Assembly (NCBI RefSeq): GCF_006716745.1
Contig: NZ_VFPP01000001.1
Coordinates: forward strand, 2,108,001-2,172,000
Source of the DNA: Saccharothrix saharensis
Lineage (GTDB): Bacteria; Actinomycetota; Actinomycetes; Mycobacteriales; Pseudonocardiaceae
Reading direction: 5' to 3'
Length of the DNA stretch: 64,000 bases
A program made the position numbers and the translations under genes. A model generated the notes under the pieces. That model was given only the letters and a program-made list of their open reading frames with translations. It was not told where the DNA came from and did no database searches. Below, piece by piece: positions 1 through 64,000 of this stretch (positions are counted from its first letter, which is position 1; every line of letters starts with the position of its first letter).

Positions 1-42
1 TCGCCCACTGTCTTCCCGGGAGACCGCCCGCTCGTTCCGCGT

Positions 43-912
43 TCAGCAGGTGGCGCGGTCGGGCGTTGTGAGGACGGACGGGGAGCCGGCGCGGCGTTCC
101 AGCATGACCGTGTCGCGCCACACGCCGTGGTGCTGAGCGATGCGCTCGCGAACGCCGACGGTGCGGTAGCCGGCCGAGTGGTGCAGAGAGATACCGGCGC
201 GGTTCTCCGGGAAGATCGCGGTCTGCAACGTCCACAGCCCGCTCTGGTCGGCGGCGGTGACCTGGCGGTGGAGCAGGGACTTGCCCACGCCCCGGCCGCG
301 GAAGCCGTCGCCGACGTAGACCGAGGTCTCGGCCACGCCGGAGTAGCACTCCCGGGTCGACACGGGCGTGGCGGCGGTCCAGCCCGCGACCCGGCCGTCG
401 ACCACGGCGACCCAGCGGTGCCCGGGCAGCCACTTCGACTCCAGCGTGCGGCGACTGGGGGTCTCCGTCTCGAAGGTGGCGTCGCCGGTGGCGATGCCCT
501 CGGCGTAGATCCGGCGCACGTCGGGCCAGTCGTCCTCGGTCAGGGCGCGGACGGTGACGTCGGCGGGCAGGTCGGTCGGGCAGCACGGCTTGGTGACGAT
601 GGTGCCCATGATGGCGTCGGCGGCGTGCGGCAGGCCCGTGCAGCACGCCCGGTTGACCGAGACCAGGGTCGCGGTGCCCTCCTTGCGCAGCCGGACGAAC
701 CCCACGTCGGCGAGTTTGCGCAGGTGGTGCGAGCAGGTCGACTGGCTGATGCCGACGGCCTCGGTCAGCGCGCCCACGGTGAGCTCGCCGGGGTGGGTGG
801 CGACGGTGTGCAGCAGGCGCACGCGGGTCGGGTCGGCCAGGCAGGCGAACCACTCGGCGTAGGTCGAGGCGTCCTCGGGCGCGAGGCCCACCGCGGGCAG
901 CATCGTCGTCAT
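43..912 (-). CDS. ArsR regulator fused to a GNAT acetyltransferase (ArsN-like)
   Basis: A 289-residue protein with two domains. Residues about 15-90 form an ArsR winged helix with recognition helix GISQSTCSHHLRKL. Residues about 118-280 form a GNAT acetyltransferase of the phosphinothricin/arsinothricin type (VRALTEDDWPDVRRIYAEGI, later GFRGRGVGKSLL, the acetyl-CoA loop). Two vicinal cysteine pairs, Cys90-Cys91 and Cys110-Cys111, lie in the linker and would suit As(III) binding. Family knowledge: ArsN1 N-acetylates arsinothricin and gives resistance; PAT does the same for phosphinothricin. The substrate here is therefore inferred, and an organoarsenical amine or amino acid is the best guess. 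It is divergent from the flavoprotein gene, with two ATCGA-N6-TCGAT dyads between them, so autoregulation by arsenic is likely. The ATG is the only sensible start before the operator region. Confidence 0.85.
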   Translation of the reverse strand: MTTMLPAVGLAPEDASTYAEWFACLADPTRVRLLHTVATHPGELTVGALTEAVGISQSTCSHHLRKLADVGFVRLRKEGTATLVSVNRACCTGLPHAADAIMGTIVTKPCCPTDLPADVTVRALTEDDWPDVRRIYAEGIATGDATFETETPSRRTLESKWLPGHRWVAVVDGRVAGWTAATPVSTRECYSGVAETSVYVGDGFRGRGVGKSLLHRQVTAADQSGLWTLQTAIFPENRAGISLHHSAGYRTVGVRERIAQHHGVWRDTVMLERRAGSPSVLTTPDRATC

Positions 913-921
913 GATGCGATT

Positions 922-994
922 ATCGATGGTTCTCGATGGTTGCGTCAATCGACGCCCCTTGCTACATTCGAGTAATTGATCGAGAAATATCGAT
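922..994. promoter_or_regulatory. Two ArsR-type operators in a divergent promoter
   Basis: Two copies of ATCGA-N6-TCGAT are seen, at 922-937 and 979-994, in the 96-bp gap between the divergent ArsR-GNAT and flavoprotein genes. The same 16-bp architecture recurs at 39045-39060 before another ArsR/flavoprotein pair. Short AT-rich dyads of this kind are typical ArsR sites, and the assignment rests on position and symmetry. Confidence 0.55.
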
Positions 995-1008
995 GAAAAG
1001 ACCTGGTC

Positions 1009-2334
1009 GTGGAGGAGCTCCCGGTAGTCGTGGTGGGCGCGGGTCCAGTGGGCTTGGCAGCAGCGGCGCAGCTGCTGGAACGCGGGCTGCGGCCGCTGGT
1101 GCCGGAAGCCGGTCCCCAAGCGGGGGCGGCTGTGGCGCGGTGGCATCACGTCCGGTTGTTCTCGCGGTGGTCGGAGCTGGTCGACCCGGCCGCACGCCGC
1201 CTGCTGGAGCGGTCCGGCTGGACGGCGCCCGAGGCCGAGGCCTACCCCACCGGCGCCGAGTGGGCCTCGCAGTACCTGGCGCCCCTGGCCGACGCGTTGG
1301 GCGAGCACGTCCGGTTCGGCACGCGGGTCGTGGGTGTGGCACGCCGAGGCCGTGACCGCATCGTCGACGCGGGCCGCGACAGTGAGCCGCTGACCGTGCA
1401 CGTCGAGACCTCGGGCAGCGAAGAGCGCATCACGGCTCGCGCGCTGATCGACGCTTCCCGCACCTGGAGCACCCCCAACCCGCTGGGAGGTGACGGCCTT
1501 CCGGCCATCGGTGAGCGATCGGCCGCCGATCGGATCAGCTACCGGGTCCCCGACCTGTCCGTCGAAACCGCGCGGTACGCGGGTCGGAGGATCGCCGTCG
1601 CCGGCAGTGGCCACTCCGCGCTCACCGCGTTGGTGGCACTGGCGGGCCTGGCCGAACGGCACCCCGGCACGCACATCACGTGGCTGCTGCGCCGCGGCGC
1701 GGTCGGCAACGTCTTCGGCGGCGGTCAGTCCGACCAGCTCCCCGCCCGCGGCGCGCTCGGCCTCAAGGCCAAGGCGGCGGTCGAGGCCGGCCACGTGGAA
1801 GTCGTCACCGGTTTCCGCACCAGCCTCGTGGAACGCGACCCAGGCGGTCGTCTGGTGCTGGAGTCGCAGGACGGCCACCGCCTGGGACCGGTTGACGAGG
1901 TCGTCGTCCTGACCGGGTTCCGCCCGGACCTGAGCTGGCTCTCGGAGGTCCGTCTGGAGCTGGACCCGGTGTTGCAGGCGCCGACCGCGCTCGCTCCGCT
2001 GATCGACCCGAACGTCCACTCCTGCGGCACCGTGTACCCGCACGGCGCCGATGAGCTGCGCCAGCCCGAGCCGAACGTCTACCTCGTCGGCATGAAGAGC
2101 TACGGCCGCGCACCGACGTTCCTCGCGCTGACCGGGTACGAGCAGGTCCGCAGCGTGGCCGCGGACATCGCCGGCGACCGCGAGGCCGCGGGCAAGGTCG
2201 AGCTGACCCTGCCCGAGACGGGCGTGTGCGGTGGCTCCGACCTGTTCGACGCTCGGCCCGCAGCGTCGACCGGTGGCTGCTGCGCTCCTGCCCCGGCTGT
2301 GCTGGACCTGGTGGCACCGGGCAAGCGGGCTTGA
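1009..2334 (+). CDS. FAD/NAD(P)-binding flavoprotein of an ars operon
   Basis: A 441-residue flavoprotein. An N-terminal Rossmann motif GAGPVGLAAAAQLLERG (from about residue 10) binds FAD, and a second dinucleotide motif (AVAGSGHSALTALVAL, about residue 190) suits NAD(P)H. An ATG-like GTGFRPDLSW-type motif appears as LTGFRPDLSWL near residue 300. The tail carries a Cys-rich patch (STGGCCAPAP). This matches the flavin monooxygenase/thioredoxin-reductase-like proteins often found in actinobacterial ars loci, some called ArsO. The reaction is not established by sequence; oxidation or reduction of an arsenical is inferred. It is divergent from the ArsR-ArsN-like fusion and shares its operators. 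The GTG start follows an in-frame stop closely, and a CTG two codons upstream is the only alternative. Confidence 0.75.
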   Translation: MEELPVVVVGAGPVGLAAAAQLLERGLRPLVPEAGPQAGAAVARWHHVRLFSRWSELVDPAARRLLERSGWTAPEAEAYPTGAEWASQYLAPLADALGEHVRFGTRVVGVARRGRDRIVDAGRDSEPLTVHVETSGSEERITARALIDASRTWSTPNPLGGDGLPAIGERSAADRISYRVPDLSVETARYAGRRIAVAGSGHSALTALVALAGLAERHPGTHITWLLRRGAVGNVFGGGQSDQLPARGALGLKAKAAVEAGHVEVVTGFRTSLVERDPGGRLVLESQDGHRLGPVDEVVVLTGFRPDLSWLSEVRLELDPVLQAPTALAPLIDPNVHSCGTVYPHGADELRQPEPNVYLVGMKSYGRAPTFLALTGYEQVRSVAADIAGDREAAGKVELTLPETGVCGGSDLFDARPAASTGGCCAPAPAVLDLVAPGKRA

Positions 2335-2422
2335 CGACCGCCCGACGCACGGCCGGCGGAGCGTCGGACGACGGCGCTCCGCACCTGGCCGTCGCGGTAG
2401 CGGTGAGCGCCTGTCGCGGCGA
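2335..2422. terminator. Convergent intergenic hairpin
   Basis: This gap lies between convergent genes. GCGGAGCG at 2356-2363 pairs with CGCTCCGC at 2375-2382 around an 11-nt loop. No T-tract follows, so it is a weak candidate for a bidirectional terminator. Confidence 0.35.
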
Positions 2423-3112
2423 TCAGGTCGGTTTGCGGGGTTCGACGACTCGGGCCAACCGCTGGACGCGGTCTTGCAGGTCGCGGACCGCCGAGTCGAA
2501 CGCCTCCTCGGTGCCGACGCGGACCGGATCCCGCACCGACCAGTGCAACCTCTCGGGCAGCGCGTCGGCGAGTTCCTCATGGGAGTTGTCGCAGACCACG
2601 ACCACGAAGTCCTCCGGTCGGATGACCTCGTCCAGGCTGTGCACCGACGCGTTCTCCAGGGACAGGTCACGGCTGCGTGCCGCCGCGACCGCAAGAGGGT
2701 GAATGCGACGGGAGGGATGAGCGCCCGCCGAGGTCGCGGGCACCCGGTTGTAGCGTTGCCAGAGCCGCGCGGCCAGTTGGGACCGGGCCGAGTTGCGGGC
2801 GCAGACGAACACCACCCGGTCGGCACGCACGGTGCCCGCGCGCAGTCCTGCCGCGGTTCCCGCGTCGCTGAGCTTGAGGTAGGTCCGGCGGCGGTCGCCT
2901 TCCGAGCGCAGTCGTTCGACGACGCCGGCTTGCTCCAGGATCTTCACGTGGTGCGCCAGCAGGTTGCTGGGCAGGTCCAACCTCGCGCCGATCTCGCTCG
3001 GTGAGGCGTCACCCAGGAGCAGGTGTTCGGCGATGGCTAATCGGATCGGCTCACCGAGCGCGTGGTGCAGTTGCGCTCGGGCGACGAGGTCGGGCGGCAG
3101 ATCGGCGGTCAT
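2423..3112 (-). CDS. ArsR regulator fused to an LMW-phosphatase-type arsenate reductase (ArsR-ArsC)
   Basis: A 229-residue two-domain protein. Residues about 10-85 are an ArsR winged helix (LPSNLLAHHVKILEQAGVVER), and residues about 98-225 are a low-molecular-weight phosphatase/ArsC fold. The catalytic P-loop is CX5R, with Cys104 and Arg110 (FVCARNSARSQ), and an Asp-Pro motif (SVRDPVRVG) supplies the likely general acid. A second fusion of exactly the same length and motif positions lies 33 kb away. The double-Cys motif of the stand-alone ArsC (CGDTC) is absent here; only Cys104 and one Cys in VVVVCDNSHEE remain, so it may depend on mycothiol or act as a sensor. It follows the MFS gene by 32 bp, and a TCAAG-N3-CTTGA dyad sits just ahead of its ATG. 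Confidence 0.85.
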   Translation of the reverse strand: MTADLPPDLVARAQLHHALGEPIRLAIAEHLLLGDASPSEIGARLDLPSNLLAHHVKILEQAGVVERLRSEGDRRRTYLKLSDAGTAAGLRAGTVRADRVVFVCARNSARSQLAARLWQRYNRVPATSAGAHPSRRIHPLAVAAARSRDLSLENASVHSLDEVIRPEDFVVVVCDNSHEELADALPERLHWSVRDPVRVGTEEAFDSAVRDLQDRVQRLARVVEPRKPT

Positions 3113-3116
3113 CCAG

Positions 3117-3129
3117 TCAAGCTTCTTGA
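3117..3129. promoter_or_regulatory. Dyad just upstream of the ArsR-ArsC start
   Basis: TCAAG-N3-CTTGA lies 4 bp before the ATG of the first ArsR-ArsC fusion, inside the 32-bp gap after the MFS gene. The second fusion also has a dyad overlapping its start (36205-36219), which suggests autoregulation by blocking a very short or leaderless transcript. Confidence 0.4.
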
Positions 3130-3144
3130 TTCCGCGCGTCCACG

Positions 3145-4389
3145 TCAACGAACCCGGCGCGACGGCGTGGCGGCGAGTGACAGCACCGCTGCCCCGCCCG
3201 CCAGGAGGGCCAGGAAGCCGAACACGATCGGGTAGCCCCCCAGAACCCCGGCGAGCGCGGTGGCCACCCAGGGGGCCAACGCCCCGGTGAAGATCAACGG
3301 CGCGGACAGGAGGCCGCTGAGGCGTCCGTAGTGGGCAGCGCCCCAACGGTCGGTGATCGCGGTGGCGTGCAGGAGGGTGAACACGCCACGCGCCGCACCG
3401 GCGAGCATCGCGATCCCCATCAGCAGGGCTACGGGTCCCGGCACGAACGCGAACAGCGCGGTGGTGATCGCCGCCGCGAGCAGGATCCCCGCGGTACGGG
3501 TGCGGGGCGTGGTGCGGTTGGCGAGGCGCGCGTAGCCGAGCCGGCTGAGGACTTGTCCGACACCTCCCAATCCCAGCGCCCACGCGGCCACCGTCGTCGA
3601 CATACCGCGTTCGGCGAAGAGCGGCACCGAAGCGACCACCACCGCATGGACGGCGAAACCACCGAGGCTCATGGCGACGACGAGCATGACGAACGCCCCG
3701 CTCCGGGCGATGCGCCGCGGATCGTCCGGCTCTCCCCCGACGACGTCGTCCACGACCGGCGCCGGTGACCAGGGCCGCCGCAAGCCCCAGACGTGCAGCG
3801 GCACGGTGACCGCGGCGAGCACGCAGGCGAGCACGATGTAGCTCCGCCGCCAGTCGAGGTTCGCGAGCAACGCCGCCGTGAGCGGGGCGAACACCGTGCC
3901 GGCCAGGCCACCGATCAACGTCACGGTCGTCAGGGCCCGCACGCGGGCGGATCCGTACCACCGCGTGATCGCGGCGAACGCCGGCTGGTAGAGCACCGCG
4001 CTCGTCGACACGCCGATCAGGAACCACATCACCAGGTACACCGGCAACGACGGCGCGAGCGCCATCCCGATCGTGGCGAACACCCCGAGCAGCGAGCCGG
4101 AGGTCATCACCAGGCGCGGCCCGCGCCTGTCCAGGACCCGTCCCACCACTACCCCCGCGAGCGCGGACGTGAGCTGCGACAGGGAGAATCCCGCGATCAC
4201 CGCCGTCGGGTGCCACCCGGTGGACGAGCTGATCCGTGGAGCCATGATCGGGAAGGCGTAGACGAGCACTCCCCAACTGGTGACCTGGGTGACGCACAGC
4301 GACACGAGGACTCGTCCCAAGCCGGCGGAATCACCTCCGGCCGAGCCGGCCGCACGACCGGTCACCGCTGGACGACCTTCGTCGACCAC
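3145..4389 (-). CDS. MFS transporter of the arsenic island
   Basis: A 414-residue major-facilitator protein with about 12 hydrophobic segments. The cytoplasmic loop motif GRVLDRRGPRLVM after segment 2 is the MFS signature. MFS proteins of this sort are frequent in actinobacterial ars operons, and ArsJ-type MFS pumps export 1-arseno-3-phosphoglycerate. No GAPDH partner gene is seen here, so ArsJ function is not claimed. Export of an arsenical is inferred from its position upstream of the ArsR-ArsC fusion and downstream of two arsR genes on the same strand. The GTG start adds a polar 25-residue tail before the first membrane segment, and a shorter start inside that tail is possible. Confidence 0.75.
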   Translation of the reverse strand: MVDEGRPAVTGRAAGSAGGDSAGLGRVLVSLCVTQVTSWGVLVYAFPIMAPRISSSTGWHPTAVIAGFSLSQLTSALAGVVVGRVLDRRGPRLVMTSGSLLGVFATIGMALAPSLPVYLVMWFLIGVSTSAVLYQPAFAAITRWYGSARVRALTTVTLIGGLAGTVFAPLTAALLANLDWRRSYIVLACVLAAVTVPLHVWGLRRPWSPAPVVDDVVGGEPDDPRRIARSGAFVMLVVAMSLGGFAVHAVVVASVPLFAERGMSTTVAAWALGLGGVGQVLSRLGYARLANRTTPRTRTAGILLAAAITTALFAFVPGPVALLMGIAMLAGAARGVFTLLHATAITDRWGAAHYGRLSGLLSAPLIFTGALAPWVATALAGVLGGYPIVFGFLALLAGGAAVLSLAATPSRRVR

Positions 4390-4447
4390 TCGTTCGTGTG
4401 CACCACGTTCGTCGGGGAAAGGGCCTCGCTACGGTTCGACGGCGGGT

Positions 4448-4825
4448 TCAAGGGCAGTCGGGCGGGTGGCTGCGGCGGCGTCGGCTGGGCGCGACGGCCA
4501 GCGGTCCCCCGGTGCGCAACAGGTGCTCGATGAACGCCCAAGGCCCGGTTTCGACCTTGTAGTGGCTCCACGTGCCGCGTCGCTCGCGCTTGAGGACACC
4601 GGCTTTGACGAGGATGTTCAGGTGATGGCTGAGTGACGACTGCGGCATGTCGAACTCGTCCGCCAAGTCGTTGAAGGTGATCTCGCCACCTTCCGCCCTG
4701 CGCACCATGGCCACGACCTGGATGCGGACGGGATCGGCGAGCGCTTTGAACAACGTCGCCGCGGCCTGGGCATCGGCCGGGTCAAGGAAGGCAGGCCCGG
4801 AGTACACGGAGGCCAGCTTTACCAC
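4448..4825 (-). CDS. ArsR-family regulator
   Basis: A small winged-helix regulator of about 125 residues. It has the ArsR core (ALADPVRIQVVAMV, then FDMPQSSLSHHLNILVKAG as the recognition helix, and the wing KRERRGTWSHYKV). No Cys-X-Cys in the DNA-binding helix is visible, so the effector-binding site differs from classical ArsR, or the protein senses something else. The close relative in this window (34482-34859) keeps a Cys-Phe-Cys there. The GTG start was chosen because homology begins soon after (VKLASVYSG), and a longer reading frame exists upstream without family similarity. It lies 58 bp before the MFS gene on the same strand. Confidence 0.75.
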   Translation of the reverse strand: MVKLASVYSGPAFLDPADAQAAATLFKALADPVRIQVVAMVRRAEGGEITFNDLADEFDMPQSSLSHHLNILVKAGVLKRERRGTWSHYKVETGPWAFIEHLLRTGGPLAVAPSRRRRSHPPDCP

Positions 4826-4932
4826 CTCACTCGTCCGGGCCTGACACGTGCGGAGGCTGCCATGATGCCATCCGACGAGGAAGGACGCGCCCCGCCTGCC
4901 GGACGGCCCACGCCATGCGGTCCGGCGCGACG

Positions 4933-5319
4933 TCAGCCTAACTCGGCATCGCGGGTCCCCGACAGCACGAGCATCGACTTGATCGCGTCCAAGCGGTCCT
5001 CCCGCAGCGCGAACCACTCCCACGGTGCACGGGTCTCCGCCTTCACCAGTCCGGCATCCCGCAGAACGGCCAAGTGCCGGACGAGGGCGTCTTCGGAGAC
5101 ACCCGCCTGGTCGCGCAGGCGGCACTCGCAGATCCAGCCGTCCTCGGCGGCCGCGATGACGCTGACCAGTCGCAGCCGGTCGGGGTCGGACAGGGCGTGG
5201 CAGAGGCCCGCCAGTTCGGCGGCGTCAGCGCGGTTCACGAGGTCCGGGGCGGCTCCGTCCACCGGCCGGGTCACGTCGACGGCGATTCGGTCCATCTCCA
5301 CACCCCGAGAGGTCCCCAT
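4933..5319 (-). CDS. ArsR-family regulator with a Cys-Glu-Cys sensor motif
   Basis: A regulator of about 128 residues with the ArsR/SmtB winged helix (ALSDPDRLRLVSVI, GVSEDALVRHLAVLRDAGLV). The sequence WICECRLRD places two cysteines at the start of the DNA-binding region, as in arsenic or cadmium/lead sensing ArsR/CmtR proteins, so metal(loid) sensing is likely. An alternative ATG 24 bp downstream would give 120 residues. It lies 108 bp upstream of the next arsR gene on the same strand. A 12-bp palindrome (ATCGATGTCGAT, 5344-5355) lies 24 bp upstream of the start and is a candidate operator. Confidence 0.75.
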   Translation of the reverse strand: MGTSRGVEMDRIAVDVTRPVDGAAPDLVNRADAAELAGLCHALSDPDRLRLVSVIAAAEDGWICECRLRDQAGVSEDALVRHLAVLRDAGLVKAETRAPWEWFALREDRLDAIKSMLVLSGTRDAELG

Positions 5320-5343
5320 GCCCTCACCATACGAGCTGGATTG

Positions 5344-5355
5344 ATCGATGTCGAT
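5344..5355. promoter_or_regulatory. Palindromic operator candidate
   Basis: ATCGATGTCGAT is an ATCGA-N2-TCGAT dyad lying 24 bp before an arsR start. It shares half-sites with the ATCGA-N6-TCGAT elements near 930, 985 and 39050 but with a shorter spacer. Confidence 0.35.
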
Positions 5356-5381
5356 ACAAGCCGCGGAACCACAGCCGTCCG

Positions 5382-6539
5382 TCAAAGGCGTTTGGGCACC
5401 GGGACGACGTAGCGGTTGTACAGCAGCTCCCGCAGGACGTCGTCGCCTCCTTCGACGATGGACACGTACCGGATGTCCCGCACCAGCTTGCCGATCAACG
5501 ACTCCCGGGTGTAGCCGAAGCCGCCGAACACCTCGGAGCCGACCGTGGCGTTCTCCCAACCGGCTTGCCCGCAGTACATCTTGGCCGCCAGGGCCGAGCG
5601 CAGCGTTCCCCTCCTCACCAGCGTCTCGGCGGCCGCCGGACCTTCGACCAACGCGTCGAACTCCCGGGCGGCGGCTTTGCACTGGTTGAGCATCACCTCG
5701 ATCCGCATCTCGATCTGGCCGAGCTTCCCGGCGAACACCGGGTGATCGGCGAGGACGCCGCCGTACAAGGACTTCTCCTCGGCGTAGTCCATGCACAGGT
5801 CGCGGATGCGCCGCGACACGCCGACCGCGGTGGTCGCGATGAGGATCCGGCTGGCGTTGAGCGCGACTTCCAACAGGCGCAACCCCGGTCCGACGAGCGC
5901 GTGGTCCGCTGGTACCCGGCAGTTGTCGAGCGCTACCTCATAGGTGCCCGAGGAACGCAGGCCCTGCATCTCCCAGCGCTTGAGGATGCGGATGCCCGGC
6001 GTGTCCGCGGGGACCACGACGGCCAGGTGTTCGTCGGGAACGTCGGCGGAGCGGGCGATCACGACGAGGAACTGGGCGAACGCCGTGTTCGTCGAGAAGT
6101 ACTTCAGACCGTCCAGCACCAGGTGGCCGCCCGCACGACGAACCGTCGTGGTGATCTCGGCCAGGTTGCTGCCCGCCTCCTTCTCACTGCCGAGCGTCGC
6201 GCAGAACCCACCGGTGGCGGCCATCGCCGACAGGTACCGGTCCTGCAACGCCTGGCTGCCGTACAGCGACACCATGGTGGTGCCGAGGATGGAGATGAAC
6301 TGGGTGAAGGCCGTGCCCGCATCGCCGTAGGACAGCTCCGAAACGACGTCCACGCTGTCTTCCAGGGTCAAGCCCGAGCCGCCGGCGTCCTTGGGCAGCC
6401 ACCAGTTCGCCAGTCCGAGCTGGTGCAACCTCACCTGCCGGGCAAGGGGCATCTCCGCGATCGAGTCGAGCTGGTCCTGGTGGTCCAGCAGCTCATCCCG
6501 CACGTAGTCGCGGATCCGGTCCAGGACGTCGCTCGGCAT
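5382..6539 (-). CDS. Acyl-CoA dehydrogenase family protein
   Basis: A 385-residue acyl-CoA dehydrogenase, full length for the family. It has the N-terminal helical domain, the beta-domain segment (FCATLGSEKEAGSN and STNTAFAQFLVV), and the C-terminal helical bundle ending IVEGGDDVLRELLYNR, where the Glu (about residue 363) takes the place of the usual catalytic base. FAD-dependent alpha,beta-desaturation of an acyl-CoA or acyl-ACP is the family reaction. It starts 17 bp after the DinB-like gene, with SD AGGAG before the ATG, and follows an MFS exporter gene, so the three form an operon. A role in desaturating the arsono-polyketide chain is an inference from proximity; housekeeping fatty-acid use cannot be excluded. 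Confidence 0.85.
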   Translation of the reverse strand: MPSDVLDRIRDYVRDELLDHQDQLDSIAEMPLARQVRLHQLGLANWWLPKDAGGSGLTLEDSVDVVSELSYGDAGTAFTQFISILGTTMVSLYGSQALQDRYLSAMAATGGFCATLGSEKEAGSNLAEITTTVRRAGGHLVLDGLKYFSTNTAFAQFLVVIARSADVPDEHLAVVVPADTPGIRILKRWEMQGLRSSGTYEVALDNCRVPADHALVGPGLRLLEVALNASRILIATTAVGVSRRIRDLCMDYAEEKSLYGGVLADHPVFAGKLGQIEMRIEVMLNQCKAAAREFDALVEGPAAAETLVRRGTLRSALAAKMYCGQAGWENATVGSEVFGGFGYTRESLIGKLVRDIRYVSIVEGGDDVLRELLYNRYVVPVPKRL

Positions 6540-6556
6540 GGGACTCTCCTGCCGGG

Positions 6557-7369
6557 TCAGAAGCGGAAGAAGAGGTTGAGGAACTTCTCGGCGAGGTCTC
6601 GACTGCCGCGCACGGTGCCCGCGTCCGCCCTGCCGAACGCGGTGAGCACCAGACCTGCCGGGTCGAACTCGATGACCGTGAGGCCGGACAGGTCGCCCGG
6701 GACGAACTCGATGCCCTCCGGGCGCACCTTGCCGACGGTGTCACCGGCGTTGGCTCCGCCGAGCACCCGGACGCCGATCTCGAAGGGCTCCTTCACCCCG
6801 TCCAAGTCGCTCGTGTTGGGCCACATCAGGAAGCACAGGGGCACGAGCAGGTCGGCCGCCTCACCGTCGAGCGGTCGGATGCCCGGCACGGCCTTGCGCA
6901 CGTCCCAACCGTGCACGATGTACTCGAGCGCCTGGCAGATCGGGAAGAACGAAGCCGGTACCGGTCCCATGTACCAGTGCGGTACCAGCAGGTCGGTCCA
7001 GTCCTTGTCGCTGAGCTCCGCCGTCACGGCGAGCATGGAGTTCAGGACCCCTTGGAGCCGGTCGATCAGCTCCTGGCGCGGTAACCCGCTCAGGGCCTGC
7101 GCTCCGGCGTCCATGTTCTTCGCCATGTCCCGCACGGACAGCAGGGGCTCGGGTTCCTCGTCGACCGTGGTCAGGTGGAAGCTGTGCAGGTAGGCCTCGG
7201 TGTTGTGGATGAGGTGCGCGACCACCTCCCGGACCCGCCAGTGGCCCGCCGCGGTCGGGTCGTCCCACAACGCGGGGTCCGACACCAGCTCCAGCAGGCC
7301 GTCGGCTTCGCGTCGCCACACCATGTCGAGGTTGCCGCGGCTCGCGGGCTCCAGGAAGTTCCAGCTCAC
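6557..7369 (-). CDS. Maleylpyruvate isomerase/DinB-type (mycothiol-dependent-like) protein
   Basis: A 270-residue protein with the four-helix DinB/maleylpyruvate isomerase N-terminal fold. Metal-binding histidines fit AHLIHNTEAYLHSF and EYIVHGWDVRK. The C-terminal half resembles the SCP-like/MDMPI C-terminal region (EFDPAGLVLTAFG). Family members use mycothiol and a divalent metal as thiol transferases or isomerases. In an arsenic setting a thiol transfer onto an arsenical or Michael acceptor is attractive but unproven. The GTG start was preferred to an upstream ATG because AGGAG sits 6 nt ahead and homology starts at SWNFLEP. It lies between an MFS exporter gene and an acyl-CoA dehydrogenase gene on the same strand. 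Confidence 0.8.
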   Translation of the reverse strand: MSWNFLEPASRGNLDMVWRREADGLLELVSDPALWDDPTAAGHWRVREVVAHLIHNTEAYLHSFHLTTVDEEPEPLLSVRDMAKNMDAGAQALSGLPRQELIDRLQGVLNSMLAVTAELSDKDWTDLLVPHWYMGPVPASFFPICQALEYIVHGWDVRKAVPGIRPLDGEAADLLVPLCFLMWPNTSDLDGVKEPFEIGVRVLGGANAGDTVGKVRPEGIEFVPGDLSGLTVIEFDPAGLVLTAFGRADAGTVRGSRDLAEKFLNLFFRF

Positions 7370-7399
7370 GTCGTGCTCCTGTTCTCGACTGGTGGGGAT

Positions 7400-7432
7400 G
7401 GCGGGGTGCGCTTGGGGGAGGCACACCCCGCC
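7400..7432 (-). terminator. Hairpin between MFS and DinB-like genes
   Basis: GGCGGGGTG (7400-7408) pairs with CACCCCGCC (7424-7432) across a 15-nt loop. It lies after the MFS stop and just before the SD of the DinB-like gene. It could attenuate read-through or reflect GC-rich chance pairing. Confidence 0.3.
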
Positions 7433-7476
7433 TGGTCGGAATCGGTGCTACCGGTTCGTGTCGCCGCCGTGGCCGA

Positions 7477-8943
7477 TCACCGGGTCGCTCGGGATCGCGC
7501 TCGCAGCAGAGCCACCAGGGTGACCGCCAAACCGACCAGGGCGATCACGGTGCCGAAGATCAGTCCTGGCCGGAACTGCGCCAGCACGACGTCTGCCGAC
7601 GCCTCGACGGACGCCGGGTCCGAGGAACCGGAGCTGGCGATGATGGCGGTGGTCACGGCCAGCACGATCGCGGAGCCCACCTGGCCGGAGGTCTGGAGCA
7701 ACCCGGCGGCCAGGCCTTGCTCGTGGTCGGCCACGCCCGCGGTGGCCTGCACGCTGGCCGAGGGGAACGTCAGCGCGAAGCCGATGCCCACGAGGATCGT
7801 GGTGGGCAGGATGTCGAGGATGTAGTTCGGGGTGCTGTCCAGGCGCAGGAAGAGGAGTTGGCCCAGCGACAGCGACAGCAGGCCGCCGATGATGACCGGA
7901 GGCGTGCCGTAGCGACCGATCAGCTTCCCGGCGTACGGGGCGGCGAGGACGACGAGCATGCCCACGGGTAGCACCGCGAGCGCCATTTCCAACGGGGACC
8001 AGGCCAACGACCGCTGGAAGTACAGCGTCACGACGAACTGGAACGCCGCGTACGAACCGAGCAGGGCGATGAAGCTGAGGTTGGCCCGGACCAGTGCGCC
8101 GTTGGCGAGGATGCCCAACCGCACCAGCGGGTACTGGATCTTCCGCTCGACGACGACGAAGACCGCGAGCAGCACGACGGCGACGGCGAACCCGACCAGC
8201 GTCTTGACGTGCAGCCAGCCGATCTCGGGAGCGGTGACCACGGTGTAGACGAGCATCAGCATCGCACCGGTCAGCGTCACGGCGCCCAGGAAGTCGTAAC
8301 CCCCGGATGCGGCGGGCCTGTCCTTGGGCACGAGGGCGATGCCCACGATCAGCGCCACCAGCGCGATCGGGACGGGGAACAGGAAGGTCCAACGCCAGTC
8401 GATCCCGGTCATCAGCCCGCCGAAGATCAGACCGGACGAGAAGCCGCTGGCACCGAAGACGGTGTAGATCGACAGGGCGCGGTTGCGTTGACGCCCTTCG
8501 GCGAAGGTCGTCGTGATGATCGACAAGCCGGTCGGCGCGGTGAACGCGGCGGCGACGCCCTTGATGAACCGGGTCACGATCAGCAGGAGGCTGTCGTCGA
8601 CCAGACCACCCAGCAGGGAGGCGACGGCGAACACGGCGAGGGCGACCAGGAAGACGTTGCGCCTGCCCAGCAGGTCGGCGGTGCGACCGCCGAGGAGCAG
8701 GAACCCGCCGAACCCGAGGATGTACCCGTTCATGATCCACTGCAGTTCCGCGGTGGACATCCCGAGTTCGCTGCCGATCGACGGCAGGCTCACGGCGGCC
8801 ATCGTGTAGTCGAGCCCGTCGAGGAAGAGCGCGAGACAAAGAACAGCGAGCAGCGCCCACATCTTCGCGGACCAACGCTGATCGCCGGCGACGCCGGCAT
8901 TCACGGATTCGGTTACCGGAGTCGGTTCGTTTGCTGAAGCCAC
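7477..8943 (-). CDS. DHA2-family (14-TM) MFS drug exporter
   Basis: An MFS protein of about 488 residues with 14 predicted hydrophobic segments and the DHA2/QacA-EmrB features: the loop motif GGRTADLLGRRNVF, and an ASGFSSGLIFGGLM stretch like the antiporter motif C region. Such pumps export antibiotics and other small products with proton exchange. On the same strand as the arseno-polyketide genes, it is the best candidate product exporter in the window. Two starts are possible: a TTG 36 bp upstream, whose TTGACA looks more like a -35 box, or the GTG used here. The downstream neighbours are a DinB-like protein and an acyl-CoA dehydrogenase. Confidence 0.85.
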   Translation of the reverse strand: MASANEPTPVTESVNAGVAGDQRWSAKMWALLAVLCLALFLDGLDYTMAAVSLPSIGSELGMSTAELQWIMNGYILGFGGFLLLGGRTADLLGRRNVFLVALAVFAVASLLGGLVDDSLLLIVTRFIKGVAAAFTAPTGLSIITTTFAEGRQRNRALSIYTVFGASGFSSGLIFGGLMTGIDWRWTFLFPVPIALVALIVGIALVPKDRPAASGGYDFLGAVTLTGAMLMLVYTVVTAPEIGWLHVKTLVGFAVAVVLLAVFVVVERKIQYPLVRLGILANGALVRANLSFIALLGSYAAFQFVVTLYFQRSLAWSPLEMALAVLPVGMLVVLAAPYAGKLIGRYGTPPVIIGGLLSLSLGQLLFLRLDSTPNYILDILPTTILVGIGFALTFPSASVQATAGVADHEQGLAAGLLQTSGQVGSAIVLAVTTAIIASSGSSDPASVEASADVVLAQFRPGLIFGTVIALVGLAVTLVALLRARSRATR

Positions 8944-9147
8944 ATTGCGAACCGTGACAGCTGTGACTTTACCTGTCAAGCCGTACCAGAAATTTCCAGA
9001 CGATCGGGAAAAGTCCGATCGTGGATACGTCGAACAGGCACGCGGGATAACCCGTGCGCCTTCTGTGAAGAATGAGAACGTCGTCTTCGATGAATCGACT
9101 GCTTCCGCCGAGTTCCGGACGGCACTCGGCCGGACATCCGCAGGGGG

Positions 9148-9180
9148 CGCCGGACCGGCGACACCCGCACCGGTCCGGCG
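9148..9180. terminator. Hairpin after the arsR-arsP-dithiol operon
   Basis: CGCCGGACCGG pairs perfectly with CCGGTCCGGCG around an 11-nt loop. It lies 21 bp past the stop of the dithiol protein gene and before the MFS gene, which fits transcription ending there. The remaining 8980-9147 holds no recognisable gene. Confidence 0.55.
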
Positions 9181-9201
9181 GCAGCGGAGCCGCGAATCCG
9201 C

Positions 9202-9720
9202 TCAGTTGCCCACTGGCTGGTCCTGGGCAAGGGCACCGGCCTTCACCAGGCCCTCCCGGACGTGTTCGGGCTTGATCAGGCCACCGGCGATCACCTCGCC
9301 GCCGACCATGAGCACCGGCAGCTGCAGGCCGTCGTTGCGCTGACGCTCGGTCAGGTCGTCGAGCACCTCCTTCGACAGCGCGCCGTTCATGCCCGCCGTG
9401 GCCGAGATGGTGCGGAAGGTGGCGGGCGCGCCGGTCTCGGCGATCACGTCCTGCGCCGCGCGCAGCGCCCGCTCGTCGAACGGCTTGGCCATCGGGCTGC
9501 AGCAGCTTCCGGTGATGACGAGGACTTCGGGACCACCCGCGGCCGAGGCCGGATCCTGCGCGGCGGGTGCGGGCGCCTTCGACTCGACCTTTTCCCGGGC
9601 GTCGTCCTCGAGCAGGTCCTCGTCGGGAACGATGTTGACGACACCACAGCAACTGCCGACCGCGCCGTCCTGCTTCCCTCCGCCGAAGAGGCGCTTCAAG
9701 AAGCCTCCGCTGGTAGCCAT
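9202..9720 (-). CDS. ArsD/thioredoxin-like dithiol protein
   Basis: A 172-residue soluble protein. It opens with an amphipathic stretch (FLKRLFGGG) and two vicinal cysteine pairs, GSCCGVVNIVPDED near residue 26 and ITGSCCSPMAKP near residue 80. The region after the second pair runs as an ArsD/thioredoxin-like fold ending LPVLMVGGEVIAGG, very like the LPLLLLDGEV segment of ArsD. ArsD hands As(III) to an ArsA ATPase, but no ArsA is present, so here it may deliver trivalent arsenicals to the ArsP-type permease encoded 23 bp upstream. An SD (GGAG) stands 7 nt before the ATG. The identity as an arsenic chaperone is inferred from the Cys pairs and the context. Confidence 0.7.
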   Translation of the reverse strand: MATSGGFLKRLFGGGKQDGAVGSCCGVVNIVPDEDLLEDDAREKVESKAPAPAAQDPASAAGGPEVLVITGSCCSPMAKPFDERALRAAQDVIAETGAPATFRTISATAGMNGALSKEVLDDLTERQRNDGLQLPVLMVGGEVIAGGLIKPEHVREGLVKAGALAQDQPVGN

Positions 9721-9743
9721 CGTTTTCTCCGTCCTAGATTTGA

Positions 9744-10631
9744 TCAGGCGAACAAAGGAATCAGGAATCCACCCGTGATCGCGACCGCCAGAATCGATCC
9801 GACGAAAGTCGCGACCAGTCGGGGCTTGAAGACGGCCGTGAGCATGCTGACTTCCGGGATGCTCGCGCCGGCCCCGCCGATGATGAGGGCGAAGACCGGT
9901 CCGATCCCCATGCCCGCCGAGGTGAGCGCCAACCCGACGGGAAGGGCCGACTCCGTGCGGACGTAGAGCGGGATGCCCACGACCGCCGCGATGGGCACGG
10001 CCCAGAAGCTGCCCGGACCGGCGACGTCGAGGAGGAACGACTCGGGCACGAACCCGTAGACCAGGGCACCGACCGAGAGTCCGATGAACAACGGCAGGAG
10101 CAGGGGCTTCATGCCGGACTTGGTCTGCTCCCACGCCGGGCGGAGTTCCGGCTTGAAACCGCGCCAGGGCTCCTCGTGCTCACCCGATCCGGCGACGCGG
10201 ACGCGCTTGACGTCCTGGGCCAGCCCGAGCCTGTCCCACAGCAGGGCGAGGAGCAGTGTGGTGACGAACGTGACGGCCGCGTAACCGACCATGATCTTCC
10301 AGCCGAACAGCAGCGCGACGACCCCGAGGATGATCGGGTCGAGCAGCGGCGACGAGATCAAGAAGGCGGCGGCCGCGGAGAAGGGCGCACCCGCCTTCAG
10401 CATGCCGAGCAGCATGGGCAGTGTCGAGCACGAGCAGAACGGCGTGAGCGCGCCGAGCGCGATGCCCTTGAGCGGTGCCATGAACGTGCCACCGGCGAGC
10501 CAGGACTGCAGGCGCTTCTCGCCGAGCTTGCGGTTGAGCAGCACCACCGCCATGGAAACCAGGAGGAACAGGGCGATGAGCTCGGCGGCCAACGCGGCGA
10601 AGGTCAGCGTGACCCGTAACGCCTCGCTCAC
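9744..10631 (-). CDS. arsP: ArsP-type organoarsenical efflux permease (DUF318)
   Basis: A 295-residue integral membrane permease with about eight hydrophobic segments. The family signature TPFCSCSTLPMLLGML is intact, and a second conserved half-repeat appears as GIPLYVRTESALPVG. ArsP exports trivalent methylated and aromatic organoarsenicals, which suits a producer of organoarsenicals. The start GTG overlaps the TGA of the upstream arsR (GTGA), so the two are translationally coupled. A longer frame upstream lies inside arsR and is not used. The dithiol protein gene follows 23 bp downstream. Confidence 0.88.
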   Translation of the reverse strand: MSEALRVTLTFAALAAELIALFLLVSMAVVLLNRKLGEKRLQSWLAGGTFMAPLKGIALGALTPFCSCSTLPMLLGMLKAGAPFSAAAAFLISSPLLDPIILGVVALLFGWKIMVGYAAVTFVTTLLLALLWDRLGLAQDVKRVRVAGSGEHEEPWRGFKPELRPAWEQTKSGMKPLLLPLFIGLSVGALVYGFVPESFLLDVAGPGSFWAVPIAAVVGIPLYVRTESALPVGLALTSAGMGIGPVFALIIGGAGASIPEVSMLTAVFKPRLVATFVGSILAVAITGGFLIPLFA

Positions 10632-10993
10632 GGATCGACCCCCGTTCCGCAGCAGCCGGGGTTGAGCTCGGTCATCCCCGCCAGCGTGGCCAACCACTGC
10701 ACCGGCGCACCCAGCTGCTCACAGCACAGCGAGTAGACGTTGGACCGGCCGCGCGCCTCGACGTTGACCAGCCGCTGCTCGCGCAGCGGTGCGAGGTGGT
10801 GGCTGACCAGCGTCTGGCTCATGCCGGTGGCTTCCTGCAGCTCCTTGACGGTGTGCGGGCGCTCGGCCAGGAGCAGGGCGAGGGTCATCCGGTTCTCGTC
10901 GGCCAGCGCCTTGAACATCGGCACCAGCAGCCGCGCCTTCTCCTGGTTGGTCAGCTGTCTCGAGGGCAGCAGCACCTCCAAGCCTTCTTCCAT
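10628..10993 (-). CDS. arsR: ArsR regulator of the arsP operon
   Basis: A 121-residue ArsR winged-helix protein (KALADENRMTLALLL, GMSQTLVSHHLAPLREQRLV). Effector cysteines are placed C-terminally: YSLCCEQLG and PGCCGTG form two vicinal pairs near residues 94 and 114, unlike the classical CXC in the recognition helix. This resembles ArsR variants with relocated As(III) sites. Its stop overlaps the start of arsP. A CAACAG-N6-CTGTTG dyad lies 15 bp ahead of the ATG, and it starts 70 bp after the ABC permease gene, so the operon may have its own inducible promoter there. Confidence 0.88.
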   Translation of the reverse strand: MEEGLEVLLPSRQLTNQEKARLLVPMFKALADENRMTLALLLAERPHTVKELQEATGMSQTLVSHHLAPLREQRLVNVEARGRSNVYSLCCEQLGAPVQWLATLAGMTELNPGCCGTGVDP

Positions 10994-11007
10994 ACATCCA
11001 TTCCTAT

Positions 11008-11025
11008 CAACAGCGAAGACTGTTG
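11008..11025. promoter_or_regulatory. Operator candidate of the arsR-arsP operon
   Basis: A perfect dyad CAACAG-N6-CTGTTG lies 15 bp upstream of the arsR start, in a short AT-richer gap after the ABC permease gene. Position and symmetry fit an ArsR site. Confidence 0.55.
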
Positions 11026-11063
11026 TCAATTGCATCGACGCTGATCAGCAGCGCCGGCTGTGG

Positions 11064-12809
11064 TCAGCGGAGCAGTCTGCGCAGGAGCATCGCCAGGCCT
11101 TCCACGACCAGGACGACGCCGAACGTGATGAGCATGATCAGCGTCACGACCTCGTACTCACGCGTTCGGGTGGCTTGGAGCAGCATGTAGCCGATCCCGC
11201 CGCCTCCCACGATGCCCAGCAACGTGGCGGCACGGACGTTGACGTCGAGCTGGTACAGGACGTGCCCGACGATCGCCGGCGCGCTCAGCGGCAGGATGGC
11301 GGTGAAGTAGGTCTGCAGACGGGAAGCTCCGGACGCGCGCAGTGCGTCCCGTGGTCCGGGGTCGACTTCCTCCAGGGAGTCCGCGACCAACTTGCCCAGC
11401 AGGCCGATCGCGCCGACGCCCAAGGCGAGCGTTCCCGCCACGGGCCCGAGACCGACGATGACGACCAGCACGATGGCCAGGACCAGCTCGGGCAAGCCGC
11501 GCACAGCCAGCACGAAGCCGCGGCAGATCAGGTAGACCCACCGATTGGGTGCGACGTTGCGCGCCGCCATCGACCCGACCGGCAGGGCGAGCACGGCGCC
11601 GATGAGCGTGGCCCCGAGTGCGATCTGGACGGTCACGACCATGGCCTCCACCAACTGCGGCAGCACACCCGCGGCACCGGGCGGCCAGAACAACCCGACG
11701 GTGCGAACCGCTCCCCCGACGCCCCCGCTCAGACCGCTCGCGAGCACCCCGCTGGCCTGCACCGCCCACACCAGCCCAGCGGCGAACACCGCCCAGTAGG
11801 CCGTGCGCAACAACCGGCGCGCAGTCCACCCGGGGGTGACACGCACGGGTGCCGCGCTCCCCCGCGCGGCTGTCGCGCGCGGCCGGTCGGGTTCTGCACG
11901 TGCTACCCGCCGACGCACCACCGACACGAGCGTGTGCCGGTTGTGGCGGTCGAACTCGGCGGAGTCGCCGAGCAGCGCTCGGCGAAGGGCCGTGGACAAC
12001 AACTCGACCACGACGCACAGCACCACGAGGATCAGTGCCCAGGAGATGCCCAGGCCGAAGTCCAGCCGGGCGAACGCGTGGGACATCTCCATGCCGACCC
12101 CGAGCACTCCGACGTACCCGAGGATCGCCGAGACCCGGATGTTGATGTCCAAGCGGTGCAGCGCCACGGCCACGAAAGCCGGGAGCACCTGCGGGAGGAC
12201 GCCGGCCAGCAACTGCTGAGCGCGACCTGCCCCGGCGGCTCGAAGCGCCTCGCGGGGACCTTCGTCGATCTGCTCGACGGCGTCGGCGTAGAGCTTGCCC
12301 ACCATGCCGATGGAGTGCAGGCCCATGGCGAGCACCCCCGGCAGCACGCCGAGGCCGAACAGCCGCACGAACACGATCGCCATGACGAGGTCGGGCACCG
12401 CCCGGGCCGCGACGATCACGCTGCGAGCCGCCAGCCGGCTGCCCTCGCCCCTCTTGGTGTTCGACGCGGCCCAGAAGGCCAAGGGGATGCTCAGGCACAC
12501 CGAGAGGACGGTGGCCAGCACCACCGCCGACAAGGTCAGGCCGACGTGGCGCAGCACCTCGTCCAGCGGTGGCGGTTCCAGCGGCCAGATCCGCTGCACG
12601 AAGCGCACGCCGTTGGCGTAGCCGTCGATCAGAGTGGCGACGTTGACGCGCAGGTCCACCAGCGACCAGATCCCGGCCGCCGGCAAGCCGACCAGGAGGA
12701 CCGCGGTCAGCACGCCGCGCGGCCGTGGCAGGGGTGGTGCGGCGGGCCGCGGCGGCGGGCCTCCCCCCGATCGCGTCGCGGGAGGGCGGGTGGGGGTTCC
12801 GGTGCTCAT
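11064..12809 (-). CDS. Fused PhnE-PhnE-type ABC permease
   Basis: A 581-residue permease holding two PhnE-like halves in one chain, each with about six membrane segments and an EAA coupling loop (EALRAAGAG in the first half; DALRASGAS in the second). Single PhnE proteins are about 270 residues, so this is a tandem fusion that replaces a homodimer. The N-terminal 35 residues are Pro/Arg-rich and cytoplasmic. It overlaps the ATPase stop by four bases (ATGA). With the PhnC- and PhnD-like genes upstream it forms an importer for an oxyanion such as phosphonate, phosphite, arsenate or an arsonate. The link to the arseno-polyketide genes points to an arsenic oxyanion, which is an inference. Confidence 0.85.
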   Translation of the reverse strand: MSTGTPTRPPATRSGGGPPPRPAAPPLPRPRGVLTAVLLVGLPAAGIWSLVDLRVNVATLIDGYANGVRFVQRIWPLEPPPLDEVLRHVGLTLSAVVLATVLSVCLSIPLAFWAASNTKRGEGSRLAARSVIVAARAVPDLVMAIVFVRLFGLGVLPGVLAMGLHSIGMVGKLYADAVEQIDEGPREALRAAGAGRAQQLLAGVLPQVLPAFVAVALHRLDINIRVSAILGYVGVLGVGMEMSHAFARLDFGLGISWALILVVLCVVVELLSTALRRALLGDSAEFDRHNRHTLVSVVRRRVARAEPDRPRATAARGSAAPVRVTPGWTARRLLRTAYWAVFAAGLVWAVQASGVLASGLSGGVGGAVRTVGLFWPPGAAGVLPQLVEAMVVTVQIALGATLIGAVLALPVGSMAARNVAPNRWVYLICRGFVLAVRGLPELVLAIVLVVIVGLGPVAGTLALGVGAIGLLGKLVADSLEEVDPGPRDALRASGASRLQTYFTAILPLSAPAIVGHVLYQLDVNVRAATLLGIVGGGGIGYMLLQATRTREYEVVTLIMLITFGVVLVVEGLAMLLRRLLR

Positions 12810-13612
12810 AAGCGCTCGCCCGCGGTCACGGGTGCCATCGGAGCGCTGACCTTCTCGTAGACGCTCATCACCGACGAGGCGTCCAACGCCCCCGTGGACG
12901 CCTCCATGACCACCTCACCCAGGCGAAGGCCGACGATCCGGTCGGCCCAGGACAGCGCCATCTCGACCTGGTGCAGGCTGCACATGACGGTCAGGCGCTG
13001 TTCCTCGGCGATGTCGCGGATCAACTGCATCACCGTGCGGGCCGATTCGGGGTCGAGCGATGCGACCGGTTCGTCGGCGAGGAGGATCTCGGGGCGCTGC
13101 ATCAGGGCCCTGGCGACGGCGACGCGCTGCTGTTGCCCGCCGGACAACGTGTCGGCTCGCTGGAACACCTGGTCGGCCAGTCCCACGCGATCCAGGTGGT
13201 CGATCGCTTCGTGGCGCAGTGCCCTGGGGTAGCTGCGCAGTCCCAGCCTGGGCCCGCGCAGGCGCCCCAACGCGCCGGTGCAGACGTTCTCCAGCACGGT
13301 GAGCCTGCCGACGAGGTTGAACTGCTGGAAGATGAAGCCGACCCGGCGTCGCAGCAGCCGCAGCTCACGGGGTCTGGCCCGCCCGACGTCGGTGCCCAGC
13401 ACGGTGACGGCGCCCGATGTCGGCCGGTGCAGGCCGTCGACGTGCCGGAGCAAGGTGGACTTGCCCGAGCCCGACAGGCCGAGCAGGACCACGACCTCAC
13501 CCGGCGCGACTTCCAGGCTGATGCGGTCCAGCGCGGTCACGTCGGGATCGAAGCGCTTGGTGACCTGCTGGAACCGGATGACGGACTCCGACGGCGGCGG
13601 AGAGGCTGTCAT
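12806..13612 (-). CDS. PhnC-type ABC transporter ATPase
   Basis: A 268-residue ABC ATPase of the phosphonate-import (PhnC) family. Walker A is GLSGSGKST (residues 45-53), the signature is LSGGQQQRVAVARAL and Walker B is ILLADEP, followed by the D-loop ASLDPES. It energises uptake through the fused permease encoded by the overlapping next gene, with the lipoprotein gene upstream. The substrate is set by the binding protein and not by this subunit. Confidence 0.9.
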   Translation of the reverse strand: MTASPPPSESVIRFQQVTKRFDPDVTALDRISLEVAPGEVVVLLGLSGSGKSTLLRHVDGLHRPTSGAVTVLGTDVGRARPRELRLLRRRVGFIFQQFNLVGRLTVLENVCTGALGRLRGPRLGLRSYPRALRHEAIDHLDRVGLADQVFQRADTLSGGQQQRVAVARALMQRPEILLADEPVASLDPESARTVMQLIRDIAEEQRLTVMCSLHQVEMALSWADRIVGLRLGEVVMEASTGALDASSVMSVYEKVSAPMAPVTAGERL

Positions 13613-13684
13613 GTCGTCCTCGACTGATCGGCGGCGAGCGGCGTGCTCACGGCGGTCGGGCAGTGGTTGCTCGGGGCGTCGGGC

Positions 13685-14602
13685 TCAACCGGTCTTGCAG
13701 ATCTCGGCCTGGGTGGTGCGGCAGATCTCCCGGATCGGGTTGTAGAACTCGTCCGTGGTCGGCATGAAACCCCAGAACCCCGCCACTGCGTCGACACCGA
13801 GGGCGGTGGCGTTCGCCTCGGTCGTGATGGCGTCGACGATCTTCTCCTGGAGGTCCGGGCTGAGCGTGTCGATCATGGCCATCGGCGAGTTCACGATCGG
13901 CTCCGACGTCCAGATCTTCTCGTAGTCGGCGGGGTTGATCTCGCCCTGCTCCGGCAGGACCTTGTCGAACAGGGTGTCGCGGACGGCGCCCGCGTCGCAG
14001 TCCCCGTCGCGCACCGCGAGCATCGAGGCGTCGTGCCCACCCGCGTACTTGTGGCTGTAGTCGACCTTCTCCTTGAGCCCCTTCCCGGCCAGCGCGCCGA
14101 GGGGGTAGAGGTAGCCCGAGGTCGAGTTCGGGTCGACGAAGCAGATCTGCTTGCCCCGCAGGTCCTCCAGCCGCTCGATGCCGCTGCCGACCTTGGTGAC
14201 CAGGTAGGACTTGTAGCTCGGTTCGCCCTGCGCATAGGCCTCGGAGGCGACCGGCACGATCCCGACCCCGGAGTCCTTGGCCAGGACGTAGGACAGGGGG
14301 CCGTACATGGCCAGGTGGACGGTCTTCGCCCGCTGGCCCTCGATGAGCGCCGCGTAGTCGGTGACCACCTGGAAGTCGATGGTCTTGCCCGTCTCCCGCT
14401 CGAGCACGTCGATGACGGGCTGCCACAGCTGCGCCATCGAGTTGGCGTTCTCGTACGGGATGACGCCGAACACGATGGTCTCGGGGTCGGTGGCGGCGTT
14501 GTTGTTCGCGGCGCTCTCGCCGCAGGCGGTCAGGCCCAGCGCAGTCACTGCGGCGGCCGCGGCCGCGGCGATGCGCCGCGACAGCGTGGTGTGGCTGAAC
14601 AT
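13685..14602 (-). CDS. PhnD-like solute-binding lipoprotein
   Basis: A 305-residue lipoprotein. The signal peptide ends in the lipobox LTAC, with Cys27 as the lipidation site. The mature part is a PhnD-type periplasmic-binding fold (IVFGVIPYENANSMAQLWQP, MYGPLSYVLAKDSGVG, FVDPNSTSGYLYP, and the DAGAVRDTLFD hinge region). This family includes binders of phosphonate, phosphite, methylphosphonate and the arsenite-sensing AioX. The conserved Tyr/Ser/Thr residues for an oxyanion headgroup are present, so arsenate or an arsonate is plausible. It sits 78 bp after the decarboxylase gene and 72 bp before the ATPase gene, which suggests that the cluster controls its own arsenic or precursor supply. Confidence 0.85.
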   Translation of the reverse strand: MFSHTTLSRRIAAAAAAAVTALGLTACGESAANNNAATDPETIVFGVIPYENANSMAQLWQPVIDVLERETGKTIDFQVVTDYAALIEGQRAKTVHLAMYGPLSYVLAKDSGVGIVPVASEAYAQGEPSYKSYLVTKVGSGIERLEDLRGKQICFVDPNSTSGYLYPLGALAGKGLKEKVDYSHKYAGGHDASMLAVRDGDCDAGAVRDTLFDKVLPEQGEINPADYEKIWTSEPIVNSPMAMIDTLSPDLQEKIVDAITTEANATALGVDAVAGFWGFMPTTDEFYNPIREICRTTQAEICKTG

Positions 14603-14680
14603 CGTGGTCGCTCTTCTCTCTTCATTGCCGGGGACGGTCGTCGAGCCGATCGAGCCCGGCCGGCGGCGGGTGGGTGCCGG

Positions 14681-15802
14681 TCAGACCTGGGCGGTCCGGT
14701 GTGCGGCGAGGGCTGCGCTGAAGCGGTCACGGATGCCGGTCGACGTGTGGGCCGAGGTGGCGCGCGGGGCCATGGGACCCGTGCGCGGCCGCGTGGGGAC
14801 GACCAGGAGGTGCGGTCCAGGGGTCTGACGGGCGGCGGCGATGCGCTGCTCAAGCGCCTGGACGCCATCGCAGCGCGACGCCGAGGTGTACCCGCACGCC
14901 AGCGCCACCCCGTCCAGCTCGGTGGTGGACGCGGTCGTGGGTTGTCCACCGGTCGACTCGTGGATGCCGTTGTCCAATACGACGTGGATCAGCCTCGCCG
15001 GACGCCGGTGCCCGATGACGGAGAGGGTCCCGAGGTGCATCAGAGCCGCCCCGTCACCGTCCAGGACGATCACCTCCTGGTCCGGATCGGTCGTCGTGAT
15101 GCCCAACGCGATCGAGGACGCGTGCCCCATGGAACCTTGCATGTAGAAGTTGGCCGGCCGGTCGTCGACGCCGAACAGCTCACGGCCGGTGTAACCGGTG
15201 GTCGCCACGATCGGGCTGTCGCCCGCGAGCGCGACCACCGCCCTGATGGCGTCCGCGCTGTCGATGCGGTCCGGGTTGACGGGGGTGCGTGCGGTCACCT
15301 TGCCGACGGAGCCCTTCTCCACCAGCACGAAGGGCGACTGCCCCTGGTTCATCGAGGCCAGGGCGTGGTCGAGCAGCCGGTCGAACTCGGCTGGTCCGTC
15401 GCCCGCGTGCAACGTCTGGTGCGGTGCCCCCAGCGCGTCCAGCAGCGGCGCGGTGGCCGGTCCCATGATGGCGTGTTGCGGCTCGTCATCGTCCGGGTCG
15501 GGGAAGCCGCGCAAGCTCACGAACGTCAACACCGGGATCCGGTACACCATGACCAGGGAGGTCAGGGGGTTGACCAGGTTGCCCAGCCCCGAGTTCTGGA
15601 TCATCACGTACGCGCGGCCACCGGCGAGCGCGACACCTGCCGCGGTGGCCAGCGCGGCTCCCTCGTTCGCGGCCGCGACGTAACGCCCAGGGGTCTGGCC
15701 GAGCAGGGCGATCGGTCCGCCGAAGAACGAGCACGGCACGCCGCTCGCGGCGGTGAACCCCCGGGCGTCGAGAGCGTCGCAGAACTTCTCCGCGGTGATC
15801 AC
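14681..15802 (-). CDS. Phosphonopyruvate decarboxylase homologue (predicted arsonopyruvate decarboxylase)
   Basis: A 373-residue thiamine-diphosphate enzyme, the usual length of phosphonopyruvate decarboxylase. The N-terminal PYR domain holds the activating Glu in AANEGAALATAAG, and the C-terminal PP domain has the TPP/Mg motif DGDGAALMHLGTLSVIG with the closing Asn in VVLDN. Family reaction: phosphonopyruvate to phosphonoacetaldehyde plus CO2. In bisenarsan-type clusters the homologue is thought to act on arsonopyruvate, giving arsonoacetaldehyde. It is coupled to the KAS III-like gene by a GTGA overlap. Substrate preference cannot be read from the sequence; it follows from the mutase and EPSP-synthase homologues nearby. 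Confidence 0.88.
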   Translation of the reverse strand: MITAEKFCDALDARGFTAASGVPCSFFGGPIALLGQTPGRYVAAANEGAALATAAGVALAGGRAYVMIQNSGLGNLVNPLTSLVMVYRIPVLTFVSLRGFPDPDDDEPQHAIMGPATAPLLDALGAPHQTLHAGDGPAEFDRLLDHALASMNQGQSPFVLVEKGSVGKVTARTPVNPDRIDSADAIRAVVALAGDSPIVATTGYTGRELFGVDDRPANFYMQGSMGHASSIALGITTTDPDQEVIVLDGDGAALMHLGTLSVIGHRRPARLIHVVLDNGIHESTGGQPTTASTTELDGVALACGYTSASRCDGVQALEQRIAAARQTPGPHLLVVPTRPRTGPMAPRATSAHTSTGIRDRFSAALAAHRTAQV

Positions 15803-16938
15803 CGCGCTCCTCCTCGGCTGTGCGGCGGTGTCAGGCGCACGCGGTTGACGTGCGGCGCCGGGGTGCTCGGTGCCACCGGTGGTGGTGTCGTGGCCCTGCC
15901 GTCAGCCCAGTCGGGCTGGTGCAGGATGCGGACCACCGCGCAGGTGATCGACGTGCCTCCCCCGTGGGCGACCATCAGCACGTTGTCCCCCGGTCCCACC
16001 TGCCGGGTCACGACGAGGTGCTCCAAGCCGACGATCTGGTCGTTGACGGTCATGTGCCCGAACTGGCGGCCGAACTCCAGCAGTCCTTGCTCCGGGCGCA
16101 ACCCCATGGGGTCGAGGATGACCTTGAGATAGCTCTCCTGGCCGGTGAACACGTGGGTCACCCGGCTCACGTCACCCGGACCGAGGCCGGCTTCCGCGAG
16201 AGCGGACAGCGCCAGTTCGGCACGGAGCTCACCCTGGCGACTGATCACCTTCTCGACGCTGGTGTCCGTGTCGTCGCCGAAGGACGCCATGCGCTCGCGG
16301 AAGTCGACCTGCCGGCTGTTGTCGTGCGAAGGCGGGAAGACCGGCTCGTTGCCGCGGTACAGGTGTTCCAGGTCGGAGGTGGACCCGGACCTGATCGAGA
16401 GCAGTCTGGCGAAGCCGCCGTTCTTCGACAGCACGACCGCACTCGCGCCGTCACCGATCACGCCGTTCTGCAGGCCGAACGCCCACCGGTTGAAGTTCGG
16501 CACGCCGACGTTGTCGGCCCCGGTGACCACGGCGACCCTGCGCTCCTGAACCGCCATGAGGTACGAGGCGGCGACCTCCAACGACCCGACCACACCGCTG
16601 CACGCCTGCCAGAACAGCAGTGACGGCACGTCCCGGTCGGTGATGTGGCGCAGGATGTAGTGGTGTGGTGACCACCCGATGGGGCCCTGGGCCCAGCTGT
16701 AGGCGTGCAGGTGCACGTCGATGTCCGCGCCGCTGTGTCCGGAGCGCTGCACGGCCTGTCGCGCCGCCCGCACCGCCAGGTCCGGTGCGGGGGTGTCCCC
16801 CGCGACCGCCGCACCGGTCCACCCGAACCACTCGTAGTCCTCGGGGTCGTAGAGCCCGAGCTCGACGGCGTCACGGGCGTCCATGATCCCCGGTATGACC
16901 GCGCCGAGGCCGGAGACGTAGATGCCGGGTGTTTTCAC
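15799..16938 (-). CDS. Divergent ketoacyl-ACP synthase III-like enzyme
   Basis: A 379-residue thiolase-fold protein of the FabH/KAS III type. The nucleophile is Cys113 (FWQACSGVVGS). The canonical His of the PHQAN motif appears as Gly266 in FTGQESY, with His262 four residues before, and the canonical Asn is His295 in FGHMTVND, next to Asp300. This rules against an ordinary decarboxylative FabH and recalls CerJ-type acyl- or ester-transfer enzymes with changed triads. About 40 C-terminal residues are Pro/Arg-rich and extra. It overlaps the PKS stop (GTGA) and the decarboxylase start (GTGA). A likely job is transferring the PKS product onto a hydroxyl or amine acceptor, such as a 2-hydroxyethyl arsonate; this is inference. 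Confidence 0.8.
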   Translation of the reverse strand: MKTPGIYVSGLGAVIPGIMDARDAVELGLYDPEDYEWFGWTGAAVAGDTPAPDLAVRAARQAVQRSGHSGADIDVHLHAYSWAQGPIGWSPHHYILRHITDRDVPSLLFWQACSGVVGSLEVAASYLMAVQERRVAVVTGADNVGVPNFNRWAFGLQNGVIGDGASAVVLSKNGGFARLLSIRSGSTSDLEHLYRGNEPVFPPSHDNSRQVDFRERMASFGDDTDTSVEKVISRQGELRAELALSALAEAGLGPGDVSRVTHVFTGQESYLKVILDPMGLRPEQGLLEFGRQFGHMTVNDQIVGLEHLVVTRQVGPGDNVLMVAHGGGTSITCAVVRILHQPDWADGRATTPPPVAPSTPAPHVNRVRLTPPHSRGGAR

Positions 16939-19900
16939 CGTGCCTGCCCTCCCGGAAGCGACATCGTGGACGACTGCTCGTCGACGATCTCGGCGATCTT
17001 GGTGATGGATCCGCCGCTGAGCAGCTTCGCCGGCGGGATCTTCACCCCGAACTCCCGCTCGATCCGCGTCCGGAACTCCATCGCCATCAACGAATCCATC
17101 CCCATCTTCTTCAACGCCGTACCCGCCGAAACCCGGTCAGCCCGCAACCCCAGGACATCCGCGGCCAGACCGATCAGGCGCTGCTGGACGTCGGCATCGA
17201 CGACCGGGTTCGGGATGACGGCGACGACTGCGGGCGGTGTGACCACCGTGGTGACGGCAACCGGCTTCGGATCGGGATCGGGCGCGGTCGTGTGCGCAGG
17301 AGTCCCCGCCGGCGTGGGTTCGGCGGACGAGGCGTCCGAGACCCCGAGCTCGCCGAGTATCTGGCCGATCCTGGTGATGGATCCGCCGCTGAGCAGCTTC
17401 GCCGGCGGGATCTTCACCCCGAACTCCCGCTCGATCCGCGTCCGGAACTCCATCGCCATCAACGAATCCATCCCCATCTTCTTCAACGCCGTACCCGCCG
17501 AAACCCGATCAGCCCGCAACCCCAACACCTCCGCGGCCAATGCGACCAGGCGCTGCTGCACGGCTTCCGACGCGATGGGCAGGTCCGAGGTGGGTTGTTC
17601 GACGACCGTGACGACGGCGGCGGGTGGTGTGGCCGTGACGGGCGGGGGCTCCGGCGTCCCGGTGACGACGCGTGCTCCCGGCATCGCGGCGAGCCGGACG
17701 GAGGGCACGTCGACGCGCGGCGCGGGTGTGTTCGCCGGCTGGTTGCCGAGCACGAGGCGCAGCAGTGGCGCCGAGGCGGCTCGCGGGTAGCTGCGTGCCC
17801 ACTCCTGCCACTCCACCGGCAGCACGACCGTGCCCACCGGGGCGTCGGCGGCATCGAGCAGGTCGCCGAGGATCTCGAACGCCTCATCAGGGCTGAACTT
17901 GGCCATCCCTCGCGGGAGGACGACCCGGTGGTCCTCCCGCTCCTTGCGGGCCATCATGCCGACCGTGCTCCAGAAGCCCCAGTTGACCGCGGTCGCGGGC
18001 AGTCCGTCCTTCATCCGCTGGTGAGCAAGGGCGTCGAGGAAGGCGTTGCCTGCGGCGTAGCTGCCCAGCAGCGGTGAGCCGAGGATCGCCGCGGCGGAGG
18101 AGAACAGCACGAAGTGGTCGAGTTCCCGCTCACGGGTGAGCTGGTGCAGCGCCCATCCGCCGTCGACCTTCGACCGGGTCACCGAGGTGATGTCCTCGGG
18201 CCGCAGGTCTCGGACCGGGGTGTAGTCCACCGAGCCCGCGGCGTGGAACACACCACGCAACGTGGGCAGCCCCGACCTCGCCCGCTCGTCGAGGACCACG
18301 CGCATGGCATCGACGTCGGCGACGTCCACGGCGGCGTACTCGACGTCCGCTCCTCGTGAGGCCAGGTCGCTCAGCACTGCTGTGCCGGCGGTGCGCGGGT
18401 CGTGCTCGTCCAGGCGGTCCCACGTGTCCACCGGGGGCAACTGCGTGCGGCCGGTCAGCAGGAGGTGCCGGGCGCCGTTGTCGACCAGCCACCCGGCCAG
18501 ACGGGCTCCGATCCCGCCCAGTCCACCGGTGATCAGGTACGTGCCGTCGGATCGCAACGGTGGGGCGGTGCGCTCGTGGGGTGCCGTGCCGCTGCTCGGC
18601 CGCTGCTGCTCCCGGAGTTCCACGACCACCTTGGCGGTCGCCCGCTGGGAGCCGGCGAGGTGCGCAGCGGTCACGTCGGTCAGCAGCCGGTGCGGGAGCG
18701 GACGCAGCAACCCCTGGTCGAACATCAGGCACACCTGGCGCAAGGAATGCCCCAGTCGGGCGGGCCTGCGTCGGAGCAGCGCGTCGATGTCGACGGCGTG
18801 GATGGACAGGTTGCGCTCGAACACCTCCGGCTCCATGGCCGAGCCGGATCGTCCGAAGGCGACGTACCGGCCGGCCGGGGCCAGCACCGGCAGGGACTCC
18901 CGGAGCGACGGGCCGTGCGGTGGTTGGACGACGACGTCGGCGCCCTCGCCCGCCGAAGCGGTGAGCACGGCGTCGTAGGTGTTCCCGGGGCCGGCGTCCG
19001 CATTCGCCGTGATCGCGTGCACCTCGGCCGCCAGAGCCCGGGCGATCTGCGCCACCGCGGTACCGGTGTGGCCATCGGCGTGGTGGACCACCACGTGCTC
19101 GTCGGGTTCGAGCCCGGCCAGCGTGACGAGGGCATGGTGCGCGGAGAGGAACGCGTGCGGGATGGTGGCCGCCTCGGCACCGCTGAGCCCGTCCGGCTTG
19201 TGGGCCGCGATCGCGGCGGGCACGACGACGCGTCCCGTGAGCGCTCCTTCGGCCAGGGTGACGACCTGGTCACCGATCCGGAAGTCCCGCACCTCCGGGC
19301 CGACCTGTTCGACGACACCGACCACGTCGTGCACCGCCGCCTCGACCGGGACCGGTGGTGTGCCCGCCGGTGAGTCCATTGACGCCAGACCGACGTGGGT
19401 GACGCTGATCGCGATCTCGCCGACTTCGGGCGCGGTCACCGGTGTCGGTGACCGATCAGGCGCGCGTCGGACGAGACGAGCGGCGAAGAGGGTTCCGTCG
19501 CGGAACGCCACCTGGTCTTCCTCGTCGTCGCGCAGCATGTGCTCGACGGCTGATCGCAGGCTGGCCGGTTGGCGGTCGAGGTCGATGAGGCTGGGCCTCG
19601 ATGCGGGGTGCTCCGCGGCGAGAGTGCGGCCCAACCCCCACGTGGTGGCCTGGAAGGGGGTGTGGACCCGGTCCGTCGGCAGGACCGCCTGGGCGGACCC
19701 CGTCACCATCCACAGCCTCGGGTCGTTCGCCGGAGCGGCGGCGTCGAGGGCTTGCACGAGGGCGGCCACGCTGTGGCAGGCAAGGAGCTGTGCGCGTTGC
19801 ACCTCGGCGTCCACCGCGTCGTGCGGTGGGGTGGCGTCCAGGCTCCACAGGTGCACGATCCCGTCGATCCGCGCCTCGGCGCCCACCTCGCGCAGGAGGT

Positions 19901-22900
19901 ACAGCAGGTCGTCACGCGAACCGGGGTCGACCCGGTAGCGGTCGGTGCCCGCCGTGGCGCGCGTGGCGGCCGCCGTCGCGACGAAGACCCGCCGACCTCG
20001 GTCGCGCAGTCGCTGGACCACCGCCCGGCCGACCGGCCCGCTGTCGGTGAGAACCAACCACGCCCCGCTCGACGCCGGTGTCCCCGTCGCCACCGAGCGG
20101 GCGACGGGGATCCACGTCAGGTCGTGGAGCCAAGCGCCGTGCGTCGCCGGCTCGTGCGGCGACCGTCGGCGATCGGCCGGTTGGGCGGGTCGGGTCGCCT
20201 GCGCGGTCAGCGGTGCGGGGGCTGTGCCGAGCAGGTACTGCAGCCGCAGGCCGAGCAGCTCCGCGACGAGGGCACCTGTGGTGTCGAAGACGCGGATGTC
20301 GCCGGTGAAGGAATCGGCGCGTGCTTCCGGCCGCAGCACCGCGTGGCTCCACAGGTCGGTGCCGGGCCCGCGGTGGAGCAGCACGCGGTCGATGCCGCCG
20401 AGGACGAACGCTCCGTCCTCTCCTTCGACCACGTCAGGACGGGCGGCGACCAGCATGTGCGCGGCGGCGTCGAGCAGCGCCGGGTGGAAGCGGTGCCGCT
20501 CGAACGCGGCCAGCAAGGCGTGCGGCGCGCTCAGCGCGGCGAGAGCCTCGTCCCGCCCGATCCACACCTCGCGCACACCCCGGAACGACCCGATCCACTG
20601 GTTCCCCCGTGCCGCGTGCCGGGCGTAGAACTCCTCGGCGTCCTGGTGGCGTGAACAGCGGGCCCGGAGAGCGGCGACGTCCGCGGTCCGCGCCGGGGGC
20701 GTCGGCGCGGTCCGGTCGATGACGGCTTCACCGTTGAGCGTCCACGGCCCGTCTTCACCGGCGCGGCTGTGGACGCGGAGTTGGAGCCGTGCACCGATCG
20801 TGTCGAGTGTGGTTCGGATCGACGTGGGCTGGGAGCGATCCAGGAAGATCGCCTCGCGGTAGGTCACCTCACCGACGGCCACCGGCACGTCGCCGAGGAC
20901 TTCGCGGGCCGCGGCGGCCGCCAGCTCGACGTAACCGGTGCCGGGGAACACCGCGACGCCCTGGACCTGGTGGTCGGCGAGGTACGGGTGGTCCGCCAGG
21001 TCGACGCTGCCCTCCCACGCGCGCACCCCGTGCGGCGCGGAGACTTCCGCGCCCAGCAGTGGGTGCCGGACGTGGACGGCCGATGGCGGAGAGGCCGTCG
21101 GGGAAGCCGGTACCGCCGGTGCCTTGGCGGCCGGTGCACTGCGGGGGACGGGCTCGGCGTCACGGGGCTCGAACCAGTAGGAGTCGCGCTGCCACGGGTA
21201 GCGCGGCAGGTCGACGAAATGGCCGCCGCCGGTGACCGCGGCCCAGTCGATGCGCACGCCGCGGGTGTACAGCACGCCGAGCGTGGCGAGCATGGTCGCG
21301 CGTTCCCGCTCCTCGCGACGCAGTGACGGAGCGGCAGCGCCCTCTCCACCGACCGCGCGGATGGTCGTGTCGATGGAGCTGACCAGTACGGGGTGGGGGC
21401 TGACCTCGATGAACACGATCGGGCCGGCTGCCAGTTCGGCGGTGACCGATCCGACGAAGTCGACGGGTTCGCGGATGTTGCGCGCCCAGTAGTGCGCGTC
21501 CAGCTGCGAACCGTCGACCACGTCGTTGAGCAGGGTCGAGTGGATGGGGATCGTGCCGGGGCGGGGCCTGATGCCGGCCAGCTCGGCCCGGAGGTCGTCG
21601 AGGATCTCGTCCATCTGGGGGCCGTGCGAGGCGAAGTCGACGTTGATCCAGCGGTTGAACACCTCACGTCGGTCCAGCTCGGCGAGGATGGCGGCCAACG
21701 CCTCCCGGTCGCCGGACAGCAGGGTGGACGTCGGGCTGTTGGCGGCCGCGATCGACACCTCGTGCTCGTGACCGGCGATCGCCTGGGCGGCGTCGGTCGC
21801 GGACAGCTCGACCCACGCCATGGTGCCGTGGCCGCTGCGGCGCTTGGCGACGCGGCTGCGGCGGCAGATCACGGCACCGGCGTCGGCCAGGCTGAGCGCG
21901 CCGGCGACGACGGCGGCCGCGGACTCCCCCATGCTGTGCCCCAGGACCACATCGGGCTCGATGCCCCACGAGCGCCACAACGCCGCCAGGGCCACCTCCA
22001 TCGCCCACAGCGTGGGTTGGATGACGTCGAGTTCGGCGAACCGGTCGGTGTCCTGGCCGCGGAGCAGGTCGATCACCGACCAGCCGTTCTCGGCCGCGAT
22101 GACCTGGTCGCACCCGCGCAGGGCGTCGAGGAACACCGGTTCGGTGTCCAGCAGTTCACGGCCCATGCCGATCCACTGGGAACCTTGGCCGGGGAAGACG
22201 AACGCGATCCGGGGACGGGCCTCGTCGATGGAGTCACCGGCGGACACGCCCGGTGCCGCTCCTGCGTCGAGGAAGTCGCGCAACGCCGCGGCCGCCTCTG
22301 CCGGGGAGTCGGCGACGACGGCCAAGCGGCTGTCGTGGTGGGTGCGGCGGCTCGCGGCGCTGTGAGCGACGTTGCGCCACCACTGCGCGTCGGCCGTTGG
22401 TGAGGCGAGGAAGTCGAGGTAGGAGCGCGCCAGGGCGTCACGTGCCTCGGGGGTGTTGCCGGACAGGGTCAGCAGTTGCGCGGACAGGGCCGGCGCCGGC
22501 TCGTCGGGGGCGGCGGGCTCACCGACGCCGGGGTGGTCGGTGGTCAGCACCACGTGCGCGTTGGTCCCGGTGAGGCCGAAGCTGCTCACACCGGCGAGGG
22601 GCGGACGACCCCGATCCGGCAGCGGGACCAGCTCCCGCGGCAGCCGGATCGGCAACGCGTCCCACGGGATGGCGGGGTTGGGCGAGTGCTGGTGCAGGTT
22701 GGGCGGCACCACGCCGTGCTGGAGGACCAGGATCGCCTTGATCAGACCCGCCATGCCAGCCGCCGCCTCGGCATGGCCGATGTTGGTCTTGACCGAACCG
22801 ACCAGGCACGGTTGGTCCAGCGGTCGCCCGCTTCCCAGCACGGATCCGAACACCTCGAGCTCGACGGCGTCGCCGACCTTGGTACCGGTTCCGTGTGCTT

Positions 22901-23879
22901 CGAGGTAGTCCAGGTCGCCCGAGGCCACCCCGGCTTGGCGATGTGCCCGCTCGATCACGCGCCGCTGACCGTCGACGCCTGGGGTGACCAGGTAGCCGCT
23001 GCTCTGACCGTCGTTGCCCACGGCACTGCCGAGGATGACCGCGCGCACCCGGTCACCGTCGCGACGGGCCAGCCGGAGCGGTTTGAGCACCACCATGCCG
23101 ACGCCGTCGCTGCGGACGAACCCGTCGGCCGACGCGTCGCCGAACTTGCAGCGCCCGTCATCGGCCAGCATCCTGGCCCCGGAGTAGACGGTGCCCTCTT
23201 CCGGCAGCAGCACCAGGTTGCTCGCGCCCGCCAGCGCGAGTTCGCACTCACCCGCCCGGATGGTCTGCACCGCCAGGTGCACGGCGGTCAGGGACGAGGA
23301 GCAGGCGGTGTCCACGGTCATGCTGGGCCCGCGCAGGTCGAAGGCGAACGCCAGCCTGCCGGACGTCATCGCCCTGGCGGCGGCGCCGGTCAGGCCGTAG
23401 AACTCCAGCTGCTCCGGGGTGCGGTACTGCAGGTGCCAGTAGTCGCCGCCGAGCTGGCCGATGAAGGTGCCCGCGTTGCTCCCCGCGATGTCGTCCACGG
23501 ACTGACCGGCGTCCTCGATCGCCTCGTACCCCACCTCGAGGAGCAGCCGCTGTTGCGGGTCCATCCGCGACGCCTCGCGAGGCGAGATTCCGAAGAACCG
23601 GGTGTCGAACTGGTCGATCCGATCCAGGAACCCGCCCCAGCGGCTGCTCGTCCGCCCCGGCGACGAAGGCGGTGATTCGAAGATCGCGTCGATGTCGTAC
23701 CGGTCCGGCGGGATCTCGGTGATGGCGTCGACACCGGCGCACAGGTTCGCCCAATAGGTGTCGAGGTCATGGGCACCGGGGAACCGCCCGGCCATGCCGA
23801 TGACGGCGATGGGTTCGGCTTGCGGGGTGGCGACGCCGACGGTGACGTGCTCGGTGTCGGCCCCGGGTTTGATCCTCAT
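16935..23879 (-). CDS. Type I polyketide synthase KS-AT-DH-(ER-like)-KR-ACP-ACP
   Basis: A 2314-residue single-module synthase. KS: DTACSSSL with Cys near 193, EAHGTGT and KTNIGHAEAAAG. AT: GHSMGES with Ser near 648 and a FASH specificity motif near 748, which leans to methylmalonyl but is atypical. DH: HQVQGVAVFP with His near 969 and LLDAAAH near 1136. ER-like: an alcohol-dehydrogenase-type region whose nucleotide loop reads HHADGHTGTAV near 1601 instead of the usual GGVG pattern. KR: TGGLGGIG near 1788 and Ser/Tyr in SSAAAILGS and LGSYAAGN near 1940. Two ACPs (GMDSLMAM near 2137 and 2261) are almost identical. No thioesterase is seen. Tandem ACPs and a lone module suggest iterative use. 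It starts 13 bp after the mutase gene. Confidence 0.93.
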   Translation of the reverse strand: MRIKPGADTEHVTVGVATPQAEPIAVIGMAGRFPGAHDLDTYWANLCAGVDAITEIPPDRYDIDAIFESPPSSPGRTSSRWGGFLDRIDQFDTRFFGISPREASRMDPQQRLLLEVGYEAIEDAGQSVDDIAGSNAGTFIGQLGGDYWHLQYRTPEQLEFYGLTGAAARAMTSGRLAFAFDLRGPSMTVDTACSSSLTAVHLAVQTIRAGECELALAGASNLVLLPEEGTVYSGARMLADDGRCKFGDASADGFVRSDGVGMVVLKPLRLARRDGDRVRAVILGSAVGNDGQSSGYLVTPGVDGQRRVIERAHRQAGVASGDLDYLEAHGTGTKVGDAVELEVFGSVLGSGRPLDQPCLVGSVKTNIGHAEAAAGMAGLIKAILVLQHGVVPPNLHQHSPNPAIPWDALPIRLPRELVPLPDRGRPPLAGVSSFGLTGTNAHVVLTTDHPGVGEPAAPDEPAPALSAQLLTLSGNTPEARDALARSYLDFLASPTADAQWWRNVAHSAASRRTHHDSRLAVVADSPAEAAAALRDFLDAGAAPGVSAGDSIDEARPRIAFVFPGQGSQWIGMGRELLDTEPVFLDALRGCDQVIAAENGWSVIDLLRGQDTDRFAELDVIQPTLWAMEVALAALWRSWGIEPDVVLGHSMGESAAAVVAGALSLADAGAVICRRSRVAKRRSGHGTMAWVELSATDAAQAIAGHEHEVSIAAANSPTSTLLSGDREALAAILAELDRREVFNRWINVDFASHGPQMDEILDDLRAELAGIRPRPGTIPIHSTLLNDVVDGSQLDAHYWARNIREPVDFVGSVTAELAAGPIVFIEVSPHPVLVSSIDTTIRAVGGEGAAAPSLRREERERATMLATLGVLYTRGVRIDWAAVTGGGHFVDLPRYPWQRDSYWFEPRDAEPVPRSAPAAKAPAVPASPTASPPSAVHVRHPLLGAEVSAPHGVRAWEGSVDLADHPYLADHQVQGVAVFPGTGYVELAAAAAREVLGDVPVAVGEVTYREAIFLDRSQPTSIRTTLDTIGARLQLRVHSRAGEDGPWTLNGEAVIDRTAPTPPARTADVAALRARCSRHQDAEEFYARHAARGNQWIGSFRGVREVWIGRDEALAALSAPHALLAAFERHRFHPALLDAAAHMLVAARPDVVEGEDGAFVLGGIDRVLLHRGPGTDLWSHAVLRPEARADSFTGDIRVFDTTGALVAELLGLRLQYLLGTAPAPLTAQATRPAQPADRRRSPHEPATHGAWLHDLTWIPVARSVATGTPASSGAWLVLTDSGPVGRAVVQRLRDRGRRVFVATAAATRATAGTDRYRVDPGSRDDLLYLLREVGAEARIDGIVHLWSLDATPPHDAVDAEVQRAQLLACHSVAALVQALDAAAPANDPRLWMVTGSAQAVLPTDRVHTPFQATTWGLGRTLAAEHPASRPSLIDLDRQPASLRSAVEHMLRDDEEDQVAFRDGTLFAARLVRRAPDRSPTPVTAPEVGEIAISVTHVGLASMDSPAGTPPVPVEAAVHDVVGVVEQVGPEVRDFRIGDQVVTLAEGALTGRVVVPAAIAAHKPDGLSGAEAATIPHAFLSAHHALVTLAGLEPDEHVVVHHADGHTGTAVAQIARALAAEVHAITANADAGPGNTYDAVLTASAGEGADVVVQPPHGPSLRESLPVLAPAGRYVAFGRSGSAMEPEVFERNLSIHAVDIDALLRRRPARLGHSLRQVCLMFDQGLLRPLPHRLLTDVTAAHLAGSQRATAKVVVELREQQRPSSGTAPHERTAPPLRSDGTYLITGGLGGIGARLAGWLVDNGARHLLLTGRTQLPPVDTWDRLDEHDPRTAGTAVLSDLASRGADVEYAAVDVADVDAMRVVLDERARSGLPTLRGVFHAAGSVDYTPVRDLRPEDITSVTRSKVDGGWALHQLTRERELDHFVLFSSAAAILGSPLLGSYAAGNAFLDALAHQRMKDGLPATAVNWGFWSTVGMMARKEREDHRVVLPRGMAKFSPDEAFEILGDLLDAADAPVGTVVLPVEWQEWARSYPRAASAPLLRLVLGNQPANTPAPRVDVPSVRLAAMPGARVVTGTPEPPPVTATPPAAVVTVVEQPTSDLPIASEAVQQRLVALAAEVLGLRADRVSAGTALKKMGMDSLMAMEFRTRIEREFGVKIPPAKLLSGGSITRIGQILGELGVSDASSAEPTPAGTPAHTTAPDPDPKPVAVTTVVTPPAVVAVIPNPVVDADVQQRLIGLAADVLGLRADRVSAGTALKKMGMDSLMAMEFRTRIEREFGVKIPPAKLLSGGSITKIAEIVDEQSSTMSLPGGQAR
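17001..17166 (-). repeat. ACP-encoding direct repeat, copy A (ACP2)
   Basis: This segment encodes the last ACP of the PKS. It matches 17373-17538 at 162 of 166 positions, with only one mismatch in the first 152 bp. Nucleotide identity this high, including synonymous sites, points to recent duplication or gene conversion. Confidence 0.9.
17373..17538 (-). repeat. ACP-encoding direct repeat, copy B (ACP1)
   Basis: This is the partner of 17001-17166, offset by 372 bp (124 codons). It encodes the first of the tandem ACPs, while the linker between the copies is unrelated in sequence and rich in Pro, Thr and Ala. Confidence 0.9.
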
Positions 23880-23892
23880 CGACGCGAGTCCT

Positions 23893-25476
23893 TCAGTTGG
23901 TGGTTGGTGCGGCTCGCACCGGCCGACGATGTGGTTCGGCGGCTTCGGTCAGCAGCCGGGGAGCCGTCATGGTGGGTGGGACGGGCAGGCCCAGCAGTTG
24001 CAGCACCGTGGGGCCCACCGAGGGCAGCGCGGCACCGGTGACCCGGGGGTCGAGGGCGTAGGCCGACTCCGGTGCCGGGACCAGGACGCACGGCACCGGG
24101 TTGTGGGTGTGGCCCCCGTAGGGGCGCTGTTCGCCCGTGTTGCCGGTCTTGACCATCTGCTCCGCGTTGCCGTGGTCTCCGACCAGGAGCACCCACCTGC
24201 CCCGTGCCCGCGCGGCGGCGCAGATCGTGGCGACGGCGGTGTCCACGGCGCCTGTGGCGACCACGGTGGCCTCGTAGTCACCGGTGTGGCCGACGACGTC
24301 GATGTTGGCGAGGTTCGCCACGACCACCCCGACGTCGTCGCGCTCAGCGGCCTCGACCACCCGGCGGGCGACCTCCGCCACGTTCATCCGCGGCTGGGCG
24401 ACGTAGTCGTCCCCCACCGCGGTGGGGACGAGCTGGTGCTCCTCGAACGGGCGGGCCGACGGGTCCCGTCCGTTCACGTAGAACGTGACGTGCTCGAACT
24501 TCTCCCGTTCGGCGATCCGCACGGATCGCACTCCGGCGGCTTCGAGCGCGTCGGCGAGGCCGCCGGAGGCATCGGCACGGCGCACCAGCGGGACCACCTC
24601 GGCCGTGGTGTCGTACTGGGCGAGGCTGAGCAGCCGCACGGACGAGCGGCCGGTGTCCCGCAACCGGGTGTGCACCATGTCGACCAGCGGCGAGATGCGG
24701 TCACTGCGGAAGTTGGTGAACAGCACGACGTCACCGTCACGGACCGGGTGGCGGGAACCGTCGCCGGAGACGACGGTTGCCGGGATCCACTGGTCGCCGG
24801 CCTGGCCGTCCACCGCGGCCCGCGGCTCGGGCACGACCCGCTCGGCCTCGGCGTCGACGATGAGGGAGCACGCGATCGCGGTGAGGTCCGCCTTGCCGCT
24901 CTTGTCCATCGCGAAGTTGCGGCCCACGACGGACACGCACCTGCCCGCGCCCGCCCGGTCCGCGTGCCCGAGCAGGACGTCGAGGTGCTGCCCGGCGCTG
25001 CCGTCGGCGACGTCACGACCGTCGGTGATGGCGTGCAGGAACACCTGCCGCAGCCCCGCGTCGGCCGCAGCGTGCAGCAACTCGGCGACATGGGCGACAT
25101 CGGCATGGATGCGGCCGTCCGAGCACAGCCCCACCAGGTGCAGCGCGCCGCCGTTGGCGGCCAGTCGTGTGCACGCGGCGACGAGGTCGGGGTGACGGCG
25201 CAACTCCCCGCTGTCGACCTGGCGCTGCACCAACAGGCTGTCGTACTCCAGCGGACGACCGGCGCCGATGACCATGTGCCCGATCTCGGAGTTGCCCACC
25301 ACGCCGTCGGGCAGTCCGACCGCAGTGCCCGAGGCCGGCAGCAGCGCGGTGGGGTACCTGGTCAGCAGGTCGTCCAACGCCGGAGTCACCGCCGCGCTGA
25401 TGGCGTTGCCCGGCGCGGGCGGGGCGTGGCCCCACCCGTCGAGGATGAGCAGGATGCCGTTGTGCCGGTCGCTCAC
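23893..25476 (-). CDS. bsnN: Cofactor-independent phosphoglycerate mutase homologue, predicted C-As bond-forming mutase (BsnN-like)
   Basis: A 527-residue alkaline-phosphatase-superfamily protein of the iPGM type. Metal and catalytic motifs are kept: ILDGWG (Asp13), GNSEIGH with nucleophile Ser63, [20 protein letters not shown] and [11 protein letters not shown]. Differences from true glycolytic iPGM are visible: [11 protein letters not shown] in place of GRYYAMDRD, and [12 protein letters not shown] in place of NFANPDMVGHTG. Published work on bisenarsan in Streptomyces lividans proposes that the homologue BsnN rearranges arsenoenolpyruvate to arsonopyruvate, making a C-As bond from As(V). 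Its GTG overlaps the stop of the EPSP-synthase homologue (GTGA), so the two are made together. A primary glycolytic role is unlikely here given the altered motifs and partners. Confidence 0.88.
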
Positions 25477-26792
25477 GCGTCACCTCGGCGCAGGCCGTCG
25501 AGGCGCTGCCAGAACGTCGGGAAGGACTTGGCGACGCAGCCGGGGTCCTTGATCACGACGCCAGGGGTCCGCAGCCCCATGATGGCGAAGGCCATCGCGA
25601 TGCGGTGGTCGTCGTAGGTGTCGATCACGGCGCCGCGCGGCGCCGAACCGCCGTGAATGGTCATCGTGTCGATCGTGGTGTCGACCGTGACGCCCATCTT
25701 GCGCAGCTCGGTGCTCACGGCGTCGATGCGGTCGCACTCCTTGAACCGCAGGTTGCCGATGCCGGTGATGTGGGTGTTGCCCGTGGCGTAGGCGGCGACG
25801 ATGGCGAGGGTGGGCACGACGTCGGGCATGTTCGACATGTCGATGTCGATGCCGGTGAGGGCGCCACCCTCGAGCGTGATCGAGTCCGTGTCGGCGTTGG
25901 CGGTGCAGCCCATCCGCACCAGCGCGTCGACGAGCCCGACATCGCCCTGCACGGACGCGCGGGTGATGCCGGGGATGCGCACGCGGCCTCGGAGGATCGC
26001 GGCGGCGGCCAGGAAGTACGACATGCCCGAGGCGTCGGGCTCCACGGTGACCTGACCTGCCTGGTAGCGCTGGCCGGCGGCGACGCTGAAGGACGTGTAG
26101 CCGTCGCGCTCCACGACGACGCCGTTGCGCTTCATCGCCTCGACGGTCATGTCGACGTAGGGCTTGGACAGCAGGTCGCCCACGATCTCGACCCGCACGT
26201 CGTTCTGCGCGTAGGGCGCGCTGATCAGCAGGCTGCTGGTGAACTGGCTGCTCACCGTGCCGTCGACCCGGGTGTCGCCGCCGACCAGGGCCGGCCCCTC
26301 GACCGCGATGGGCGGCGAGCCGTTGCCGCGCAGCGCGGTGGCCGTCACCCCCAAGGGCGCGAGCGCTTCCAGCAGGTGCGCCATCGGACGCTCCTGCATG
26401 CGGTCGCTCCCCGTGAGCACCGTGCGTCCCCGGGCGAGCCCCGCCATGGTGATGAGCAGGCGGATGGGCGTCCCGGCGTTGCCCATGTGGATCTCCCGCG
26501 CGGGCGCGGTCATGGGGTTGCCGGTGGGTGTGACGGTGACGATGTTGCTCGACTCGTCGATGTCGACCTCGACGTGGCCGAATGCGCGCAACGCCTTCGA
26601 CAGCAGGATGGTGTCCTGCGACAGCAGGGCGTTGTGCAGGGTGGTCGGCCGGCTGCTCAAGCCGGCCATCGCGAGGAACCGGTTGGTGTAGCTCTTCGAG
26701 CCGAGGACTTGGACCGAGGCGTCCACCTGGTCGAGGGTGGCGATCTCCCACTCCGGTAGCGACAGCACGGCGTTGTCTGCGGTGGACGTCAT
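25473..26792 (-). CDS. EPSP synthase (AroA) homologue, predicted arsenoenolpyruvate synthase
   Basis: A 439-residue enolpyruvyl transferase with the AroA inside-out barrel motifs: [11 protein letters not shown] (Lys33), [63 protein letters not shown] and KSFPTFW. All PEP-contacting positions seem present, while the N-terminus and shikimate-side loops are divergent. In bisenarsan-type clusters this homologue is thought to move enolpyruvate from PEP-derived chemistry onto arsenate, giving arsenoenolpyruvate. The pairing with a mutase and a phosphonopyruvate-decarboxylase homologue fits that path and not aromatic biosynthesis. An SD (GAGGAG) precedes the ATG. The gene is 87 bp after the SDR gene and overlaps the mutase gene. 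Confidence 0.9.
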
Positions 26793-26879
26793 GGGGTTGG
26801 CTCCTCGTTGTGCGGCGGCTCGGGGGCCGGTTGTGCGGGTTTGGCGGTGAGGTCGGGCGGTGGCGCCGGGTGGGTGCGC

Positions 26880-27632
26880 TCAGGGCTCTCGGTGCACCTT
26901 GTGCTGAGCGGCCTGGGCACGCGGGCGCACGACCAGCAAGTCCACGTTGACGTGAGGTGGGCGGGTCACCGCCCAGGTGATGGCGTCGGCGACGTCCTCG
27001 GCCGTCAGGGGCTGGGCGACGCCCTGGTAGACGGCCGCGGCTTTGGCCGCGTCGCCTCGGTAGCGGTTGAGCGAGAACTCCTCGGTGCGGACCATGCCCG
27101 GGGCGATCTCGATGACGCGGACCGGCCGATCGACCAGTTCCATGCGCAGCGTGCCCGCGAGGGCGTGCTGCGCGTGCTTGGCGGCGCTGTACCCGCCGCC
27201 ACCGTCGTACACGGTGAACGACGCGGTCGAGGTCAGCACGACGACAACACCGTTGCCACCGGCGACCAACTGCGGGAGCAGGGCCTGCGTCAGGTGGAGC
27301 GAGCCCATGACGTTGGTCTCGAACATGGCGCGCCAGTCCTGCGGTCGCGCCTCCTCGACCGGTTCGGTGCCGATGGCGCCACCCGCGTTGTTGACCAGGA
27401 CGTCGCACCGCGGCAGCGATGCCGCGAAGTCGCGCACCGCGGCCTGGTCGGTGACGTCGACCTCCGCCACGACGGCCTCGGCTCCGTCGTCGCGGATCCG
27501 GCGGGCGACCGCTTCGAGCCGGTCGAGCCGGCGAGCGACGAGCACGACGCGGTGCCCGGCGGCGGCGAGGCCGCGTGCGGTCGCCGCGCCGATGCCACTG
27601 CCGGCGCCCGTGATGACGGCGCTCGGTTGCAA
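26880..27632 (-). CDS. Short-chain dehydrogenase/reductase
   Basis: A 250-residue SDR with TGAGSGIG at the NAD(P) site, NNAGG and a catalytic Ser-Tyr-Lys set in STASFTVYDGGGGYSAAKH. The Arg after the second strand (LVARRLDRLE) favours NADPH. The TTG start was chosen because GGGGA lies 4-8 nt ahead and the Rossmann strand begins at once; the longer frame has no similarity. Between the unknown 135-residue protein gene and the EPSP-synthase homologue, its best-fitting role is reduction of arsonoacetaldehyde to 2-hydroxyethyl arsonate, the building block of bisenarsan. That step is inferred; a polyketide tailoring role is the alternative. Confidence 0.85.
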   Translation of the reverse strand: MQPSAVITGAGSGIGAATARGLAAAGHRVVLVARRLDRLEAVARRIRDDGAEAVVAEVDVTDQAAVRDFAASLPRCDVLVNNAGGAIGTEPVEEARPQDWRAMFETNVMGSLHLTQALLPQLVAGGNGVVVVLTSTASFTVYDGGGGYSAAKHAQHALAGTLRMELVDRPVRVIEIAPGMVRTEEFSLNRYRGDAAKAAAVYQGVAQPLTAEDVADAITWAVTRPPHVNVDLLVVRPRAQAAQHKVHREP

Positions 27633-27667
27633 GTCGTCCCCAGTCCTGTGGTGGTGGTCGAAGGCGC

Positions 27668-28075
27668 TCAACGCCGACCGATGACCTTGGTGCAGCACAA
27701 CCAGAGGTAGCCGGCCGGTGGAACGGTGTAGAAGTCGACGCCGTCGACCGTGCGGCCGGAGGTGATCTCCCCGCTCACGAAGGTGATCGGATGCCCGCTG
27801 GTCCGCGCGGACGGCCAGTGCTCGATCGGGGCGAACTCCTGCGGCGCCTGGGCGGTGTTCTCCACGCACAGCAGTTCCACGGTGTGATCAGCGCTGGTGC
27901 GCAGGACAGCGCGCCAACCCGGTGCGATGCGGACGGCTTCGGCCGTCGCGGTCCCGGACAACGCCGGTGCCGCGAGCGAATCGGGGTGCGAGCACCTGCG
28001 CGCGGCCGACTCCTGCGCCCGCGGACGCGGGTGAGCGGCGCGGTCGTCGACGAGCGCCTCGGTCAGCGGTGTCAT
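27668..28075 (-). CDS. Conserved-context hypothetical protein with a C-terminal Cys-Cys pair
   Basis: A 135-residue protein I do not recognise. The first 45 residues are Ala/Arg/Pro-rich and probably loose. The rest alternates short hydrophobic strands (AVLRTSADHTVELLCVENT, ITFVSGEITSG, VDFYTVPPAGYLWLCC), as in a small beta-barrel or cupin-like fold. The vicinal cysteines near residue 128 sit in a hydrophobic strand. The ATG shares one base with the TGA of the amidotransferase-like gene (TGATG), and the SDR gene follows 35 bp on. An arsenic-handling or partner role for the adjacent CTP-synthase-like protein is possible, but nothing in the sequence proves it. Confidence 0.7.
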   Translation of the reverse strand: MTPLTEALVDDRAAHPRPRAQESAARRCSHPDSLAAPALSGTATAEAVRIAPGWRAVLRTSADHTVELLCVENTAQAPQEFAPIEHWPSARTSGHPITFVSGEITSGRTVDGVDFYTVPPAGYLWLCCTKVIGRR

Positions 28076-28797
28076 CAGGCGCTCACCGAGGTCTTGCGTC
28101 CGGCGTTGGCCACCGCGGCGTCCAGGAAACCCTGCACGATCGGGTGAACCGAGTCAGGCGTGCTGGACAGCTCGGGCTGGTACAGGCACGCCGTGAAGAA
28201 CGGATGACCTGAGATTTCGAGGGCGCGCGGCGCGGCGGCGTCGTCCCAGGCGCTGAAGCGCACGTCGCCTTGAGTGGCTTTGTCGAGGAACTCCTGGACC
28301 ATGCCGTAGTTGCACTGCAGGATCTCACGCACCCGCGTCGCACCCCGGTAGATGGCCGACAGGTTGGAGCCTTCCCGGACCGACAGCCCGACCTTGTGGT
28401 CCGCGCTCTGCACGCACGTCGGCGGCAGGATCAGTTGCTCGATGGGGCCGAGCTCGTCGCCCAGCTCCGCGGTTTCCTCCATGTGCAGGACGTTCTGCGC
28501 GTACTCGAGCACCGCGCTGTAGAAGCCGCCGCACGTGCCGAGGAAGGGCACGCCGTTCTCGCGCGCGAACCGGATGGCACGGTGCACGCCTTGCTGGGCG
28601 TGGTAAGGCGCGCCCGGCACGACCCAGATCGCGTCCCAACCGGACAGGTCGGTGTCGTCGGTGATCCCCCGGGTGGGCACCCACTCGTAGTGGAAGCCCA
28701 ACTCGGGCAGCAGTGCCTCGATCCTCGGGTGCGCGGGTTCGTCGTGGTTGTACTGGTCACCGACCAGTGCCACCTTGGCGTGGGGCGCTGAGCGCAT
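28075..28797 (-). CDS. CTP-synthase-like class I amidotransferase-fold protein lacking the catalytic His
   Basis: A 240-residue stand-alone domain matching the C-terminal glutaminase half of CTP synthase (PyrG). The nucleophile elbow is LGTCGGFYSAVLEYA with Cys89. The usual FHPE motif reads YQPE (Gln207, Glu209), so the His of the Cys-His-Glu triad is gone and glutamine hydrolysis should fail. Bisenarsan-type clusters are reported to carry a CTP-synthase-like gene, whose role is unclear. It could bind a nucleotide or an arseno intermediate, or use Cys89 for another chemistry. It is the first gene of the minus-strand block, with SD GAGGAG ahead of the ATG and a 919-bp divergent region upstream. 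Confidence 0.82.
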   Translation of the reverse strand: MRSAPHAKVALVGDQYNHDEPAHPRIEALLPELGFHYEWVPTRGITDDTDLSGWDAIWVVPGAPYHAQQGVHRAIRFARENGVPFLGTCGGFYSAVLEYAQNVLHMEETAELGDELGPIEQLILPPTCVQSADHKVGLSVREGSNLSAIYRGATRVREILQCNYGMVQEFLDKATQGDVRFSAWDDAAAPRALEISGHPFFTACLYQPELSSTPDSVHPIVQGFLDAAVANAGRKTSVSA

Positions 28798-29716
28798 TCG
28801 CTACTCCTCGTCGGTTGTTGCTCGGGCCGGTGGCCGGCGCCCTGCGGAGGTCGATCGATGGGTGGTCGAGGGCCGGTTGGTGGAAGCGGCGATCCGGCCG
28901 TCACACAGTGGTCGCCGCGGGCTCCGTGTTCCTCGACGCACCACCCGCGGGCACGGCGAAATAGCACGCACGTCGCATTGGCATGGCCGGCCATAATCGA
29001 CCAACGCGAGCGGTGGACACATTTCAACTGCTAAGACAAGATCAATAAGGCCCGACGAGGAAGCCTCGCGAACCCCCCTGAAGCGGCTATCCATCCCCAA
29101 TTTTGGATCGACACTTACCGTTCCAGGGTAAGGCGCACAGCGGAGAGCACCACTCCACCGAACGGACGAATCTCGGTAAGCCCTCTCCGCACCTCGGCGG
29201 ACCGCGCCGTCCGCGGCCACACCGCCCCGACGTGCCCTTGGCGCTCAACACCGCAGCTACAGGCCACATGGGTCGCCACAGCCGTGCGGCACCGCAGGGG
29301 GCACAACCGCACCCGAGGGCAGCGCACGCCACCGCCCCGTCGAGCGATGCCATTCCAATCGGAATAATCACCGACCAGCCACAACAAGATAGTTGCTCAA
29401 CGTTTCCGTTATCCAGCCGGAGTTCTGCTTGACGCCTGGACACTTCCAGAACCGCGAGGTAGCGTCGCGGGCACTGCCGGTACGGGACACCGACTGGTGC
29501 GGCCGCGAAGTCGGTGTCACGCGTATGCGGTGAGCCGTCCTCACAGTAAATCCACCAGACAATCGACGGACCATCTGCACGCCCGCGCTCAGGGCGAGCG
29601 CGGGTGGCGCCGCCGGCTGCGGTCGCACCGCGGACAACCGGTCCGCCACGCGTTCGCACGGCGACGTACCCGACCGGCGCGCCGTCGGGCGGGAGAACGG
29701 ACAGACAGGAGCGCGG
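28798..29716. promoter_or_regulatory. Divergent intergenic region before the arseno-polyketide operon
   Basis: This is a 919-bp gap between the cluster's first gene (minus) and the molybdopterin oxidoreductase (plus). I see no convincing gene on either strand. Dyads present are ATGGCCGGCCAT (28983-28994), CTTACC-N7-GGTAAG (29114-29132) and ATTCC-N4-GGAAT (29352-29365). Stretches around 28990-29110 and 29340-29410 are AT-richer than the surroundings, as expected for promoters. Regulation of the cluster most likely acts here, though no ATCGA-N6-TCGAT element was found. Confidence 0.5.
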
Positions 29717-32242
29717 GTGCGGGAAACACCGATCACGAGGCGGGGGTTCGTCCGAGCTGCCGTGGTGGGCGGCTCGGCGCTGTCCATCGGCACGGTCGAC
29801 CACGCCGCCGGCACGGCGTCACCCGCGTCGGCCGGCGACGTGGCCCCACCGATCACGCCCGGTCCCGCCGGCGCTTCCCCGCTGCCTTTCGTCGAGGGTG
29901 CACCGGCGCTCGAACCCGACCGCGTCGTCACGACCGCCTGCCAGTTCTGCAACTCCAACTGCCGGATGCGGGTCGGCCTCAAAGCCGGTCAGATCGTGTC
30001 GATCACCGGAGAGCGCGCCGACCCCGTGCAAGCGGGATCCCTGTGCGTCAAAGCACCGATGATGCCGCAGGTCACCTACAACCACGCCCGGGTCACGACG
30101 CCTCTCAAACGGGTAGCGGGGGCCAAGGGAAGCCCGGACTCGCGCTTCACCCCGGTCTCGTGGGACGAGGCGCTCGACCTGATCGCCGACCGGCTCCTGG
30201 CGTTGCGCGACAACGGCGAAGGACACGCGATCGCCAACCGCGCGACGGGCCGACTACCGCAGGGAGCGGGATCGCTGGCCGCACGCATGTTGACGATGCT
30301 GGGCAGCCCCAACGCCACGGACGTCGGCCCCACCTGCAACGACGCGGGTGGCGACGCGCTGAGCACGTCGTTCGGCTTGAGCAACTTCACCAACGGCTAC
30401 GGCAAGGACGGCGCGACCGGCCGGGAAGACCTGGGCGCGGCACGTTTCCACCTGTTCCTGGGCACCAACCAGGCGGAGACGCACCCCGTCACCTTCGACT
30501 ACCTGCTGCGGGCCAGGCAACGGACCGGTGCCCGGATCGTCGTGGTGGACCCGCGCCGGACGGCCACCGCGGCGCGGGCCGACGAGTGGATCAGCCCGAA
30601 GCCGCACACCGACCTCGCCCTCGTGCTCGCACTGCTGCACAAGATCATCCACTCCGGCCTGCACGACCGCCGCTTCGTCGAGGAGTGGGTCGTCGGTTTC
30701 GAGCAGCTGCGGGAGCACCTCACCCGGCACGGCTACACCCCGCGGTGGGCGGAGGGCGTCACCGGCGTGCCGGCTCGTGACATCGAACGGCTGGCCGAGC
30801 AGTACGCCCGCGCGAAGCCCGCCGCGATCTTCTGCAACGCCGGGATCTCCCACCAGCTCAACGCCTTCCACACCTACCGGGCGCTGACCTTCCTGTCCGC
30901 CATCACGGGCAACATCGGCGTGCTGGGTGGTGGGTGCAACTTCATGCACAACACCTGGCCGGGTGAGCTGCGCCTGCCCCCGCTGGAGGTGGACGCGCCG
31001 CCGATCACCCAGCCGGCGCTACCGGTCGGTCCGGACTCCTTCGCCGAATCGATCCTGTCCGGTGCGCCGTACCGCCTCAGAGCGGTGATCAACCAGGGCA
31101 ACCCGTTGATCGCCTCGGCGAACACGCACAAGGTCCGCGAGGCGTACGCGAAGCTCGACTTCCACGTGTACGTCGGCCTGTTCAGGGAAGAGGCGGCCCG
31201 GTACGCCGACGTGATCCTGCCCGCCGCCGGCGGCTTGGAACTCGACGGCGTGTACATGCGCCGCGACGATCGCGGCATCCGCTGGCAACAGCAGGTGGTG
31301 CCGCGGGTCGGCGAGTCCAAACCGGACTGGGAGATCTGGCTGGACCTCGCGCGGGCCATGGCACGGCGCGACCGCACACGCCCCGCCTCCGATTGGCGAG
31401 CTGCCTTCCCCGCGGGCTGGAAGACCTACTCCGACCTGTGGCAGGAGTTCGTCGCGCACACCCCGGGGATGGGCGGCATGTCCCAACAGAGGCTGGAAGG
31501 GCTGGCAGAGCCCTTGCGCTGGCCGTGTCCCGATGATCGCCACCCCGGCGTCAGCGCGCTCTACCTCGACCACCCGTCGTGGTACCAGGCCGCTGCATCA
31601 CTCAACCCCGCCAACGCGGGCAAGCGCTTCTTGACGCCCAGCGGGAAGGTCGAGATCCACACCCCGGAACTGGACGAGATGTTGCGTCCCGCCGGGCACG
31701 GCGCGTTACCGGTGTTCTACACCCATCCCGAGGTGACCGGCGGGCTGCCGACCATCGCCTACGGCACCCGGTACGTGGCGAACCCGGTCAACCCGCGAGC
31801 GTTGACCATCGAGGCCGCCATCGGCGTGCCGAACGACTCCGATGTGCACGAGCGGTACCCGTTGATGGGCACCACCGGACGTCCCAGCGTCGTGCACTTC
31901 GCGTCGGCGCTGCACTGGACGCACACCGGCAAGCAGCTCAACGGTGTGCGCCTGGTGCAGATCCACCCGCGCACCGCCGGGCGCCTGGGGATCGCGAACG
32001 GCGACGAGGTCGTCGTGGAGAGCCCGCGGGGCGCGGTGACCGGCACCGCGCTGCACTGGGAGGGCATCCGCGAGGACACGATCTTCGTACCGAACACCTT
32101 CGGTCCGGCGCAGGAGTTCGGTGACCAGTTCGGTCAACCCCGCTACAGCCCGGTGAACGAGCTGGTCGACGACCGCTTCCACGACAACCTGTCCGGGCAG
32201 CAGGCCTACAAGTGCTTCGCCTGCCGGGTCAGGAAGGCGTGA
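29717..32242 (+). CDS. Tat-exported molybdopterin oxidoreductase (candidate arsenite oxidase or arsenate reductase)
   Basis: An 841-residue DMSO-reductase-superfamily catalytic subunit. The twin-arginine signal is TRRGFVRAA (residues 7-15). Four cysteines (75, 78, 82 and 110; ACQFCNSNC and GSLCVKA) fit a [4Fe-4S] cluster, and Cys207 in GPTCNDAGG is the probable Mo ligand. The CQFC start recalls AioA, but AioA has a [3Fe-4S] site and no protein Mo ligand, so this protein is nearer the Nap/Nas/Arr/Arx side. No electron-transfer subunit lies next to it. Family substrate is not readable from sequence; the ars context suggests As(III)/As(V) redox, giving arsenate for the divergent cluster. The GTG start has AGGAG 6 nt ahead. 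Confidence 0.8.
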   Translation: MRETPITRRGFVRAAVVGGSALSIGTVDHAAGTASPASAGDVAPPITPGPAGASPLPFVEGAPALEPDRVVTTACQFCNSNCRMRVGLKAGQIVSITGERADPVQAGSLCVKAPMMPQVTYNHARVTTPLKRVAGAKGSPDSRFTPVSWDEALDLIADRLLALRDNGEGHAIANRATGRLPQGAGSLAARMLTMLGSPNATDVGPTCNDAGGDALSTSFGLSNFTNGYGKDGATGREDLGAARFHLFLGTNQAETHPVTFDYLLRARQRTGARIVVVDPRRTATAARADEWISPKPHTDLALVLALLHKIIHSGLHDRRFVEEWVVGFEQLREHLTRHGYTPRWAEGVTGVPARDIERLAEQYARAKPAAIFCNAGISHQLNAFHTYRALTFLSAITGNIGVLGGGCNFMHNTWPGELRLPPLEVDAPPITQPALPVGPDSFAESILSGAPYRLRAVINQGNPLIASANTHKVREAYAKLDFHVYVGLFREEAARYADVILPAAGGLELDGVYMRRDDRGIRWQQQVVPRVGESKPDWEIWLDLARAMARRDRTRPASDWRAAFPAGWKTYSDLWQEFVAHTPGMGGMSQQRLEGLAEPLRWPCPDDRHPGVSALYLDHPSWYQAAASLNPANAGKRFLTPSGKVEIHTPELDEMLRPAGHGALPVFYTHPEVTGGLPTIAYGTRYVANPVNPRALTIEAAIGVPNDSDVHERYPLMGTTGRPSVVHFASALHWTHTGKQLNGVRLVQIHPRTAGRLGIANGDEVVVESPRGAVTGTALHWEGIREDTIFVPNTFGPAQEFGDQFGQPRYSPVNELVDDRFHDNLSGQQAYKCFACRVRKA

Positions 32243-32323
32243 TCGCCACAAGCCACCCGCGTCCACCGGTGTCCGGCACTTGAGACACCCGACCACAACA
32301 CCGCCCGCCTTGGAGGAGGACCG

Positions 32324-32707
32324 ATGTCCCGAGTGCAACTCGCCCTTCGCGTGGGAGACCTTGAGGCGTCCATCGACTTCTACCGCAAGCTGTTCGGTGC
32401 CGAGCCCACGAAGCGGCGTCCCGGCTACGCCAACTTCGCGCTCGAACAGCCGCCGCTCAAGCTGGTCCTCTTGGCCGGTGAACCCGGACAGTCCACGGTG
32501 ATGGACCACCTCGGAGTCGAGGTCGTGTCCACCGACGAGGTACAGGCGGCGACGACTCGGCTGTCCGACCAAGGCCTGGACACAGCCGTGGAGAACGAGA
32601 CCACGTGCTGCTACGCCGTCCAGGACAAGGTCTGGGTGGAAGGGCCCGGCAAAGAGCCGTGGGAAGTCTACGTCGTGAAGGGGGACGCCCCGATCGCCGG
32701 TGGATGA
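32324..32707 (+). CDS. arsI: ArsI-type C-As lyase (VOC family)
   Basis: A 127-residue vicinal-oxygen-chelate protein. The As(III)-binding pair Cys95-Cys96 lies in NETTCCYAVQDKVWV, which is the hallmark of ArsI. The Fe(II) ligands appear as His62 (DHLGVEV) and Glu114 (EPWEVYVV), with Gln5 where other ArsI proteins have His; Gln is known in some actinobacterial forms. ArsI cleaves the C-As bond of trivalent organoarsenicals such as methylarsonite with oxygen. Actinobacterial copies are often labelled CadI. It follows the molybdopterin enzyme by 81 bp, SD GGAGGA before the ATG. In a locus that builds C-As bonds it may protect the host or recycle arsenic. Confidence 0.88.
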   Translation: MSRVQLALRVGDLEASIDFYRKLFGAEPTKRRPGYANFALEQPPLKLVLLAGEPGQSTVMDHLGVEVVSTDEVQAATTRLSDQGLDTAVENETTCCYAVQDKVWVEGPGKEPWEVYVVKGDAPIAGG

Positions 32708-32968
32708 GCCCGGCATGCGACGGCGTCAGGCGGTGGCGACACGCGATCGGCGACTCGACCGGAACCCACCTCGGTGCGCCCAAGGTGCCGGACAGGTGGT
32801 GGTCCGGCCCTTTCGCGTGCGCCGACCTGATCCACCACCCGCGTGCGTCGAGCTCTCGGCACGGTGGACCACCGCTGTCCAGCGGGGCTCACCCGTGCGC
32901 CGACTGGACGTCTGAACCGTCTCGCCCACCGGACGAGCGAATGACGGAGCCAACCCGAAGGATGCCCC

Positions 32969-34027
32969 ATGGAAGTAGCCGTACTCGTATTAGTCCTCGC
33001 CCTCGCCGCGGTCAACGGCGGCAACGATGTCCCCAAGGGAGTGGCGACGCTGGCCGGCGCGGGCGTGGCCCGCATCCGCACCGCCATCATCTGGGGCACG
33101 ATCACCACGGCGATCGGCTGCCTCGTGTCACTCCAGTTCGCCTCGAAGATGACCGCCTTGTTCTCCCGTGGCATCGTCTCCGCAACGCCGACCGCTCCCT
33201 TCGCCGCTGCCGTGCTGACCGGAGCGGTGGCGTGGGTGGGCTTCGCCACCTGGCGTCGCCTGCCGGTGAGCACCACACACGCGTTGGTCGGTGGCTTGCT
33301 GGGTGCCGGAGTGCTCTTCTCCAGCAACCACGTCGAGTGGGCGGCGCTGTTGACCAAGGTCGTGCAGCCGCTCCTGCTCAGCGTCGGCGCCGCATGGGTG
33401 CTCTCCGCGCTGCTCACCTCCGGTGCCCGAAGGCTCAACCGTGCCGTCGGCAGGCGGTCGGCGGCACGCGCCCGTCCCGTCACCGGGGATCGGACCGGGA
33501 CTCCCACCGGTGTCGCCACGGCGGTGGAGAGCACCGCTGAAGCCGCGTCGACCGCGGTGGCGACCGGGGCCAGGGCGATCACCGTGCTGCACTGGGTCAC
33601 CAGCGGCCTCACCGGTTTCGCACGGGGGATGAACGACGCGCCGAAGATCGTCGCCATCGGATCGTTCGCGCTGCTCGGCAGCATGTCGACCACCGGGTTG
33701 CTGCTCGCCGTCACCGCTGTGATGGCGATCGGCGGCTTGGTCGTCGGGCGGCGCATCGCCGACCGGATGGCCAATGACGTGATCCGCATGTCCCACGTGG
33801 AGGGCTTCACCGCCAACCTCACGACCGCGACCCTGGTCAGCTTCGGCGCGTTCCAGGGACTGCCCATGTCCACCACCCAGGTGTCGGTCGGCGCGATCAC
33901 CGGCTTGTCCGGCACGGACGTGTCCAGGCTCAAGAAGAAGACGATCCGCGACTTCGCGATCGCCTGGCTGGCCACACCACCGTTCGCCGCGATCGTCTCC
34001 GCCGGGGCGTACCTGCTGCTCAGTTGA
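32969..34027 (+). CDS. pit: PiT-family inorganic phosphate/arsenate transporter
   Basis: A 352-residue PiT permease with about ten membrane segments. The two inverted-repeat signatures are present as AVNGGNDVPKGVATL near residue 16 and FARGMNDAPKIVAIG near residue 215, with a second conserved pair RLPVSTTHA and GLPMSTTQVS. A long Ala/Thr-rich loop joins the halves. PiT proteins carry phosphate with metal ions and admit arsenate. Beside ArsI and an arsenic-linked molybdoenzyme, arsenate uptake for the biosynthetic cluster or phosphate supply under arsenate stress is likely. AAGGA precedes the ATG by 7 nt. The 260 bp before it hold no clear gene. Confidence 0.88.
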   Translation: MEVAVLVLVLALAAVNGGNDVPKGVATLAGAGVARIRTAIIWGTITTAIGCLVSLQFASKMTALFSRGIVSATPTAPFAAAVLTGAVAWVGFATWRRLPVSTTHALVGGLLGAGVLFSSNHVEWAALLTKVVQPLLLSVGAAWVLSALLTSGARRLNRAVGRRSAARARPVTGDRTGTPTGVATAVESTAEAASTAVATGARAITVLHWVTSGLTGFARGMNDAPKIVAIGSFALLGSMSTTGLLLAVTAVMAIGGLVVGRRIADRMANDVIRMSHVEGFTANLTTATLVSFGAFQGLPMSTTQVSVGAITGLSGTDVSRLKKKTIRDFAIAWLATPPFAAIVSAGAYLLLS

Positions 34028-34036
34028 CCCACGGTT

Positions 34037-34108
34037 ACCTGGAGACGCAACTTCCAGGTCATCGTCCGCGGTCCGTACCGCCGTGACGCAACCACGGCGG
34101 TACGGACC
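34037..34108 (+). terminator. Two tandem hairpins with a shared loop
   Basis: The first stem is ACCTGGA/TCCAGGT (34037-34043 and 34053-34059) with loop GACGCAACT. The second is a perfect 15-bp stem (34070-34084 and 34094-34108) with loop GACGCAACC. Both follow the PiT stop closely. The second is strong enough to end transcription without a T-tract. The repeated loop sequence is unusual. Confidence 0.7.
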
Positions 34109-34481
34109 TCACGGTTCGCGGCGCGAGGCACCGCGAACGACAGCGGCGGCACAGCCACCACCGGCTCCGATCACACCAGGAAGGGGTTAACACCAGCCGA
34201 ACTCCGGACGAACTCGACGGCACCCGACAGGTCGAGCGGCGCAGCACCGACCGCCGCGTCCCCGCCCGGGCGATGTCCAGGTGGGTCGTGTGCCGCCCGC
34301 TCGCCGACAATCACGCTGGATCCAGATCCTTCGATGCGATCAGGACTCAGCGGCACAACCACATCGGACCTGTGCGCGAAGCGCGCCGGCCACCCGAAGG
34401 GCTCGCCGCTGCGGCGTGCGCCCACGGCACGGGAGATGACACCATGGATTCGGGAAACCCGACGACGACGGAGGGTGCGAG
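34109..34481. other. Gap before an arsR gene
   Basis: This gap lies between the PiT hairpins and the arsR start. I see no supported gene on either strand and no strong dyad. The arsR promoter presumably lies in the last 150 bp. Confidence 0.4.
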
Positions 34482-34859
34482 GTGATGGCGGCGCTGTCCT
34501 TGGAATCCTCCGCCGACAGGACCGACCTGGTGTCGGCGGCCGTGTTGTTCAAAGCGATGGCTGACCCGATCCGGCTCAAGGTGGTGGCTCTGGTCCGGTC
34601 GGCGCCCGACCAGGAGGCCTGTTTCTGCGACCTCCGCGACCACTTCGACGTCCCCCAGTCCTCGCTGAGCCACCACCTCAAGATCCTCGTGCAGGCCGGC
34701 GTGCTGGACCGTGAGCGGCGCGGCACCTGGAGCTGGTACAGCCTGCGGCCCGACAGCATGGACGTGATGGTGCAGACGCTCCGCCCCGACGGCCCCCTGC
34801 AACTGGTGACGGACGCCTGCGGGGACGAGTGCGGCGCCGACAGCAGCCGGTGCAGCTGA
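34482..34859 (+). CDS. arsR: ArsR regulator with a classical CXC As(III) site
   Basis: A 125-residue ArsR. The DNA-binding region reads EACFCDLRDHF, then VPQSSLSHHLKILVQAGVL, which reproduces the ELCVCDL-type Cys-X-Cys of classical ArsR repressors. The wing is DRERRGTWSWYSL, and the C-terminal tail adds three more cysteines (TDACGDECGADSSRC). It is closely alike to the ArsR at 4448-4825, which lacks the CXC. Tandem GTG-ATG starts follow SD GGAGGG. The upstream 370 bp lacks a clear dyad. It stands alone, since the next gene is on the other strand, so it may act in trans on the surrounding modules. Confidence 0.87.
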   Translation: MMAALSLESSADRTDLVSAAVLFKAMADPIRLKVVALVRSAPDQEACFCDLRDHFDVPQSSLSHHLKILVQAGVLDRERRGTWSWYSLRPDSMDVMVQTLRPDGPLQLVTDACGDECGADSSRCS

Positions 34860-35086
34860 CGGCCGCGTCCGGTCCGGGTCGACCGATGCGCGACGCCCAG
34901 TAGCCGACGACGGCGTGTTGGTCGGGCCGGTGTCGACGGTTCAGGTCGATCACGACGACGGTCGATCCCCGGAGGCCGCTCGGCCCGCTCCGCGCGCTCA
35001 CCGACCAGCGGCCACTTCATGGGTGGACCGTGCGGGGTATGAGCGCCGTCTGCACCTGGCCGCAGCAAGCCCACCTGATCGAGTGA

Positions 35087-36043
35087 TCACCTGCGAGCCG
35101 TGACGCCCAGCGCGTCGGCAATCGTTCGCACAGCGGCACGGGCGGTCGGGCCGACCCCGACCAAGGTGGCTGAGGCGGGGCCGGTCCAGTCGCCGTAGCC
35201 CAGCAGGTGCGACCGGGGTTCACCGCGGACTTGGCCGTCGCGGTCGCGCAGGCCCAACGGCGCGAGGTGGTCGAGCGCGGGGCGGAAGCCGGTGCACCAG
35301 ATGACGGTGTCCGCGCCGGCGAGGGTGTGGCGGTTCATCCGTTGGGGGTTGAGCAGGCCTCGGTCCCGGGCCTCGCGCACGGGCGGGACGGCGACGATGT
35401 CACCGAGTGCGCCGACGCCGCCGGGCCGGCGGGTGGCGATGTCGAACAGTGCTTCGCCGTCGATCTCGTCGGGCAGGTAGCGCGGCGGCCGACGGGTGGT
35501 CCAAGTCAGGTCGACGTGACCGGCCAGGTCGGCGGCGATCTGAGCGCCGGAGTTGCCGCCGCCCACCACGACCACGCGCTGTCCGGCGAGCTGCCGGGGG
35601 TTGCGGTAGTGGGCGGTGTGCAGTTGGCGGCCGGGCAGGCCGCGGGCAGCGGCGGGGATGAATGGGCGCCACCACGTGCCGGTCGTGCTGATGACGGCGT
35701 CGGCGAAGCGGCCGTCGATGTCGTAGCCCCCGTCGACCCGGCGGACCGAGCGCACGCGGGTCGAGCGTTCGACGGGCAGTTCGTAGCGCTTCTCGTACGC
35801 CGCGAGGTAGTCGACGACGTGGTCGGCGGTCGGGTAGCCCGCGTGGGGGTAGCGGGGCATCGGCCAGCCGGGCAGGGAGCTGTGCCGGGCCGGGGAGAAC
35901 AGGCGCAGCGAGTCCCAGCCGTGCAGCCACGCCCCACCCGGTCCGGGTTGGGCGTCGAGGATGGAGAAGTCCAACCCTGCGCGGCGGAGGTGGTACCCCG
36001 CGGCCAGTCCCGCTTGGCCGCCGCCGATGACGATGACGTTCAG
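35087..36043 (-). CDS. ArsO-like flavin monooxygenase
   Basis: A flavoprotein of about 318 residues. It starts at the FAD-binding strand VIVIGGGQAGLAAGYHLRR, has WDSLRLFSPARHSSLPGWPMP (typical of ars-linked ArsO proteins), a second dinucleotide motif VVVVGGGNSGAQIAADL, and a closing WCTGFRPALDHL. The start is uncertain: family similarity begins at an in-frame CTG (used here), while the next ATG, 165 bp upstream, would add 55 residues with no similarity and reach the divergent promoter. It is divergent from the second ArsR-ArsC fusion. Oxidation of arsenite or organoarsenite by NADPH and oxygen is the usual proposal for ArsO and is not shown by the sequence. Confidence 0.75.
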   Translation of the reverse strand: MNVIVIGGGQAGLAAGYHLRRAGLDFSILDAQPGPGGAWLHGWDSLRLFSPARHSSLPGWPMPRYPHAGYPTADHVVDYLAAYEKRYELPVERSTRVRSVRRVDGGYDIDGRFADAVISTTGTWWRPFIPAAARGLPGRQLHTAHYRNPRQLAGQRVVVVGGGNSGAQIAADLAGHVDLTWTTRRPPRYLPDEIDGEALFDIATRRPGGVGALGDIVAVPPVREARDRGLLNPQRMNRHTLAGADTVIWCTGFRPALDHLAPLGLRDRDGQVRGEPRSHLLGYGDWTGPASATLVGVGPTARAAVRTIADALGVTARR

Positions 36044-36204
36044 CGCTTCCCCACTTCTGCCGGGCCGGCGTCGCGCGGCCTCCCGTTCGGCCAGGTCGGC
36101 GAGATCGTCGCACGGCGGGTCGAGGCGGCCGCAAGGTCCAGCTCGGCGAGCGGGGCGCGCACCCCTCGTCCGGCACGGGTTGACCCCGGTCGTCCGCTCA
36201 AGCA

Positions 36205-36219
36205 TCATTGAGTCAATGA
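36205..36219. promoter_or_regulatory. Palindrome overlapping the ArsR-ArsC start
   Basis: TCATTGA-G-TCAATGA is a perfect 15-bp dyad that contains the ATG of the ArsR-ArsC fusion (36216-36218). Repressor binding here would block a leaderless or very short-leader transcript. Alternatively, translation begins at a GTG 27 bp downstream. Confidence 0.5.
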
Positions 36220-36905
36220 ATACTGACTGGCCTCCGGGCACGGTGGCGCGGGCACGCGTGCACGCGGCCCTCGGCGAGCCCGCCCGGCTCGCCGTGGTCG
36301 ACCTCCTCGTGCTCGGTGACGCTTCGCCCGGCGAGGTCGGCCGCCGGTTGGGGTTGCCCAGCAACCTGCTCGCCCACCACGTGAAGCTGCTGGAACAGGC
36401 GGGCATCGTGGAGCGGTCGCGGTCGGAGGGCGATCACCGACGCACCTACCTGCGCCTGCGCACGTCCACGCTGACGGATCTCGTGCCCAGCGGGTTGCGG
36501 GAGGCTCCCCGCGTGGTGTTCGTGTGCAGCCACAACTCGGCGCGCTCGCAGTTGGCCGCGGCGCTGTGGCAGCGGCGCAGCGAGGTGCCCGCCGCGAGCG
36601 CCGGCACCCGGCCCGCCGAACGCGTGCACCCGCTGGCCGTCGCCACGGCCCGCACGCACGGGCTGTCGCTCACCCGTGCCCGCCCCCACCACCTGCGCGA
36701 CGTGCTGCGGCCGGGTGACCTGGTCGTCGCGGTGTGCGACAGCGCCCACGAAGAACTCGCCGCCCAGGACGACCGGCTGCACTGGTCCGTGCCCGATCCG
36801 GCCGCGGTCGGCACGCCGGACGCGTTCGACGCCGCCTACCGCGACCTCGCCGACCGCGTCGAACGCCTCGTGCCCGCCGTCCGCCCCGCTCCCGAGGGAT
36901 CCTGA
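36216..36905 (+). CDS. ArsR regulator fused to arsenate reductase (second ArsR-ArsC)
   Basis: This has the same 229-residue architecture as the fusion at 2423-3112. The ArsR domain (LPSNLLAHHVKLLEQAGIVER) is followed by an LMW-phosphatase/ArsC domain with Cys104 and Arg110 in FVCSHNSARSQ and the Asp-Pro loop SVPDPAAVG. Only one further Cys (VVAVCDSAHEE) is available for redox relay. The stop touches the ATG of the aquaporin gene with no gap, and arsC overlaps the aquaporin stop, so it heads an arsRC-aqp-arsC operon. A fused sensor and reductase could report arsenate as well as arsenite; this is inference. Confidence 0.86.
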   Translation: MNTDWPPGTVARARVHAALGEPARLAVVDLLVLGDASPGEVGRRLGLPSNLLAHHVKLLEQAGIVERSRSEGDHRRTYLRLRTSTLTDLVPSGLREAPRVVFVCSHNSARSQLAAALWQRRSEVPAASAGTRPAERVHPLAVATARTHGLSLTRARPHHLRDVLRPGDLVVAVCDSAHEELAAQDDRLHWSVPDPAAVGTPDAFDAAYRDLADRVERLVPAVRPAPEGS

Positions 36906-37616
36906 ATGCCCCGCCCGCTGCACCACCGACTGGTGGCCGAGTACCTCGGAAGCTCGCTGCTCGCCGCCCTGGTGGTCGGCTCCGGCATCGCCGCCCAACG
37001 CCTCTCCCCCGGCGACGTCGGCCTGCAACTGCTGGAGAACGCCGCCGCCACCGCCGTCGGCCTCTACGCCCTCATCCTGATCTTCGGCCCGGTCAGTGGC
37101 GGCCACTTCAACCCCGCCGTGTCCGTGGCGGACGCGGTGTTCGGGGGCCTGGCCTGGCGCGACGTGCCCGCCTACGCGCTGGCCCAAGTGCTCGGCTGCG
37201 TCACCGGCGCGGTACTGGCCAACGCCATGTTCGACGCCGCGCCGGTCAGCATCAGCACCACCGAACGCGCCACGGCCGCACACGGGTTGTCCGAGGTCGT
37301 GGCCACCGCGGGCCTGCTGCTGGTGATCTTCTCCCTGGCCCGGTCGGGACGGGCCGCGCTCGCACCGGCCGCCGTGGGCGCCTACATCGGGGCCGCGTAC
37401 TTCTTCACCAGCTCCACCAGCTTCGCCAACCCGGCGATCACCGTCGGGCGCGTGTTCAGCGACTCGTTCGCCGGGATCGCGCCCTCGTCCGTGCCGGTCT
37501 ACGTGCTGGCGCAGGTCGTCGGCATCGCGGTGGCCGTGCCACTGCTGCGCCTGCTCTACCCCACCCGGACCACCGCCGACAGCACCGCACCCGTCACCGA
37601 AGGGCAAGTCCGTTGA
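36906..37616 (+). CDS. Aquaglyceroporin (AqpS-like arsenite channel)
   Basis: A 236-residue MIP-family channel with six membrane segments and two NPA boxes, at residues 69-71 (GGHFNPAVS) and 175-177 (SFANPAITVGR). In Sinorhizobium meliloti, AqpS within an ars operon lets arsenite made by ArsC leave the cell down its gradient. The same gene order, arsR(C)-aqp-arsC, is seen here, and no Acr3 or ArsB pump is present. It starts immediately after the fusion's stop, and its TGA overlaps the TTG start of arsC. Arsenite efflux is therefore the likely function, although a glycerol channel cannot be excluded. Confidence 0.88.
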   Translation: MPRPLHHRLVAEYLGSSLLAALVVGSGIAAQRLSPGDVGLQLLENAAATAVGLYALILIFGPVSGGHFNPAVSVADAVFGGLAWRDVPAYALAQVLGCVTGAVLANAMFDAAPVSISTTERATAAHGLSEVVATAGLLLVIFSLARSGRAALAPAAVGAYIGAAYFFTSSTSFANPAITVGRVFSDSFAGIAPSSVPVYVLAQVVGIAVAVPLLRLLYPTRTTADSTAPVTEGQVR

Positions 37617-38023
37617 GCCGCAAGCCCGAAGTCCTGTTCGTCTGCGTCCACAACGCCGGCCGCTCCCAGATGGCCGCCGCCCTGCTCCAGCACTACGCGC
37701 TGGGCCGCGTCACGGTCCGCTCGGCCGGCTCCGCCCCGGCTGACGAGGTGAACCCCGCGGCCGCCGAGGCCTTGGCCGAACTCGGCCTGGACATCACCGC
37801 CGAGGTGCCGTCCAGGCTCACCACCGAGGACGTCGAGGCCTCCGACGTCGTCATCACCATGGGCTGCGGCGACACCTGCCCCGTCTTCCCCGGCAAGCGG
37901 TACCTCGACTGGGACCTGGAAGACCCGGCGGGCCGAGGCGTCGACGCGGTCCGGCCCATCCGCGACGACATCGACCGCCGCGTGCGCACCCTGCTCGCCG
38001 AACTGCTCGATTCAGCCTCGTAG
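37613..38023 (+). CDS. arsC: Arsenate reductase ArsC (mycothiol-type)
   Basis: A 136-residue LMW-phosphatase-fold reductase. The P-loop is FVCVHNAGRSQM with Cys11 and Arg17, the second motif TMGCGDTCPVFPGKRY has Cys85 and Cys89, and the general acid loop is DWDLEDP. The CGDTCP pattern matches actinobacterial ArsC that forms an arseno-mycothiol adduct resolved by mycoredoxin. It starts at TTG within the TGA of the aquaporin gene (TTGA overlap) and its 3' end overlaps the convergent flavoprotein by 12 bp. It reduces As(V) to As(III) for exit through the channel. Confidence 0.92.
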   Translation: MSRKPEVLFVCVHNAGRSQMAAALLQHYALGRVTVRSAGSAPADEVNPAAAEALAELGLDITAEVPSRLTTEDVEASDVVITMGCGDTCPVFPGKRYLDWDLEDPAGRGVDAVRPIRDDIDRRVRTLLAELLDSAS

Positions 38024-39046
38024 GCGCCGCACGACGTACCGGGCGTCACGCCCGACACCCCGCAACGTCGCCGACGCGAGGCTGCGCTGCCACTCCAGGC
38101 CCACGTACCCCAACCCCCGGTGGGTCGTGGACAACCCTTCGCGGTGTTGTGGGTAGCCGTCGGAGTCCAGCGCTCCCATCGCCTCCAGGTACCCCAGACC
38201 CGGCCGGTAGCCGGTGGCCAGCACGATCGCGTCCACCGGCTCCCGGCTGCCGTCGGACCACGTCACCGCAATGCCGTCCAGACCGGTGAACATCGGCCTG
38301 CGGTCCGGACGACCGGCTTGGATCGCAGCCCGGTACACGCCGGTGTCCAGCACCGGCGTGGAGAACCGCTGAGGCAGCCACCGCCCCACCGGCGCGCGGT
38401 CCACCCCGGTCACCGTCCACCACCAGTGCACGTCACGGCCCAGCGGGCGCTGCGGCACGAACCGGACCGGCTTGCGACTCGCCAGCGTCACCCGCGCGTG
38501 ACCGGCCAGCTCGACCGCGATCTGCACCGCGGAGTTCCCGGCACCCACCACCACGACCCGCTGGCCTTCGTACGGCGTCGGGTCGCGGTACTCGGCCGCG
38601 TGCACGACCGGGCCCGTGAACCGGTCGAGCCCCGGCAACGCCGGTCGGTGAGGCGTGCCGAACCCACCGGTCGCCGCGATCACCCGTCCCGCGCCCAGGC
38701 GCCGGCCACCTTCCGGCACCACCTCGAAGCCGCCGTCCCCGGCCACCACCTTCTCGACCCGACACCCCGTGCGGACGTCGACCTGCAACCACTCCGCATA
38801 CCGGGTCAGGTAGTCGACCACCTCGTCCCGGTGCGGGTACCGCTCCGGATCACCACCGAACGCCAGCCCCGGCAGCGAGCTGAACCTCGCCGGCGAGAAC
38901 AAGGTGAGGCTGTCGTAGTAGCCGGCCCACGATCCCGTCGGCCGCTCCTCCGCCTCCAGCACCACCGGCCGCCCACCGGCCGCCTTCACCGCCCAGGCGG
39001 CCGCCAGTCCCGACTGCCCGCCACCGACCACGACCCACTCATTCAT
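38012..39046 (-). CDS. ArsO-like flavin-dependent oxidoreductase (second copy)
   Basis: A flavoprotein of about 344 residues with VVVGGGQSGLAAAWAVK (FAD), FSPARFSSLPGLAFG, VVVVGAGNSAVQIAVEL (NAD(P)H) and LATGYRPGLGYL. It is related to the product at 35087-36043 but longer, with an inserted segment (VHWWWTVTGVDRAPV). ATG at 39046 or 39055 are both possible; neither has a clear SD. It is divergent from a 100-residue ArsR with a compact operator region between them, repeating the pairing seen at the left end of the island. The activity on arsenicals is inferred from the family. Confidence 0.82.
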   Translation of the reverse strand: MNEWVVVGGGQSGLAAAWAVKAAGGRPVVLEAEERPTGSWAGYYDSLTLFSPARFSSLPGLAFGGDPERYPHRDEVVDYLTRYAEWLQVDVRTGCRVEKVVAGDGGFEVVPEGGRRLGAGRVIAATGGFGTPHRPALPGLDRFTGPVVHAAEYRDPTPYEGQRVVVVGAGNSAVQIAVELAGHARVTLASRKPVRFVPQRPLGRDVHWWWTVTGVDRAPVGRWLPQRFSTPVLDTGVYRAAIQAGRPDRRPMFTGLDGIAVTWSDGSREPVDAIVLATGYRPGLGYLEAMGALDSDGYPQHREGLSTTHRGLGYVGLEWQRSLASATLRGVGRDARYVVRRLRG

Positions 39047-39088
39047 CGACACCATTCGATGGTATCGGATATTCGCGAAATGACGATA
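39045..39088. promoter_or_regulatory. ArsR operators in the arsO/arsR divergent promoter
   Basis: ATCGA-N6-TCGAT lies at 39045-39060, the same element as at 922-994, and overlaps the possible flavoprotein starts. Next to it, a 26-bp dyad at 39063-39088 reads TATCG-N4-TTCGCGAA-N4-CGATA, symmetric about its centre. The arsR GTG is 20 bp further on. Confidence 0.6.
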
Positions 39089-39107
39089 TGTCTGCCACGC
39101 TGACGAC

Positions 39108-39410
39108 GTGACCCGACTGGGTGAAACCTCCCGCCGCTTCCTCAAGGCCATGGCCAGCGAGACCAGGCAACAGCTCGTGCTGGAGTTCACCGGCAACGCC
39201 GAGCTCACCGTGGGCCAGGTCGCCGAACGAGCGGGCATCGCCCACTCCACGGCCTCCGAACAGCTCTCCCTGCTCCGCCTGGGCGGCCTTCTCACGTCCC
39301 GCCGCGAGGGCAAGACCGTCTACTACCGCGCCAACCCGACCGGCATCGCCACCGCGCTCGCCGAGCTCCAGGAGCGCCTCGGAACCTGCTGCCCGCCCCG
39401 TCCCGAATAG
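39108..39410 (+). CDS. arsR: Small ArsR-family regulator
   Basis: A 100-residue winged-helix protein (AMASETRQQLVLEF, GIAHSTASEQLSLLRLGGLLTSRREGKTVYYR). There is no CXC in the DNA-binding region, and the tail ends LGTCCPPRPE, giving a C-terminal vicinal Cys pair as the probable As(III) site. The GTG start follows directly on the dyads shared with the divergent flavoprotein gene, so it is very likely autoregulated. It is the last arsenic gene before the carbohydrate region. Confidence 0.85.
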   Translation: MTRLGETSRRFLKAMASETRQQLVLEFTGNAELTVGQVAERAGIAHSTASEQLSLLRLGGLLTSRREGKTVYYRANPTGIATALAELQERLGTCCPPRPE

Positions 39411-40070
39411 CCCCCGACCCGGCGGCCGACTTCTCGGGCGCCGAACGCCGGGGCGAATCGCCTTACCCGGACGTGCGTCGGGGTCGCCGTTGCGTGCGAT
39501 CTCCACAGAAGACGCGGCAGGACCCGGTTCGGCTGTGGCGCGGGCAGTGGTTCCACACCAAACCCCCTGCAACTACCACCACCACGGCCCGACCACCCGA
39601 CCGCAGAGCGGGGCTGGACCTCGATGCGCCGCCGACCAGTCCTCGGCAGCCTCATCAACGAGTACGAGCACGCAGCCGCCCAACCCCAGGCAAACTTCGT
39701 GGCCGGCTACTGGCACCCCACAGGCTGCCGCCGGCCGTGCGGCGGAAGATCCGGGTCGGGCGTTCCCGCTTCGCGCAGGGGTCGGCCCCGGGCGAACAGC
39801 TCGTCCTTGACGCGCCAGGCGGGGGCGTTGTCGTAGGTGCTTGCCAACAGTGGTGAGACCAAGGTCGCTTCCGGGTCAGGTGCCCGCGAGGTGAAGGTGG
39901 AAATTTGTCCACACTGAAGTTATAGAGAGCTTCGCATCCGGGTGCTGTCCGGTGGACACCGCCGGCCCAACGGCGTTCGGCCGCGCAGCGGGTTCCCGAG
40001 CTGTTCCACCGGTGGGAGAATCGGCACCTGACAACGTTGTCAGGCCTCCTACCCCTGCCGGAGGTTCCAG
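39411..40070. other. 660-bp boundary region with a LacI-like palindrome
   Basis: No supported gene was found between the last arsR and the GH92 gene. A short plus-strand frame near 39624 has no clear family. At 40028-40043 lies the perfect 16-bp palindrome CTGACAACGTTGTCAG, with the central CG typical of LacI-family operators, 27 bp before the GH92 start. The rest shows no repeat or RNA gene. It marks the change from arsenic to sugar genes. Confidence 0.5.
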
Positions 40071-42758
40071 GTGCGTCTCCGCTCCGCGGCTGTCGCCGCA
40101 CTCACCCTCGCCGCGCTCGCCGTCCCGGTCGTGACCGGCACGTCGCACGCCATCACCGATCACGCCCAGCACGTCAACCCGCTCGTCGGCACCAAACCCG
40201 GCGGCCCGGACTTCGGGCACGGCGGCGGCGCGGGCAACACCTTCCCCGGTGCCGTCGCGCCGTTCGGCATGCTCCAGTGGAGCCCCGACACGGTGACCCA
40301 CCAGCACGGCGGCTACCACTACGACGACAACCGCATCCGCGGGTTCAGCCTCACCCACCTGTCGGGCCCCGGGTGCAGCGACTTCGGCAACGTGCCGTTC
40401 ATGCCCTCGCTGGGCACGACCCCCGCGGCCCACTCCACGTTCTCCCACGCGAACGAGCAGGCGTCCCCCGGCTACTACTCGGTCCGCTTCGACAACGGCA
40501 TCCGCACCGAGCTGACCGCGAACCAGCGGTCGGGTGTCGCCCGCTTCACCTACCCCACCGGCCAGCGCGCCTCGCTGAACGTCGACGCCGCCCGCGCGTT
40601 CAACGCGGCGAGCGGTTCGATCACGGTCGGGACCGACAGCCTGTCCGGCTACACCGACAGCGGCGGGTTCTGCGGCGCGGGCAACCGGTACCGGCTGCAC
40701 TTCCACGTCACCTTCGACCAGCCGTTCGCCACCACCGCCACGATCGCCGACGGCCAGGTGACGCCGGGCGGTCGCGCGGTCGAGGGCAGCAGCCGGGGCA
40801 GCGTCGCGCCCGCACCGAAGACCGCCGGTACGCAGCACGTGCCCACGCCGTCCACGGCCGCGCGGGACGTGCAGCCGTTCGCCGCCTCGGCGTTCGTGTC
40901 GTTCAACGCGACGACGGTCACGGCGCGGGTCGGCATTTCGTTCGTGAGCCTGGACAACGCGAAGGCCAACCTCGCGACCGAGACCGGGACGCGGTCGTTC
41001 GACGAGGTCCGGACCGCGGCGCGGGCGGCGTGGAACGGCTGGCTCGGCCGCATCGACGTCACCGGTGGCACCACCACCCAGCTCCGCACGCTCTACACCT
41101 CGCTGTACCACTCGTTGTTGCACCCCAACGTGTTCAGCGACGTCAACGGCCAGTACACGGGGTTCGACCGGCAGACCCACACGACCACCAGGACCCAGTA
41201 CGCGAACTTCTCCGGCTGGGACGTCTACCGGTCGCAGGTGGCGCTGATCGCGTTGCTCGGCCCGGGTGAGGCGGCGGACATCGCGCAGTCCGCGGTCAAC
41301 CAGGCCGCGCAGGGCGGGTACTTCGACCGCTGGACGGTCGCCAACGGCGGCACGGGCGTGATGAGCGGCGACCCGATGGCGATCATCGTGTCCACCGCGC
41401 ACGCGTTCGGCGGCACGGACTTCGACACGGCGGACGCGTTGCGGCGCATGGTCGCGGGCGTCAACGACATCCGGCAGCGGCCGGGGTGGTTGCAGTTCAA
41501 CGACTACGGCTACGTGCCGACGGGCCTCCCCGACGTGTGGGGCTCGGCCGCGACCACGTTGGAGTACACGAGCGCGGACTTCGCCATCTCGCAGTTCGCG
41601 GCGAGGCTGAACGACACCGGCACAGCGGAGAACTTCCTGCGGCGCGCCCAGAACTGGCGCAGCCTGTTCAACTCGGGCAGCAAGTACGTGCAGCCGCGCA
41701 ACACCGACCTGACGTGGCCGGGCTTCAGCCCGACGCAGGAGAACGAGTACGTCGAGGGCAACGCGGCCCAGTACACGTGGATGGTGCCGTACAACCACCG
41801 GGGGCTGTTCGACGCGATGGGCGGCAACGCGGCCGTCGTGTCCAGGTTGGACACGTTCTTCACGGAGCTGAACGCCGGGCCCAGGAAGCCCTACGCCTAC
41901 CTGGGCAACGAGCCGACGCTCAACACGCCTTGGGCGTACGTGTACGCGGGCGCACCCCACAAGACCCAGGACGTGGTGCGGCGGGCGTTGACGTCGCTCT
42001 TCCCGCCCACGCCCGAGGGCCTGGTGGGCAACGACGACCTGGGCGAGATGTCGTCCTGGGCGGTCTGGGCGGCGTTGGGGCTGTACCCGCAGGCGCCGGG
42101 CCGGGCGGAGCTGGTGCTGGCCAGCCCGCAGTTCCCGAGCACGACCGTCAAGCGGGGCAACGGTGCCACGATCACGATCACCGCGCCGAACGCGTCCGAC
42201 AGCGTGAAGTACGTGCAGTCGCTGAAGGTCGACGGGGTGGCGTCCGGGAAGGCGTGGCTGCCCTCGTCGTTCGTCGCGCGGGGAGGGTCGTTGGAGTTCG
42301 CGCTGGGCACGGCCGCGTCGAGCTGGGGCAGCGGTGCCGGTGACGCGCCGCCGTCGTTCGACGTGGGGCCGAACCCGGCCAGGTCCGGCGCGGTCGTCGG
42401 GTTGGCCGGCAAGTGCGCGGACGCCGAGCCCGCGGGTCCGACCGACGGCGCACCCGTGCGGCTGTGGGACTGCAACTCCTCGGCCGCCCAGCAGTGGACC
42501 CTCGCGTCGGACGGCACGGTGCGGGCGTTGGGGCGGTGCCTGGACGTCAGCGGCAGTGCCCGGGTCAACGGGGCGAAGGTGCAGCTGTGGACGTGCAACG
42601 GCACGGGCGCGCAGCAGTGGTGGCCCAAGGGGTCGACGCTGGTCAACTCACCGTCCGGCAAGTGCCTCGACGTGCCGAACAGCAACGCGGTGAACGGGGT
42701 CCAGCTCCAGATCCACGACTGCAACGGGACCGGTGCCCAGCAGTGGCGGCTGCCCTGA
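40071..42758 (+). CDS. Secreted GH92 alpha-mannosidase with ricin-type lectin domain
   Basis: An 895-residue exported enzyme. A signal peptide covers about residues 1-28. The GH92 catalytic region (about 35-755) shows VNPLVGTKPGG, HGGGAGNTFPGAVAPFGM, GYYSVRFDNGI, the NEPTLNTPWAY loop and GNDDLGEMSSW near residue 653, where the calcium-linked catalytic acids lie. A C-terminal ricin-B/CBM13 domain has three QQW repeats (AAQQWTL, GAQQWWP, AQQWRL). GH92 enzymes are calcium-dependent exo-alpha-mannosidases acting on N-glycan or fungal mannan. The GTG start has GGAGG 7 nt ahead. The LacI-like palindrome upstream and the convergent sugar ABC operon suggest induced mannoside use. Confidence 0.93.
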   Translation: MRLRSAAVAALTLAALAVPVVTGTSHAITDHAQHVNPLVGTKPGGPDFGHGGGAGNTFPGAVAPFGMLQWSPDTVTHQHGGYHYDDNRIRGFSLTHLSGPGCSDFGNVPFMPSLGTTPAAHSTFSHANEQASPGYYSVRFDNGIRTELTANQRSGVARFTYPTGQRASLNVDAARAFNAASGSITVGTDSLSGYTDSGGFCGAGNRYRLHFHVTFDQPFATTATIADGQVTPGGRAVEGSSRGSVAPAPKTAGTQHVPTPSTAARDVQPFAASAFVSFNATTVTARVGISFVSLDNAKANLATETGTRSFDEVRTAARAAWNGWLGRIDVTGGTTTQLRTLYTSLYHSLLHPNVFSDVNGQYTGFDRQTHTTTRTQYANFSGWDVYRSQVALIALLGPGEAADIAQSAVNQAAQGGYFDRWTVANGGTGVMSGDPMAIIVSTAHAFGGTDFDTADALRRMVAGVNDIRQRPGWLQFNDYGYVPTGLPDVWGSAATTLEYTSADFAISQFAARLNDTGTAENFLRRAQNWRSLFNSGSKYVQPRNTDLTWPGFSPTQENEYVEGNAAQYTWMVPYNHRGLFDAMGGNAAVVSRLDTFFTELNAGPRKPYAYLGNEPTLNTPWAYVYAGAPHKTQDVVRRALTSLFPPTPEGLVGNDDLGEMSSWAVWAALGLYPQAPGRAELVLASPQFPSTTVKRGNGATITITAPNASDSVKYVQSLKVDGVASGKAWLPSSFVARGGSLEFALGTAASSWGSGAGDAPPSFDVGPNPARSGAVVGLAGKCADAEPAGPTDGAPVRLWDCNSSAAQQWTLASDGTVRALGRCLDVSGSARVNGAKVQLWTCNGTGAQQWWPKGSTLVNSPSGKCLDVPNSNAVNGVQLQIHDCNGTGAQQWRLP

Positions 42759-42775
42759 GGGGAACGGGGTGAATT

Positions 42776-42815
42776 GGCCGGTCGCCACGGCTCTCCCAAC
42801 ACGTGGCGACCGGCC
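42776..42815. terminator. Bidirectional terminator
   Basis: A perfect 14-bp stem (42776-42789 with 42802-42815) and a 12-nt loop lie between the convergent GH92 gene and the ABC permease gene. Confidence 0.7.
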
Positions 42816-42833
42816 GTTGACACCGCGAGGTGG

Positions 42834-43679
42834 CTACTTGACGCCTCCTGCGGTCAAGCCTGCGATGATCCGCCGCTGGAACAGCAGCACCACCACGACC
42901 AGCGGCACGGTCACGATCACGCCGGCGGCCATCTGCGTGCCGAACGGCTGGTCGAAGCCGTACGCCCCGGTGAACCGGGAGATCGCGACGGTGGCGGTCT
43001 GCATCGTGCTGTCGTTGACCATCGACAGCGCGATGATGAACTCGTTCCACGCCGCGATGAACGTGATGATCGCGGTGGTGAAGATGCCGGGCGCGGCCAG
43101 CGGCAGGATCACCTTGCGGAACGCCTGGCCGCGCGTGCAGCCGTCGATCATCGCCGCCTGCTCCAGCTCCTCCGGCATCTGCCGGAAGAACGCGGTCAGG
43201 TTCCACACCGCGAGGGGCAGCGCGAACGACAGGCTGGGCACGATCATCGACTGGTAGGTGTTGATCCAGCCGATGTCGGTGAACAACGCCAGCAGCGGCA
43301 CGAGCAGCGAGATGCCGGGGAACATGGACGTGGCGATGATCAGCGCCGCGACCGCGTTCTTGAACCGGAAGTGCAACCGGGCCAGCGCGTACGCCGCCGA
43401 CACGCCGATGATCAGCGTGAGCACCGTGGTGGTGCCGGCGACGACGAGGCTGTTCAGCAGCGACCGGCCGAACCCGACGCCGGGCGAGAACACCGCGGTC
43501 AGGTTGTCCAGCGAGAACGGCGAGGGCAGCGCGGTCAGCTCGAACTGGTCGGACGGGCGGCGGAACGCCGACACGGCCATCCAGTAGAACGGGGCCAGGC
43601 AGTAGACCAGGATCAGGCCCAGTCCGGCGAAGGTCAGCACCTTGCGCGGCAACGAGTTGGTGCCCTGGGTGGCGGTCAT
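42834..43679 (-). CDS. Carbohydrate ABC permease (MalG type)
   Basis: A 281-residue inner-membrane permease with six membrane segments. The EAA coupling loop reads EELEQAAMIDGCTRGQAFRKVILP near residue 190. It pairs with the MalF-type permease gene that overlaps its start by four bases (ATGA). No ATPase gene lies in the operon, so a shared MsiK-type ATPase is probably used, as is common in actinobacteria. Substrate: an oligosaccharide, perhaps a mannoside given the GH92 neighbour. Confidence 0.9.
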   Translation of the reverse strand: MTATQGTNSLPRKVLTFAGLGLILVYCLAPFYWMAVSAFRRPSDQFELTALPSPFSLDNLTAVFSPGVGFGRSLLNSLVVAGTTTVLTLIIGVSAAYALARLHFRFKNAVAALIIATSMFPGISLLVPLLALFTDIGWINTYQSMIVPSLSFALPLAVWNLTAFFRQMPEELEQAAMIDGCTRGQAFRKVILPLAAPGIFTTAIITFIAAWNEFIIALSMVNDSTMQTATVAISRFTGAYGFDQPFGTQMAAGVIVTVPLVVVVLLFQRRIIAGLTAGGVK

Positions 43680-44608
43680 TTGCGCGCCCTTTCCCGAGCG
43701 GCGCCGATGACGTCCGCGCCCAGCAACCGCACGAACACCAACGCGGTGACGGCCACGTAGACGAACAGGATCGTCGCGTACGCGGCCGCGGGGCCGAACC
43801 GCAGGCTCGACGCCTCGTCGAAGGCGACCATGGACAACGTCTCCACCGATTCCTTGCGGCTGCCGATGAGCACGAACGGCAGGTCGAACATGCGCAGCGC
43901 GTCGAGCACCCGGAACAGCACGGCCACCAGCAGCGCGGGCTTCACCAGCGGCAGGGTGATGCGCCAGAACTGCCGCCACGGCGACGCGCCGTCCACCCGA
44001 GCCGCCTCGTAGACGTCGTTCGGGATGATCTGCAACCCGGCCAGCACGAGCAGGCCGACGAACGGCGCGGTCTTCCACACGTCGGCGAGGATGACCGCGA
44101 ACTTCGCCTGCCAGCCCTCGGTGGTCCACAGGACCTGCTGGCCGATGACGGCGTTCGCCACGCCGTCGGCCTGGAAGATCCAGCGCCACAGCAGCGCCGA
44201 CACCGCGGTCGGCACGGCCCACGGCACCAGGATGCTGGCCCGCACGACGCCGCGCCAGCGGATCGCGTGGTGCATCACCAGCGCCATGGCGACGCCGATC
44301 ACGACTTCGAGCGCGACCGTGATCGCGGTGAACAGCGTGGTGTTGCCGAACGCGTTCCAGAACCGGGCGGCCGAGTCACCGGCGAAGATCGCGGTGTAGT
44401 TGTCGATGCCGACGAAACGCGAGCCCTCCACGACGAAACCGCTCTCGTCGAGGTCGGTGCCCTCCCGGAACACCGACTCGCGCAGCGCCGCCACCAACGG
44501 GTACCCGACCACCAGGCCGAGGACGACGAACGTCGGTGACAGCAGCGCCGCGGCGAGTCGCCCCGCGCCCGAGGTCGCACCCCGGGCGCGGCGGGCGACC
44601 GCCGTCAC
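43676..44608 (-). CDS. Carbohydrate ABC permease (MalF type)
   Basis: A 310-residue permease with six membrane segments after a charged N-terminus. Its EAA loop is NDVYEAARVDGASPWRQFW, the standard CUT1 form. It starts at GTG overlapping the binding-protein stop and ends overlapping the MalG-type gene, so the three are translationally coupled. The ATPase is missing from this operon. Confidence 0.9.
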   Translation of the reverse strand: MTAVARRARGATSGAGRLAAALLSPTFVVLGLVVGYPLVAALRESVFREGTDLDESGFVVEGSRFVGIDNYTAIFAGDSAARFWNAFGNTTLFTAITVALEVVIGVAMALVMHHAIRWRGVVRASILVPWAVPTAVSALLWRWIFQADGVANAVIGQQVLWTTEGWQAKFAVILADVWKTAPFVGLLVLAGLQIIPNDVYEAARVDGASPWRQFWRITLPLVKPALLVAVLFRVLDALRMFDLPFVLIGSRKESVETLSMVAFDEASSLRFGPAAAYATILFVYVAVTALVFVRLLGADVIGAARERARK

Positions 44609-45891
44609 TTCAGGAGCTCCTGCAACTTCGCCTGCAGGTCCTTCAGCGCCACGTCGCTGGTCTTCTCACCGGTCAGCGCGGCGTAGGCGGCTTCCTGGAT
44701 GGCCTGCGTGACGTCGCCGTAGCGGACGGCCTGCGGGCGCGGCTTCGCGGAGAGGATCGACTCCTTCAGCGTGGGCAGGTACGGGAACTGCTTGATCAGC
44801 TCGGCGTCGTCGTACAGGCTCGCCAGGGTCGGCGCCTGCGAGGTGGCCAGCAGGTTGGAGCGCTGCGAGGACTCGCTGGTGAAGAACTTGATGAAGTCCA
44901 GCGCCGTGGCCTTGTTCTTGCCGAACGCGGAGATCGCGAAGTTGTGCCCGCCGAGGGTGGAGCTGCCGGGGCCGTTCAGGCCGGGCAGCGGCGCGACGTC
45001 GAACTTGCCCGCCACCTGCGACGAGCCGTCGGTCTTGCCGGCCAGGTTCCACTGGTAGGGCCACTGGCGGTGGAACAGCAGCTCGCCGGCCTGGAACGCG
45101 CGGCGGCCCTCTTCCTCCTTGTAGGTGATGGCCTTCTCCGGGATGATGCCCTGCTGGAACCCGGTGACCAGGGAGTCCAGCCCGGCCTTCGCCTCGGGCG
45201 AGTCGACCACCGGCTTGCCGGTGGAGTCGACCACGTCACCGCCCGCGGAGTGCACGGCCTCGTCGAAGTTGACCGTCAGACCCTCGTACTTCTCGAACTG
45301 ACCGGCGTAGCAGCCGATCGCGGGCTGCGCCGCCTTGACCGCCTGGCAGGCGGAGGTGAGCTCGGCCCACGTCTTCGGCGGCTTCACGCCGGCCGCGTCG
45401 AGCAGGTCCTTGCGGTAGTACAGCAGGCCACCGTCGGAGTAGACGGGCGCGGCGTAGAGCTTGTCGCGGTACTGCGCGGTCTTGACCGCGGGCTGGAGGA
45501 ACTTGTCCAGCTCGAACTGGTCGGCGGGCAGTTCCACGACCCAGCGGTTGGCCGCGAACTCCGCGGTCCAGACGACGTCGAGGTTGAGGATCGTGTACGC
45601 GTCGGACTTGACCTGCGCGTTCTGCACCATCTGCTGGCGCTGGGCGTCGGCGGACTCGGGCAGTTCGATGATCCGGACCTGCTCGTTCGCGTGCGAGGCG
45701 TTCCACTCGTCGACGAGCTTCTGCATGTTGCCGGACGTGTCCTTGCCGGTGGCGAACGTGACCTCGCCCCGACCTTCGAGCGCACCGCTGGGCTGCTCGT
45801 TGCCTTTGTCCCCCCCGCTGCTGCACGACGCGAGGAGGACCGCCACACCCAGCGCCGCGGTTGCCCGCGCCGCCGTTGTCCGAACGCCCAT
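44605..45891 (-). CDS. Carbohydrate ABC solute-binding lipoprotein (MalE type)
   Basis: A 428-residue lipoprotein with signal peptide and lipobox LLASC (Cys near residue 22). The mature part is a family 1 extracellular sugar-binding protein (TFATGKDTSGNMQKLVDEWNAS, YYRKDLLDAAGVKPPKTWAEL, GHNFAISAFGKNKATALDFIKFF). The ATG used has GGGAG 8 nt ahead; an alternative lies 15 bp upstream. Two GTGATCAC palindromes lie 64-86 bp upstream and probably govern the operon. It feeds the two permeases that follow. Confidence 0.9.
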   Translation of the reverse strand: MGVRTTAARATAALGVAVLLASCSSGGDKGNEQPSGALEGRGEVTFATGKDTSGNMQKLVDEWNASHANEQVRIIELPESADAQRQQMVQNAQVKSDAYTILNLDVVWTAEFAANRWVVELPADQFELDKFLQPAVKTAQYRDKLYAAPVYSDGGLLYYRKDLLDAAGVKPPKTWAELTSACQAVKAAQPAIGCYAGQFEKYEGLTVNFDEAVHSAGGDVVDSTGKPVVDSPEAKAGLDSLVTGFQQGIIPEKAITYKEEEGRRAFQAGELLFHRQWPYQWNLAGKTDGSSQVAGKFDVAPLPGLNGPGSSTLGGHNFAISAFGKNKATALDFIKFFTSESSQRSNLLATSQAPTLASLYDDAELIKQFPYLPTLKESILSAKPRPQAVRYGDVTQAIQEAAYAALTGEKTSDVALKDLQAKLQELLK

Positions 45892-46639
45892 TACCGAGAC
45901 TCCCATTCGTTCAGGTCTTGCTCTGTCAAGCGGATCGGGGCGCTGCGCCGGTCGGTGATCACTCGACTGGTGATCACGCCGGGCAGCGGCACGCCCCGAT
46001 CGCCGGTCACGCCGGCCGGCGGGTCCACCGTCCACGACGGAGGCGGCGGCGAGTGGTTCCGGCCCGTCGCCGTGAGGTCCGTGCACGGTTGGAGGCCGTG
46101 GTGGCGTACTTCCCGGTGCACACCTACAGCAAGTGGATCATTCACGCGATCAACACGTTCGGTGTGACTTCGGGGTCCAGCAGGTTCCGCATCACCGGTG
46201 GGGCAGGTTGCGCGGGCAGGGAGAAGCGGGCGGGTGGGGTGGACGAGCGCAGGCCGGCGGGTCGTCACCGGACAGCCGGGACGTGCCATGGCCTGCCCCC
46301 TCCCCCGGTCCGACCCGGTGCCGCGTGGTCACGGAGAGCACCCGGTCGGACACTTCGACGGACGTTTGACCGTTCAAAACGGGCGGTACTGTGTCGCGGG
46401 CCACAGCGTCGTGTCAAGGAGTGGGAAGCGGGCGTGATCGGACCGCAACTCTTTCGCGTTCTGACGTGGCATATGGGGGGATGTTCACAGAACGAGGGGA
46501 CGGCTCCGGGAGGGGAGGGAGCCCGGCTCGAAGTGACATGGGGCCTGTACGGGTGCTCCAGGAAGGCCGGAGCCGGCAGGCCCGGCGGGAGGAGCGTCCC
46601 GCCGGGCCTGCCGGCTCCGCACAAAACCCGGTTCGGGGC
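45892..46639. promoter_or_regulatory. Intergenic region with paired GTGATCAC boxes
   Basis: This is a 748-bp stretch without a supported gene. GGTGATCAC occurs twice (45954-45962 and 45969-45977), each an 8-bp palindrome spaced 15 bp apart, in the promoter area of the binding-protein gene. A TTGACA (minus strand, 45924-45929) may be a -35 box. Farther on, TTTGA-N4-TCAAA (46365-46378) is another small dyad. The last part is the terminator of the beta-helix gene. Confidence 0.5.
46569..46618 (-). terminator. Very strong hairpin terminator
   Basis: A perfect 22-bp stem (46569-46590 with 46597-46618) and a 6-nt loop (GGAGCG) lie 21 bp past the stop of the beta-helix gene. Confidence 0.85.
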
Positions 46640-47761
46640 CTAGCAGATGCTCTGGCGGCTGTTGACCAGGGTGTTGTTGCGGAACGTGGTGTTCGTGCCG
46701 CAGGGGTTCTCGGTGATGGCCGAGTTGGTGACGGTCAGGTTCTGGATGGTGATGTCCCGGGTGATCGGGAACTCCGAGCGGGCGGCCAGGCGGATCTCGC
46801 CGCCGCCGGTGACGCTGCCGCCCTGGGCGGCGACGTTCACGTTGTAGCAGTTCTCGATCAGGATCGAGTTGTTGCCCGTGTTGGAGATGGTGATGCGGTC
46901 GATCTGGAGGCCGCCGCTCTCCGAGACGCAGAAGATGCCGCGGCCGCCGCCGCGGGCGATGACCTGGCCCACGCGGACGTTGATCGGGTAGCTGTCGCCG
47001 ATGCGGCCGTTGCGGTTGGCGGTGCGGAAGGCGGCGTAGCCCGTGCCGGTGCCGGCGTTCTCCGCGTCGACGGTGCCCACGGTGGCGTTGATGGTCTGGT
47101 TGAGCAGCAGACCGGATTCCCCGACGCCGCGGGCCACGACGGTGCCGATGGTCAGGCCGTCGACGCCGTAGGTCTCCACGGCGTGGCTGCTGGCGCCCTG
47201 CACGTAGGCGTAGTCGATGCGGACGTTGCGGGTCCACTGGCTGGTGTCGCCGCGGTTGTCGATGCGGACGCCCAGGCCTCGGGAGAGGCGCATGGTGACG
47301 TTGCCGATCACCACGTTGGTGACGTTGCGCATGAAGATGCCGTACAGCGGGGTTCCGGTGACGGTGAGGTTCTGGACCTCGATGTCGCGGACGCCGCGCG
47401 CGTAGATCGGGGCGTAGTCGCCGGAGCCGGTGCCGGTCACGTTGATGGTGCCGCACACGTCGATCGTGGTGTAGCTGCGCATCGAGTAGCGCTCGCCCGC
47501 GGGGATGGAGCCGGAGGCGCGGACGACGATCCGCTCCTTGTAGGTGCGGTTGGCGGTGAGGCTGTCGTTGGCGGCCTGCATCGCGGCGCGCAGGCTGCTG
47601 CCGGTGTAGACCGTGCTGCCGCCCCGGCGGGCGGTGAAGCTGCTGCCGGAGCCGGTCACCTCGGCGTGGTACGTGCCGTCGCCGCAGGCTGCCATGGCCT
47701 CGGGCGCGGAGACCTGGAGCAGCGCCGCTGTCAACGCTGACACGGCGAGAAGTGCTTTCAT
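46640..47761 (-). CDS. Secreted right-handed beta-helix protein
   Basis: A 373-residue secreted protein with a signal peptide ending near residue 24 (APEAMAACGDG). The rest is a parallel beta-helix of repeating short strands with Asn ladders (IEVQNLTVTGTPLYGIFMRNVTN-like turns, VNVAAQGGSVTG), as in pectate lyases and other polysaccharide lyases or depolymerases. No specific catalytic Lys/Arg triad could be assigned, so the substrate is open. A single CBM is not seen. SD AGGAG precedes the ATG, and two LacI/CebR-like operators lie upstream, so carbon-source control is likely. Confidence 0.82.
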   Translation of the reverse strand: MKALLAVSALTAALLQVSAPEAMAACGDGTYHAEVTGSGSSFTARRGGSTVYTGSSLRAAMQAANDSLTANRTYKERIVVRASGSIPAGERYSMRSYTTIDVCGTINVTGTGSGDYAPIYARGVRDIEVQNLTVTGTPLYGIFMRNVTNVVIGNVTMRLSRGLGVRIDNRGDTSQWTRNVRIDYAYVQGASSHAVETYGVDGLTIGTVVARGVGESGLLLNQTINATVGTVDAENAGTGTGYAAFRTANRNGRIGDSYPINVRVGQVIARGGGRGIFCVSESGGLQIDRITISNTGNNSILIENCYNVNVAAQGGSVTGGGEIRLAARSEFPITRDITIQNLTVTNSAITENPCGTNTTFRNNTLVNSRQSIC

Positions 47762-47780
47762 GTGGTGATCTCCTGGATTG

Positions 47781-47903
47781 GTAAGCGCTTTCCTGGTGGC
47801 GGCGGAGATCTGGTGCGGCTTCTTCGGTGGTGGTTGGAGCAGCGGCGGCCCGCCGAGGGACGTGACGGGCCGCCACCGAGCTGTCGGCCTGGGAGCGTTC
47901 CCA
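47781..47903. promoter_or_regulatory. Two LacI-family operator candidates
   Basis: GTAAGCGCTTTC (47781-47792) has a perfect AAGCGCTT core. TGGGAGCGTTCCCA (47890-47903) differs by one base from the CebR box TGGGAGCGCTCCCA known in Streptomyces, and CCTGGGA-N4-TCCCAGG is symmetric around it. Both precede the beta-helix gene on the minus strand. Confidence 0.55.
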
Positions 47904-47969
47904 GGGATATCCGGTAGTGAATCGGATAACGGATTGGCCGTCAAGACCCGACGCGTACGGCCTTCCGGG

Positions 47970-49160
47970 CTAACGGCTGATGATGTAGGCGATGCCGCCC
48001 GAGCCCGAGGCGACCGAGCCGTCGGCGCGGTGGCGCTTGGTGCGCAGCCAGATGTTCTCGAACTGGGCGCGGTCGTAGACGCGACGCACGGCGTCGTTCG
48101 AGGGGGACGCCGGGTCGTTGGCGATCACGTCGCCGTCCCCGGTGAAGCCGACGACGACCATGATGTGACCGGCGGTGCCGTAGCCGGCGCCGGTCAGTTC
48201 GTCCTCCCGGAACGACTGCGAGGTGATGACGGGCACGCCGCGGGCGATGTAGCCCTCCAGTTCGGACAGTGAGCGCAGGCGCGTGACGTGGCCGCGCAGG
48301 CCGAAGGTGGCCGCGTACGCGGTGTTGAACGGCCAGTTGCCCGCGCCGCGGTAGTCGTGGTCGTACGTGTGCCTGGCGGCGTGGTCGACGGTCCGGTCGG
48401 CGTGGTCGGGGTCCACCCAGGACAGGTCGTCGGCGCTCGGGCCGCGGCCGTGGTACTCGACGACCATCGCGGTGGACGTGGGGCTGCACCACGCCTCGCC
48501 ACCACCGTCGTACTCCGGGTAGTGGCCTTCGTGGACGTTCTGCGAGTAGCGCGGCACGGGCAGTTCGACGCCGCGGGCGACGCCCGGTGCGCTGGTGGGC
48601 ACGGTGAAGCGGTCCGGGATCGCGGAGGCCATCGCGCCGGCCATGCGCAGCAGCGGTGACGTGCGGGTGCCGGTGAGGCGGTAGAGGGTGACGCGGAGTT
48701 GGTAGGCGCGCAGCGGCCGCGCGGCCAGGAAGGTGTCCACGTCGACCGAGCCGTGCTCGTCGGACTGGCCGGAGACCGTCGTGCGCTCGATGTCCCGGTC
48801 GCCGAGCGCCCAGCGGGCCATGACGTACCAGGGGGTGCCGTCGCCGCGCAGCTCGACCTGGAGCCACGTGCCGGGCGGCGTGTCGGCGTTCCACGAGGCG
48901 ACGGCCTGGGTGGCGGCGAAGCCGGTGACGCGGCGCGGCGACGTCCACCGCGCGTAGTCGTAGCCGTCGAGGACGCCGACCGGGCGGCGGATGGCGAGGC
49001 CGCCGGGGACGGGTGCGGTGCCCTCGTGCGCGCCTTGGAGGAGCCGGGTCGACCGCCACTCCTGGTAGTCGACGCGTGCGCCCTCGGCCACCGCGGGCGG
49101 AGCCGCGGTGGAGCCGAGGGCGAGCACGGCCGACAGGACCGACACGACGCGCAGCGACAT
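47970..49160 (-). CDS. Secreted C39-like cysteine peptidase
   Basis: A 396-residue exported protein with a signal peptide to about residue 25. The N-terminal half is a beta-rich domain of unknown role (GYDYARWTSPRRVTGFAA). The C-terminal half is a peptidase C39-like fold with Cys in GEAWCSPTSTAMVVEY, His in TAGHIMVVVGF and the Asp/Asn region in VIANDPASPSND. No membrane or ABC part is attached, so it is not a bacteriocin exporter. Targets are unknown. It stands alone between the beta-helix gene and the sugar ABC operon. Confidence 0.85.
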   Translation of the reverse strand: MSLRVVSVLSAVLALGSTAAPPAVAEGARVDYQEWRSTRLLQGAHEGTAPVPGGLAIRRPVGVLDGYDYARWTSPRRVTGFAATQAVASWNADTPPGTWLQVELRGDGTPWYVMARWALGDRDIERTTVSGQSDEHGSVDVDTFLAARPLRAYQLRVTLYRLTGTRTSPLLRMAGAMASAIPDRFTVPTSAPGVARGVELPVPRYSQNVHEGHYPEYDGGGEAWCSPTSTAMVVEYHGRGPSADDLSWVDPDHADRTVDHAARHTYDHDYRGAGNWPFNTAYAATFGLRGHVTRLRSLSELEGYIARGVPVITSQSFREDELTGAGYGTAGHIMVVVGFTGDGDVIANDPASPSNDAVRRVYDRAQFENIWLRTKRHRADGSVASGSGGIAYIISR

Positions 49161-49211
49161 GTCGGGAATTGTCGCGCTAGAGAACTACTTTGTAATCATC
49201 CGACAGAGTGG

Positions 49212-50423
49212 TCACGCGCGACCGCGGCGCTTGGTCCACACGTCGTAGGCGACGGCGGCCAGCAGCACCAGGCCCTTGACCAGCATCACCCGTTCGCTGG
49301 GCGCGCCGATCAACGACATGCCGTTGTTGATCACGCCCATGATCAGGCCACCGGTGATGGCGCCGACCACCCGGCCGACACCGCCCTGCACGGCCGCACC
49401 ACCGATGAACGCCGCCGCGATCGCGTCCAGCTCGAACGCGTTGCCCGCGGTCGGGCCCGCCTGGTTGAGGCGACCGGCGAAGATCACGCCGGCCAGGGCC
49501 GACAGCACGCCCATGTTCACGAACACCCAGAACGTGACCTGCTTGACCTTCACGCCGGACAGCGTGGCCGCCTGCAGGTTCCCGCCGATGGCGTAGATGT
49601 GCCGGCCGAACACCGACTTGTTCGCCATCACCGAGTAGCCCAGCGCCAGCACCGCGAGCAGCACGAGCACCCACGGCAGGTTGCGGAACCGGGCCAGCTG
49701 CACGACCACGGCCAGCACCACGGCCGCCGCCAGCGCGATCTTCGCCACGAAGATCGGGAACGGGTCCACGACCTGGCCGTAGTTCAGCCGCGCCTTGCGG
49801 TTGCGCCACTGGTTGAACGCGAACCCGGCCACCACCGCGACCCCGACGAGCAGGCTGACGAGGTCCGCGCCGCCCAGCGGGCCGAGGCCGACGTTGCCGA
49901 GGTAGCCCTCGGTGAAGCCGTTGGCCAGGGTGCGGATCTGGTCCGGGAACGGGCCGATGCCCTGGTTGCCGAGCACGGTCAGGGTGAGCGCGCGGAACAC
50001 GAGCATGCCCGCCAGCGTCACGATGAACGCCGGGATGCCGAAGAACGCCACCCAGTAGCCCTGCGCCGCGCCGATCACCGCGCCCGCGAGCAGCGTGATC
50101 AGCACCGCCAACGGCCACGGCAGGCCCATCTGGACGGTCAGCACCGCGCAGATGGCACCGGTCAGCGCGACCACCGACCCGACGGACAGGTCGATGTGCC
50201 CGCCGATGATCACCAGGATCATGCCGATGGCGAGGATCAGCACGTACGAGTTCTGCACGATGATGTTGGAGATGTTCTGCGGTGTGAGCAGAGCGCCGTC
50301 CGTCAGCACCGTGAAGAGCACCACGATCAACGCGAACGCGATGTAGATGCCGGACTGCCGCAGGTTGAACGTGAACCTGCGCTGCGGCGCGCCGGCCTGC
50401 GCGGCCGCGGTCTTGGTGGTCAT
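49212..50423 (-). CDS. Monosaccharide ABC permease (GguB/MmsB type)
   Basis: A 403-residue permease of the CUT2 class with about ten membrane segments and the motif [17 protein letters not shown]. It is longer than RbsC-type permeases, as typical for GguB/XylH. It overlaps the ATPase stop (ATGA). Last gene of the araBDA operon, it would import L-arabinose or related pentoses. Confidence 0.9.
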
Positions 50424-51946
50424 GAGGTCTGTCCCTGGGTCATGTGGTGCATCAGGCGTTCCTGGGTGGCTTCCGCGCGGTCGAGCTCACCGGTGATCCG
50501 GCCCTCGGACAGGGCGTACACCCGGTCGCACAGGCCGAGGAGCTCCGGCAGCTCGGAGGAGATCACCAGCACCGCGCGGCCCTGGTCGGCCAGGTCGTTG
50601 ATGATCGAGTAGATCTCGTACTTCGCGCCGACGTCGATGCCGCGGGTCGGCTCGTCGAGGATCAGCACGTCCGGGTCGGTGAACATCCACTTCGCCAGCA
50701 CGACCTTCTGCTGGTTGCCGCCCGAGAGCGACGACGTGGTGGTGGCCACGCTGGGCGCCTTGATGTTCATCGAACCGCGGTACCGCTCGGCGACCGAGTG
50801 CTCCTCGTTCTCGTTCACCCAGCCGCGCGTGGCGAGCTTGTGCAGGCCCGCCGCGGACACGTTGAGCTTGATGTCCTGGATCAGGTTCAGCCCGTACCGC
50901 TTGCGGTCCTCGCTGACGTAGGCCAGGCCGTGCTCGATGGCCTTGCGGACGGTGCGCGTGTCGATCTCGCGGCCGTCCTTGACCACCCGGCCGGAGACGC
51001 CGACGCCGTAGGACCGCCCGAACACGCTCATCGCCAGCTCGGTCCGGCCCGCGCCCATCAGGCCGGCGAGACCGACGATCTCGCCGCGCCGCAGCACGAG
51101 GGTGGCGTCGTCGACCACGACCCGGTCCGGCTGGGACGGGCTGTGCACGGTCCAGTTCTCGATCCGCAGCACCTCGTCGCCGATCTTGGGCGTGCGCGGC
51201 GGGAAGCGGTGCTCCAGGTCGCGGCCGACCATGCCGGAGATGATCCGGTCCTCGGTCACGTCCCGGGCGGGCAGCGTCTCGATCGTGCGACCGTCGCGCA
51301 GGATCGTGATGCTGTCGGCGATCCGGGTCACCTCGTTGAGCTTGTGCGAGATGATCACCGAGGTGATGCCCTCGTCGCGCAGCCCGTCGAGCAGGTCGAG
51401 CAGGTGCGCGGAGTCGTCGTCGTTCAACGCCGCGGTCGGCTCGTCCAGGATCAGCAGCTTGACGTCCTTGGCCAGCGCCTTGGCGATCTCCACCAGTTGC
51501 TGCTTGCCGACGCCCAGGTCGTGGACCGGCGTGGTCGGGTTCTCCCGCAGGCCCACGCGGGCGAGCAGGGCGCCCGCCGCGTGGTTGGTGCGGTTCCAGT
51601 CGATGAACCCGCGCTTGGCCCGCTCGTTGCCGAGGAACAGGTTCTCCGCGATGGACAGCTGGCCGCACAGCGCCAGCTCCTGGTGGATGATCACGATGCC
51701 GCGCCGCTCGCTGTCGCGGACGCCGCCGAACGAGCAGGGCTCGCCCTCGAAGACGATCTCGCCCTCGTACGACCCGTGCGGGTGCACGCCCGAGAGCACC
51801 TTCATCAGCGTGGACTTGCCCGCGCCGTTCTCACCGCAGATCGCGTGGATCTCACCGCGCCGCACGGCGAGCGTGACGTCGTGCAGCGCGGTGACCCCGG
51901 CGAACCGCTTGGTGATGCCGCGCATCACCAGGATTTCGTCGGACAT
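50420..51946 (-). CDS. Monosaccharide ABC ATPase (GguA/MmsA type)
   Basis: A 508-residue protein with two ABC domains. The first has Walker [10 protein letters not shown] and a degenerate signature, the second has [15 protein letters not shown] and [17 protein letters not shown], as usual for CUT2 ATPases. It is placed between the binding protein and the permease, 11 bp after the former. The ATG after MHT was chosen on family similarity. Confidence 0.92.
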
Positions 51947-51957
51947 GGTGTGCAAAC

Positions 51958-53067
51958 CTACTTCAGCTGATCCGCGGTGTAGTAGCCGCTGTCCACGAGG
52001 ACCTTCTGGTAGTTGCCCTTGTCCACGATGACCGACTCGAGCAGGTACGACGGCACGACCTTCTTGCCGTTGTCGTAGTCCTTCTCGTTGTTGACCTCGG
52101 GCTTGCCGCCCTTCAGCACGGCGTCGGCCATCTTCACGGTGGTCGCCGCGAGCTCGCGGGTGTCCTTGTAGATGGTCGAGTACTGCTCGCCCGCGATGAT
52201 GGACTTCACCGACGCGACCTCGGCGTCCTGACCCGTGACGATCGGGTACGGGTTGCCGCTCGTGCCGTAGCCGCTGCTCTTGAGCGCGGACAGGATGCCG
52301 ATGGACAGGCCGTCGTAGGGCGACAGCACGCCGTGCACCTTGTCACCGCCGTAGGTGGAGGTGAGCAGGTCCTCCATGCGCTTCTGGGCCGTGGCCGGGT
52401 CCCAGCGCAGGATGGCGACGGTCTTGAAGTCGGTCTGGCCGCTCTTGACGACCAGCGTGCCCTTGTCGATGTGGGGCTGGAGCACCGACATCGCGCCGTT
52501 GAAGAAGAACGTGGCGTTGTTGTCGTCCGGCGAACCGGCGAACAGCTCGACGTTCAGCGGGCCCTTGGCGTCACCGGGGGTGCCGTCGGCCTTGATCACG
52601 TTCAGCCCGGTCAGCAGCGAGGTCGCCTGCTGCACGCCGACCTTGAAGTTGTCGAACGTGGCGTAGTAGTCGACGCTGTCGGTGTTGCGCAGCAGCCGGT
52701 CGTAGGCGATGACCGGGATGTCGGCGTCCTGCGCCTGCTGCAGCTGCGAGGTGATCGCGGTGCCGTCGATCGAGGCCACGATGAGCAGCTTGGCGCCCTT
52801 CGTGATCTGGTTCTCCAGCTGGTTGGCCTGCGTCGGGATGTCGTTCTCGGCGTACTGGAGGTCGACCTTGTAGCCCTTCTCCTCCAACGCCTTCTTGATG
52901 TTGTCGCCGTCGTGGATCCAGCGCTCCGACGACCGGGTGGGCATGGTCACGCCGACCAGCACGTCACCCGACGACCCGGACTGCTGGTCGACGGTCTTCT
53001 CGGCCGACCCGCAGGCGGCGAGCATCAAGCCGGCCGCGGCGATGGCGGCGATCCGCGGAAACCTCAT
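51958..53067 (-). CDS. chvE: Monosaccharide-binding lipoprotein (ChvE-like)
   Basis: A 369-residue lipoprotein with lipobox LAAC (Cys near 20). The mature part is a type 1 periplasmic-binding fold ([60 protein letters not shown]) close to ChvE and XylF, which bind arabinose, xylose and galactose. It lies 45 bp after araA on the same strand, so sugar uptake and catabolism are one unit. Confidence 0.9.
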
Positions 53068-53112
53068 TGTTTCTTCTTCTCTCCCTAGATGGTGGTGCAA
53101 GCCCAGGACCCG

Positions 53113-54621
53113 CTACCGCAGGCCCTGCGCGAGTCGGAAGTACGCCTGGTTCCAGCGCAGGCGGTCGCCGAACGACGCGGTCGTCGTGTCCTGGTCGATG
53201 ACCACCAGTTCGGTGTTCACCATGGTGGCGAAGTCGCGCAGCGTGTCCGAGCCCACGGCCTGCGTCATCACGGTGTGGTGCGGCCCTCCCGCGGTCAGCC
53301 AGGACTCGGCCGAGGTGGACAGCGACGGCGCGGGCTTCCACACCGCGCGCGCCACCGGCAGGTTCGGCAGCGGCTCGTCCGGCGGCACGACCTCGACCTC
53401 GTTGGCCACCAACCGGAACCGCTCGCCCAGGTCGGCCAGGCCGACGACCACGGCGGGACCCGCCGCCGCGTCGAACACCAGCCGGACCGGGTCCTCCCGC
53501 CCGCCGATGCCCAGCGGGTGGATCTCGCACGACGGCCGGTCGGCCGCGATGGTCGGGCAGACCTCCAGCATGTGCGCGCCCAGGATCTTCGGCTCGCCCG
53601 GCCCGAAGTGGTAGGTGTAGTCCTCCATGAACGACGTGCCGCGGCCCGTGCCCGCGCCCATCGCCTTCACCGCGGCCAGCAGGGCCGAGGTCTTCCAGTC
53701 GCCCTCGCCGCCGAAGCCGTAGCCGTCGGCCATCAGCCGCTGCACGGCCAGGCCCGGCAGCTGCCGCAGCCCGCCCAGGTCCTCGAAGTTGGTGGTGAAC
53801 GCGCCGAAGCCGCCGTCGGTGAGGAACCGGCGCAGGCCGGCCTCGATGCGGGCGGCGTAGCGCAGCGACTCGTGCCGCTCGGAGCCCTTCTGCAGCGCGT
53901 CCGCGAGCCGGTAGGTGTCGGCGTACTCGGTGACCAGGACGTCGATCTCACCGTCCTCGACCGCGTCCACCACCTCGACCAGCTCGTTCACGCCGTAGGT
54001 GTTCACCGAGACGCCGAAGCGCAGCTCGGCCTCCACCTTGTCGCCCTCGGTCACCGCGACGCCGCGCATGTTGTCGCCGAACCGGGCCAGCTTCATCCCG
54101 TTGAGGTGGCTGTAGCCGGTCGCGGCGCGCACCCAGCCGTCGATCCGCTCGGCCAGCAGCGGGTCGCTCGCGTGGCCGGCCACGGTCTTGCGCGGCACGC
54201 CGATCCTGGTCTGGATGAACCCGAACTCGCGGTCGCCGTGCGCGGCCTGGTTGAGGTTCATGAAGTCCATGTCGATGGTCGACCACGGCAGCGCCTCGTT
54301 GAGCTGCGTGTGCAGGTGCAGCAGCGGCTTGCGCAGCGCGTCCAGCCCGGTGATCCACATCTTGGCGGGCGAGAACGTGTGCATCCACGCGATCACGCCG
54401 ATGCACGACGGGTCGGCGTTCGCCGCGAGCATCACGTCGCGGATGGCCGCGGTGTCGGTCAGCACCGGCTGCCACACCACCTCGGCGGCGATGCGGCCGG
54501 ACTCGGTGAGCATCCGCTGGATCTGCTGCGACTGCTGGGCGACCTGTTCGAGCGTTTCCGGGCCGTAGAGGTGCTGGCTTCCGGTCAGGAACCAGACCTG
54601 CGGCTTCCCAGCAGGCGACAT
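53113..54621 (-). CDS. araA: L-arabinose isomerase
   Basis: A 502-residue isomerase, matching the 500 residues of E. coli AraA. Motifs: [52 protein letters not shown] and the C-terminal GPHHTVMTQ with a metal His. It converts L-arabinose to L-ribulose with a divalent metal. The ATG has GGGGAG ahead; the much longer open frame upstream runs antisense to nothing real and is ignored. It follows araD by 20 bp. Confidence 0.96.
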
Positions 54622-54641
54622 GCGGGTCTCCCCTCGTGGGC

Positions 54642-55295
54642 TCATTGCCCGTAGACGTTCTGGTAACGGGCGTACAGGCTGTCGACGTGGTGCTGCTCGA
54701 TCGGCTTCGGCGTGCCGAGCTGGTGTGCGAAGTGGACGGTGCGGGCCACGTCCTCCAGCATCACCGCGGCCTTCACCGCCGACCGGGCGTCCTTGCCGAT
54801 GGTGAACGGGCCGTGGTTGCGCATCAGCACGGCCGGCGACCGGCTCTCGCGCAACGTCTCCACGATGCCCTGGCCGATCGAGTCGTCGCCGATGAGCGCG
54901 AACGGGCCCACCGGGATGTCGCCGCCGAACTCGTCGGCGATCATGGTCAGCACGCACGGGATCGGCTCGCCGCGCGCCGCCCACGCCGTGGCGTACGGGG
55001 AGTGCGTGTGCACCACGCCGTTCACCTCGGGCATGTGCCGGTACACGTAGGCGTGCGCGGCCGTGTCGGAGGACGGCGAGTAGTCGCCCTCCACCAGGTT
55101 GCCGTGCAGGTCGGTGACGACCATGGCCTCGGGGGTCAGCTGGTCGTAGGACACGCCGGACGGCTTGATGACCATCAGGTCCCGGCCGGGCACGCGGGCC
55201 GAGACGTTGCCCGCGGTCCAGATCACCAGCTCGTAGCGGGTCAGCTCGCGGTGCAGGTCGGCGACCGTGCGGCGGAGGTCTTCGATCACGGACAC
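54642..55295 (-). CDS. araD: L-ribulose-5-phosphate 4-epimerase
   Basis: A 217-residue class II aldolase-fold epimerase. Zinc histidines are in [13 protein letters not shown] and the phosphate loop in TAGNVSARV; a C-terminal EQHHVDSLY segment is conserved. It turns L-ribulose 5-phosphate into D-xylulose 5-phosphate. The GTG start is 3 bp from the araB stop, so coupling with araB is expected. Confidence 0.95.
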
Positions 55296-55298
55296 CGG

Positions 55299-56954
55299 TC
55301 ACTCCCCCTTGGCGGCGCGACGGCGCGCCTTCAACCGGTGCATGACCTCGTTCGCGCCGCGGCCGAAGTAGTCGTGCAGCTCCTGGTACTCCACGAACAT
55401 CCGCTCGTAGGCCTCGACGTTCTCCGGGATCGGCAGGTACGCGCCCCGCTTGATCGAGCCCATCGCCTTGGCGGCGGCGTGGATGTCGGCGTGGGCGCCG
55501 GCCGCCACGGCGGCGTGCATGGCCGAGCCGAGCGCCGGGCCCTGCTCGGAGCCGATGACCGACAGCGGCAGGTTCGTCACGTCGGCGTAGATCTGCATCA
55601 GCAGCGGGTTGCGCAGCAGGCCGCCCGCGATCACCAGCTCGGTGACCGGGATGCCCGCGTCGGTGTAGGAGTCCACGACCACCCGGGTGCCGTAGGCCGT
55701 GGCCTCCAGCAGCGCCCGGTAGGTGTCCTCGGCGCGGGTGGCCAGCGTCTGCCCGACGACGACGCCCGACAGCTCGTGGTCGACCAGCACCGAGCGGTTG
55801 CCGCTGTGCCAGTCCAGCGCGATCAGGCCGTGCTCGCCGATGCGCTGCTGCGCGGCCAGCTCGGTCAGCAGCTCGTGCACCGAGATGCCGCGCGCCGCGG
55901 CCTGCTCGTGGTACTCCGGCGGCACGTTGTGCGCGACGAACCAGGCGAAGATGTCGCCCACGCCGCTCTGGCCGGACTCGTAGCCCCACAGGCCGGGCAC
56001 GATGCCGCCGTCCACCACGCCGCACATGCCGGGCACGTCGGCCAGCACGTCGGCGTTCATCACGTGGCACGTGGACGTGCCCATGATCGCCACCATCTGG
56101 CCGGGCTCCACGGCGCGGGCGGCGGGCGCGGTCACGTGCGCGTCGACGTTGCCGACGGCTACCGCGATGCCGGGCTTGAGGCCGGTCCATCCGGCAGCCT
56201 GCTCGGTGAGCCCGCCGGCGCGGTCGCCGAGCTGGCCGAGCCGGTGGTCGAGCTTGGCCGAGACGAAGGTCCCGAAATCGGGGTTCAGCGCGGACAGGAA
56301 GTCCTCGGACGGGTAACCGTCCTGGTAGATGCCCTTGTAACCGGCGGTGCACGCGTTGCGCACGTAGGTGCCGGCGAGCTGCCAGACGATCCAGTCGGCG
56401 GCCTCGACCCAGTGGTCCATCGCCGCGTAGACCTCGGGGGCCTCCTCCAGCAGCTGCAGACCCTTGGCGAACTCCCACTCCGAGGAGATCAGGCCGCCGT
56501 AGCGGGGCAGCCAACTCTCACCGCGCTGCGCGGCCAGGTGGTTGATCCGGTCGGCCTGCGGCTGGGCCGCGTGGTGCTTCCACAGCTTCACGTACGCGTG
56601 CGGGTTGTCCGCGAACTCGGGCAGCTCGTTGAGCGGCGTGCCGTCGGACTTGACGGGGACCATCGTGCACGCGGTGAAGTCCGTGCCGATGCCGATCACG
56701 TCGGCCGGGTCGACCCCGGCGTCGGCGATGGCCGCGGGCACCGCGTGCTTGAGCACGTCCACGTAGTCCTGCGGCACCTGCAACGCCCAGTCCGGGGGCA
56801 ACGGGCGCCCGTCGGGCAGGGCCCGGTCCAGCACCCCGTGCCGGTAGTCGTGCACCGCGGTGCCGAGTTCGAGGCCGTCGCGCACCCGCACGACCACCGC
56901 GCGGCCGGACAACGTGCCGAAGTCGACACCCACCACCAATGGATCGCTCGCCAT
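55299..56954 (-). CDS. araB: L-ribulokinase
   Basis: A 551-residue FGGY kinase: [15 protein letters not shown] at the N-terminus, [34 protein letters not shown] and the ATP-site [18 protein letters not shown]. Order araB-araD-araA differs from E. coli BAD. The ATG (MASDPLVV) was chosen over an earlier one because the operator TGTTATCGCTAACA lies just 9 bp upstream and would overlap a longer start. Confidence 0.95.
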
Positions 56955-56963
56955 GATGAGCAG

Positions 56964-56977
56964 TGTTATCGCTAACA
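56964..56977. promoter_or_regulatory. AraB operator (LacI type)
   Basis: TGTTATCGCTAACA is the exact reverse complement of the element at 58302-58315 before the LacI regulator gene. It sits 9 bp ahead of araB. Confidence 0.75.
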
Positions 56978-57159
56978 TTCACGACGTCAAGACCTGCCCG
57001 CAACGTGGCCTTAAAGACGTGGTGAGCGTGCACAAGAGCGGGGTTGATCGGCTTCGGGGCCCGCTCCCGGTGCCACCCCAGCCTAGGCGTGATCGGGGCA
57101 CGCGCGGGGCCGCAGATGCGCGGAATTCGAACGAAACGTTTTCGAGGCGCCCCGAGCGG

Positions 57160-57237
57160 CGCCACCCCGGGGTGGCGTGACGGTATACGGCCGCCCCGGA
57201 CGGCCCGACGGCGGCACGGTGCCGTGCCGCCGTCGGG
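57160..57237 (-). terminator. Terminator after the LacI regulator gene
   Basis: A perfect 16-bp stem (57204-57219 with 57222-57237) starts 3 bp past the regulator's stop. A second palindrome, CGCCACCCCGGGGTGGCG, follows at 57160-57177. The remaining gap to araB holds no gene. Confidence 0.8.
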
Positions 57238-57240
57238 GGG

Positions 57241-58257
57241 TCACCGCGCGGGAGGCGCGACGCTGTCCCGCTTCACCAGGGACGGCGCCACGTTGCGCTG
57301 CGGCGCGCCCACGTCGCCGTCGCCGACCTGGGCCAGCAGCAGCTCCAGCGTCTCCTTGGCCACGGCGTGGAAGTCCGGCCTGATGGTCGTCAGCGGCGGG
57401 ATGAAGTACGCCGCCTCGGGCACGTCGTCGAACCCGACGATGCTCACGTCGTGCGGCACGCGGCGACCGCGCTCGCTCATCGCGCGCAGGATGCCCAGCG
57501 CCAGGTGGTCGTTCGCCGCGAAGATCGCGGTCACCTCCGGCATGCGGGCCAGCATCTGGCCCGCCCGGTAGCCCGAGGCCGCGCTCCAGTCCGCCGGCAC
57601 CACGGGCGGCACCTCCAGGCCCGCCGTCTCCAGCGCCGACCGCCAACCCCTTATGCGGCCGAGGCTGTCGAACCAGTCCGACGGCCCCGAGACGTGCCAC
57701 ACCGTGCGGTGGCCCGCCTCCAGCAGGTGGGTGGTCGCCGCGAACGCGCCCGCCGCCTGGTCGACCGTCACCAACGGGGTCGAGCGCTCCGGGTCGCCGT
57801 CCACGGTGACCAGCGGGATGCCCGCGGACACGTCGCCGACCGCGTCGTTGGCCGACGCCGTCGGCGCGATGACGACTATCCCGGCGACCCGCTGGTCGCG
57901 GTGGCGCTCCACGGCGTCGGAGATGGAGTTGCGGTCCAGCACGTTCACCCGGCCCACGCTCACCGCGAACCCGGCCTCGGCCGCCGCCGCCTCGAACGCG
58001 GCCAGCAGCGACGCCGGGCCGTAGAGGGTGGAGTTCTGCGCCACCACCCCGATCAGCTGGGACCGGCCGGTCACCAGCGCGCGGGCCGCCTTGTTGGGCC
58101 GGTAGCCCAGCTCGGCGATGGCCGCGCGCACGCGCAGCCGGGTCTGCTCCCGGACGTTGGGATGCCCGTTCAACACCCTCGACACCGTCTGGTGCGAGAC
58201 CCCGGCGAGCCGGGCGACATCCGTCATCGCGGGATCGCGCGAGGTCTTGTGCTCCAC
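57241..58257 (-). CDS. LacI-family regulator of arabinose use
   Basis: A 338-residue regulator. The HTH (DVARLAGVSHQTVSRVLNGHPNV) and hinge (LGYRPNKAARALVTGRS) are at the N-terminus, and the effector domain has GIVVIAPTASAND, TVDQAAGAFAATTHLLEAGH and VSIVGFDDVPEAAYFIPPLTTIRPD. The identical 14-bp operator upstream of itself and of araB, plus weaker copies at the GH43 and ABC promoters, argue that it is an AraR-like repressor that responds to arabinose or an arabinoside. Confidence 0.92.
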   Translation of the reverse strand: MEHKTSRDPAMTDVARLAGVSHQTVSRVLNGHPNVREQTRLRVRAAIAELGYRPNKAARALVTGRSQLIGVVAQNSTLYGPASLLAAFEAAAAEAGFAVSVGRVNVLDRNSISDAVERHRDQRVAGIVVIAPTASANDAVGDVSAGIPLVTVDGDPERSTPLVTVDQAAGAFAATTHLLEAGHRTVWHVSGPSDWFDSLGRIRGWRSALETAGLEVPPVVPADWSAASGYRAGQMLARMPEVTAIFAANDHLALGILRAMSERGRRVPHDVSIVGFDDVPEAAYFIPPLTTIRPDFHAVAKETLELLLAQVGDGDVGAPQRNVAPSLVKRDSVAPPAR

Positions 58258-58301
58258 TACCGCCCCATCTCCCCTGTCGACACTGCAGCCTTCGAACGTG
58301 A

Positions 58302-58315
58302 TGTTAGCGATAACA
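58302..58315. promoter_or_regulatory. Operator of the LacI regulator gene
   Basis: TGTTAGCGATAACA lies 44 bp before the GTG of the regulator. It matches the araB operator at all 14 positions (inverted). Confidence 0.75.
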
Positions 58316-58410
58316 CGCCCGGTTCACCGCGAAGGTGCTCACGGTCCATTGTCCACCAGGGACCGTTCCCACCAGCGCAGGGACGCGTCGTCACCACCGA
58401 AAAGTCGCAC

Positions 58411-58458
58411 TCACCCGGCCGGGTGACCACCATCGGGCGGCACGTCGGCCGCCCGATG
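58411..58458 (-). terminator. Hairpins after the GH43 gene
   Basis: CATCGGGCGGC (58431-58441) pairs with GCCGCCCGATG (58448-58458) around a 6-nt loop, 44 bp past the GH43 stop. TCACCCGGCCGGGTGA (58411-58426) is a second palindrome. Confidence 0.55.
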
Positions 58459-58502
58459 GCGCGTCGACCCGGTCGGAACCCGAGGACCACTCCCCCGACC
58501 GG

Positions 58503-60707
58503 TCAGGGGAAGGCGGCGCGGACCCGGTCCAGCTCGGCCTTGGTGACCGGCAGGACCGTGCCGTGCCGCGGCCGGCTGGGCAGCTCGTAGCCGGTCGCGA
58601 GGGTCCACTTGCCCGAGGCCAGGTCGGTGGTCTCGAACGGCACGTAGCCGCGACCGCCGAACTCGTCGATGAACAGGTACCAGCGGTCCTCGGTGTTGGA
58701 CTTGAACACCGTCGGGCCCTCGCCCTGGTTGATCGAGCCCTTGCCGATGCAGTCGGCGACGAAGTCGTACGACGTGTCGCGCAGCCGCGTCGACTTCTCG
58801 GCCAGGATGAACTTGCTGCACGGCGTGGACGACGAGTTGTTCCGCTCGTCCTTGGTGAACCGGTAGTACTCGTCGCCGTGCTTGATCACGGTCGAGTCGA
58901 TGACCGAGTAGCCCGGGTCGACCCACACCCGCGGCTCGCTGAACGTGCGGAAGTCCCGCGTGGTCGCGTACAGCATCTTGTTGTGGGTGTTGCCGGCGTG
59001 GTCGGGGTCGTCCTCGGCGTACAGCTTCGAGGCCCAGAACACGACGTAAGCGCCGATCGACTCGTCGTAGTACGCCTCGGGCGCCCACGTGTTGCCCGCG
59101 GTCTCCGGCGACACCAGGACGTGCCGCTGCCGACCCCAGTTCACCAGGTCGGTGGACTCCCAGACCTCGATGTAGCGGCTGCCCTTGCGCTGCACGAGGT
59201 CCCAGTTGCCGTTGCCGTGGATCTTCAGGTCGGTGGCGATGAGGTAGAACTTGTCGCCCTCCGGCGACCGGATGATGAACGGGTCGCGCACGCCCTTGTC
59301 CCCCAACGAGGACGTGAGCACGGGGTTGCCCTTGTTCAGCTCGTCCCACTTGAGCGCGTCGTTGCCGCGGCTGGCGGCGAAGTGGACCTGCTCGCCGGTG
59401 GCCGAGCCCTCGCCGGTGAAGTAGCCGAACAGGTAGCCCTCGTAGGCTCGCCGCTCGGGCAGCGGCGTGACGGTGACCTTGAACTTCTTGCGGGTGGTCT
59501 CCTCGCCGGCGCGGATCTCGGCGGTCAGCTGCACCTTCACCGGCTTGTCGCCGAACGCGGGCCGGGTGACCTCACCGGTGGGCGTGACGACCCCGGGCTT
59601 GTTGCTCTTCCACGTGATCGTGGTGCCGTGCGGGCCGGTGGTCGGCAGGGTGATGTTGCCGCGGATGTCGTCCTCGTCCCACACCACGAGGGCGGCGTCG
59701 GCCTCGGCGACCTTCTCGTCGTCGGTGAGCTCCGGGCGGACGGTGACCCGGAAGTCGCGGGTCCGGTCGAACGCGGTCGCGGTGAGCGTCACGGTCGCGG
59801 GGGCGCTGCCGGGTGCGGGGCGGGTGACGACGCCCGCGGCGGACACGACCGCCGGGTCGCCGGACCCCCACGTGATCGTCGAGCCGTACGGGCCGGTGGT
59901 CGGCAGGGTCAGGTTCGCGGTGACCGCCGAGGTGTCGCCGAGGTCGATCGAGGCCAGGTCGCGTCGCCCCTTCTCGTCGTCGGGGATGAAGCCGAGGGCG
60001 TGCGCCTCGGCCGCGCTGAGGGCGCGGTCGTAGAGGCGGAAGTCGCGGACCGCGCCCTTGAGGTGGCGGTCGCCGCTGTAGACGGAGCGGCCGATGTAGT
60101 TGGCGGTCGTCGTGCCGCCGCCGATCATCGCCGGGGTGGTGGTGACGCCGGTCTTCCGGGCGACCTCCACACCGTCCTCGTAGAGCACGGCGGTGCCGCC
60201 GCCGAGCGTGTAGGTGAGCGTCTTCCAGACGCCCCGGGCGAGGTCGCGACCGGCTGTCACGGTCTGCTCGGTGGACCAGTTCCCGGTCGCGATGGACGAC
60301 CGGTAGGCGTTGCCGGTGGTGAACAGGTAGCCGTTGCCCGCGGTGCCCGAGGAGTTGCCCAGGCCGTACACGAAGTACGGCGTCGCCTGGTCGGTCGCGA
60401 GGCGGAGCTGAATCGAAACACTGACCTCGGTCAGTCCGCGCAGGACGTTGTCGGGCAGCTTCACGTGCCCGGTCACGCCGCCCAACTGGAGCCCTTCAGC
60501 ACCGCCCGGAGCGGCGTCACCGATAACGGTTCCGTTGCGACCTCCGCCCGAGGTGTCGGCAGCGACGGCGCCTTGGGTTTCGGTGAGGGGGTAGTGGAGC
60601 ACGAGACCGTCGGCGGCGGAGGCCGTCGGAGCGCTCAGAACCGCCGCGGCCACCGCCGCGACGAGGGTCGCGACGAGGGTGCGTGGGCGATGACGAACGG
60701 TGACCAT
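58503..60707 (-). CDS. Secreted GH43 arabinan-type glycosidase with LamG and Ig-like domains
   Basis: A 734-residue exported enzyme. Signal peptide to about residue 32 (SAPTASAADG); a LamG/concanavalin domain (about 35-230, VLHYPLTETQGAVAADTSGGG); two Ig-like or atrophied beta domains with the repeated ITLPTTGPHGTTITWKS-type core (about 235-410); then a GH43 five-blade propeller with the acids in VRDPFII, NTWAPEAYYD and the DSTV loop. GH43 enzymes cleave arabinan, arabinoxylan or xylosides. The ATG used puts the charged start right before the signal peptide; an earlier ATG 54 bp upstream is possible. It lies next to the arabinose regulator and a matching operator. Confidence 0.88.
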   Translation of the reverse strand: MVTVRHRPRTLVATLVAAVAAAVLSAPTASAADGLVLHYPLTETQGAVAADTSGGGRNGTVIGDAAPGGAEGLQLGGVTGHVKLPDNVLRGLTEVSVSIQLRLATDQATPYFVYGLGNSSGTAGNGYLFTTGNAYRSSIATGNWSTEQTVTAGRDLARGVWKTLTYTLGGGTAVLYEDGVEVARKTGVTTTPAMIGGGTTTANYIGRSVYSGDRHLKGAVRDFRLYDRALSAAEAHALGFIPDDEKGRRDLASIDLGDTSAVTANLTLPTTGPYGSTITWGSGDPAVVSAAGVVTRPAPGSAPATVTLTATAFDRTRDFRVTVRPELTDDEKVAEADAALVVWDEDDIRGNITLPTTGPHGTTITWKSNKPGVVTPTGEVTRPAFGDKPVKVQLTAEIRAGEETTRKKFKVTVTPLPERRAYEGYLFGYFTGEGSATGEQVHFAASRGNDALKWDELNKGNPVLTSSLGDKGVRDPFIIRSPEGDKFYLIATDLKIHGNGNWDLVQRKGSRYIEVWESTDLVNWGRQRHVLVSPETAGNTWAPEAYYDESIGAYVVFWASKLYAEDDPDHAGNTHNKMLYATTRDFRTFSEPRVWVDPGYSVIDSTVIKHGDEYYRFTKDERNNSSSTPCSKFILAEKSTRLRDTSYDFVADCIGKGSINQGEGPTVFKSNTEDRWYLFIDEFGGRGYVPFETTDLASGKWTLATGYELPSRPRHGTVLPVTKAELDRVRAAFP

Positions 60708-60790
60708 GGGGCGTCGCTCTCGTCTTGCGCGCGGCGCCGAGCCGCGGCGGAACAGGGGCATCCGAAGGTATGGGTGTGCCGCATCACAAA

Positions 60791-60804
60791 AGTGAGCGCT
60801 AACA
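60791..60804. promoter_or_regulatory. Operator candidate before the GH43 gene
   Basis: AGTGAGCGCTAACA matches TGTTAGCGATAACA at 11 of 14 positions. It lies 84 bp before the GH43 start. Confidence 0.5.
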
Positions 60805-60870
60805 TAGGTCGGCCCTAACGAACATGTCAAGGATGCAAAGTTGACGTTTCCGAGGGGTTGACTGGCCGAT

Positions 60871-60884
60871 TGTGAGCGTTCACT
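60871..60884. promoter_or_regulatory. Operator candidate before the last sugar ABC operon
   Basis: TGTGAGCGTTCACT has the same central pattern as the arabinose operator at 10 of 14 positions. It is 76 bp before the binding-protein GTG, on the plus strand. Confidence 0.45.
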
Positions 60885-60959
60885 CTTGTGCCCCAGGTGA
60901 CCACCGTCACGCGGTTCGCCGTTCCCGTCAGTGTCTCGGGTTCACACGGAGGAAGACCA

Positions 60960-61946
60960 GTGTTGAAGAAGATCACGACCGCCGCCGCCGCGGTCCTGTT
61001 GGCCGCGTTGACCGCGTGCGGGTCCGGTGGATCCGGGGACGCGGGGTCGTCGTCGGGCAACGCCAACGCCAACAGCGACGGCAAGATCACCATGGGCTTC
61101 GCCCAGGTGGGTGCCGAGAGCGGCTGGCGCACCGCGAACACCAAGTCGATCCAGGAGTCCGCCGAGAAGGCCGGGATCGAGCTCAAGTTCTCCGACGCGC
61201 AGCAGAAGCAGGAGAACCAGATCAAGGCCATCCGGTCCTACATCCAGCAGAAGGTGGACGTCATCGCCTTCAGCCCGGTGGTGGAGACGGGTTGGGACGC
61301 CGTGCTGCTGGAGGCCAAGCGCGCGAACATCCCGGTGATCCTCACCGACCGCGCGGTCGACTCCGACGACACGTCGCTCTACAAGACGTTCCTCGGCTCC
61401 GACTTCGTGGAAGAGGGCAAGAAGGCCGGCGAGTGGCTGAAGGCCAACGCGGCGGGCGCCAAGAACGTGGTCGAGCTCCAGGGCACGACGGGCGCGGCGC
61501 CGGCGATCGACCGCAAGAAGGGCTTCGAGGACGCCATCGCGGGCACGGACCTCAAGATCGTGGCCACGCAGACCGGTGACTTCACGCGGTCGGGCGGCAA
61601 GCAGGTCATGGAGGCGTTCCTGAAGTCGGTGCCGCAGATCGACGTGGTCTACGCTCACAACGACGACATGGGCCTGGGCGCGATCGAGGCCATCAAGGCC
61701 GCGGGCAAGGTGCCCGGCAAGGACATCAAGATCATCACCGTGGACGCGGTGAAGGACGGCATGACCGCGCTGGCCGCCGGTGAGATCAACTTCATCGTCG
61801 AGTGCAACCCGCTGCTGGGCGACCAGCTGATGGAGCTCGCGAAGAAGGTCGTGGCGGGCGAGGAAGTGCCGCCGCGCGTGGTGACCGAGGAGACCACGTT
61901 CACCTCCGAGCAGGCCAAGACCGAGCTGCCCAACCGCAAGTACTGA
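60960..61946 (+). CDS. Sugar-binding lipoprotein (YtfQ-like)
   Basis: A 328-residue lipoprotein with lipobox LTAC (Cys near residue 20). The mature protein matches the YtfQ class (GFAQVGAESGWRTANTKSIQESA, IQQKVDVIAFSPVVETGWDAVL, NDDMGLGAIEAIKAAGKVPG), which binds furanose forms of galactose or arabinose. Start GTG with GGAGGA 7 nt ahead was preferred to an earlier ATG with no SD. A strong hairpin separates it from the ATPase gene. It suits the arabinan-degrading GH43 partner. Confidence 0.9.
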   Translation: MLKKITTAAAAVLLAALTACGSGGSGDAGSSSGNANANSDGKITMGFAQVGAESGWRTANTKSIQESAEKAGIELKFSDAQQKQENQIKAIRSYIQQKVDVIAFSPVVETGWDAVLLEAKRANIPVILTDRAVDSDDTSLYKTFLGSDFVEEGKKAGEWLKANAAGAKNVVELQGTTGAAPAIDRKKGFEDAIAGTDLKIVATQTGDFTRSGGKQVMEAFLKSVPQIDVVYAHNDDMGLGAIEAIKAAGKVPGKDIKIITVDAVKDGMTALAAGEINFIVECNPLLGDQLMELAKKVVAGEEVPPRVVTEETTFTSEQAKTELPNRKY

Positions 61947-61956
61947 TGCGCCAGCC

Positions 61957-61998
61957 GCGGCCCCCCGCCACCCTCCGGGTGTGGTGGCGGGGGGCCGC
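61957..61998 (+). terminator. Hairpin between binding-protein and ATPase genes
   Basis: A perfect 15-bp GC-rich stem (61957-61971 with 61984-61998), a 12-nt loop and then TCTTTTA. It would raise binding-protein mRNA relative to the downstream genes. Confidence 0.8.
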
Positions 61999-62022
61999 AT
62001 CCGTCTTTTACGTGAGGATCCG

Positions 62023-62054
62023 GTCGTGAGGGTCGTGAGGGTCTTGTCGTGAGG
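62023..62054 (+). repeat. Three GTCGTGAGG repeats before the ATPase start
   Basis: GTCGTGAGG occurs at 62023-62031, 62032-62040 and 62046-62054, with a partial copy at 62011. The last copy merges into the SD (GAGGGGAG) of the ATPase gene, so copy number could alter translation. Confidence 0.6.
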
Positions 62055-62065
62055 GGAGTTGTCCG

Positions 62066-63598
62066 GTGACCGAGCCGGTCGTCGACATGCGGGGCATCTC
62101 GGTGGAGTTCCCCGGAGTGAAAGCCCTGCAAGAGGTGGATTTCCGGCTGTTCCCCGGCGAGGTCCACGCGTTGATGGGTGAGAACGGAGCGGGCAAGTCC
62201 ACGCTCATCAAGGCGCTGACGGGCGTGCACCCGCTCGCCGCGGGCGAGGTCCGCTACGCCGGCGAGCCCGTGTCGTTCCACGGTCCGGCGCAGGCGCAGG
62301 CCGCCGGGATCAGCACGGTGTACCAAGAGGTCAACCTGTGCGGGAACCTGACCGTCGCGGAGAACATCCTGCTCGGGCGCGAGCCGCGCAAGCTCGGCCG
62401 CATCGACGGCAAGGCGATGCGGGCGCGCGCCGCGGAGCTGTTGGCGCGCATCGGGCTGCACATCGACCCGGGCTCGGTGCTGGAGAGCCACCCGATCGCC
62501 GTGCAGCAGCTCGTCGCCATCGCGCGGGCGGTGGCGGTCGACGCGCGGGTGCTCGTGCTGGACGAGCCGACGTCCAGCCTGGACGCCGACGAGGTCGCGG
62601 AGCTGTTCCGGATCATCCGGGTGCTGCGCGACGAGGGTGTCGCGGTGCTGTTCGTGACGCACTTCCTGGAGCAGGTCTACGAGATCTCCGACCGCATGAC
62701 GGTGCTGCGCAACGGCCGCCTGGTCGGCGAGCACATGACCGCCGCGCTGAGCCGGATCGACCTGGTGTCGGCGATGCTCGGCCGCGAGATGGGCGTGCTG
62801 GAGGAGATCGAGCGCCGTTCGGGCACGCCCGGCGAGGCGCTGCTGGTCGCCGAGGGGCTGGGGCGCAAGGGCTCGGTCGCGCCGTTCGACCTGGAGATCA
62901 GGGCGGGCGAGGTGGTCGGGCTGGCCGGGCTGCTCGGCTCCGGCCGCACGGAGGTCGCGCGGTTGCTGTTCGGCGCGGACAAGGCCGACTCGGGCCGGCT
63001 CCTGGTCAACGGCAAGCCGCTGCGGCTGACCGGGCCCAGGGCGGCGATCGAGGTCGGCATCGCGTTCTCGTCGGAGGACCGCAAGGCCGAGGGCATCGTG
63101 GCCGACCTGAGCGTGCGCGACAACCTGATCCTGGCGATGCAGGCCGCGCGCGGCTGGGCCCGGCCCGTGCCGCGCAAGCTCGCGGACGAGCTGGTGGCCA
63201 AGTACATCGAGCTGCTCGACATCCGGCCCGCCGACCCGGACCGGGCGGTCGGGAACCTGTCGGGCGGCAACCAGCAGAAGGTGCTGCTGGCCCGGTGGCT
63301 GGTGACCCAGCCGAAGCTGTTGATCCTGGACGAGCCGACGCGCGGCATCGACGTCGGCGCGAAGGCGCAGATCCAGAAGGTCGTCGCGGACCTGGCCGCG
63401 GAGGGCATGGCCGTGCTGTTCATCTCCGCCGAGCTGGAGGAGGTGGTGCGCGTGTCCGACCGCGTCGTGGTGATGCGTGACCGGCAGAAGGTGGCCGAGT
63501 TGGACGGTGGAGCGGGCGTGGACGACGTGATGGCGCTCATCGCGGGTGGCGGCACGGATGGCGTCGGCGCGGTGGCGGAGACGGCGGTGGTGTCGTGA
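62066..63598 (+). CDS. Sugar ABC ATPase (YtfR-like, two domains)
   Basis: A 510-residue CUT2 ATPase. Domain 1 has [14 protein letters not shown] and LVLDEPTSSLDADE; domain 2 has [14 protein letters not shown] and [17 protein letters not shown] start with GGGGAG 7 nt ahead. It overlaps the permease start by four bases and works with the preceding lipoprotein. Confidence 0.92.
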   Translation: MTEPVVDMRGISVEFPGVKALQEVDFRLFPGEVHALMGENGAGKSTLIKALTGVHPLAAGEVRYAGEPVSFHGPAQAQAAGISTVYQEVNLCGNLTVAENILLGREPRKLGRIDGKAMRARAAELLARIGLHIDPGSVLESHPIAVQQLVAIARAVAVDARVLVLDEPTSSLDADEVAELFRIIRVLRDEGVAVLFVTHFLEQVYEISDRMTVLRNGRLVGEHMTAALSRIDLVSAMLGREMGVLEEIERRSGTPGEALLVAEGLGRKGSVAPFDLEIRAGEVVGLAGLLGSGRTEVARLLFGADKADSGRLLVNGKPLRLTGPRAAIEVGIAFSSEDRKAEGIVADLSVRDNLILAMQAARGWARPVPRKLADELVAKYIELLDIRPADPDRAVGNLSGGNQQKVLLARWLVTQPKLLILDEPTRGIDVGAKAQIQKVVADLAAEGMAVLFISAELEEVVRVSDRVVVMRDRQKVAELDGGAGVDDVMALIAGGGTDGVGAVAETAVVS

Positions 63599-64000
63599 AG
63601 AACCGACTGCTCTGGCCGGTGCTGGCGCTGGTCGCCCTCTTGATCCTGAACGTGGTGGTGACGCCGTCGTTCTTCTCGATCAGGCTCCAGGACGGCCACC
63701 TGTACGGCAGCTTGATCGACATCCTGCGCAACGGCGCGCCCACGCTGCTGATCGCGCTGGGCATGACGCTGGTGATCGCGACCCGCGGCATCGACCTGTC
63801 GGTCGGCGCGGTGGCGGCGATCGCGGGCGCGGTGACGTGCACGCACATCGCCGCCGGCGGCAACCCGTGGGTGGCGATGGGCCTGGCGCTGGCGCTGTGC
63901 GCGCTGCTGGGGCTGTGGAACGGGTTCCTGGTGTCGGTGCTGGGCATTCAGCCGATCATCGCGACGCTGGTGCTCATGACCGCCGGCCGCGGTATCGCGA
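63595..64000 (+). CDS. Sugar ABC permease (YtfT-like), truncated by the window end
   Basis: The first 135 residues of a CUT2 permease. It starts at GTG inside the ATPase stop (GTGA), with a hydrophobic first segment (LLWPVLALVALLILNVVV) and the motif TRGIDLSVGAVAAIAGAV. The rest lies beyond the window. Confidence 0.9.
   Translation, partial: MKNRLLWPVLALVALLILNVVVTPSFFSIRLQDGHLYGSLIDILRNGAPTLLIALGMTLVIATRGIDLSVGAVAAIAGAVTCTHIAAGGNPWVAMGLALALCALLGLWNGFLVSVLGIQPIIATLVLMTAGRGIA

Follow-up and report, generated by a model that had tools for sequence, protein, structure and literature searches.

A gene cluster in Saccharothrix saharensis is predicted to make, from arsenate, an ester of (2-hydroxyethyl)arsonic acid with a methyl-branched polyene acid, a reading of the sequence to which we assign a probability of about 0.65. 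The cluster occupies positions 5382 to at least 32707 of the window, that is, of the whole stretch of 64,000 nucleotides that was analysed. These bounds were set by genes that relatives also keep near bsnM and bsnN, and the interval of 11064..28797 drawn in an earlier, sequence-only reading was too narrow. The genes named in that reading were all found in their places on the minus strand with Pfam and NCBIfam profiles, and the overlaps it described were confirmed by 4-base overlaps in four neighbouring pairs. Its proposal of a related arsono-polyketide is supported by our results, the chemistry of the product being a prediction.

The locus encodes a one-module polyketide synthase (PKS; 16935..23879, minus strand) with the domain order KS-AT(NVDFASH)-DH-degenerate ER-KR-ACP-ACP. 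Alignment of its enoylreductase (ER) domain (residues 1478-1755; 18615..19448, minus strand) revealed that the NYRDVL, GGTG and KRDI motifs were all lost, and the domain scored 140 bits versus 472-628 bits for eight PKSs with an intact ER that had not been used for training, although two (L090 and L091) are near-copies of training rows. The controls, four modular ERs of this genome that are unrelated to it, scored 216-234 bits. A second group of PKSs, ER-lost by motifs, scored 245-361 bits, above these intact modular controls, and thus the profile score alone is no proof of lost function. The PKS falls in a clade of eight ER-lost PKSs (support 100); it belongs to the same family as P0250, which we take to represent the PKS of the S. 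lividans group, but does not group with it. The ER has shrunk to about 145 residues in three members of the clade (L092, P0357 and P0358) and is gone in a fourth (L093), which implies that the domain is dispensable in this clade. Judged by sequence, the working ER of a strict bisenarsan cluster, required there for the saturated C4-C7 of the acid, is missing, and because of the lost motifs and the low score in comparison to the intact PKSs we consider the locus a variant and not a bisenarsan cluster. It is rather unlikely that the remnant ER, or an ER from elsewhere in the genome acting in trans, leads to bisenarsan or to a relative reduced to the same degree. The remnant can still be aligned over 300 residues (40% identity), the genome contains 16 other ER/MDR-like places, and in its other core genes the cluster agrees with the Streptomyces bisenarsan-type set. 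However, the loss of all three motifs and the reduced or absent ER in members of the clade speak against a reduced product.

The polyene reading also draws on an acyl-CoA/acyl-ACP dehydrogenase (ACAD) encoded at 5382..6539 on the minus strand, a predicted gamma,delta-desaturase of the acyl chain. The enzyme is 58% identical to TcsD (FK506), which is its closest solved relative, nearest by both sequence and fold and far above other ACADs; HliR (haliangicin) is a further relative. HliR is described as closest to TcsD and was shown to gamma,delta-desaturate a 2-methylpent-2-enoyl thioester (PMC4768178). This thioester is the diketide expected for the PKS described here. The ACAD gene was present in five of the six ER-lost loci with fetched neighbourhoods, the ER-lost locus of YIM PH 21723 having none within the stretch fetched. 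No report of a TcsD/HliR-type enzyme in an arsenic pathway was found in the literature consulted, which was not surveyed for that alone. The KSIII-like acyltransferase (15799..16938, minus strand), predicted to form the ester and release the chain, scored 268 bits against ChlB3, 178 against DpsC, 156 against CerJ and 31 against FabH. Its triad Cys113-His295-Asp300 matches Cys113-His296-Asp301 of ChlB3, which places it with the ChlB3/CerJ-type acyltransferases.

On the minus strand beyond the ACAD gene lie the genes for an MDMPI/DinB-type (mycothiol-dependent enzyme-like) protein (6557..7426; PF11716; 53-57% homologues in four related clusters), an MFS exporter (7477..8979; PF07690; 63-65% homologues in three related clusters), an ArsP-type permease predicted to export organoarsenicals (9744..10697; PF03773 ArsP_1, 159 bits; 60-65% homologues in L005, L007 and L130) and an ArsR-family regulator (10628..11035; PF01022, NF033788), whose 68-71% homologues adjoin the molybdopterin oxidoreductase (MoOR) gene in the Saccharopolyspora erythraea and Saccharomonospora loci. 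They are followed on the same strand by a PhnCDE importer consisting of a fused PhnE-PhnE permease (11064..12809; TIGR01097 in two stretches, 444 bits, cut-off 217), a PhnC ATPase (12806..13612; TIGR02315, 291 bits, cut-off 266) and a PhnD-type binding protein (13685..14602; PF12974), which at 223.6 bits scored below the PhnD cut-off of 261 and above that of the broader TIGR01098. At the other end of the minus-strand block, a small conserved protein of bsn loci (27668..28075), recognised by homologues in relatives and by fold comparison as a beta-sandwich resembling the C-terminal domain of GH13 enzymes, is encoded between the SDR gene and that of a CTP-synthase C-terminal-like protein (28075..28797; NF004836, 202, below the cut-off of 260). 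In the alignment of the latter the Cys is kept and what we presume to be the catalytic His is replaced with Gln. The plus strand carries the MoOR gene, kept near bsnM in relatives (29717..32242; presumably with a Tat-type signal and a Cys at the Mo-ligand position), and that of an ArsI/CadI-family enzyme of the C-As lyase family (32324..32707; NF041414, 186 bits, cut-off 116).

Further out are a PHO4-family anion transporter, a possible arsenate/phosphate route (32969..34027, plus strand; PF01384; 61-65% homologues near bsnMN in L008, L015 and L024), an ArsR-family regulator (34482..34859, plus; PF01022), an ArsO-type flavin monooxygenase (35087..36406, minus; NF040505, 418 bits against a cut-off of 425), an arsenate-reductase-like ArsR-LMW phosphatase fusion (35961..36905, plus; PF12840, PF01451), an aquaglyceroporin (MIP; 36906..37616, plus; PF00230) and a second ArsO-like flavin enzyme (38012..39313, minus; NF040505, 236 bits, below the cut-off). 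The start of the first ArsO-type frame at 36406 is probably too early because the domain begins only near 36040, and that of the phosphatase fusion has probably been placed too early as well. Arsenic regulation and resistance genes are thus present in and around the cluster, as in a BsnM/BsnN-type arsonate pathway. Also in keeping with such a pathway, which should lack SAM-dependent enzymes, no methyltransferase or radical SAM family was detected in a scan of the ORFs between 5382 and 39313 that took in all but some small ones.

The genes could also be explained mainly as a means of importing and degrading or detoxifying arsonates and phosphonates from the environment, with the polyketide in a secondary role: PhnCDE, the ArsI-family C-As lyase, the ArsO enzymes and ArsP all adjoin the core. 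We regard this as improbable. The genes for BsnM, BsnN, the PKS, the KSIII-like enzyme and the phosphonopyruvate-decarboxylase-type enzyme (Ppd) form one tight, partly overlapping run, which fits synthesis, and since the order of these core genes is shared with four other genomes, a chance assembly is ruled out.

The carbon-arsenic core is represented by homologues of BsnM, BsnN and BsnJ, all encoded on the minus strand. The BsnM homologue, a predicted arsenoenolpyruvate former with the EPSP-synthase fold (25473..26792; 420 bits, cut-off 287), clusters with cluster-borne BsnM and apart from 13 AroA rows, which include the organism's own AroA (support 99/98); this separate AroA is encoded at G000:C1:5757296 and is 39% identical to it. 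Sixteen residues are kept across the BsnM family (K33, S34, R38, T108, R135, S181, S182, Q183, Y212, D324, K351, E352, R355, H396, R397 and K422), which we take to be the S3P/PEP contacts, and at the thresholds used no conserved active-site change marking a new substrate was detected. The BsnN homologue, a predicted C-As bond-forming mutase with the iPGM fold (23893..25476; 398 bits, cut-off 331), falls, separately from seven iPGM, in a clade made up of 37 rows from actinobacteria (SH-aLRT 99), and its gene adjoins bsnM. Hence neither homologue groups with primary-metabolism enzymes, a placement that would have overturned the sequence-only reading. Kept in BsnN are Ser63, D13, D393, H397, D434, H435, H456, H124, R154, R186, R257, R260 and K326, and Arg192, present in 7/7 iPGM, is Lys in 140/140 BsnN rows. 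The Ppd, a BsnJ-like, predicted arsonopyruvate decarboxylase (14681..15802), scored 363 bits with TIGR03297 (cut-off 312.5). The complete genome contains no PEP mutase over the family cut-off, and therefore the decarboxylase is without a known phosphonate partner.

It is very improbable that the product is a phosphonate and not an arsonate, with BsnN being a PEP mutase that has a different fold, phosphonopyruvate the substrate of the decarboxylase and phosphonates the cargo of PhnCDE. The decarboxylase, PhnC and PhnE do pass phosphonate-family cut-offs, and the lack of an ordinary PEP mutase would suit this explanation. However, with PEP already at hand such a pathway would have no use for BsnM, and still BsnM accompanies BsnN in 27/27 neighbourhoods; the locus is also flanked by arsenic genes. 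Moreover, bsnM, bsnN and bsnJ are needed in S. lividans, where disruption of the homologues abolishes the arsenic product, as described in a review (PMC12159101). BsnM and BsnN can hardly be surplus primary-metabolism copies of AroA and iPGM that lie beside a PKS by accident: both score above the cut-offs of the aroA and pgm family models and their active sites are conserved, but they form separate clades, the genome has its separate AroA, and their linkage is kept across genera and phyla.

The SDR, a predicted arsonoacetaldehyde reductase identified with Pfam (26880..27671, minus strand), has 66-75% homologues in bsn loci; among PDB structures it is closest to YdfG-type and other enzymes, with sulfoacetaldehyde reductase only in fourth place. 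The start previously placed at 27869 did not hold, and a TTG at 27671 or 27632 is likely, cluster homologues being mostly 251-257 aa long. Among 31 related neighbourhoods a close SDR was found in ten and a PhnW-type transaminase in seven, and none contained both. Cassettes of BsnM, BsnN, decarboxylase and transaminase were also found in Planctomycetota and in one Rhodospirillales MAG.

The bsn cluster of S. lividans 1326/S. coelicolor A3(2) (PMC12159101) was compared through stand-ins, namely Streptomyces clusters with the same PKS family (L009/L091/L128, L011/L090 and P0250). Against these stand-ins the synteny is partial but clear for BsnM-BsnN, PKS-KSIII, Ppd, the CTP-synthase-like protein and MoOR. 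ArsR is likewise common to both, as are the one-module PKS, its methylmalonyl-type AT motif and its tandem ACPs, and the stand-in of S. physcomitrii also has the SDR. The KSIII-like gene is a possible counterpart of bsnFB. Unlike bsn, the present locus has a motif-less ER, the TcsD-like ACAD, MDMPI, ArsP and PhnCDE in place of a Pst-type importer, so that the different accessory set suggested earlier was correct; its genes also lie in one run and in another order. Streptomyces gobiensis (L160-L161) and Streptomyces L162-L163 have the same order of CTP-synthase-like protein, small protein, SDR, BsnM, BsnN, ER-lost PKS, KSIII, Ppd and PhnD, together with ACAD, MDMPI and MoOR, and their BsnM/BsnN are 61-77% identical to those of this locus. 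The clusters of S. erythraea (G052) and Saccharomonospora saliphila share all of these genes except the SDR, and also PhnC-PhnE. They differ by a methyltransferase, an importer of the Pst type and a PhnW/AepZ-type transaminase, and the stretch read contained no close SDR, which points to an amine/amide branch there.

In the pathway proposed from homology, arsenate would replace the 3-phosphoshikimate of EPSP in BsnM to give arsenoenolpyruvate, and BsnN, with Ser63 and both metal sites intact, would pass the arseno group via the serine to the enolate carbon, yielding arsonopyruvate with its C-As bond. The decarboxylase would then form arsonoacetaldehyde and the SDR (2-hydroxyethyl)arsonate. The PKS is predicted to condense propionyl with methylmalonyl units, its AT motif being that of bisenarsan-type PKSs, and with the ER motifs lost each DH-made double bond would stay; the TcsD-like enzyme would probably introduce a gamma,delta double bond into the first enoyl diketide. 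The acyltransferase would move the chain from the ACP via Cys113 to the hydroxyl of the arsonate. If the starter and the number of extensions, three, are taken from bisenarsan, the predicted formula is C14H23AsO5 for a triene or C14H21AsO5 for a tetraene; bisenarsan is C14H27AsO5 (m/z 351.1147), saturated at C4-C7 of its 2,4,6-trimethyl-2-nonenoic acid. Thus, we infer from the sequence that a (2-hydroxyethyl)arsonate ester of a trimethyl-polyenoic acid is made instead of bisenarsan. The cluster would be turned on through ArsR, export of the product would fall to ArsP and the MFS pump, and PhnCDE possibly re-imports arsonates.

Few natural products contain a carbon-arsenic bond, and in the literature consulted SAM-independent C-As formation rests on one compound, bisenarsan. 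The locus gives a second, concrete product prediction with exact masses, and the difference in product has a coherent reason, a reductase lost and a desaturase gained. More tentatively, the compound could be the first arsenic polyene: an iterative PKS with a dead ER would keep all of its double bonds, the TcsD-like dehydrogenase would contribute a terminal one, and (2-hydroxyethyl)arsonate would thus receive a conjugated trimethyl-nonatetraenoyl cap. In this view a cross-phylum arsonopyruvate core would serve two branches in actinobacteria, Planctomycetota and Pseudomonadota, an alcohol branch that leads through the SDR to esters and an amine branch that leads through a PhnW-type transaminase to 2-aminoethylarsonate and amides. 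The choice between SDR and transaminase would be a simple genetic switch predicting esters or amides. If the cassettes of Planctomycetota and the Rhodospirillales MAG work as proposed, C-As chemistry would extend beyond actinobacteria and constitute a hidden source of organoarsenicals in the arsenic cycle.

The minus-strand block at 11064..28797, which the sequence-only reading had described as a bisenarsan-type organoarsenic polyketide cluster, proved to be real in our ORF and family-model scans. From its 5' start it encodes a CTP-synthase-like protein, a small conserved protein, an SDR (predicted arsonoacetaldehyde reductase), the EPSP-synthase homologue BsnM, the iPGM homologue BsnN and a PKS, and 3' of the PKS a KSIII-like acyltransferase, a phosphonopyruvate-decarboxylase-type enzyme (Ppd), PhnD, PhnC and PhnE-PhnE. 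These are followed on the same strand by ArsR, ArsP, an MFS pump, an MDMPI-type protein and an acyl-CoA dehydrogenase (ACAD). Beside the block lie two ArsO-like genes on the minus strand and, on the plus strand, genes for a molybdopterin oxidoreductase (MoOR), an ArsI/CadI-family enzyme and a PHO4 transporter and, further on, ArsR, an ArsR-phosphatase fusion and an aquaglyceroporin. The window covers 64 kb of the 8.92-Mb, single-contig genome of a host that shares its family with Saccharopolyspora (G052, apparently S. erythraea, is among the family genomes).

Family models label both BsnM and BsnN as housekeeping enzymes, so the cluster is easily overlooked by name. Their assignment to this pathway and not to primary metabolism nevertheless held in the trees. 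In a 46-row tree (SH-aLRT support only) BsnN belonged to a 37-row actinobacterial clade that excluded the 7 ordinary iPGM. BsnM joined the cluster-borne BsnM and stayed separate from AroA in a 57-row tree, from which every other AroA between loci L025 and L083 was omitted, and in a 30-row tree with bootstraps; the BsnM side had a support of 99/98. The host's own AroA, encoded elsewhere in the genome and 39% identical to BsnM, had a very long branch and an unsure placement. We put the probability of a BsnM/BsnN arsonate cluster here at about 0.85. That the gene set makes a phosphonate and not an arsonate is very improbable: in the complete host genome no gene reached the PEP mutase family cut-off (there were four weak matches, and 6 of 14 control genomes had weak matches too), BsnM would be purposeless for phosphonates because PEP is already present, and the cluster is surrounded by arsenic genes. 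Among the matches listed, the arsonate pathway was treated only by one review (PMC12159101), whose relevant passages report that bsnM, bsnN and bsnJ were needed in S. lividans gene disruptions and that the disruptions were rescued by (2-hydroxyethyl)arsonic acid.

We aligned 143 BsnM, 3 non-actinobacterial BsnM, 56 AroA and the host's own AroA. Sixteen residues, which we take to be shikimate-3-phosphate and PEP contacts of EPSP synthase, were kept in BsnM, and at the thresholds used the active site showed no change between the 143 BsnM and the 56 AroA that would point to a new substrate. Two more such contacts, the Asn of GNAGT and that of the NxRxKE segment, are likewise Asn in the window BsnM when it is aligned to the E. 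coli enzyme, but both were below the family conservation thresholds in the large alignment. The retention of the contact residues agrees with EPSP as the enolpyruvyl donor, as proposed for S. lividans in passages of the review PMC12159101. BsnN (140 BsnN vs 7 iPGM, numbered by alignment to 1ejj) retains the nucleophilic serine along with both metal sites and most residues that contact the substrate, and Arg192 of iPGM was Lys in 140/140. If the active-site residues have the roles that we assume for them, BsnN would carry a serine-bound arseno intermediate, to be captured at carbon by the pyruvate enolate. The two planctomycete BsnN in the alignment keep Arg192 and have Val in place of Arg154, thus neither residue pattern is common to the whole pathway.

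The window PKS has the domain order KS-AT-DH-ER-KR-ACP-ACP and shares its AT motif, NVDFASH, with the Streptomyces bisenarsan-type PKSs; in our comparisons Streptomyces stand-in loci represented the S. lividans bsn locus. We aligned 81 PKSs: besides the window's there were four from fetched loci, and 76 came from a list of 120 matches, of which the other 44 had lengths outside 1800-2450 residues. Where intact enoylreductase (ER) domains have the blocks NYRDVL, LIHTATGGTG and SKRDI, the window ER has ASMDSP, VVHHADGHTG and then a gap. A profile trained on 50 intact ERs gave 472-628 bits for eight intact PKSs that had not been used in training (472-517 for six of them, L090 and L091 being near-copies of training rows), and four unrelated modular ERs encoded by the host genome reached 216-234 bits. 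The window scored 140 bits and its clade 26-156, with no match whatever in L093 and 117 bits for one further clade member; another PKS set classed as ER-lost by motifs scored 245-361 bits, which counts against a simple reading of the scores. For 39 of these 81 PKSs we built a tree from the KS-AT region alone, and the window PKS fell into an eight-member ER-lost clade with a support of 100. The ER is a remnant of ~145 residues in three members and absent in one. Linkage to bsnMN was found for 7 of the 8, by their own loci for the window, L092 and L093 and through apparently shared contigs with BsnN matches for P0323, P0346, P0357 and P0358, a count that leaves out P0329. The S. rubrogriseus PKS (P0250, 52 sequences), which we take to be the PKS of the S. 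coelicolor/S. lividans group, was located in the ER-intact part of the tree. The acyl chain is thus likely to be more unsaturated than that of bisenarsan. For a propionyl starter extended by three methylmalonyl units, the predicted protonated products would have m/z 347.0834 (C14H23AsO5) or 345.0678 (C14H21AsO5), compared with 351.1147 for bisenarsan.

Altered ER motifs also mark another, distinct group of related one-module PKSs (P0294, P0298, P0300, P0303, P0308, P0313, P0316, P0341). In S. chumphonensis (L094:1234-4986) bsnMN are paired with a 1250-aa PKS in which Pfam finds KS, AT and ACP domains only, hence the acyl group there is expected to differ; the gene set of S. chumphonensis (L094, L022) recurs in Streptomycetaceae MP113-05 (L023).

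The ACAD at 5382-6539 matched 6u1v, titled TcsD of FK506 biosynthesis, with 493 bits, the next solved ACADs reaching 152.5 bits; its structural model, built with five sequences, had a mean pLDDT of 75. HliR is described as closest to TcsD, and its gamma,delta desaturation of 2-methylpent-2-enoyl thioesters is shown, in passages of PMC4768178. With an inactive ER, propionyl plus one methylmalonyl would give the 2-methylpent-2-enoyl diketide, HliR's substrate. ER loss would therefore leave the desaturase substrate available, a single reason for both the ER and the ACAD changes. Homologues of 65-67% occurred in four fetched loci, all ER-lost, so that ACAD was present in 5 of the 6 ER-lost loci with fetched neighbourhoods, window included; the sixth, YIM PH 21723, lacked it in the stretch read. 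The fetched stretches of other bsn loci, mostly 10 kb each side so that farther genes would escape, contained none. It is quite possible, if somewhat doubtful, that ACAD makes the acyl chain a tetraene.

The KSIII-like enzyme grouped with ChlB3, DpsC and CerJ, not with FabH, and its Cys113, His295 and Asp300 correspond to the ChlB3 triad. CerJ transfers a malonyl group to a sugar hydroxyl, according to passages of PMC9573744, and among 27 bsn neighbourhoods the KSIII-like gene adjoined a PKS in all 11 that hold it (the PKS runs off the edge of the locus in L010, L013 and L019). Taken together, these sequence features lead us to propose the KSIII-like enzyme as the one that would form the ester, a step for which the literature passages name no enzyme.

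Several neighbouring genes deserve mention. The MoOR (29717-32242) has a Tat-type signal; such an enzyme is encoded in 14 of 27 bsn neighbourhoods, and arsenite oxidation feeding the pathway or arsonate reduction is a possible role. The CTP-synthase-like protein (28075-28797) keeps the glutaminase Cys in an alignment of 19 rows. It has Gln at what we take to be the place of the catalytic His (14/14 rows shown) and is therefore probably not a glutaminase. The small protein (27668-28075), with weak-similarity matches in many bsn loci, is predicted from modelling to be a free-standing beta-sandwich resembling the C-terminal domain of GH13 enzymes. Of eight loose matches to what we presume to be an ArsR-operator-like pattern, four fall within 922-1160, close to where an ArsR-acetyltransferase gene inside ORF 43-2826 probably really begins.

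In 31 cluster neighbourhoods (27 plus four more) a close SDR was present in 10, a PhnW-type transaminase in 7, both in none and, within the stretch read, neither in 14. Sulfoacetaldehyde reductase was fourth among the PDB relatives of the SDR. The clusters of S. erythraea and Saccharomonospora are otherwise nearly the same as that of the window, and for them we infer 2-aminoethylarsonate; the S. erythraea transaminase scored 332, below the PhnW/AepZ cut-off of 361, and those of L066 (planctomycete) and L051 (Rhodospirillales MAG) were above their cut-offs. Streptomyces sp. NBC_01708 carries bsnM-bsnN on a linear plasmid of 316 kb (L089:11054-38776), together with an aspartate-aminotransferase-like gene, ACR3, ArsC, ArsO and MoOR, with Ppd and PKS absent from the 41 kb read; perhaps arsonoalanine or another use of arsonopyruvate is involved. 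Eight bsnMN clusters (L006, L008, L012, L016, L018, L020, L021, L024) lacked Ppd, SDR, transaminase and PKS alike within the 21 kb retrieved, so there arsonopyruvate would go elsewhere.

The named scan retained its 80 best loci, of which 21 were actinobacterial, and is no census. At E 1e-90 the phylum search gave matches in 10 of 396 genomes, and only those in the own genome and one other (54%) were BsnN-like; the other eight, 37-41% identical, are probably ordinary iPGM and were rejected. At E 1e-50 matches occurred in 5 of 297 genomes of the own family, own genome included; 20 genus-mates and 272 other genomes of the family gave no match. With the central genome included in each case, 16 of 199 genomes matched in the genus of S. 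canus and 3 of 294 in Planctomycetota. BsnM, BsnN, a decarboxylase and a transaminase are encoded together in four planctomycete loci (L060, L066, L158, L159) and, with BsnN in two frames, in L051. An ArsI-type gene was present in 3 of the 4 planctomycete loci (that of L060, the only one tested, passed the family cut-off), and the genomes of L066, L060 and L051, 3 of 3 checked, have a second iPGM-like gene elsewhere. The cassettes of Planctomycetota and the Rhodospirillales MAG may be a source of 2-aminoethylarsonate outside actinobacteria.
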